A stretch of 27,605 nucleotides of DNA, from positions 1 to 27,605 of IMG/VR virus record IMGVR_UViG_3300007346_000174. One strand, 5' to 3'. The DNA is from a virus. Of this stretch, positions 1-27,605 are shown piece by piece. A program made the translations under genes and the position numbers. Position 1 is the first letter of the stretch. Each line of letters opens with the position of its first letter. The notes below the pieces were generated by a model, which was given only the letters and a program-made list of their open reading frames with translations, was not told the DNA's origin and ran no database searches.

Positions 1-518
1 AAATACCTGCCAATCTATCTAAGAATGGCGTAGCGTATACAAAAGCAGGAGTTTCGCAATATACTCTTGATTCAAACCTTGCGAGTATTTTCCCTAAAGC
101 ACCCCTTATGTCTGATGGTTCTGGTCTAATCCCAGACCACATTACTATGCTTGACGGTCTTGACTTTATCGAAGACCATGTAAATACTCTCTCTGATAAA
201 GAGAAATGGGATGCTCTTGTATGTATAGTGATGGAAGTCGCACACATTGACCCAAGAGAAAGTGGTGGTTATATTCTAACTCTATCTGATTTAGATTTGA
301 CCTCTCTATCAGCCCCTCTCGACTTGTATGTATCGCAAGAAGAGGATTCTAAAGTTTCATTCGGTGTTGGTTCAGTTGTAGCCGTAGTCGGTTCTCCTTA
401 TGTGAATCGAGACGGAGACGGAAAATTAGCAACGACAGGTTGGTTCTGTGTTGAAGAAGTCGGTGTCCTTACGGACACTGACTCTTCTTCCCAGACTGAA
501 ATAGACGATTGGGAGTGA
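1..518 (+). CDS. C-terminal part of an acidic protein, possible OB-fold (5' end outside window)
   Basis: The reading frame is open from base 3 to the stop at 516-518, so the gene begins upstream of the window. The ATG at 108 lies in the middle of an unbroken frame and has no ribosome-binding site, so it is not taken as the start. The visible part is about 171 residues and acidic. Residues corresponding to 345-470 read as alternating beta strands with glycines (GVGSVVAVVG, then GWFCVEEVGVL). That could be an OB-fold like those in single-stranded DNA-binding or polymerase accessory proteins. The position directly before a recombinase-like ATPase, with a 4-nt gap, suits an SSB or RPA role. I do not recognise the family with certainty. 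The tail is Ser/Asp/Glu-rich, as in many SSB-type proteins. Confidence 0.55.
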   Translation, partial: IPANLSKNGVAYTKAGVSQYTLDSNLASIFPKAPLMSDGSGLIPDHITMLDGLDFIEDHVNTLSDKEKWDALVCIVMEVAHIDPRESGGYILTLSDLDLTSLSAPLDLYVSQEEDSKVSFGVGSVVAVVGSPYVNRDGDGKLATTGWFCVEEVGVLTDTDSSSQTEIDDWE

Positions 519-522
519 TACA

Positions 523-1470
523 ATGAGTTGGGGAACAAAAGAGGAGAGTAAACAAGAGCAAGAAGGCGCAAAGTATGGTATAGAGCATTTCAGAGAATTG
601 TTCTCAAGACCAAGAGTCTCTGATAATCCTATCAGAATGGCTCTTGTCGCAAAGGAAAACTGTGCTAAGACGGGTCTGGCGGTTGATATTGCCAGAGGGA
701 GAACGGACAAAGAGATTATCATCATAGATGTTGATAATTCTGCGATTCAGACAGTTACATGTAACTATCCACATGACAAAAATATAAAGGTTGTTCCTTT
801 GTTTGACGAAACCGATTCTTTTATCTTCAACGAAGATAATTCTACTAATTGGACTGCTCTGATTGACAAGATGGGTTACTTCATTAAGTTAATCGGAGAG
901 GAAGCGAGGAAAGGAGAGATAGGTGCGGTCATCATTGATGGAGGCTCTACTTTCTTGAAGTGGTGCGAATTGGCTATGACTGATGTTCTGATGAATAGGT
1001 CTAAGAATCCTATCAATGTTGAAGATGGAGATAAATTCAATCAAGCAGAATGGCGCATTCGCAACCAATTATTCCGTGATGTAATGAATAGAGCGCATCA
1101 ACTACCCGTTGACGCAGTATTCTTTACTTACCATCTAAAAGATGTTAAGCAGTTCGCAGACATAGGAAACGGGCAGAAAGGTCTAATGAAAGTAGGCGAA
1201 CAACCGGATTGGGAAAAGGGAACAATGAGATTGTTCTCGCAACAGATTTTCTTAGCAAGATACACCAAGAAAGGTGATGTTGCGGCTGGCGTTAAGTCTG
1301 ACCCACAGATGAATGAAAACGAGTGGGAAATTCGAGCAACCATAGAAGAAATGAAAGGGTGGAACCAAGAACATTTAGGCACTACGCATACTGTTTTGCG
1401 AGTATCTGATGGTAATGTTGAATGGTTCGGTCTGCCGTTCTTGAAATGGAGTGCTGACAATGAAGGTTAG
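523..1470 (+). CDS. Sak4/RecA-like P-loop ATPase with altered Walker A
   Basis: This is a 315-residue protein of the phage AAA_24/Sak4 (RadA-like single-domain recombinase) type. These proteins bind ATP and assist annealing or strand exchange together with an SSB. The Walker A position is residues 43-50, A-KENC-A-K-T: both glycines of GxxxxGK[ST] are replaced by alanine, but K49 and T50 remain. The Walker B strand is AVIID at 135-139, followed by GGS. A conserved-looking YHLKD segment sits near residue 206. A GGAG ribosome-binding site lies about 8 nt before the ATG. It follows the possible SSB-like gene by 4 nt, and its stop overlaps the next gene, so the three are likely co-transcribed. Family membership is inferred from motif order; whether ATP is still hydrolysed is open. 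Confidence 0.7.
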   Translation: MSWGTKEESKQEQEGAKYGIEHFRELFSRPRVSDNPIRMALVAKENCAKTGLAVDIARGRTDKEIIIIDVDNSAIQTVTCNYPHDKNIKVVPLFDETDSFIFNEDNSTNWTALIDKMGYFIKLIGEEARKGEIGAVIIDGGSTFLKWCELAMTDVLMNRSKNPINVEDGDKFNQAEWRIRNQLFRDVMNRAHQLPVDAVFFTYHLKDVKQFADIGNGQKGLMKVGEQPDWEKGTMRLFSQQIFLARYTKKGDVAAGVKSDPQMNENEWEIRATIEEMKGWNQEHLGTTHTVLRVSDGNVEWFGLPFLKWSADNEG

Positions 1471-1681
1471 GCAGGTATTCCCGTCTCGCAAAAGACAGTG
1501 GCATTACGCAGTTGACATAGGGGTGACGGGTAAATCGTATTTACTGTGTAGAGGTGTAGACACTTTTGGTATCTACACATCAGAACAACCTACTGATAAA
1601 AACGGTGATTTGAAAGAGCGAGAGCCGTGTAAGATGTGTGCAAGAATGGCAGAAAAGCATCCTTATATCACGGTGGTTTAA
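1460..1681 (+). CDS. Small His/Cys protein, possible zinc site
   Basis: This 73-residue protein starts at the ATG at 1460, not the GTG at 1451: GGAG at 1448-1451 is about 8 nt before the ATG. The start overlaps the end of the ATPase gene by 11 nt. His15, Cys30, Cys57 and Cys60 (CKMC) are spaced as in small phage proteins that hold one zinc ion with one His and three Cys; this is a pattern match, not a named family. The N-terminus is basic (RKRQWHY). Function is unknown. Its place between the recombinase-like ATPase and the clamp suggests a role in DNA metabolism or as an adaptor. Confidence 0.75.
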   Translation: MKVRQVFPSRKRQWHYAVDIGVTGKSYLLCRGVDTFGIYTSEQPTDKNGDLKEREPCKMCARMAEKHPYITVV

Positions 1682-1684
1682 TAA
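1677..1684 (+). promoter_or_regulatory. TATA-like box before the sliding clamp gene
   Basis: TTTAATAA is centred about 28 nt before the ATG at 1708 and overlaps the stop codon of the preceding gene. The spacing matches the same element before other genes in this window. A ribosome-binding site (AGGAAGGTG) lies between box and ATG, so transcripts started further upstream could also be translated. Confidence 0.45.
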
Positions 1685-1707
1685 GGACATAGGAAGGTGT
1701 GTAGTAT

Positions 1708-2520
1708 ATGCTTAAGGTAAGTAAGGCAGAATTAGAGAAGTTGTTGAGTAGAACACAGAGAGTATGTAATATCAATGGAAAACCCATACCTCAAGTAAAG
1801 GGGTGTGTGATTAGTGGGTCTGATGATAATCTATTATCCACTACTAACATAGTTAGGGATGGAATATCAAGTGTTGCTACTTTTTCATGTTTAGCAAACG
1901 AAGTAGACGAACAAGAATATGTTATACCGGACATTGAGAAGATGTTGGGTGTCTTAAAACCTCATCGTGGAGTTATCACTTTAGAATCTAAAGAAGACAA
2001 GATAGTTATTAAATCGAGTGGCAGACAGACTACCTTATCGGCTGATTCAAGGGCTTTAGCATTCCCCCATACAAAGAAAACAGTTAGTGAATGGTATGCA
2101 GAATCAAAAGGTAGAATAGCCTCTATCAACCCACTTACAGGTTCCTACAAAATGCGAGACGGCAGTATTAGAGAGCCTTTTATTGAGTTGCAGATAATGG
2201 GTTCTGAATTTAAAAATGCTATTGATGCTGGTAATGTAAACGGGCAAAAAGTAAACAGGTGTTTGCTAAAGTGGGATTCTATGAAGCGTCTATATATTGA
2301 GTCTGGTAATATTTTATTGGGTAAAACCGAGACTTGTTTAGCAAGCACAGAAGATGATGTAGCACCTTTTGAGTTTGAGTTTGAAGGCGGTTTAGAGAAA
2401 TGTCTTACTGACGGTCTGGTAAACCTTTACTTCTTAGATTTCACAGAAGAATCGCAAGGTTATTCTATAGTCTTAGTAGACATGGAAAACAATGTTATAT
2501 TTCAAAGAGGAGTAGTATGA
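1708..2520 (+). CDS. DNA sliding clamp (PCNA-like)
   Basis: This 270-residue protein fits a processivity clamp, which encircles DNA and tethers the polymerase and nucleases. PCNA is usually near 250 residues. The region around residues 78-115 (IEKMLGVLKP, then ITLESKEDKIVIKSS, then LSADSRALAFP) has the strand-turn-strand pattern typical of clamps. The C-terminus (YSIVLVDMENNVIFQRG) resembles a last clamp strand. The central segment (residues 130-160) looks more divergent and longer than in cellular PCNA. The start is supported by AGGAAGGTG about 12 nt upstream. The stop overlaps the next ATG (ATGA). With the polymerase and primase it would form the replisome core. Whether it forms a trimer like PCNA cannot be seen from the sequence. 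Confidence 0.72.
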   Translation: MLKVSKAELEKLLSRTQRVCNINGKPIPQVKGCVISGSDDNLLSTTNIVRDGISSVATFSCLANEVDEQEYVIPDIEKMLGVLKPHRGVITLESKEDKIVIKSSGRQTTLSADSRALAFPHTKKTVSEWYAESKGRIASINPLTGSYKMRDGSIREPFIELQIMGSEFKNAIDAGNVNGQKVNRCLLKWDSMKRLYIESGNILLGKTETCLASTEDDVAPFEFEFEGGLEKCLTDGLVNLYFLDFTEESQGYSIVLVDMENNVIFQRGVV

Positions 2521-2882
2521 GCATAAATTTAGCAGATTGGGCAGAAGAACAACCTCTTCATAGGATTCAGAATATAGCAAGTAGGGGGATAAAACTCCCT
2601 GCTTCTGAAATAGAATGGACTATGAAGCATATGGGTTCTGTTATGTCTATCACTAAATTACACAGAAAAATAGTAGTTATGTATGCGGTTCTTAGAGATA
2701 TGGAAGTAGGACAGATTCTTACGGCAGAATATATTGCTAATCTTGCTAACGAATATTGTAGACCTAATGCGATAATACATACTCGTATGGTGTCAAGAAT
2801 CTTAATGCTTCTCGCAAAATGGGGCTACATACAGAGAATACCAATCAATTCAAATATCTATGAGTATAAGAGGATTAAATGA
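2517..2882 (+). CDS. Winged-helix DNA-binding protein
   Basis: This 121-residue protein overlaps the clamp stop by 4 nt (ATGA). Residues 55-118 read as a winged helix: a helix with VMYAVLRDM, a turn, ILTAEYIANLANEY as helix 2, a recognition-type helix MVSRILMLLAKWGYI, then a short wing ending YEYKRI. This layout is seen in archaeal and phage regulators and in C-terminal winged helices of replication initiators. The N-terminal 50 residues are mixed helical without a recognised motif. The position between clamp and methyltransferase suggests either an origin-binding accessory or an operon regulator. The specific function is not recognised. Confidence 0.7.
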   Translation: MSINLADWAEEQPLHRIQNIASRGIKLPASEIEWTMKHMGSVMSITKLHRKIVVMYAVLRDMEVGQILTAEYIANLANEYCRPNAIIHTRMVSRILMLLAKWGYIQRIPINSNIYEYKRIK

Positions 2883-3676
2883 TGCAACACGACATAATAT
2901 GTTCCGATTTCCTCAAAGCAGATTTGGGAGATAGAAAATTTAGGTCGTGTATAACTTCTCCCCCATACTACGGGATGAGAACCTATGGTGATGACTCTGA
3001 TGAGATAGGTAAAGGACAAACTCTCGATGAATATATAGGGAGTATGGTTGAAGTTTGTCGCAAAGTACGGGAACATCTAACTGACGATGGTACTTTATGG
3101 TTGAATGTGGGGGATTCATACAATGGTTCTGGCGGGGCTGGTTCTGATTACAAAGAAGGTGGTATCAAAGATTCTAAGAATAAATGGGGTGCGAGGAATG
3201 TTGGGGGTCTTGCTAAAAAGAATCTAATAGGTGTAGGTTGGAGGTTGGCTCTGGCTCTACAGGCTGACGGATGGATTCTGCGAAGTGAGATAATATGGAA
3301 TAAAAGCAAATCATATCCTCAACCGGAGGCTTATATCAAAAGACCTATACCTAAACACGAACAGATATTCATGCTAACAAAATCCCCAGACTATCACTAT
3401 AATGCGAATAATCTTTTCACCGTCTGGGATATGACCCCTGCTAACAACGGACACGAAGCACCCTTCCCACTTGAATTACCGATTAAATGTATTTTAGCAA
3501 GCACCGATGAGGATGATTGGGTCTTAGACCCCTTTGGTGGGTCTGGAACAACGGCAGTCGCTTGCGAATTATTAGGAAGAAACTCTACTATGGTAGAGTT
3601 ATATGCCGAATCTTGCGAGCGAATAAGAGCGAAACTTAAAGATATTCCAAACACAAATGCGCTGGAATGGGTATGA
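2879..3676 (+). CDS. Beta-class DNA methyltransferase (N4-cytosine or N6-adenine)
   Basis: This 265-residue protein transfers a methyl group from S-adenosylmethionine to an exocyclic amine in DNA. The catalytic motif IV is SPPY at residues 27-30. The SAM-binding motif I is DPFGGSG at 217-223. The order IV, target recognition region, I makes it beta class. SPPY is more often found in N4-cytosine enzymes, but N6-adenine enzymes also use it, so the target base is not decided. Residues 85-185 would be the recognition region (glycine-rich loop, then WNKSKSYPQPE). The gene overlaps its upstream neighbour by 4 nt. No restriction nuclease gene is adjacent, so it looks like an orphan viral methyltransferase, perhaps shielding the genome or marking it for regulation. 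Confidence 0.9.
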   Translation: MMQHDIICSDFLKADLGDRKFRSCITSPPYYGMRTYGDDSDEIGKGQTLDEYIGSMVEVCRKVREHLTDDGTLWLNVGDSYNGSGGAGSDYKEGGIKDSKNKWGARNVGGLAKKNLIGVGWRLALALQADGWILRSEIIWNKSKSYPQPEAYIKRPIPKHEQIFMLTKSPDYHYNANNLFTVWDMTPANNGHEAPFPLELPIKCILASTDEDDWVLDPFGGSGTTAVACELLGRNSTMVELYAESCERIRAKLKDIPNTNALEWV

Positions 3677-3706
3677 TTAAAGGTCACAAAGAACATCGTA
3701 AAATCT

Positions 3707-3880
3707 ATGGTAATAGATGATAAATTAACACGATTTAGAGATAAAAAATGGCTTGAAGAACAGTATGTTAAAAGCACTATTTCGTTAATAGCAAAGAGGT
3801 ATTCAGTTTCCCCTATGTTTGTTATGGATTGCCTTGAGTCTCATGGTATAGGCATCAGAGGATTTATATTGACTCGGTAA
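3707..3880 (+). CDS. 57-residue helix-turn-helix protein
   Basis: This is a short gene between the methyltransferase and the polymerase. Residues 15-48 (WLEEQYVKSTISLIAKRYSV, then SPMFVMDCLESHGI) form a helix-turn-helix of the kind found in phage regulators and in the DNA-binding tails of HNH nucleases. The start is ATG at 3707. No strong ribosome-binding site precedes it, only AAAGGT about 22 nt upstream. The frame is the same as that of the methyltransferase, directly after its stop. A 15-codon frame in another phase (3673-3720, MIKGHKEHRKIYGNR) overlaps its start and could be the front of a broken longer gene. The end of this gene contains the TATA-like box for the polymerase. Confidence 0.65.
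   Translation: MVIDDKLTRFRDKKWLEEQYVKSTISLIAKRYSVSPMFVMDCLESHGIGIRGFILTR
3863..3869 (+). promoter_or_regulatory. Archaeal TATA box for leaderless DNA polymerase mRNA
   Basis: TTTATAT is centred 27 nt before the polymerase ATG and is preceded by a purine stretch (AGAGGA) where a BRE would lie. There is no Shine-Dalgarno sequence before the ATG (ACCTCTCTAT). Archaeal TATA boxes usually sit 25-27 nt before the transcript start, so the transcript should begin at or very near the start codon. Confidence 0.65.
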
Positions 3881-3892
3881 GTACCTCTCTAT

Positions 3893-6121
3893 ATGATAGT
3901 AGAGAGAGGTAGAGGAAACTCCGTAAATGTATTTTACAGAGATGGAGAAGGCAATAGAAAAAAAGCCGTTCTCGGTAAGAATATGTTGCCTTACCTATAC
4001 ACTAAAGAAGGCGATAAGGATATAGGTATAGCGTGTAAGAAAGAAGGTGGTTACACAGGTCTCTATGGAGAAAAATTAATCAAACAGACCTTTTACGGTA
4101 CGGAGGATATGAGACAGATAGCAGATAGTATGCAGACATGGGAAAATAATATCAAATGGGAAAACAAGGTTCTTGCTGATAGCAATCAATTCTTTGATAA
4201 TTATGAGCATAGAGTCTGGTACATTGATATGGAATGGAAAATAGAATCTGGGGAGATTACAATAGTAGTGGTAAGAGATTCGCAGAAAGGTGAGTTTGTA
4301 TGGTTCACACATGCAGATTATGAGGCAGGGTATTACGATAGTATACCCTGCAAAGACCATCCATACGGAAACACCTCTTGCGACAAAGGGGATAGGAAAT
4401 TCAAATGTTGCTCAAATGAAAGAGAGATGTTGTTAGATGTTGCTAATCTTATGAAGGCTCATGACCCAGACATAATCACAGGTTGGAATGTAACTAACGC
4501 TGACTGTAAACAACTTCTGACTCGTATGAGACATAATAATATCAAAGCCGGTATACTATCCCCTATGAACAGAGTTAGGTGGCGTTTTGGTGATTGGGAA
4601 CAACCTATTGTAGGCAGAAATGTCATAGATTTAATGGTAGGTTTCAAGAAGTTATGGACTTTGAAGAACGGACAACTACCGGCTATGTCTCTTGACGCAG
4701 TTTCTAATCACTGTCTTGGCGAAGAAAAAGTACCTCTAAAAGACGGACACGATACTTATTATACTGATTTTGGTACTTATCTTGATTATGCGAGACAAGA
4801 TGTGGCGTTACTGCCAAAGTTAAATGATTTGGTAGATGTTCTCGGCTACTTTACTGCCCTCCAGCATATCGTTCAGTGCGATATTCGTTCAACCCCATTC
4901 ATCACTAAGATGTTTGCTATTCTCTGTATGAGAGATGAAGAGTTTGATTTGAAGATACCAAGCAAAGCGCAATTTGACAAAGTAGAATACGAAGGTGCGG
5001 ATATTATGACTCCTGTTGCTGGCGTGTATAACAACATAGGCATCTTTGATGTTAAGGCTATGTATCATAGTAATGTCAAAAAATACAATATCTGCTGGAC
5101 TACCCTAAGCGATAAAGGTAGTGATTGTGGCAACGGTACTCGTTTTGATATGTCTAAAAGCGGTCTTCTTGGTAGACAGATGGACTACATGACTAACTTG
5201 CGAAATGAATACAAAGCGAGAAAGGCGCAAGCCAAGACAGAAGAAGAGGCTAAGAGATATGACGCTCTGCAATACGCAACTAAGTCTTTGGTTGCCTCTA
5301 TGTATGGTGTAGCCGGTGACGCTAAGTTTGGTATGTACCACCCTAAAATCGCAGACGCAATTACATACACTTCGAGAAAGACTTTGGGTGAATTAAGAGA
5401 CCACGCAGAGGATTTAGGTTTCAAGGTCAGATACGGACATACCGACTCTATTATGTGCGAAGTACCTACGCCAGAAAAGGGTATAGAGGCTCTTAAGGTT
5501 ATCAACGAAAGAATGTCTCCTATAGTAACAGAGTTTGAAAAATGGTCTGAATCATTCCTTGTTATGGCTAAAAACCGCTACGCAGGTCTTGTTTCTTGGA
5601 CTGATGGGGAATATCATAAAGCAGAGAGGTATGTCAAAGGTATTGAGATGAAGCAAAGTAGGCTTCCAAAGGCTATGAAAAACGCTATGGGGATAGTCAT
5701 TGATAATATCTTGAAAGGCGTGAGTGAGAGGGAAACTACCGACTCTCTTGCTAATTTAATCGAAGATGTTGTTGCCGAGAAAATCCCCGTTGCAGATTTA
5801 ACTATCAAAGCAAAACTTAGCAACGATTTACATAAATATGCCGTATTATCTGAAGCCAGAGCAGGTGCTAAATGGGCTAATGATAATTTGGGTAAAGGTT
5901 ATCGCAAAGATGACTACTTCCTCTGCACTTTAGACGAGTATGGCGAATACATAGCCTTTGATGACCCATCTGAAATACAAGGTATTGCTAAAGTTGGATT
6001 CAAAGAATTAGCAAGAAAATTTGTATTGGAAAAAGTAATTCCCTATTACGAAGTTATGAATTGGGATTATATGCCTCTACAAAATTCCCTAAATGGTCTA
6101 TCTGATGTAGTTTGGTTGTGA
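3893..6121 (+). CDS. polB: Family B DNA polymerase with proofreading exonuclease
   Basis: This 742-residue replicative polymerase is close to the usual archaeal PolB length and has no intein. Exonuclease motifs: Exo I D112/E114 (YIDMEW), Exo II N199 to D204 (GWNVTNAD), Exo III Y299/D303 (YARQD). Polymerase motifs: A with D386 (FDVKAMYHSN), B with K464 to Y471-G472 (KSLVASMYG), C at 514-519 (YGHTDS), and a thumb KNRYAG box near residue 560. Motif C has His in place of the first Asp of DTD; the second Asp, the metal ligand, is D518. The C-terminus (NGLSDVVWL) resembles the clamp-binding tail of archaeal PolB. The start has no ribosome-binding site but a TATA box at -27, so it is probably leaderless. 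Both active sites appear intact. Confidence 0.95.
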   Translation: MIVERGRGNSVNVFYRDGEGNRKKAVLGKNMLPYLYTKEGDKDIGIACKKEGGYTGLYGEKLIKQTFYGTEDMRQIADSMQTWENNIKWENKVLADSNQFFDNYEHRVWYIDMEWKIESGEITIVVVRDSQKGEFVWFTHADYEAGYYDSIPCKDHPYGNTSCDKGDRKFKCCSNEREMLLDVANLMKAHDPDIITGWNVTNADCKQLLTRMRHNNIKAGILSPMNRVRWRFGDWEQPIVGRNVIDLMVGFKKLWTLKNGQLPAMSLDAVSNHCLGEEKVPLKDGHDTYYTDFGTYLDYARQDVALLPKLNDLVDVLGYFTALQHIVQCDIRSTPFITKMFAILCMRDEEFDLKIPSKAQFDKVEYEGADIMTPVAGVYNNIGIFDVKAMYHSNVKKYNICWTTLSDKGSDCGNGTRFDMSKSGLLGRQMDYMTNLRNEYKARKAQAKTEEEAKRYDALQYATKSLVASMYGVAGDAKFGMYHPKIADAITYTSRKTLGELRDHAEDLGFKVRYGHTDSIMCEVPTPEKGIEALKVINERMSPIVTEFEKWSESFLVMAKNRYAGLVSWTDGEYHKAERYVKGIEMKQSRLPKAMKNAMGIVIDNILKGVSERETTDSLANLIEDVVAEKIPVADLTIKAKLSNDLHKYAVLSEARAGAKWANDNLGKGYRKDDYFLCTLDEYGEYIAFDDPSEIQGIAKVGFKELARKFVLEKVIPYYEVMNWDYMPLQNSLNGLSDVVWL

Positions 6122-6127
6122 GATAGG

Positions 6128-6134
6128 TTTATTA
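6128..6134 (+). promoter_or_regulatory. TATA-like box before the zinc ribbon/nuclease genes
   Basis: TTTATTA is centred 27 nt before the ATG at 6158, in the gap after the polymerase gene, with purines upstream (GAGATAGG). AGGAG and a run of G lie between it and the ATG, so both leaderless and Shine-Dalgarno initiation are possible. It would drive the zinc ribbon, nuclease, small zinc ribbon and primase group. Confidence 0.5.
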
Positions 6135-6157
6135 GGTCATAGGAGTGTGGGGATAAT

Positions 6158-6454
6158 ATGGGCAGGGAAAGTAAGAAACCTACGATAAAACAGATTGACG
6201 AAAAGATGAGTATTATGGCTGGGAGGATTGACGGCTTCCTACATATGATTATGCAAGAATTGGAGAAGCATAACACTCTGATACTAAGAACACTACAACA
6301 TCTTGATTTGATTTCAGAAGATAAATGTCCTTCATGCTCTGGGTCAATCAGAGTACCACAATTTGAAGGTATTGAAAGACCAGACATATGTCCTTACTGC
6401 GAAGCCTCTCTTGATGATACAGAGCAGACTACTCTACCTTTAGAAGAGGAATGA
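6158..6454 (+). CDS. Coiled-coil zinc ribbon protein
   Basis: This 98-residue protein has two parts. Residues 10-52 are helical with heptad-like hydrophobics and may form a coiled coil or dimer. Residues 57-81 are a zinc ribbon with CPSC (57, 60) and CPYC (78, 81), which binds one zinc ion and often contacts nucleic acid or protein. The acidic tail is DDTEQTTLPLEEE. The gene overlaps the region before the nuclease gene and shares its promoter. Similar small zinc ribbons accompany replication or transcription genes in archaeal viruses. The exact role is not recognised. Confidence 0.75.
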   Translation: MGRESKKPTIKQIDEKMSIMAGRIDGFLHMIMQELEKHNTLILRTLQHLDLISEDKCPSCSGSIRVPQFEGIERPDICPYCEASLDDTEQTTLPLEEE

Positions 6455-6456
6455 TT

Positions 6457-7395
6457 ATGAAAGACCCAGCAGAAATGTCTGTTGAGGAGTTAGATGCTAA
6501 TAGCAGTTATGACCCTAACGACACCGACAAACTCCTAAGAATGTCGAAGTCTTCTTTCATAGGTTATGATGGTTGTCCTCGTAAATATTGGTGGTCGAGA
6601 GTCCAACTCAAGGACAGGAGATTGCCGGAGACAGAGGCTATGGCTCGTGGTAAGTATGTTCATACTAACTTAGAGACTCTATATGATAATTGGGAAGGAC
6701 AGTCTGTTCTTGGCCCACTAATCCCCGAAGACAGAGAAGACCCTGCTAATGAGGTAATCGCATTCTTAGAAGAATGTCGGATAGAAAGATGGGGTCTTGA
6801 AAAATTCAAACCCGTAGAATATGAGGTTAAGAGAGTAGTATGGGATGCTGAAAATGAAGTAGTGCTTGTAGGTCTAATTGATGGTATTCTTGAACACCCA
6901 GACGGCGGTCTATGTATATATGAATTGAAGACAGGTAATATGGCTAAAACTAAGTTTGACAAGACTCGCAAAGAGATGTGTTACTACACTCATATGCTAA
7001 AACTTATGGGGGAGACCAGACCTATAACCCACTTTGCCTATTTATCCCCAGACGCATTCAATCCAAAGTTTGTAGCAGAATTATGCAATTGGAAAAACGA
7101 TTGGGATGAGTGGGATGAAGACAGGGTTCTCTGTTGCGAAAAGGGTTGGCTCGATTCTAATTCCAAGAGAGAAGTAGCAATAGCAGAAGGGGCTAAAGGT
7201 TTCTTAGTAGTAGAGAAGGTTCACGGCGCAAGCCTCTCTTCTTTTAGCAAATCACTTAAAAAATGCGTAGGCGGTATCAAGGAACATCAGTGGGATATGA
7301 AATGGAATGATTATTTTTGTCCTCTGTGGTGTGATTTCTCAATGTCTTGCGAAAGTGAAAAGAATGGGCTTGAAAATTTATGGGAGGATTTGTAA
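6457..7395 (+). CDS. Cas4/AddB-like PD-(D/E)XK nuclease with four-cysteine iron-sulphur site
   Basis: This 312-residue protein looks like a RecB-family exonuclease. It carries the layout seen in Cas4 and AddB: first cysteine C40 (DGCPRKYWW), the RGxxxH box with H69, catalytic D142 (GLIDG), the ExK pair E156 and K158 (YELKTG), a YY segment in the QxxxY position near 176, and three late cysteines C288, C292 and C298 (CPLWCDFSMSC). The four cysteines should hold a 4Fe-4S cluster. I chose ATG 6457 because GAGG at 6446-6449 is 7 nt upstream of it; ATG 6451 would be too close. It likely processes DNA ends during viral recombination or replication. There is no CRISPR array or other cas gene. The tail NGLENLWEDL may be a clamp-binding motif. 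Confidence 0.85.
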   Translation: MKDPAEMSVEELDANSSYDPNDTDKLLRMSKSSFIGYDGCPRKYWWSRVQLKDRRLPETEAMARGKYVHTNLETLYDNWEGQSVLGPLIPEDREDPANEVIAFLEECRIERWGLEKFKPVEYEVKRVVWDAENEVVLVGLIDGILEHPDGGLCIYELKTGNMAKTKFDKTRKEMCYYTHMLKLMGETRPITHFAYLSPDAFNPKFVAELCNWKNDWDEWDEDRVLCCEKGWLDSNSKREVAIAEGAKGFLVVEKVHGASLSSFSKSLKKCVGGIKEHQWDMKWNDYFCPLWCDFSMSCESEKNGLENLWEDL

Positions 7396-7541
7396 TGATA
7401 TGTGATATGTGTGATGCTTTTATAGCAACAGATGGAGATTGGGCTACACCCGTAATGATGATTACCGGAGATATAGATACTGCTTCTGAAAGGTATCATA
7501 TCTGCAAGATGTGTGGTCATAGGCAGATTATTAAAGATTAA
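7395..7541 (+). CDS. 48-residue zinc ribbon protein
   Basis: The start ATG overlaps the nuclease stop by 1 nt (TAATG), and GGGAGG lies just upstream within the nuclease gene. Cysteines C3 and C6 (CDMC) and C37 and C40 (CKMC) form a minimal treble-clef or zinc-ribbon protein with a 30-residue insert, followed by a short basic tail. The tight coupling with the nuclease and the primase suggests an accessory or regulatory role in the same pathway. No named family is recognised. Confidence 0.75.
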   Translation: MICDMCDAFIATDGDWATPVMMITGDIDTASERYHICKMCGHRQIIKD

Positions 7542-7557
7542 AGTAGGGGGGAATATT

Positions 7558-8550
7558 ATGAGAGTTAAACTATCATTTCCCAGACAGATAGGTTTGAAGA
7601 GACAGAAATGCCCCGACTACGAGACCTTTACTTCCTATCTATCTAAACTAAATGGTATGAGTAATATCTACACGAGTCTGTATTCTTTCGATGATTTAGG
7701 TGATTATGATAGCGTAGTTATTGATAGAGCGTGGTGGGATTTTGATACTAACGAAGACTATGACATGGAGACAGTAAAAAACGATGTTGCTACTCTTCTT
7801 TCAAGACTCGAAGGCGAAGTTAGATTAGTAGCAACGGGTAGAGGCTTTCATATTCATCAGTTTTTCAAAAGACCTGTTAGAGGTAGACAGTGGGCTTTGC
7901 ATCTTGATAGATATGAGCGTAAGATGGCAGAAGGTCTTTCTTCGCTTGATGGGGTAGGTTATCCCGAAAAACTTACTCGTGTCTCTAATACTTACAATGT
8001 TACAAGGGGTCGCTGGTGTGTTGTAGTTGACCATAGAGGCTTCTCTAACGACCCTATGGGCTACGAAATACCAAATAGACCCCAACCTACCTTAGAGCAT
8101 TTAGACCCCTTTACAGGTCATTTTAACGCTGATTCTTGTTTTGATTTAGTAATGTGGAATAATGAGAATCCTTTTGTTGATAGAATACCAAGCACCCAGA
8201 GAGCAACTGTAAGAGTGGGGAACCATAACGGACAAGTGGCTTTGCCTACTTGTCTTGATAGAGCCATCAGAGTATCTAACCCACCCCATCATGTCCGTGT
8301 CGCTTTGGTTCAAGAGATGAGTAGACAATTAAGGTGGTATGCTGACCCAAGAGATTTATCGCAAGAAGAGAAGAATGAGATAGCAGAGAATATCTGTGAT
8401 TTTATTGAGGCTCTTGATTGGATTGACTACCATCCTAATATCACAAAAAAATATGTGGTTGGTATGCAAAACTACAGAAACGCCCCTTCACCATTTTGGT
8501 ATCGCAAACATAATCTCTGTGATGGAGTAGACTGCTGGTACTGTAGTTAA
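7558..8550 (+). CDS. Archaeo-eukaryotic primase with fused PriS-like and PriL-like domains
   Basis: This 330-residue primase would make the RNA or DNA primers used by the polymerase. In the N-terminal PriS-like part, D61 and D63 (WWDFDTN) are the metal-binding pair, TGRGFHIH at 93-100 matches the SxH nucleotide-binding motif, and D158 (CVVVD) matches the third catalytic Asp. The C-terminal part (about 225-330) resembles the iron-sulphur domain of the large subunit PriL: a first cysteine C232, the PPHHVRVAL helix, then C321, C326 and C329 close to the end. The ATG at 7558 is supported by the GGGGGG run 5-10 nt upstream; the GTG at 7513 lies inside the previous gene. Fused PriS-PriL chains are known in some archaea and mobile elements. 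The small size and C-terminal cysteine spacing are unusual. Confidence 0.85.
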   Translation: MRVKLSFPRQIGLKRQKCPDYETFTSYLSKLNGMSNIYTSLYSFDDLGDYDSVVIDRAWWDFDTNEDYDMETVKNDVATLLSRLEGEVRLVATGRGFHIHQFFKRPVRGRQWALHLDRYERKMAEGLSSLDGVGYPEKLTRVSNTYNVTRGRWCVVVDHRGFSNDPMGYEIPNRPQPTLEHLDPFTGHFNADSCFDLVMWNNENPFVDRIPSTQRATVRVGNHNGQVALPTCLDRAIRVSNPPHHVRVALVQEMSRQLRWYADPRDLSQEEKNEIAENICDFIEALDWIDYHPNITKKYVVGMQNYRNAPSPFWYRKHNLCDGVDCWYCS

Positions 8551-8553
8551 GTA
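8547..8553 (+). promoter_or_regulatory. Weak TATA-like box before the XPF-type nuclease gene
   Basis: TTAAGTA is centred 26 nt before the ATG at 8576 and overlaps the primase stop codon. It matches the archaeal box poorly. The position fits the other elements of the window, and the following gene has no Shine-Dalgarno sequence. Confidence 0.3.
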
Positions 8554-8554
8554 T

Positions 8555-8568
8555 GACAAAGTTTTGTC
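8555..8568. promoter_or_regulatory. Palindrome GACAAA-GT-TTTGTC, possible operator
   Basis: A 6-bp perfect inverted repeat with a 2-bp centre lies between the weak TATA-like box and the start of the XPF-type nuclease gene. Bound protein there would block initiation. It could also form a small hairpin, but the loop would be too tight. An operator is inference only. Confidence 0.35.
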
Positions 8569-8575
8569 TTATAAC

Positions 8576-9283
8576 ATGATATACGCAGACGATAGGGAAA
8601 ACGAAAAACTTCTGCATAAATTGTTTCTTGCTTGCGGTAATCGCAAAATAGACCCAAAGGGGGAGGTGATGGTAAAAAGACTACCTCATGGAGACTATAT
8701 CTTAGGTGAATGGGTAATAGAGGCTAAAGAGATAAATGATTTGTATCGTAGTATCTTGGGTATAGGTAGGAATGGTAGGACAATCAATCATCAACTCCAC
8801 GAATTATCTGAATCTTGCGATACTCCTTTCCTCGCTATTTATGGAACACAACTAAAACCGTATTTTAAAGGAAGGAAGGCTAAAGCCCATGAAATATCAA
8901 GGGAAATAGCAAAGATGAATAGAGTAATCAAATCTTTCAAAATGACAGTGTATTCACACTTTCCTAAAATAAGGGTTATTCAATTCACTACTATGGATGA
9001 ATTTGTTGAATGGCTTGCTATTTCGCATCTCAAAAAACAAATGACTTCGAGTCTGAAATTAAATAAGAAAATTAAGAGTTTGCCTACCGACCCAAGACTT
9101 CTGGCTCTGATGGGAATACAAGGAATCAGTCAAGATATAGCAGAAAGACTATTGGAACAATACGGTTCTATTCCTAATTTGCTAAAGACAAAGGTTAGAC
9201 AGAAAGACCTTATGAAAATAAAGGGAGTCGGTAGAGTCTTAGCAAAGAGAATAAAGGATTTAAGAAAGGAATGGAAACCTTAA
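8576..9283 (+). CDS. XPF/Hef-family structure-specific endonuclease
   Basis: This 235-residue protein combines an ERCC4 nuclease domain with two helix-hairpin-helix motifs. XPF-type enzymes cut branched DNA such as flaps and stalled forks. The nuclease motif is G39-D40 with VIEAKEINDL at 47-56; the usual ERK core is EAK here, and the acidic residues and lysine (E49, K51, D55) are kept. An early DDREN at 5-9 matches the conserved Asp/Arg segment. The C-terminus holds two helix-hairpin-helix motifs (MGIQGISQDIAERLL and IKGVGRVLAKRI) for DNA binding and dimerisation. There is no helicase domain, so it resembles crenarchaeal XPF or viral versions. I chose ATG 8576; the TTG at 8564 adds four residues only. 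It is the last gene of the plus-strand module. Confidence 0.88.
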   Translation: MIYADDRENEKLLHKLFLACGNRKIDPKGEVMVKRLPHGDYILGEWVIEAKEINDLYRSILGIGRNGRTINHQLHELSESCDTPFLAIYGTQLKPYFKGRKAKAHEISREIAKMNRVIKSFKMTVYSHFPKIRVIQFTTMDEFVEWLAISHLKKQMTSSLKLNKKIKSLPTDPRLLALMGIQGISQDIAERLLEQYGSIPNLLKTKVRQKDLMKIKGVGRVLAKRIKDLRKEWKP

Positions 9284-9307
9284 TAATTCTTAAGATTAAT
9301 GTCAGTC

Positions 9308-9387
9308 TGGGTCGGGAGTTCCCTCACTTCCATGATGTGTTGGTTCTTCCTTTGGTTTTTGGCTCTCTCACCTCTACTCCCGACCCA
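9308..9387. terminator. Inverted repeat at the convergent gene junction
   Basis: TGGGTCGGGAGT at 9308-9319 is perfectly complementary to ACTCCCGACCCA at 9376-9387. The 56-nt loop is T- and C-rich on the plus strand. The GC-rich stem stands out against the AT-rich surroundings and fills the gap between two converging transcription units. It could terminate both, or be a small structured RNA. No long U-run follows the stem on either strand, so a simple bacterial-type terminator is not assured. Confidence 0.5.
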
Positions 9388-9392
9388 CCACT

Positions 9393-12300
9393 TCAATATC
9401 CTCTAAAGGTATCACTTTGCGCTATTGTCGGGTTGTTGTACCTTCTTACATTAACTGATACATTGTGTATAACAAGTGATTGATACCCTGCATTATCATT
9501 ACCCTGCGCCGGTTTTCTTTCAAAGGTTACTGTGAGAGTATTGTTAGCAGTAGAAGCACCATCTAAGAATGTAGTTGGGAGAAGTATTACATTTGAGTTG
9601 TTTGAGCCTTGCGATATTATCTTTGTATTAGATATAGAAGAACCCGTTTCGCTACAAGTTACGGTAGTTGTCAATTCTGCATTTCCGCCACCTGAGACGC
9701 TTTCCAGAGATACACTCGCAAGGACAGATACATATCCTGTGCTTGCATCATTCGGAACCCTTACATTCATGCTATGCGAATGTGTTTCTCCCTGCGCCCC
9801 TGCTTCTGGGTCGGAGATACCGGCTAATGTGAAACCTTCTGATGTTGCTATTGCAGAACCAGACGAAGACATGGCACTATCAAGACCATCAATCGCCCTA
9901 TCGAAAGACGATGCTTTACCTGTAGTTTTACTACCTAATACTCCCCATGTTGCGTTTGACGATGCTCTATCGGATGCAAAGTCAGCACGACCTTTCAGAC
10001 CTCTACTTAGACTCTTTGCCATACTATTAGATGATAGACCTGCAAATTGTGATTGTTCATCTCTTACATTAGAAGAAGTTGATAACTGTTGTAAACCGCC
10101 TACACTACTACCCAAACCTCCTCCGAAAGGCGGTCTTGCTGGGCCAACGGGAGAAGGTGGGTTTCCGGGTCTTGGGGTGTTTTGTGGGTTATTGCGTTTA
10201 AACGCTCTTGTGAAATCGTAGTTGTAGTGACTCTCAACCTTTTCTAACTTTAGATTTACCTTTTCATGTGAGTTTCCACTTTGTTGCCATATAATATCTC
10301 TTATTACCATAGTCTCACTGTCTAAATCAATATAATCGTCAGTGTATGTCAAAGTTGTTGCTGGGATGTAATTCAAATCGTCAACTATATGCAGTCTCGG
10401 TGCGTAAAATGCGGCTCTTTCATCTCCATGTGCGCCCATAATATCGAATCTTCTCATACCGAGAGGAAAGCAACTGTCATCATCAAAGGTGGAATAGGTT
10501 GTATCTCCATCTACATTGTGAGCGTTTTTCATTTTATTATTACCTCTAAATCGCAAAACATCCCGAAGATAATCAATATCTACTGAAAATAATACTTTAT
10601 GTGTTCCAGAAGTGTAAGACGCAGGTAGAGTTATTTCAAAATAACCATTACCGTCAATCTCCACGCTTGCAGAGCCTTGTAAAGTAGAAGTTAATAGGGG
10701 AGGTCGTTCATTACCGACACCACCGCTTGTATCAACTACTTCATCGAAAGAGTAATCTAATGCGAATAATCTAAAGTTTGCTACATCAAAAGTAGCCCCA
10801 GAATCATAAGCAATAGCAAGTCTTATCTCATTACCCGTTGATTCACTAACTTTAGGTGTGTTTTTATCAATGTGGACTACTTGTACGGCATTTGTTAAAC
10901 TGTTTGTACCATACCAAAAATAAGCAGAATCGGTTCTCCTGTGCGCTCTATTGTAATAAGTAAAGGCATTTACAGTGCCAGCAACTGTTCCATCTATTTT
11001 GTAAACCGATAGACTGTAAGTAGTGCCACCTATGGTATGTGTTAAAGTATACCATGTATTATTGCTATTCATAACAACCTGTGGGCCATATGTTCCACTA
11101 TTATCGTAAGACCATTCATAGGTAGGGGGAGAAGAGGTAACTATTCTAATCAGACCCCCAGAGGCTAAACTTGCGCCAGCCGTAATACTACCTAAACCTG
11201 TATCATCGTCAGATACAATACCTAATCTCAATTGGTTATCCGTAGCCCAATCTTCCGCCGATGAACCATTATGAGTTGTAGCATACACTATACCTGTTGA
11301 AATATCTGTATCAGAAGTATAAGCATCAGTGTCTAAAGCATTTTGTATACCAAAGAAAGGTTGACCTCCTAAGTTATTACTCCACCAAGATAAACTGAAT
11401 CTATTGTCATAAGTTAGGTTTCTTGATACATCTGATACATAACCAAACCTACCACCACTTGTCATTAAGTTTGATTCACCTGTATCTCTAATTACTTCTG
11501 CATCTACGCTAATTCTTGATGTGTTTTCTCTAAGATATTCTTGTTTTGCGATACTTAGTGCTTCTTCTCTATTGAATATATCTGGATAATTTAAAACTCT
11601 CCACCTTAAATCACTACCAGAAGGAGTTGGGTAGTCTGCGAAAGCAGAGTTTCCATTGTAGTAAACTCTTACATTTGTAATTTTACCTCCGGTTTGTGTT
11701 GCTAAGTTTGATGATTTTAAATTATTTCTTGTGAAAGAGTGATTGCTTGAGTAAGACTCTCTGAAATCTAATCTGTTATCTCTTCCTATCAACCAAGAAA
11801 ATGTCTTTAGATTTCCAGATAAACCATTACCTTCTTTTTCTTTCATATCATTTAGAAGATTCATAATAGTCTGCCCTCTTGCATCGTGAACAGAACCAAA
11901 GTTGTCAGAGTCTAACTCATTGGTTTTAGGGATGTTTGCTATATCTGAAATACACGGTAAAGAAGAATTTGAAGACCAATTATCTGTGAGAATCATTGAT
12001 TGCATATATCTCATTTTATCAGACGCAAAGTATGTTCCAGAGTTAGGTGCTTTTACCAGACCTGTTAAATTTAACACAAGTCTAAAAGAAAACAAAGCGG
12101 CTGGAGAGTTAAATACTCTAACTTTATCAAAATTACCTTCAACATTTTCAGTTAAAAACTCATTACTACCTATTTTTACATCACTTCCAGACGACCCAGC
12201 AGTTTCATCAACTTTCAATTGGTCTATAACATTCTTAGGCCCCGTAACTATTTCATATTCTGTTATGAAGACACCTTCTAAAGAATCACCTACCCTACCT

Positions 12301-15300
12301 GCCGAATCGGTGCGGGTACTTTTGCTACCCCAAAAGAAGTAATAGTTTTTAGTTTCAGAGTCTCTACTTGCGCCACCTATGCACTGTATGACCCCATAAC
12401 CACTTGATTCAAATTGGGATGCGTCTTGGACTACAATGTAATCTTCCCCAATATCTATTTGTTGTAAAAGGACAGTACCATCATTAATGAATAAATTAGA
12501 GTTTGGGTGAGTGTTCATAAAGAAGGAACTATTAGTATTCTTATAATTCGCAGTAGCGTGTAAATAATAATTATCAATTAGATATGGGAAACCTTGAGTT
12601 GTTGTTTCGTAATCCCCAAAGTCTACAAGCCCACCACTTTCATATCCCGGTCTTCCACCACAAGCATTAGTATTTAGATTCCAAAATCTTGATACATCAA
12701 TAAGGCAGACTGCACCTCCTTTATCTTGCCAATTATGATATTGGTCAAAAGGCTCCTCGTTAGAACCACCTTCTAAATCAGCCCATGTAGAAGCAGAAAA
12801 CGGTTCCGCCGTTGGGTCAAGAGACCATATATCCAAATCTTCTCCTATTTTCAAATCTGTAAATACATCAGCATCTCCGTTTTCATCAAATTGGTCTGCG
12901 AAACTCAAGGACACTTCATAATTCTGGGGAGTAGGTTGAATAAGACCAAAGTCTTGTTTGCGATAACCACCGTCTGCGTCTGCATTTCCGTCATTTCTCA
13001 TATCAGCCCAAAGAGCAAAACAATGCTTGTAGCCATTACTTTCATCAACCTTTCTTAAACTATAAATGGTGTGTTCTCTAAGCCATTCTCTTTTAATGCC
13101 TTTAACTCCAGATATAGTTGAAGTGCCATATCGGACTTTTGCTACAGTGCTTGTGCTTGAATCTGGGTCAAAGTCGGTAGAACCTACTCGTAGTAGAGTA
13201 GCACTGATTCCATCTGGGTCTTCATAATGTCTACTAATTCCTTGATTCCAATTTGACTCCCCTCTACTCTTTGCCTTTAGATACGCAAAAGAATTGTTTG
13301 TGTTGGGGAAATCAGAAACTTTCCATGCTTTATATTTAGTGCTTGATGCTTGGACTGCTACCATAAACACACCATTTAACTCTTCTTGATAAAAACCTGT
13401 ATGGACTACTATTTGACCATCATCGAGACTATGAGCAGAAGATGTTGTAAACTCTTCACTTGTTTTACTGTAGGTAACAGTGTGGTTGCTATTAGGTTCT
13501 GTTATTGTATCTGCAATAATATACTGATGGTCTCCTGTCTCTTTATCAACTAAATCAATAATAAACTCTCTAAGCCTATTTGCTTTGATATGATACCACA
13601 TAGCGGGGTCTGTAACACCAAAGTTAGTAGTTGATGTAGTCAAATCATTTTGCAGAGTGTCAACACTTACAGTGCCGTCACTATTCCAACCATAAAGACT
13701 ATTTAGCACCGAACCTTGAGTAGAGTTAAAAGGTCTATCTAAGAATGAGCCTTTACCATGTCTCCAATAAGGTTTAGCCGCTATAACACCAAACTGTGCT
13801 TTGAACCAAATAGATGTAGGTAAGTCTCTCATCCATCTTGCGTGTAGATTGCGATATTTCGACCTTATCTGTGGTAATTGAAGATTTATTGTATTTTGTT
13901 TGTAAAGAACGGCTGGAGTTTTAGGATATGATTTTGAATCGTAGCCGTTGATTACGCTTAAGTCATAAGCCATAGCATCACTACCAGACACACTCTGATT
14001 GTTATTGACTGCATAAGGCCACCTTTCTACTAATACATGTAAAGTAGTAGATGTTGGAACTGCTATAACCTTTAGAGGTCTTGCGGTAAAATGCTGAAAT
14101 ACGCTTGCACCTATGCTAATTCCAACGGGGAAACAAAACTCGTCACCTAAAGAAAGATTATGGGCGGAAGAAGTTGTGATTTCAATCAATGTTTTTCCTT
14201 CATAATCAGAGTTTAAAGACTTTAGATTTGAGGCTTCAAACATCTGGTCGTCTGTATCTGCGCCGGTAGTATCTGTGGTTCTTATTCTAACAAACCATGT
14301 ATCTTCTTCGGTAGAGTTATCTTTAATCAAATACATCTGATTTACTGTATAGGTTCCGTCAACAGTAGTGCCTTTGACAACAATCGTATCTCCATCCTGT
14401 ATATTACCATAAGTGTCAATGTGCAACATAGGGGATGGTGTGCCTGTATATATTCTATCATCAAACTTTAAAATAAACTCTCTATCAACTTGTTTAGGAT
14501 GATGCCCCATAATGTGCAACACATCGTCACCTTCCCATTCGTCTTCAACATTGTTTGGCCCATCTTCGTCTTCGTTGATATATATCTGAATCGCAGAACC
14601 AGAATACAAAGAACATCTTCCGTTTGCTATTGGACTCATACCCACTGAATAGGTATCTGTATCATACCTACTGAAACCTAACTCCGTTCCCTTTGCCCCC
14701 ATATTTCCGCTACCCATCAATAAAGAATCGGAAATAGCAGTAGTTTCATCTATTCTCTTTTCAACAAGAGAAGCCATAGAAAGGTGATTACTTAGACTTA
14801 TGAAAGCATTTTGACCTAACTCCCATATAGGCAAGGTTCTATCTAATATGCTAAGTGAATCTCTTGCAGTTATACTTGTTTTTAGTGTCTGTGTTTTAGT
14901 GTCTTGTCTATGGTCTACTGATTCAATAGTGCCTTGCCAAATAGGTCTATCTTCATTGTTTAAAAACATAAATAGTTTCCATTCTGTTGTAGCGACTCCT
15001 GTTGTTAGAGGGGCTAATGTGTAAGAATTGTCATCGTCTAAAACATCTATTTTCAATATGCTAATTTTGTTTGCGCCGGTTGACATATTGAAGGAAGTTA
15101 CGGGGTTGGGGATTGTTCCATCAAACTTGTTTGTAAGAGGGATTGCTACTGCGGCTCTATCTATCATTGTCACTATATTAGCATAGTAGGTAGAATTAAA
15201 ACTCCAATTAGCATCTAAAGACCACCCGTAAGAAGTAGTCTTATCTACTGCTACATTGATAGTGCCATTAGCAAAAGATGTAGTGCTTCCATTTGAATAT

Positions 15301-16454
15301 GCTCTCCAAGTATTAGCAACAAAGTCTGGAACTACTTCAATATCGCACCACGCCTCTACTTCCGGTTGCTCATCTGGAAAACCATTAGCAAATCGAGTAA
15401 ATGCAGTATCTACTCCTAAATCTGCTAATGTTATTGGAACTGTCATCAAAGCAGTAGTATCATCAAAATCATCATTAGATTTATTGTATGTTGTTGTAGA
15501 TTTGTAACCTATTTTAAGCGTATAATCCCAATCAGTATCTGTTATTACTTTGTGAACAGCAATTCGCAAATGAAAACTTTCTCCTATTCCTTTGAATCTA
15601 AGTGGCCCATCGTAAGTTATTACTCTCTCTGTTCCAGATGTAACCGTAGGAGTAGGATTACCAGAACCCTTTGCCACATACATATTATTGATAAAAAATA
15701 CATTTTTAGAAGGACTTTTTATTTCATGGCTGATAAAGGTAGGTCTGTTATCAGTAGAGTCTGTGTTAGGGCTTTCAGCAACATAAACACTTGCGAAAGA
15801 AATAGTATTTAGATTACCATCTGCCGAATCGTGGGATGGGTAGCCAGAGGTCTGCCTACCTGTCTGTAAAAAGGATATTGGGGAACCAGCATACTTATCT
15901 AAAACATTTGCTGATATTTCGATGTCTGGGTTTGAAATAGGTGAAACACCCCAACTAAAATCCATTTCACCAAGAGGACAGTAGTATTTCCCGTTAGAAT
16001 CATGGCCGTTAAAAAAAGCAAGATATGAATCTCCGGCAGAACCTTTAAGCCTCTGCCTATTTCCTAAAACAGAGTTAGGCACTTTAGGTTTTGCTTGCGA
16101 AAATGTTCTTGTGGTATTATCTCTTGTTTCATCATATTTTAACCATTGAGATATACTACCATTATGAGTAAGTTTATCATCGTCACTACCACCTAATTGT
16201 TGATATTCAGTAGTGTAATCGTAAGTAGGTTCGCCCGATAGGTAAATGCCTGTTCTTTTTCTTTCTGGGAATGAATATTTAAATTTTGGATTTAGTCTTG
16301 CGTTTTCTCCAATTGCAGAACCAAAGTGGGTTTTAGTATGGTCTAATGTTCTTACATTAGCATCATTTAAATCATCTGCTACTGCTCTTGAAGATGAAAA
16401 ATCATCATAGTAGCCACCTACCCAGAAATTGTATAATGTATTTACCTGCTTCAT
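9393..16454 (-). CDS. Giant tail-tip/baseplate protein with hub-like, Ig-like and lectin-like parts
   Basis: This 2353-residue protein starts 4 nt inside the tape measure gene end (ATGA), the usual place for distal tail proteins. Residues about 455-545 (ILKIDVLDDD, IWQGTIESVDHR, ITARDSLSILD) resemble the start of a gp27-like tail hub. Residues about 1515-1660 (MNLLNDMKEKEGNG, FSWLIGRDNRLDFRES, EALSIAKQEYLREN) resemble its later part, so the hub may be split by a long insert. The insert holds repeated small beta modules with HxLxxGD-type loops near residues 683, 761 and 1003. Residues about 1683-1860 look like a concanavalin-type jellyroll. A proline-rich linker near 2087-2113 leads to a C-terminal beta domain that could bind the host. 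It is probably exported only as part of the virion. Domain assignments are by pattern, not by search. Confidence 0.75.
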   Translation of the reverse strand: MKQVNTLYNFWVGGYYDDFSSSRAVADDLNDANVRTLDHTKTHFGSAIGENARLNPKFKYSFPERKRTGIYLSGEPTYDYTTEYQQLGGSDDDKLTHNGSISQWLKYDETRDNTTRTFSQAKPKVPNSVLGNRQRLKGSAGDSYLAFFNGHDSNGKYYCPLGEMDFSWGVSPISNPDIEISANVLDKYAGSPISFLQTGRQTSGYPSHDSADGNLNTISFASVYVAESPNTDSTDNRPTFISHEIKSPSKNVFFINNMYVAKGSGNPTPTVTSGTERVITYDGPLRFKGIGESFHLRIAVHKVITDTDWDYTLKIGYKSTTTYNKSNDDFDDTTALMTVPITLADLGVDTAFTRFANGFPDEQPEVEAWCDIEVVPDFVANTWRAYSNGSTTSFANGTINVAVDKTTSYGWSLDANWSFNSTYYANIVTMIDRAAVAIPLTNKFDGTIPNPVTSFNMSTGANKISILKIDVLDDDNSYTLAPLTTGVATTEWKLFMFLNNEDRPIWQGTIESVDHRQDTKTQTLKTSITARDSLSILDRTLPIWELGQNAFISLSNHLSMASLVEKRIDETTAISDSLLMGSGNMGAKGTELGFSRYDTDTYSVGMSPIANGRCSLYSGSAIQIYINEDEDGPNNVEDEWEGDDVLHIMGHHPKQVDREFILKFDDRIYTGTPSPMLHIDTYGNIQDGDTIVVKGTTVDGTYTVNQMYLIKDNSTEEDTWFVRIRTTDTTGADTDDQMFEASNLKSLNSDYEGKTLIEITTSSAHNLSLGDEFCFPVGISIGASVFQHFTARPLKVIAVPTSTTLHVLVERWPYAVNNNQSVSGSDAMAYDLSVINGYDSKSYPKTPAVLYKQNTINLQLPQIRSKYRNLHARWMRDLPTSIWFKAQFGVIAAKPYWRHGKGSFLDRPFNSTQGSVLNSLYGWNSDGTVSVDTLQNDLTTSTTNFGVTDPAMWYHIKANRLREFIIDLVDKETGDHQYIIADTITEPNSNHTVTYSKTSEEFTTSSAHSLDDGQIVVHTGFYQEELNGVFMVAVQASSTKYKAWKVSDFPNTNNSFAYLKAKSRGESNWNQGISRHYEDPDGISATLLRVGSTDFDPDSSTSTVAKVRYGTSTISGVKGIKREWLREHTIYSLRKVDESNGYKHCFALWADMRNDGNADADGGYRKQDFGLIQPTPQNYEVSLSFADQFDENGDADVFTDLKIGEDLDIWSLDPTAEPFSASTWADLEGGSNEEPFDQYHNWQDKGGAVCLIDVSRFWNLNTNACGGRPGYESGGLVDFGDYETTTQGFPYLIDNYYLHATANYKNTNSSFFMNTHPNSNLFINDGTVLLQQIDIGEDYIVVQDASQFESSGYGVIQCIGGASRDSETKNYYFFWGSKSTRTDSAGRVGDSLEGVFITEYEIVTGPKNVIDQLKVDETAGSSGSDVKIGSNEFLTENVEGNFDKVRVFNSPAALFSFRLVLNLTGLVKAPNSGTYFASDKMRYMQSMILTDNWSSNSSLPCISDIANIPKTNELDSDNFGSVHDARGQTIMNLLNDMKEKEGNGLSGNLKTFSWLIGRDNRLDFRESYSSNHSFTRNNLKSSNLATQTGGKITNVRVYYNGNSAFADYPTPSGSDLRWRVLNYPDIFNREEALSIAKQEYLRENTSRISVDAEVIRDTGESNLMTSGGRFGYVSDVSRNLTYDNRFSLSWWSNNLGGQPFFGIQNALDTDAYTSDTDISTGIVYATTHNGSSAEDWATDNQLRLGIVSDDDTGLGSITAGASLASGGLIRIVTSSPPTYEWSYDNSGTYGPQVVMNSNNTWYTLTHTIGGTTYSLSVYKIDGTVAGTVNAFTYYNRAHRRTDSAYFWYGTNSLTNAVQVVHIDKNTPKVSESTGNEIRLAIAYDSGATFDVANFRLFALDYSFDEVVDTSGGVGNERPPLLTSTLQGSASVEIDGNGYFEITLPASYTSGTHKVLFSVDIDYLRDVLRFRGNNKMKNAHNVDGDTTYSTFDDDSCFPLGMRRFDIMGAHGDERAAFYAPRLHIVDDLNYIPATTLTYTDDYIDLDSETMVIRDIIWQQSGNSHEKVNLKLEKVESHYNYDFTRAFKRNNPQNTPRPGNPPSPVGPARPPFGGGLGSSVGGLQQLSTSSNVRDEQSQFAGLSSNSMAKSLSRGLKGRADFASDRASSNATWGVLGSKTTGKASSFDRAIDGLDSAMSSSGSAIATSEGFTLAGISDPEAGAQGETHSHSMNVRVPNDASTGYVSVLASVSLESVSGGGNAELTTTVTCSETGSSISNTKIISQGSNNSNVILLPTTFLDGASTANNTLTVTFERKPAQGNDNAGYQSLVIHNVSVNVRRYNNPTIAQSDTFRGY

Positions 16455-19400
16455 ATTGGAACACCTTGCGCTCTTAACTCTGCTGTCACTCCTTGTGTCA
16501 CTTGCTCAACCATCTCTGGTAGCGTCATTCCATTAAAGTTGTTAGTCTGTATCAACTCTACTTTATGCAAAAGGCTTTCTACTCCGCCTTGTGTGATTTG
16601 TTTGTAAATAGCACCTGTGAAGTTTGACCTCTCTCCAAAGAATAATTCTTCTCTTGCATTCGCAAACTCATTCTGTTGTTGAGTTAAAGTATCATAAAAT
16701 TGCTTATGAGAATCTGCTAAATCGTCTTGACCATCTTTTTCAACTTTCAAAAGACTTTCATAATATTCTTTTGTAAACTCATCTCCGTCTGCAAAGTAAG
16801 CGTTTCTAATGCTTGCCAACTCTTTATTGTAAACCTTTTGAGCCTCATTAAGTGCTTCATTTCCATCAGCAAACTCGCTGAAAATATCTTCATAATATCC
16901 TTCAAAAGAAGCAACTTCTTTTAAGGCCCCTTCTGGTGTAACATAACCTACTGTATATACTTCTCCATACTTAACTTCCATACCTGCAATTCTTTTTGTA
17001 AGTTCTTTTTCTGTAAGAACCAAACTATCTAACATTTGTTGACCCATATCAAAATCTGCATTACTAAGAAAATCTTGCGCTTCGGTAATAGCACTCACTT
17101 GTTGTTCGACAACTGACAACTTTGATATTTGGTCTTCGTAAGCGTTAGCAGTAGCAACATCTCCTCTTTTTACTGCTGCTTCATGAGCCTGTTCAAATCG
17201 TAATCTTCTTGTATGAATATCGTCTAAAGTCTGTTGTGCTAATTCAGCATTTTGCTTTAAGTCGTTGAAAGACATATCAAAGACTCCTGTCAACACCGCT
17301 TCTTGCCCTGCCGTACCAGATAATTCTGCTAAAATCGCAGAAGTCCTATTTAATTCATCATTGAGACCTCCTAAATTATCAAGGTCGCTATTGAAATTGT
17401 CACCAAAAATACTGTCAAATAATTCAAAACCAAGATAAGCACCTAATGTTACAAGTGCGCCTGTTATGGCAGTAAGACCACCCGTAGACATATGTAGAGC
17501 CATTCCCATACTCTTTATACCCTTAGTCATTTTGATAATAGCGGGAATTGCTTGACTTAACATCATTAAACTCATAGTATACATAGTAGCACTCATTTGT
17601 TTACTACCGTCTACAATCATAGGGAAGAGTAAAGAGAATCCCATCAAAGTCTTTTGTGTGGTTTTTAAATACATATTTCCTTCTATCATAGCAGCATGAG
17701 AAGCCTTCATGCTCTGCGTAAAGGACATTGTAGAAGCACCTGCCTTTTTCTGTGCTACTGCTAATTGCTCATCTGCCGTAATGACTTGAGTTATTGCTAT
17801 TCTTTCTTGATTTAAAGTCATTATATTTTCTCTTGTTTTTGCTATTTTTTCATCAATAGCAACTGTTGTCTTTCCTTTTGATAATAACTCTGCCCTTTCT
17901 GTTTGAAGAACCATTAGACGATGCCTTGCTTCTTCTTGAAGAGATAATAAATCTGCTTGTCTGGTAGTTAATCTCTTAAGTGTCTTAGAGTCTAATTGTT
18001 CTGATAACACCACTTCATTTGCCATAGCATTTGCGTGTGCAGTAAGAGATTGGTTTATTTTTTCTTGTAGACCAAGACTTTGAAACATTGTTGTTATGCT
18101 TCTTTTGTCTATTACTTCTCTTGTGGCTTTAGTAGCAATAAGTTGCTGACTTATTTGTTTTTCAAATATAAGGTCGTTATTAGCGATTCTTTGATTTGTC
18201 ATAGATTGACCTCTCAAAGCAATATTCTTCTGTAGTTGATTTCCTTGACTTCTTAAAGCACCAGAAAGTTTTCTTAATGCTTTTTCTGCTTCTCCAGCCG
18301 ACTGTGCTTCCTGTAAAGCAAGGAGAGCATCTTCCTTCTTTGCTCTTATATTCCTTATTTTTTCTTCCAAAGCCCCTCTTTCTGCCTGTCTTTTTCTAAC
18401 TAAAGCATTCGCAGATGATAAAACAGATTGTTGTTCTCTGTTAAGAGCAGTAGCACTTCTGAAAGTAGTCAATATACCTTTTTCATTCGCAAGATTTTCT
18501 AATGTTCTTGCGTCATACAATTTCTTGTATTCCATAGCCTCTATTCTTGTTTTATTGATTGCATCCGGTCTTGATGCTTGGTATGCTTTGAATGCAACTG
18601 TAATACCTACAACTCTAAGGGCTAATTCTGCCAGAGGTTGAATTAATTGTTGATAAGCGTTTGAGGCTGCTATTACATTACCTGCTACCTTATCCATACC
18701 GGGAATTTCAAGAACCGCTTTTGCACCCTTTAAGAATGTCTCTTGCGCTCTATATGAAGTCATATATGCTTCTGCTAAATCCTCCCCTATCGCTACCTTC
18801 ATGTCATTTATCTTTGCTTCCATTTGCGTTGCTTGGAAAACGGCAGATTTTGTTTTATTTTCAAACTCTTCAATAGCGGGATAAAGTGTGTTGAAAGCAT
18901 CAGTTTGCATCTGTGTTAGACGATGTTGATTTTCCATTATCTTTAGGAATTTGATATAGTGACGGGAACCAGCAATACTTACTGCTAATGCTCTTTTTTC
19001 CTCTGCCGACATAGCATTATAGGCTGGAGTTATTCTTTCTATTACATCAGTTAATTTTAATTGCGCTACTCCTTGAGCATCAAGACCCGGAATTAATTCA
19101 GCAATAGCCTTTGTTGCTTCGTTATTTGCATTTCCGAGACGCTGATAAATCATACGCAGACCTGTTCCCGCCCTGCTTACTTCTTCACCTGTTTCAAGTA
19201 GCAAAGCAGACATAGCGGCCATATCACCAATTGACTCACCTGCAATATCCGCTTGACTTGCGAATTGGTTAAGAACGAATGTAATATCTTCCATTGTAGC
19301 AACAGAAGTATTTTCAATTGTGTTAAGTTGGTTTAGGGCGTGTATTGATGCTTCTCTTACAAGATTAGCCTGTTGCTCTGCCGTTAAGTTATCATATTGG

Positions 19401-19909
19401 GCTTGAGTAAGACCGCCCATAAGGAATTGAGTTTGTTGTGCTAAAGCAATAAAACGATTCATACCTAATTCGGTTTCCATTTCACCGACTTGAGCCATCA
19501 ATAGACCCTGTCTTGTAGCCTCAATAACTGCAAGTTGGGAACCCAATACTGCCTTTAACTGCGCCGTTCTTGCTGCAGCGGCTAAAGATTCAGCACCTGT
19601 AAATGCGAAAGCGTGACCCATTTCTTGTGCTGCTTCTGCGAATGCTCTAACTTCGCCTTCTCCGGCGTTATAGAATTTACGAACCCTTACAAATTGTTCT
19701 TCAAATTCAAAAAATGCCGCCGTAACACTATTTACGGCATCAATTATGTAAGATGTGCTTTCTGAAAAAGTGTCAGCGATACTACTTATTGTATCAAGAA
19801 CAATCGCTTCTTGGACTACCATAGCGGCACGAGTATCACCAAGTAACTTCTCCGACTGTAATTGTCCTATTACATCGAAAAATACTCGTGCTGCACCTGC
19901 TTTTGCCAT
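16451..19909 (-). CDS. Tail tape measure protein
   Basis: This 1152-residue protein sets tail length and scaffolds tube assembly. Residues 60-430 match the N-terminal region of phage tape measure families (LAAAARTAQLKAVLGS, MAAMSALLLETGEEVSRAGT, TGLRMIYQRLGNANNEATKA, LAVSIAGSRHY). Residues about 460-750 are a long charged helical stretch with repeats of Gln, Lys and Glu. Residues about 755-835 are strongly hydrophobic with several possible membrane segments, as is common for proteins that may enter the host membrane during DNA entry. The rest is again helical. It directly follows the chaperone frames and overlaps the tail-tip gene by 4 nt. At about 0.15 nm per residue the tail would be near 170 nm; that figure is an inference. 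GGTGAT upstream of ATG 19909 supports the start. Confidence 0.93.
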   Translation of the reverse strand: MAKAGAARVFFDVIGQLQSEKLLGDTRAAMVVQEAIVLDTISSIADTFSESTSYIIDAVNSVTAAFFEFEEQFVRVRKFYNAGEGEVRAFAEAAQEMGHAFAFTGAESLAAAARTAQLKAVLGSQLAVIEATRQGLLMAQVGEMETELGMNRFIALAQQTQFLMGGLTQAQYDNLTAEQQANLVREASIHALNQLNTIENTSVATMEDITFVLNQFASQADIAGESIGDMAAMSALLLETGEEVSRAGTGLRMIYQRLGNANNEATKAIAELIPGLDAQGVAQLKLTDVIERITPAYNAMSAEEKRALAVSIAGSRHYIKFLKIMENQHRLTQMQTDAFNTLYPAIEEFENKTKSAVFQATQMEAKINDMKVAIGEDLAEAYMTSYRAQETFLKGAKAVLEIPGMDKVAGNVIAASNAYQQLIQPLAELALRVVGITVAFKAYQASRPDAINKTRIEAMEYKKLYDARTLENLANEKGILTTFRSATALNREQQSVLSSANALVRKRQAERGALEEKIRNIRAKKEDALLALQEAQSAGEAEKALRKLSGALRSQGNQLQKNIALRGQSMTNQRIANNDLIFEKQISQQLIATKATREVIDKRSITTMFQSLGLQEKINQSLTAHANAMANEVVLSEQLDSKTLKRLTTRQADLLSLQEEARHRLMVLQTERAELLSKGKTTVAIDEKIAKTRENIMTLNQERIAITQVITADEQLAVAQKKAGASTMSFTQSMKASHAAMIEGNMYLKTTQKTLMGFSLLFPMIVDGSKQMSATMYTMSLMMLSQAIPAIIKMTKGIKSMGMALHMSTGGLTAITGALVTLGAYLGFELFDSIFGDNFNSDLDNLGGLNDELNRTSAILAELSGTAGQEAVLTGVFDMSFNDLKQNAELAQQTLDDIHTRRLRFEQAHEAAVKRGDVATANAYEDQISKLSVVEQQVSAITEAQDFLSNADFDMGQQMLDSLVLTEKELTKRIAGMEVKYGEVYTVGYVTPEGALKEVASFEGYYEDIFSEFADGNEALNEAQKVYNKELASIRNAYFADGDEFTKEYYESLLKVEKDGQDDLADSHKQFYDTLTQQQNEFANAREELFFGERSNFTGAIYKQITQGGVESLLHKVELIQTNNFNGMTLPEMVEQVTQGVTAELRAQGVPI

Positions 19910-20188
19910 CTAATCACCAGCCCATTCTTTTAACATATTACCCATATCTTTTGGTTTTACTGTGGCTGAATCTGCTCTCCTTTGATTTCTTCTTGCTACT
20001 GCTTTTTTAGCATCTATCTTATTATCTTTTTCATCGTATTGTTCTTTTATTCTACTGCTAATTTCGAGTGCTATTTCTAAATCATAATCTAATTTTATCC
20101 ATCCACCCTTACAATCGTATTTTTCAAACAAATCACTTGGTAAGACCCCTTTAAATGTTGAGCATAACATCGGCGCAACAGAGGTCAA
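19910..20188 (-). CDS. Tail assembly chaperone, frameshift extension (gpT-like)
   Basis: This frame has only a TTG at its 5' end and overlaps the preceding chaperone frame by 4 nt. It lies exactly in the -1 frame relative to that gene, with no stop between the slippery site and its body. It is therefore most likely translated as the C-terminal part of a fusion of about 211 residues, as lambda gpGT is. The sequence is helical and charged (LEIALEISSRIKEQYDEKDN, then KKAVARRNQRR), which suits binding to the tape measure protein. Independent initiation is less likely: no good ribosome-binding site precedes the TTG, and the first internal Met codons are within 10 codons. It sits directly before the tape measure gene. 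Confidence 0.75.
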   Translation of the reverse strand: MTSVAPMLCSTFKGVLPSDLFEKYDCKGGWIKLDYDLEIALEISSRIKEQYDEKDNKIDAKKAVARRNQRRADSATVKPKDMGNMLKEWAGD

Positions 20189-20200
20189 GAATCCAAAGGG
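20144..20200 (-). promoter_or_regulatory. Programmed -1 frameshift site: slippery heptamer and downstream stem
   Basis: On the minus strand, CCCTTTG at 20200-20194 is read C CCT TTG, a perfect X XXY YYZ heptamer in the phase of the first chaperone frame. Seven nucleotides later, GACCTCT (20186-20180) can pair with AGGGGTC (20150-20144), one G-U pair included, closing a 29-nt loop. Slipping back one base bypasses the stop at 20187-20185 and enters the second frame. Position, phase, spacer and gene pair match the tail chaperone frameshift of lambda-like phages. Confidence 0.75.
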
Positions 20201-20544
20201 ACCGCACCCTCTAAGTCGTCTCCTCTGACGAAGTTTAGTATGTCTCTAACTTCTTCGGAAGTAAGAGTATTAATATCAAAATTTTCTTCAATTACACATC
20301 TTGGAACCCATGCTTGAATTTGCGAATCAATACCTGCACCTGCTTCTGACAGAGCATCATTAAATTCTTCATGTTGCTCTGGAGTCCACTCTGCGGGGTT
20401 TGTTCCAAAATGTCTAAATTTTCTAAAGGTCTGGGCTTGGATTTTTTCAATAGCAAGTTTATCCATACCGGAGGCTTGTCTTACCCAAATCTTCTTTCCG
20501 TCATTCAATTCTATCTCTTTCTTTAATACAGGCACTTTTATCAC
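20185..20544 (-). CDS. Tail assembly chaperone, first frame (gpG-like)
   Basis: This 119-residue protein lies between the tail tube region and the tape measure gene, the standard position of the G chaperone. The start (IKVPVLKKEIELNDGKKIWV) has the short beta pattern of these proteins, followed by a helical domain with WTPEQHEEFND. It would coat the tape measure protein during tail assembly. Near its 3' end is a -1 slippery heptamer that gives a longer product at low frequency. The start is a GTG at 20544; a second GTG at 20535 is an alternative. AAAGGAAA precedes the first at short spacing, so the true start is uncertain. A TATAAAAG is 10-17 nt before the first GTG. Confidence 0.75.
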   Translation of the reverse strand: MIKVPVLKKEIELNDGKKIWVRQASGMDKLAIEKIQAQTFRKFRHFGTNPAEWTPEQHEEFNDALSEAGAGIDSQIQAWVPRCVIEENFDINTLTSEEVRDILNFVRGDDLEGAVPLDS

Positions 20545-20560
20545 TTTCCTTTACTTTTAT

Positions 20561-20577
20561 ACGAGTCATTGACTCGT
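20561..20577. repeat. Perfect palindrome between the small gene and the chaperone gene
   Basis: ACGAGTCA and TGACTCGT flank a single central base. On the minus strand it is followed at once by TATAAAAG. It could be a hairpin of 7 bp with a 3-base loop in the transcript, or an operator next to a promoter element. Confidence 0.55.
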
Positions 20578-20578
20578 T

Positions 20579-20613
20579 CCATTTAGCAATTATACTACTG
20601 TTGCTAATCATGG
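20579..20613. terminator. Stem-loop after the small gene downstream of the tail tube gene
   Basis: CCATTTAGCAA at 20579-20589 pairs with TTGCTAA at 20601-20607 and ATGG at 20610-20613, with a 2-base bulge and an 11-base loop. It begins 10 nt after the stop of the small gene on the minus strand. There is no U-run after it, so it may act as an attenuator or 3' end protector rather than a full terminator. Confidence 0.45.
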
Positions 20614-20622
20614 AATATCACT

Positions 20623-20811
20623 TCATGGTGGGCTTTCATATGCAATAGTAGCAGTAAAGTTATTCCCTACTGCTTGTTTAACTACTGATATTGAAAATAT
20701 TTCTGTTCCGGCGGTAAGACTTTGTAGAAATGTTTCAATTAAACCACCTAATGTTAGGTGAGTGCCGTGTATCGTTTCTACGGCTATGTTTGCTGGGGTT
20801 GCGACAGGCAC
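20623..20811 (-). CDS. Small virion-region protein of unknown function
   Basis: This 62-residue protein begins with GTG at 20811, supported by GGGGGT about 6 nt upstream, and follows the tail tube gene by 13 nt. The N-terminal half contains HLTLGGLIETFLQSLTAG; the C-terminal half (IFSISVVKQAVGNNFTATIAYE) is beta-rich. There are no cysteines and no membrane segment. Position between the tube protein and the chaperone, with compact beta structure, suggests a small tail component or a decoration of the tube. The family is not recognised. Confidence 0.6.
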   Translation of the reverse strand: MPVATPANIAVETIHGTHLTLGGLIETFLQSLTAGTEIFSISVVKQAVGNNFTATIAYESPP

Positions 20812-20824
20812 TTAACTACCCCCA

Positions 20825-21877
20825 TCACGCATCCAAGTCAAGTGTAGATAAAGCAGAGTCTGTGCTTTCAAAAGCAACTTTTACGGTGGAAGTAGCAGTT
20901 AAATCATACAGAGCATGGAACTTTACAGTCATTGTCTGTGAATCTCTACCGCTTACTGATGTTTCTGGCATTTCATAATGTAAATTAAAGAAATCAAATC
21001 TAATAAAGTTTGTAGCACTGTCTTCAAACAAAACAGATAGCGCAGGTGTGCTACTGCCCGGATAGACTTCTGCCGCACCATTAGCAGATGTAGCACCCAT
21101 CATTTCAGCGTAAGTTATAGCATCGTCAAGACCTGTGTCTCCGCTTTCTGTCATTTTGTGGAAAGTAATCGAACCGCTTACTTCACGAGTAGTCACAGGT
21201 GGCTTTCTTGCTACACTGTTTGAACCAAGAGCGTAAGTATTGTCTATATCGTGGTTATTTTTAATTTCAAAATCAATACTCTGAACCATTGAAGAAAATG
21301 CAGATGATGTTGCTGCTTCTTCAAAGTTTACATAAGTCTTTGCGAAATGCAAAGCATCTCCTGTATAAGTTGGAACATCGGTTCCTAAACTACCAGCCTC
21401 TGCGGTCTGGGTTGAACCAATAGTAGCAAATGAAATCATAGCGTATTCTCCGACAGAAGCAGATACTGACATTGATTCCATAACTTGACCCGGAAATAGT
21501 GCCTCTCCATCGTCACGACCAATGCGGAATGTGTAAGAAGGTAATTCAGTAACACTTGTAATTGCTGGTTCTGCGATTATACCTGTTGTTGGCCCTGCTG
21601 ATTCAAAGACAGTAGGGTTGTCTCCAAATAGACCGTGAATACACATCATTGTGAAGTGGCAAGGTTGAAGGACTTGTGACCAACCTCCAGAGGAGGAGAT
21701 TTTGCCCATAACTGCTTGTCTACTATTCCAATAATTCATGTCGCTTCTTTTGTTTACATCAAAAGTCTGACCAAAGGTTTCTGATTCAACTTCGCCTACT
21801 GCGTCTGTAGGAACCGCAGTAGCATATGTGGTTTCTTTACCAATGGCTAAATACCTATGAACATTACTTAATGCCAT
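20825..21877 (-). CDS. Major tail tube protein
   Basis: This 350-residue protein is probably the subunit of the tail tube. The N-terminus (RYLAIGKETTYATAV) matches the opening of many siphophage tube proteins. The middle has tube-like beta strands (PSYTFRIGRDDGEALFPGQV, MESMSVSASVGEYAMISFAT, VSGSITFHKM), and near the C-terminus SQTMTVKFHALYD resembles a last tube strand. Residues 235-300 may form an outward domain. No sheath gene is nearby, consistent with a non-contractile tail. The start ATG lacks a Shine-Dalgarno sequence but has TTTATTA centred 27 nt upstream, so it may be made from its own leaderless mRNA, as expected for an abundant virion protein. Confidence 0.85.
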   Translation of the reverse strand: MALSNVHRYLAIGKETTYATAVPTDAVGEVESETFGQTFDVNKRSDMNYWNSRQAVMGKISSSGGWSQVLQPCHFTMMCIHGLFGDNPTVFESAGPTTGIIAEPAITSVTELPSYTFRIGRDDGEALFPGQVMESMSVSASVGEYAMISFATIGSTQTAEAGSLGTDVPTYTGDALHFAKTYVNFEEAATSSAFSSMVQSIDFEIKNNHDIDNTYALGSNSVARKPPVTTREVSGSITFHKMTESGDTGLDDAITYAEMMGATSANGAAEVYPGSSTPALSVLFEDSATNFIRFDFFNLHYEMPETSVSGRDSQTMTVKFHALYDLTATSTVKVAFESTDSALSTLDLDA

Positions 21878-21900
21878 ATATCAGACACTGTATGTTTGTC

Positions 21901-21907
21901 TAATAAA
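21901..21907 (-). promoter_or_regulatory. TATA-like box for leaderless tail tube mRNA
   Basis: On the minus strand TTTATTA is centred 27 nt before the tail tube ATG, within the 36-nt gap between the terminator gene and the tube gene. No Shine-Dalgarno sequence lies before the ATG. The distance equals that for the polymerase gene and for the gene at 6158. Confidence 0.55.
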
Positions 21908-21913
21908 GACTTC

Positions 21914-23002
21914 TTATACTTCTCTTTGGAACATCCGAATCTTTTTCATATAAGTTAGTGTTAGAGTATGAACACAAACAACTTCATCATCATCTATCTT
22001 ACTATCAAGGACTGCATCATAAGATATTAGAGAATCAATTCCATCTTCAAGTCCTGTTTTAGTATACAATTCATCAAAAACTTCTCCCATAATTGATAGA
22101 CCAAGACGGTATGCGTTTTTGTAATCTGTTCCACGAGTTGTAACATAGATAATTACATTATATCTCTGGTCTGTCCTACGACCTCCCAGAACTAAAAACT
22201 CTGGGGATTCTAATTTCTGTGTAAGGACATGGATTGTGGGAGGTCTGAATCTATTTATCATGGCTTGCGAAGATAAGTCGTAACCATACAAAATACTTGA
22301 TTCTGTGACATGAGTCTTGATTAAGAATCTATTGCTTGCTTTAAGAACATTAACAATATTCAGACCTGTGCGAATAAGAGAGTTAGTAGTCCAATCGGAC
22401 ATATCCATTTCGTCTGGGGAATAAGCACCATATGGAGTATAATATGCTACATACCAATCAACTGTTCCTGTTGTATTACCAAAAGACGCAGTCTGTGATA
22501 CAGAAGATGTTGCCGTAACTTCAAGATAATGTTGTTGTGCATCGTCATCTTCTATAATTTCTCGCATATACAATCTTGCCGTTCCGTCATTCGCAAGAGT
22601 AAGTCGCAAAAGACTTGGAACTGCATCATCTTCTGCCATACTTAAATCTAAATCAGAAGAAGTAGCAGTAGTAGCACCAACTAACTTTACTTTATTATTT
22701 GAACCATTTGCTTTTACTTCTACTCTGTAAGAACCATTATCAAGAGTCATTAAAACTTCATCGTTATCTGGATTAGATACATACTTCATAGCACAAATTA
22801 TAGTTAAATCGTTTTCGCTATCTGCAACTGTCTGACTCCATATCTGACCAGAACCTTCTATTCTCCAAGCGTCACCATTTACAGAACCATCTCCAGATAG
22901 ACCTGTAAGACTCCAAGCGTTATTGTATTCTCCTATTGGGCTTGATGGGTCTGTACCACCTACTCTTGCAGACCAATAATGACTATTTTTTGCTATTCCC
23001 AT
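21914..23002 (-). CDS. Tail terminator-like protein with lectin-type N-terminal domain
   Basis: This 362-residue protein sits between the neck protein and the tail tube gene, the place of the tail terminator (gpU-like) that caps the growing tube. Residues about 205-362 fit that role: helix NSLIRTGLNIVNVLKASN, strand IHVLTQKLESPEFLVL, YNVIIYVTTRGTD, and a last strand CVHTLTLTYMKKIRM. Residues about 30-200 instead read as a concanavalin or LamG jellyroll (NDLTIICAMKYVS, GSYRVEVKANGSNNKVKLVG, LRLTLANDGTARLYMRE). Such a domain on this protein is unusual and could place a sugar-binding module on the tail neck. I chose ATG 23002: GGAG is 9 nt upstream and the TTG at 23017 lies inside the preceding gene. 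Confidence 0.7.
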   Translation of the reverse strand: MGIAKNSHYWSARVGGTDPSSPIGEYNNAWSLTGLSGDGSVNGDAWRIEGSGQIWSQTVADSENDLTIICAMKYVSNPDNDEVLMTLDNGSYRVEVKANGSNNKVKLVGATTATSSDLDLSMAEDDAVPSLLRLTLANDGTARLYMREIIEDDDAQQHYLEVTATSSVSQTASFGNTTGTVDWYVAYYTPYGAYSPDEMDMSDWTTNSLIRTGLNIVNVLKASNRFLIKTHVTESSILYGYDLSSQAMINRFRPPTIHVLTQKLESPEFLVLGGRRTDQRYNVIIYVTTRGTDYKNAYRLGLSIMGEVFDELYTKTGLEDGIDSLISYDAVLDSKIDDDEVVCVHTLTLTYMKKIRMFQREV

Positions 23003-23003
23003 A

Positions 23004-23687
23004 TTACTCAACTCCAAAACCTGCTTTTAATCCAGCCGCTTCTGCAACTTGTTTACTCCATTTAGGAAAGTCTTTTCTTACAAAAGTTTCAATATAAAGT
23101 ATGTAATCAAATGTTCTTGTAAATCCGGGGTGTGTGCCTGTTTTTCGCATAGCACGACTGTTATCTCTTGCGTTTCCAGAAAACTTATACCAACCTGCGC
23201 TTGATTGTACCACCTGTGGTAAAAATCGGGAATATTTGAAAGGTTTAATTCCTTGAACCAACATCTTTGATATATTTAGACCACGAGAACCTTTTATTCC
23301 TTTATCAGCGTGTGCAGGGTCAGAAGCAGTATGCACTCGAATAAAAGAAGAACCGGGAATATCATCTTGAGTCAGAGCATCACCTATTGTTGTATGAATT
23401 GACTTAGATGGTTTATTTGGAACTTTAATATTGTAAAGTGGCCCAGCCATTTTCTTTAGTTGTTTGCGAGTATCTGTAATAGCCATTTCAATAACACCTC
23501 TAAGAGTATTTTTCATTATTTTATCGCCATCATAACCTAATCTATCAAGAGCCTGTACCAAATCTCTTTCATCCCAATCAAGACGAAATTGCATTTGAAT
23601 AGAGTTATTAGATGAACCACGCATACCTGTAAAAGGTATGTTGCCTCTTGGCCCACCTTTGCCGACTCTTAATGTTGAACGAACCAT
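23004..23687 (-). CDS. Neck/tail completion protein (HK97 gp10-like)
   Basis: This 227-residue basic protein has the length class and position of the gp10/gpZ-type protein that joins tail to head. It includes a helix MKNTLRGVIEMAITDTRKQL near residues 58-78, a PLYNIKVPNKPSKSIHTTIG loop, and a C-terminal helix with FPKWSKQVAEAAG. Proteins of this type often have an early helix followed by a small beta barrel. The ATG at 23687 lies 1 nt after the preceding stop, with AGGTAGTG upstream; the GTG at 23696 would add three residues. It is followed after 1 nt by the terminator-like gene. Assignment rests mainly on order and the helix pattern. Confidence 0.65.
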   Translation of the reverse strand: MVRSTLRVGKGGPRGNIPFTGMRGSSNNSIQMQFRLDWDERDLVQALDRLGYDGDKIMKNTLRGVIEMAITDTRKQLKKMAGPLYNIKVPNKPSKSIHTTIGDALTQDDIPGSSFIRVHTASDPAHADKGIKGSRGLNISKMLVQGIKPFKYSRFLPQVVQSSAGWYKFSGNARDNSRAMRKTGTHPGFTRTFDYILYIETFVRKDFPKWSKQVAEAAGLKAGFGVE

Positions 23688-23688
23688 A

Positions 23689-24234
23689 TTAAGCACTACC
23701 TAAATGGGCTAACCTCTGCAAAGCCATATATCCTCTTTCACGCATATTATAGCCTCTCATATCATCAGACTTCTGATGAGTAGCCTCATCTTCAAGATAA
23801 ATACCTGTTGCTATATCAGCACATATTTCTCTAACAACATGAGCCATTTCACCGTATTGAACGGTCTCACCGCTTTCGTGGTCGAAAGAAAGACCCGTAA
23901 CGCCTTGAATGTAGTGTGAACCTCCGACATTTTGCAGACTCGTATATGTAAAGGTATCTCCGTTAATGTTTCCCTTTCCACCGCTTGAGTCAAAGCCGAT
24001 AAAAGAAGCCACACGAAATTGCGTAGAATCCGTAGAAAGGTCAAATGCCGCACTAAGCGTTGTCTCTTGGATAACACCGCTTGGTTCATCTCTACCATAA
24101 TCTAAAAAGCATTGGTCTATTTTAATTGACGCTCTGCGAATACAAGAAGTAATTCTATTGGTTGCTCGGCTACGCTGCGCGCTATCAAGACCGAGTCTTA
24201 AACCAACATCTGCAACCGAACAATAGTATGTCAT
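23689..24234 (-). CDS. Head-tail connector protein (gp6/adaptor-like)
   Basis: This 181-residue protein begins MTYYCSVADVGLRLGL, the usual opening of phage head-tail adaptors (gp6/gp15 type), followed by a helix with ITSCIRRASIKIDQCF. The C-terminal helical part includes EMAHVVREICADIATGIYLE. Between them residues 55-125 form a beta insert (TQFRVASFIGFDSSGGKGNI, then DTFTYTSLQNVGG) longer than in minimal adaptors, perhaps reaching the neck surface. It would form a ring below the portal. The ATG overlaps the preceding stop by 1 nt (TAATG). Confidence 0.78.
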   Translation of the reverse strand: MTYYCSVADVGLRLGLDSAQRSRATNRITSCIRRASIKIDQCFLDYGRDEPSGVIQETTLSAAFDLSTDSTQFRVASFIGFDSSGGKGNINGDTFTYTSLQNVGGSHYIQGVTGLSFDHESGETVQYGEMAHVVREICADIATGIYLEDEATHQKSDDMRGYNMRERGYMALQRLAHLGSA

Positions 24235-24518
24235 TACTTCAACTCCGATAGTCTGTTAATTAATTCAGCCTTTACACCTTTAGCATCAATATTATACTTT
24301 TCGCAAAGTGCTACTAATTCAGCCTTTTTCATTTTCTTTAATTCTGCTAAAGATGGATAAGCATCAGTTAAATCATCTACAATGTCTTCAACATCTTCAA
24401 CAATATCCATAACTTCATCTAATGTTAGTTTTCCATCTTTTAGATATTTCATGTAGATGCCGTATAGACCTGCACCTACAATCGCTAATCCTGTTCCATA
24501 ATACATAATTTCTTCCAT
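24234..24518 (-). CDS. Membrane-anchored SAP-domain protein
   Basis: This 94-residue protein has an N-terminal membrane segment at residues 5-25 (MYYGTGLAIVGAGLYGIYMK), an acidic linker (EDVEDIVDDLTDAYP), and a C-terminal SAP-type motif at about 55-92 (LAELKKMKKAELVALCEKYN, then GVKAELINRL). SAP motifs are helix-extended-helix modules that usually bind DNA or tether proteins to it. A membrane anchor joined to a SAP motif could hold viral DNA at the membrane or in the capsid. The start chosen is ATG 24518, with AAGGAAG 9 nt before it; the TTG at 24542 lies inside the previous small gene. It is placed directly before the connector gene. The SAP call is by motif only. Confidence 0.7.
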   Translation of the reverse strand: MEEIMYYGTGLAIVGAGLYGIYMKYLKDGKLTLDEVMDIVEDVEDIVDDLTDAYPSLAELKKMKKAELVALCEKYNIDAKGVKAELINRLSELK

Positions 24519-24522
24519 ATTA

Positions 24523-24690
24523 TCACGCTTCCTTGTATTCAACTGCTTTTACACAACTAAAGGGTAATGACATAAAAGGTTTGCTTTCGCCATCCCTGTA
24601 TATCTTATACCCATGTGGTGTTTCTTCAATGTTTACATTGGAATAACATCTTTCTGGGGGAATATAAATAATTTTACCTAATCTTTTCAT
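24523..24690 (-). CDS. 55-residue protein of unknown function
   Basis: The frame encodes a small basic protein (KRLGKIIYIPPERCY, then PHGYKIYRDGESKPFMSL). The ATG at 24690 is preceded by GGGGGTTAAGAA, a clear ribosome-binding site, and overlaps the stop of the preceding small gene by 4 nt. A short spacer of 4 nt leads to the SAP-domain gene. It contains two cysteines and likely folds as a small beta unit. Coding is supported by the overlap and ribosome-binding site, not by recognised homology. Confidence 0.6.
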   Translation of the reverse strand: MKRLGKIIYIPPERCYSNVNIEETPHGYKIYRDGESKPFMSLPFSCVKAVEYKEA

Positions 24691-24794
24691 TTCTTAACCC
24701 CCGTAATCAAATCTTTCTTTTGTTCCTTTTCTGCTTTATCTAACTCTTTTGACTTTACATCAAACCATTCATCTAACATTTTACATCTTGTCAT
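24687..24794 (-). CDS. 35-residue charged helical protein
   Basis: The ATG at 24794 lies 1 nt after the preceding stop and follows AGGTGATG; the stop overlaps the next start by 4 nt. The product is almost entirely helical and charged (FDVKSKELDKAEKEQKKDL). It could be a tiny virion or membrane-associated helper. Very short, so the support is the packing with neighbours and the ribosome-binding site. Confidence 0.5.
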   Translation of the reverse strand: MTRCKMLDEWFDVKSKELDKAEKEQKKDLITGVKK

Positions 24795-24795
24795 T

Positions 24796-25032
24796 TTACA
24801 TCACCTGTGTTCCACCAATTACGACTGAAAGCACACCAATAATTGCGGCGGCTAACTTTTTCATCAGTTCAAACCCGTTGTTCAACACTTGATTCTGCAC
24901 TTCCAATGCACCTGTCAGCGATGACATCTGCCTGTCTCGCTCGGCCTGTGCGTCAGCCATTTTCGTGAAGGCTTCTTCCAGCCTATCAAGCCTGTGATTT
25001 TGTAGTGGGTCTTGTTCGCTCATTTTACTCAT
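24796..25032 (-). CDS. Coiled-coil protein with C-terminal membrane helix (possible XhlA/holin-type)
   Basis: This 78-residue protein has an N-terminal amphipathic helix (residues 12-56, HRLDRLEEAFTKMADAQAER) and a C-terminal membrane segment at about 58-76 (MKKLAAAIIGVLSVVIGG). This plan is like XhlA-type holin partners, but also like tail-anchored virion proteins; an archaeal role in lysis is not established. The ATG at 25032 is 8 nt after AAGGAG. Two more possible starts (GTG 25041, ATG 25023) come from a 9-base unit repeated three times. The gene follows a 55-residue gene and precedes the SAP group. Confidence 0.65.
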   Translation of the reverse strand: MSKMSEQDPLQNHRLDRLEEAFTKMADAQAERDRQMSSLTGALEVQNQVLNNGFELMKKLAAAIIGVLSVVIGGTQVM

Positions 25033-25033
25033 T

Positions 25034-25201
25034 TTACTCACTCCTTAAAGATTCTATGTGTTCAGCCGTAGGACAAGGGCATATATCCGTAGGCCATAAA
25101 TCTAAAATTAAATACATTCCGTTACCGTCATCGTGTAAGACATTTCCTTCTTTTAACACTTGATAATAGTGTTGTTCCAATACTTCATAATAAGTTTTCA
25201 T
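25034..25201 (-). CDS. 55-residue protein of unknown function
   Basis: The ATG at 25201 overlaps the stop of the fibre-like gene by 4 nt (ATGA). The product contains a helical start (YYEVLEQHYYQVLKEG), a strand (MYLILDLWPTD) and CPCP near residue 41. It is acidic at both ends. The stop lies just before the ATG of the coiled-coil membrane protein, with AAGGAG inside its last codons serving that gene. No family is recognised; translational coupling supports it. Confidence 0.6.
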   Translation of the reverse strand: MKTYYEVLEQHYYQVLKEGNVLHDDGNGMYLILDLWPTDICPCPTAEHIESLRSE

Positions 25202-27605
25202 GCTATTTTCACCATTTCCATTATTGTTGCGGGGTTATTACTTGCACCACCGGACTTTAATTTAAATTGAGTGCCGCTTGCATTATGGTCAACTATCTTA
25301 TACTTATTTTCTAAAGTATCTCCATTTGCTAAAGTTACAATATAACTACTATAAAAATGAGTATCAGCCCAAAAACCGTTTATCTGCGCCCTACCAAAAC
25401 CTACCATAGTTGAAGTATTTTTATACGCTAATAACTGTAAAGTATATTTATTACCACTTACTTCACCTATGGGATTAGTTGAGGCAGGGCCAAATTGATA
25501 CTGAACTCTAACCATATATGTTCCAGCAGTTGAAGCAGTAGCAGTAAATACTCCACTTGAAAAACCTGTTAATGTTCCTGTTCTTGTAAAGTTTGTTGTG
25601 TCATCTGTAAGAAACAAATGGTCTGTTGCTTCGGCTTTATTATCATAATCAGTAGTGGATTTCCATACTCCGTAAGTGCCGGTAGCATCTGTTTCAACAT
25701 AATCAACATTAGGAGTTGCGCCTACTAAATCTCCATTAGAGTCTGATTTAATTAAAGAGGAAACAACACCTTGTCTAACTGTGCCGGATATTCTTGCTGA
25801 ACCATCAACCGCTAAACCACCTGTTGTAGCAAGTCCTCCGCCATCATTAGCATCAACAAAACCTGTTTCTTCTATGTCTAAAGTTTTACCAACGGCCATA
25901 CTTGTAGCAAAGTCAACATATCCTCCACTAACATATCCAAGAAGTGCGTCATGACCCGAAGTATCAGAATCAGCAAGCATTGTTCCAAGCAAAGTCCAAC
26001 CATTACCTGTTCCTAAATTAAACATCATATGTAAATCAATATCATTTGACGCATTAGAAATGTAAATCTGCAAAGCCGCCCCATCATAAGTAGCACCTTC
26101 TTTAATTCTAAAGTCTGTGAAAGCAATCGCATTTCCATATCCCGATACACCTAACAAATTAATAAAGTTTGAACCATTAGCCCCAAACTGATGTCCTACC
26201 TCTATCCTACAAGTTCTATGCCTCGATGACCTTTTATCTTGAATGTAAAATTGAGCCTGTCCTCTTTGACCACTACTGCCGACTAAATCTCTTCCTTTAA
26301 TTACTGCAAAAGTCCACCAGCCCGTAGCATAATCTAAAGATAAACTTTCTCTTTGTAATATAGTTGTGTTACTTGTATAACTACCGCTACCTGTTCTTTC
26401 CATTAAACCATTAGCAGAAAAATCAGAATCCATAATTGCACCTGCGGAAGCAACATTAGTAGCATCGGTTACATCTGCACCATCTTCAACATTAATATGA
26501 CTTCTAAGAGTCGGTGCATCCACGCCAAGAGCGATAGTGCCACTTGTTGTAATAGGAGAACCGGAGTCAACTTCAATACCATCTGAACCCGATACTGCTA
26601 CGCTTGTGACTGTTCCGCTACCGCCACCGCCACCGCTACTTATGTCTGTTGTTCCAATTTTTAATTTGTTTGAATCTGTGCTATCAAGCCAAAGAGTATT
26701 AGCAGTCACATTACCGGGATTAGCAGAAACAGGAGTTAATTCAAGACCTGTTGGGTCAATAAGACCCCCTACTGTTAATTTACCTGTAATATCAAAATCG
26801 CCTGTAAAATTACCATCAACCGCATTAATTGTATTAGGAACATCATTTGTTCTACCAATATTACTTACAATGATTTTTACATTTGAACCAGAAATGTCTG
26901 CTATATGACCTACATTTTGAATAAGATGTGTTGCACTTGTAGGTCTTGTAATTGTTAAATTACCTGCCGTTGTTGGAGACACATAAAGAGTTTTACCTAC
27001 ATCTGTAGGGTCGGTAAGAGTATCATCAATAATACTACTACTTACTGTAATTAAACCATTAACACAAGCATATCCAGAAGCACTTCCGGCTATTTGTTCA
27101 AGAACAAGACCTATAGAAGCCATAGTGCTTTCAGAATCGGCTTGTGCTGGTGATACGGCAGGATGAGTACCTTCTCCAGAAACATATACTGCTTGTCCTT
27201 TAGAAATAGTTGATGCCGTATCATTTTCTATTTGTATTATAATATGTGACTTTAATTTACCAACCTCAAGTAATTCATTCGCAGAATCATAATTAAAATT
27301 AACACTACTTGATAATTGATTTGGTTGAGAACCAAATAAAACATTACCTTCTGCTACTGATTTAATTCCTGTTCCACCATCTGCTACCCCAAGAGTTTCA
27401 CCTGTTTTAGGATATACATAGATACCGTCAGCAACGGGAATAAAGCCCCATGTGCCTCTTATAGTAGGTCTATTGATTAAAAGAATAGCACACCCTATTG
27501 AATCACTACCTCCCTTCAAAGAAGCCCCTGTATTGATAGTTAAATCGTTTAATTGTAATCTTGTTGCTTGTGTTATTTTAGCCCAAGCACCAGCACCATC
27601 AACAG
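25198..27605 (-). CDS. Fibre-like virion protein with C1q-like tip (5' end outside window)
   Basis: The frame stays open to the right edge of the window, so the gene begins outside; the TTG at 27519 is internal. At least 802 residues are visible. It is rich in Gly, Ser, Thr and Asn with fibre motifs: GVADGGTGIKSVAEGNVLFG, a run of five glycines followed by SGTVTSVAVSGSDGIEVD, and GKLTVGGLIDPTG repeats. The last 130 residues (GVFTATASTAGTYMVRVQY, GNKYTLQLLAYKN, ATIMEMVKIA) look like a C1q/TNF-type jellyroll that would bind host surfaces. It is placed upstream of head-tail connectors rather than after the tail-tip gene, so it may be a head fibre or decoration protein. Low cysteine and long beta repeats fit a trimeric fibre. 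Confidence 0.75.
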   Translation of the reverse strand, partial: VDGAGAWAKITQATRLQLNDLTINTGASLKGGSDSIGCAILLINRPTIRGTWGFIPVADGIYVYPKTGETLGVADGGTGIKSVAEGNVLFGSQPNQLSSSVNFNYDSANELLEVGKLKSHIIIQIENDTASTISKGQAVYVSGEGTHPAVSPAQADSESTMASIGLVLEQIAGSASGYACVNGLITVSSSIIDDTLTDPTDVGKTLYVSPTTAGNLTITRPTSATHLIQNVGHIADISGSNVKIIVSNIGRTNDVPNTINAVDGNFTGDFDITGKLTVGGLIDPTGLELTPVSANPGNVTANTLWLDSTDSNKLKIGTTDISSGGGGGSGTVTSVAVSGSDGIEVDSGSPITTSGTIALGVDAPTLRSHINVEDGADVTDATNVASAGAIMDSDFSANGLMERTGSGSYTSNTTILQRESLSLDYATGWWTFAVIKGRDLVGSSGQRGQAQFYIQDKRSSRHRTCRIEVGHQFGANGSNFINLLGVSGYGNAIAFTDFRIKEGATYDGAALQIYISNASNDIDLHMMFNLGTGNGWTLLGTMLADSDTSGHDALLGYVSGGYVDFATSMAVGKTLDIEETGFVDANDGGGLATTGGLAVDGSARISGTVRQGVVSSLIKSDSNGDLVGATPNVDYVETDATGTYGVWKSTTDYDNKAEATDHLFLTDDTTNFTRTGTLTGFSSGVFTATASTAGTYMVRVQYQFGPASTNPIGEVSGNKYTLQLLAYKNTSTMVGFGRAQINGFWADTHFYSSYIVTLANGDTLENKYKIVDHNASGTQFKLKSGGASNNPATIMEMVKIA

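Follow-up and report, generated by a model that had tools for sequence, protein, structure and literature searches.

A lineage of uncultured tailed viruses has very probably lost the sequences recognized by many Type II restriction enzymes, through selection exerted by the enzymes of its hosts. The sequence in which this was recognized (hereafter referred to as the window) is the whole stretch of DNA analyzed, 27,605 bases in length (IMGVR_UViG_3300007346_000174, positions 1–27,605; GC content 38.5%). The first-pass annotation had described GATC, CTAG, AGCT and ACGT as completely absent, and the counts computed over all 27,605 bases bore this out: each had zero copies, and these were the only zero-count words among all 256 tetramers. 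The expected number of copies was 96.7 for each word in an order-0 model, 97, 105, 120 and 55.5, respectively, in an order-1 model, and 93, 95, 87 and 38 in an order-2 model. In a null model in which synonymous codons were shuffled inside the genome, with preservation of the protein sequence and codon usage (100 shuffles), the mean counts were 79, 84, 110 and 54, with minima of 61, 67, 81 and 42. The absence thus survives a null model that keeps protein and codon usage; the annotation had likewise set aside a composition effect. By contrast, the statement that CATG, GTAC, TCGA and TGCA occurred freely was not upheld, because all four fell below the codon-shuffle minimum: GTAC had 22 copies (mean 89, minimum 70), TCGA 28 (mean 69, minimum 50), CATG 50 (mean 78, minimum 58) and TGCA 81 (mean 131, minimum 105). 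CGCG was nearly eliminated, with one copy, at position 24178 (order-1 expectation 17, codon-shuffle mean 18).

The depletion extended well beyond tetramers. In the window, 25 depleted motifs were called, and 34–44 separable motifs at ≤8% of expectation were found in each of six longer contigs (one near-identical contig of 54 kb and five other relatives, of 47–64 kb); these numbers are approximate, because the lists come from greedy merging, which can fuse words (GAKMTC, for example, is to be read as mainly GATATC), so that motif names are approximate too. The same method called no motif in two shuffled genomes and 2–30 motifs in nine hand-picked control viruses, of which HRTV-25, P-HM1, AG-345-P14 and a Nodularia phage had records longer than the 50,000 bases used and P-SSP7 was short of its last 206 bases. 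The highest value, 30, was that of the haloarchaeal virus HRTV-25 (50,000 of 61,934 bases), and such breadth is, therefore, not unique to this lineage. The annotation had suggested, for the missing words, hosts with several 4-base cutters or selection tied to methylation; the latter found no support here. Site loss under host restriction remains the best explanation, since the loss is word-specific, survives the codon-preserving null model, is common to relatives, changes word by word and favors sequences that known enzymes recognize. It goes beyond four 4-base words, however, and includes 5- and 6-base, degenerate and asymmetric motifs.

In the six contigs, 23–27 of the 34–44 motifs per contig matched a listed recognition site. 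Conversely, from a list of 614 recognition sites, 474–525 were testable per contig and 54–83 of these had a count of zero, although such sites overlap one another, as does every site containing GATC. Depleted asymmetric words were also enriched in listed sites after the removal of words containing GATC, AGCT, ACGT, CTAG, GTAC or CGCG: 3–10 of 4–17 depleted 5-mers per contig were on the enzyme list (Fisher p 1.1e-2 to 1.7e-7; six of six contigs), as were 15–26 of 39–85 depleted 6-mers (Fisher p 1.8e-4 to 6.1e-9; six of six contigs), these p values being optimistic because the words overlap. Most of the depleted asymmetric 6-mers were off the list, though many contained a depleted 5-mer, and CGTCC and ACAGC were purged in part of the lineage yet absent from the list used. 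The sites at zero in the six contigs comprised many palindromic and some asymmetric sequences, most of the long asymmetric sites being near expectation. CTGAAG and CAGAG were exceptions to the orthodox Type II pattern in some of the contigs; some members of the lineage had no copy of CAGAG, and others had an excess of it. Restriction-site avoidance, in the sense of sites lying far below a null model that keeps composition and coding, is thus observed here.

The capsid protein had 287 relatives in the viral collection, and the best 80 of these were used for the tree and for word counts, 24 loci being counted on a whole contig and 56 on a partial piece, with some near-duplicates. Words were scored as absent at ≤10% of the expected count and present at ≥40%, and loci at 10–40% were dropped. 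AGCT was absent from 80 of 80 loci and GATC from 78 of 79; together with CCWGG, they are purged almost everywhere in the lineage. Other words have changed between absence and presence repeatedly on the tree (at least 9 times for ACGT, at least 6 for CTAG and at least 11 for GTAC). Not all words were two-state, however, as GTAC, CGCG, TCGA and GCTCC were at intermediate levels at many loci.

Comparisons of close relatives revealed differences at single sites. Contigs G004 and G003 have genes that are 87% identical, and 37 GTAC copies at aligned places in G004 correspond to none kept in G003, 27 of the 37 differences being silent in the protein; the control words CATG, TGCA, AATT, TTAA and TCGA were kept at 52–68% between the two. 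We infer the direction of change for such pairs of relatives. Contig G008 displayed specificity for flanking bases, with 197 copies of GTAC but none of AGTACT, TGTACA or GGTACC. In contig G026, all seven GATC copies lie within 45.8–50.1 kb, in a stretch without a blastn match to the 25 other contigs, as expected of recently gained DNA, and even here the copies are fewer than the stretch would contain if the expected 204 were distributed evenly.

Some words were in excess. TTGCAA had a count of zero in 17 of the 26 contigs of the word matrix and was over-represented 3.2- to 3.7-fold in G019, G021 and G022. A role as a signal was considered, but the copies had no longer conserved context, only an enrichment of A or T at the second base outside the word. 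We take TTGCAA, TCGCAA and TAGCAA as candidate overflow from the purging of neighboring words, because the latter two, which are also over-represented, are one-letter neighbors of purged words. Strand bias is the means by which T7 escapes a Type III enzyme; no strong one-strand word was found among the ten top words of each of 15 contigs once the large number of words examined was taken into account (largest z 5.4). Strand-skewed counts were seen for CAGGAC (34/0 in G021 and 41/2 in G016) and CGGTAG (0/26 in G021), and for AGTTG (3/36) and GGGCAA (29/3) in G026 (z 3.1–4.3).

The window has the following genes:

2879–3676, plus strand: DNA methyltransferase, N6_N4_Mtase (PF01555, E 7.5e-40; PADLOC Type II methyltransferase model, E 3.2e-63)
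3893–6121, plus strand: family B DNA polymerase (PF00136)
6451–7395, plus strand: PD-(D/E)XK nuclease, with a weak Cas4 match
8564–9283, plus strand: ERCC4 and helix-hairpin-helix nuclease, nearest to the Hef nuclease model but below the cut-off of that model
9393–16454, minus strand: very large tail-block protein of 2353 amino acids, conserved in relatives, without a PHROG match
16451–19909, minus strand: tail tape-measure protein (PHROG matches)
20825–21877, minus strand: conserved protein near the tape measure, without a PHROG match, which served as a query in the search for relatives

The tape-measure gene of the window, together with the terminase (above cut-off) and portal (below cut-off) of the relative G008, identifies a tailed virus (Caudoviricetes). 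The window is part of a genome of about 64 kb, probably that of a virus of an archaeon. No tRNA genes were found in the window or in 21 loci from six contigs.

The replication genes suggest an archaeal host. The ERCC4 family had a match in 15 of the 25 contigs and, among 14 control genomes, in four, every one of them archaeal; at least G007, G008, G012 and G013 have no such match, yet hold a homolog of the ERCC4 gene of the window. Neutral or contrary to such a host are a polymerase B match, found in 23 of 25 contigs but with a model that also matches E. coli, and the phage matches of the clamp loader and terminase given below. In tblastn searches, the polymerase matched 1588 phage records, all at <60% identity, the widest coverage being that of haloarchaeal tailed viruses (22–23% identity), with many more matches in T4-like bacterial phages. 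The clamp loader matched 2556 phage records, mostly of bacterial phages, with haloarchaeal records among the best 15, and the terminase matched 134, the best being a human fecal record and most of the others cyanophages and other bacterial phages. The capsid protein had no match (E 0.01) in 50,697 phage records, including HRTV-25, and none was obtained in phage records for the ERCC4 protein (E 1e-5), the protein at 7513–8550 (E 0.01) or the G008 protein L037:355–1593 (E 0.01). Host searches with alignments of the terminase (4 sequences) and the capsid (24 sequences) brought up no relatives among the collected genomes, and so neither a host nor a host enzyme was found. The contigs are presumably marine, going by their record numbers.

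The methyltransferase of the window is a possible second anti-restriction device. PF01555 was matched by 13 of the 14 near-group records and by 13 of the 26 contigs in the wider set. The predicted structure of the window protein was too poor for use (mean pLDDT 38.9). A C5 methyltransferase was present in 4 of 26 contigs (G003, G004, G014 and G020), and inspection by eye of the 26-contig word matrix revealed no retained word tracking its presence.

Chloroviruses have restriction-type nucleases of their own and avoid the corresponding sites. A virus destroying host or competitor DNA in this way would spare itself by lacking the sites, and the viral HNH endonuclease (phrog_5200, E 1.6e-37; homologs in six further contigs of those compared) and the PD-(D/E)XK nuclease fit this idea, as does the absence of AGCT from all 80 relatives, a pattern that a single conserved enzyme of the virus could produce. 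It is nevertheless very unlikely as a general account and could explain one or two words at most, since nucleases for about 40 specificities would be implausible in a 64-kb genome. In addition, a PADLOC scan of 10 proteins named no restriction endonuclease, the methyltransferase and the Cas4-like nuclease being the two proteins with a match. That the virus merely follows host genomes lacking the same words, or reflects a DNA-repair or methylation effect of the host, is highly improbable: the absence of GATC and AGCT is common to relatives with GC contents of 37% to 59%, single words switch between absence and presence among relatives alike in composition, and exact zeros would be hard to reach in this manner.

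Palindromes do make up most of the strongest depleted words, but a general bias against them, or a mutational or codon effect without restriction, is extremely improbable given the shuffling results and the differences in single words between relatives of similar composition. Moreover, 8 of the 16 palindromic tetramers (GGCC, GCGC, CATG, TGCA, AATT, TTAA, TATA and ATAT) were never absent in the 64–80 classed loci for each, and the asymmetric words ACTGG, GCAATG and CCTGA were lost. The persistence of these eight palindromes also weighs against the restriction reading, enzymes being known for several of them. An artefact of library preparation or assembly removing DNA with these sites can scarcely be credited. 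Every relative found is an IMG/VR metagenome-derived contig, but the words are missing from end to end of contigs as long as 71.7 kb, which come from separate metagenome records. Orthologous proteins have coding sequences free of these words, and the missing words differ between records.

Under selection by host restriction, viral DNA with a site would be cut on entry by hosts with the matching enzyme, and site-destroying mutations, often without effect on the protein, would therefore be kept until few or no sites remained. The purged set would depend on the enzymes that a sublineage meets, and words would thus change state between relatives. Tentatively, the missing words may even record, as a negative image, the restriction specificities that the uncultured hosts have between them. 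About 40 would be active per virus lineage, with gains and losses inside the family, and they would include words off the enzyme list, such as CGTCC and ACAGC. If so, the enzymes of the hosts, the host range and changes of host could be predicted from virus genomes, with no need for a host genome. With tens of motifs per genome and state changes countable for each word on a protein tree, the gain and release of restriction pressure would become measurable from metagenomes, yielding testable predictions of restriction specificities in hosts never grown.

The loss of restriction sites has long been recognized as a defense against restriction, usually in connection with one site or a small number of sites. 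Rusinov et al. (2018, PMC6286503) report that double-stranded DNA viruses of prokaryotes lose Type II sites, with complete or almost complete elimination in about one-tenth of viral genomes; the avoided sites are mostly orthodox Type II and very rarely Type III, and CAGAG is one of two named exceptions. Their survey concerns viruses of known hosts, whereas in each genome of the uncultured lineage studied here dozens of sites have disappeared together, in a set that changes between relatives. Haloarchaeal tailed viruses without a Dam-type methyltransferase are reported by Liu et al. (2021, PMC8651126) to lack GATC; the present lineage, of which 26 contigs gave no match to a Dam-type family, agrees with this rule and shares with those viruses a tail and archaeal-type replication genes, but differs in its capsid, unmatched in HRTV-25, and in the GC range of its relatives. 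The Satyavativiridae (PMC13108676) and the magroviruses, both viruses of Poseidoniales, can be likened to it by description only, as tailed double-stranded DNA viruses of marine archaea with genomes of tens of kb. The strategy itself is known; its breadth and turnover here are new, and such breadth across a virus lineage is unusual.

GATC, CTAG, AGCT and ACGT are each present in 0 copies in the window (27,605 bases of an IMG/VR virus record, GC content of 38.5%), as the first-pass annotation had claimed, and they are the only tetramers at zero (4 of 256); CGCG occurs once. Their absence was not reproduced by a null model in which synonymous codons were shuffled within the genome, with proteins and codon usage unchanged: mean counts over 100 shuffles were 79 (GATC), 84 (CTAG), 110 (AGCT) and 54 (ACGT), and never fell below 42. 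The same annotation had described GTAC, TCGA, CATG and TGCA as occurring freely, but GTAC (22 copies versus 89 under the codon shuffle) and TCGA (28 versus 69) are depleted, and the counts of CATG and TGCA lie below the codon-shuffle minimum.

Relatives were sought with the polymerase, tail-block protein and methyltransferase of the window, all of which are 100% matched in a 54.2-kb contig (G004) reaching past the window on both sides. Direct repeats at the contig ends of G008 (105 bases), G016 (123 bases) and G017 (119 bases) suggest that these relatives, of 64-71 kb, are complete genomes. Genes of interest in the window and its relatives include the following:

Window: family B polymerase
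Window: N6/N4 DNA methyltransferase (PF01555), a family present in 13 of 26 contigs
Window: PD-(D/E)XK nuclease
Window: ERCC4 and helix-hairpin-helix nuclease, nearest to the Hef model, with a score below that model's cut-off
Window: tape measure
G004:14261-15448 (locus L027): additional C5 DNA methyltransferase, also in G003, G014 and G020 (4 of 26 contigs)
L034:7345-7908 (G008): gene for a DNA-repair enzyme, pyrimidine dimer DNA glycosylase (PF03013, E 3.9e-9)
L034:10005-10541 (G008): HNH endonuclease (phrog_5200), conserved, with homologues in G003, G004, G007, G009, G012 and G013

The PF01555 viral methyltransferase may protect a retained site. No retained word matching the presence of the C5 methyltransferase was seen in the 26 contigs, nor was any Dam-type match found in them.

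The depletion extends to dozens of motifs per genome. Among the 614 recognition sites of the enzyme list (Biopython), 54-83 of the 474-525 testable sites, which overlap mutually, were at zero in G003, G004, G007, G008, G012 and G013. Motif discovery, with each accepted motif masked before the next test and acceptance at ≤8% of expectation, yielded the numbers tabulated below. Two genomes with shuffled codons gave 0 motifs. The nine control viruses, chosen by hand and some represented by 50,000-base parts, gave 2-30: lambda (2), P-SSP7 (6), H. pylori phage KHP30 (7), AG-345-P14 (8), T7 (14), Nodularia phage (15), P-HM1 (17), HTVC010P (18) and HRTV-25 (30).

Depleted motifs in the window and its relatives (contig: depleted motifs; those matching a listed recognition site)
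G004: 34; 24
G003: 35; 23
G007: 43; 25
G008: 44; 25
G012: 38; 23
G013: 44; 27
G009: 38; 22
Window: 25; 17

The missing words resemble enzyme targets. The degenerate sets GDGCHC, GTYRAC, GGYRCC, CMGCKG, GRCGYC and CTRYAG were recovered exactly, each in at least one contig. Asymmetric words were also affected: copies of ACTGG, GCAATG (CATTGC) and GCAGTG (CACTGC) number 0-3 in each of the six contigs scored against the enzyme list, four of which hold no GTATCC (GGATAC). Listed sites were enriched in all six contigs among depleted asymmetric 5-mers (3-10 of 4-17 listed per contig; p 1.1e-2 to 1.7e-7) and 6-mers (15-26 of 39-85; p 1.8e-4 to 6.1e-9), these p values being optimistic because words overlap; the majority of the depleted asymmetric 6-mers lie outside the enzyme list. 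Long asymmetric sites, which we take to be of the Type IIG kind, are mostly near expectation. Flanks matter: G008 has 197 GTAC, with AGTACT, TGTACA and GGTACC all at 0, and none of the 46 GTAC of G004 has A or T on both flanks or forms GGTACC.

The capsid alignment identified 287 relatives in the viral collection, and turnover was followed in the best 80 of these (GC content of 37% to 59%). Loci with ≥15 expected copies were classed, a word being absent at no more than 10% of expectation and intermediates (10%-40%) being dropped. AGCT was absent from 80/80 loci, GATC from 78/79, and CCWGG from 42/42, leaving out one intermediate (G026, 20 versus 65 expected). The sole GATC exception, L094 (10.7 kb), has 18 copies versus 32 expected, spread along the locus, and still 0 AGCT. 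Other words vary, with minimum numbers of changes on a quick capsid tree of 9 for ACGT (absent from 41/76 loci; 1 intermediate dropped), 6 for CTAG (36/62; 4 dropped), 11 for GTAC (34/70; 9 dropped) and 4 for TCGA (11/72; 7 dropped). ACGT and CTAG are mostly two-state, and intermediate loci are numerous for GTAC, CGCG, TCGA and GCTCC. GGCC, GCGC, CATG, TGCA, AATT, TTAA, TATA and ATAT were absent from none of the 64-80 loci classed for each. ATCGAT was at 0 in all 26 matrix contigs (expectations of 2-22).

Some words are in excess. TTGCAA, at 0 in 17 of the 26 contigs, reaches 185 copies versus 53 expected in G019, 213 versus 57 in G021 and 177 versus 56 in G022 (L156-L158, L163-L169), probably as a spill-over from the purging of other words. 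Rusinov et al. (PMC6286503) give CAGAG as a Type III site; it is in excess in G003 (195 versus 99), G004 (163 versus 101), G007 (181 versus 117) and G008 (159 versus 109), and at 0 in G012 (82 expected) and G013 (70 expected).

Pairwise comparisons, which give differences without direction of change, were made at individual sites. Between G004 and G003 (87.4% identity over 39,654 aligned coding bases), 0 of 37 GTAC of G004 are retained as GTAC in G003, with 27 differences silent in the protein and five control words retained at 52-68%. Likewise, 0 of 220 CTAG of G008 are retained in G004 (106 silent), with retention of 42/158 for CATG and 70/206 for AATT. In the 71-kb contig G026, the 7 GATC (204 expected) all lie in 45807-50082 (L179), adjoining the terminase; no blastn match (E 1e-5) to 43.0-50.7 kb was found among the 25 other contigs. 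The stretch looks as if it had been recently gained and purged only in part.

The simplest account is site loss under many host Type II enzymes: hosts with such enzymes would cut site-bearing virus DNA, and the virus would respond by losing sites. The host restriction suspected in the first-pass annotation is retained in this form, but its limitation to four words is not, given the 25 depleted motifs of the window. A virus-encoded nuclease whose own target the virus avoids, with the HNH endonuclease as candidate for a universally missing word (AGCT, for instance), could explain one or two words at most. A general palindrome or codon bias is contradicted by the codon shuffles, still yielding 54-110 copies, by the per-word absence across 80 loci and by both pairwise site comparisons; these comparisons and the 26-contig word matrix also contradict a library artefact. 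Host mimicry is a further rival to site loss.

No host was found by searching terminase and capsid alignments against the genome collection. An archaeal host is considered likely. The ERCC4 family matched 4 of 14 control genomes, all four archaea, and 15 of 25 relatives, and the polymerase matches of widest coverage were haloarchaeal tailed viruses. Other matches are neutral or point the other way: the polymerase family, found in 23 of 25 relatives, also matched E. coli, the 1588 phage records matching it are in majority bacterial, and so are most phage matches of the clamp loader and terminase. Poseidoniales would be a guess.

Restriction-site loss as a strategy is already known. The new elements are how broad the purge is, a core of GATC, AGCT and CCWGG missing from nearly all loci, and word-by-word change across an uncultured lineage; neither this lineage nor a purge of such breadth is described in the titles and abstract openings of the open papers searched. 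On a bold reading, the restriction repertoire of hosts not yet seen would be mapped by the missing words, among them words such as CGTCC and ACAGC that lie outside the enzyme list. The known haloarchaeal virus HRTV-25, with 30 motifs, comes close to the 34-44 of this lineage. Liu et al. (PMC8651126) report that GATC is missing from those tailed viruses of haloarchaea that have no Dam enzyme, a rule that fits the present lineage too, as does the picture in Rusinov et al. (PMC6286503) of widespread site losses in viruses, chiefly of orthodox Type II sites.
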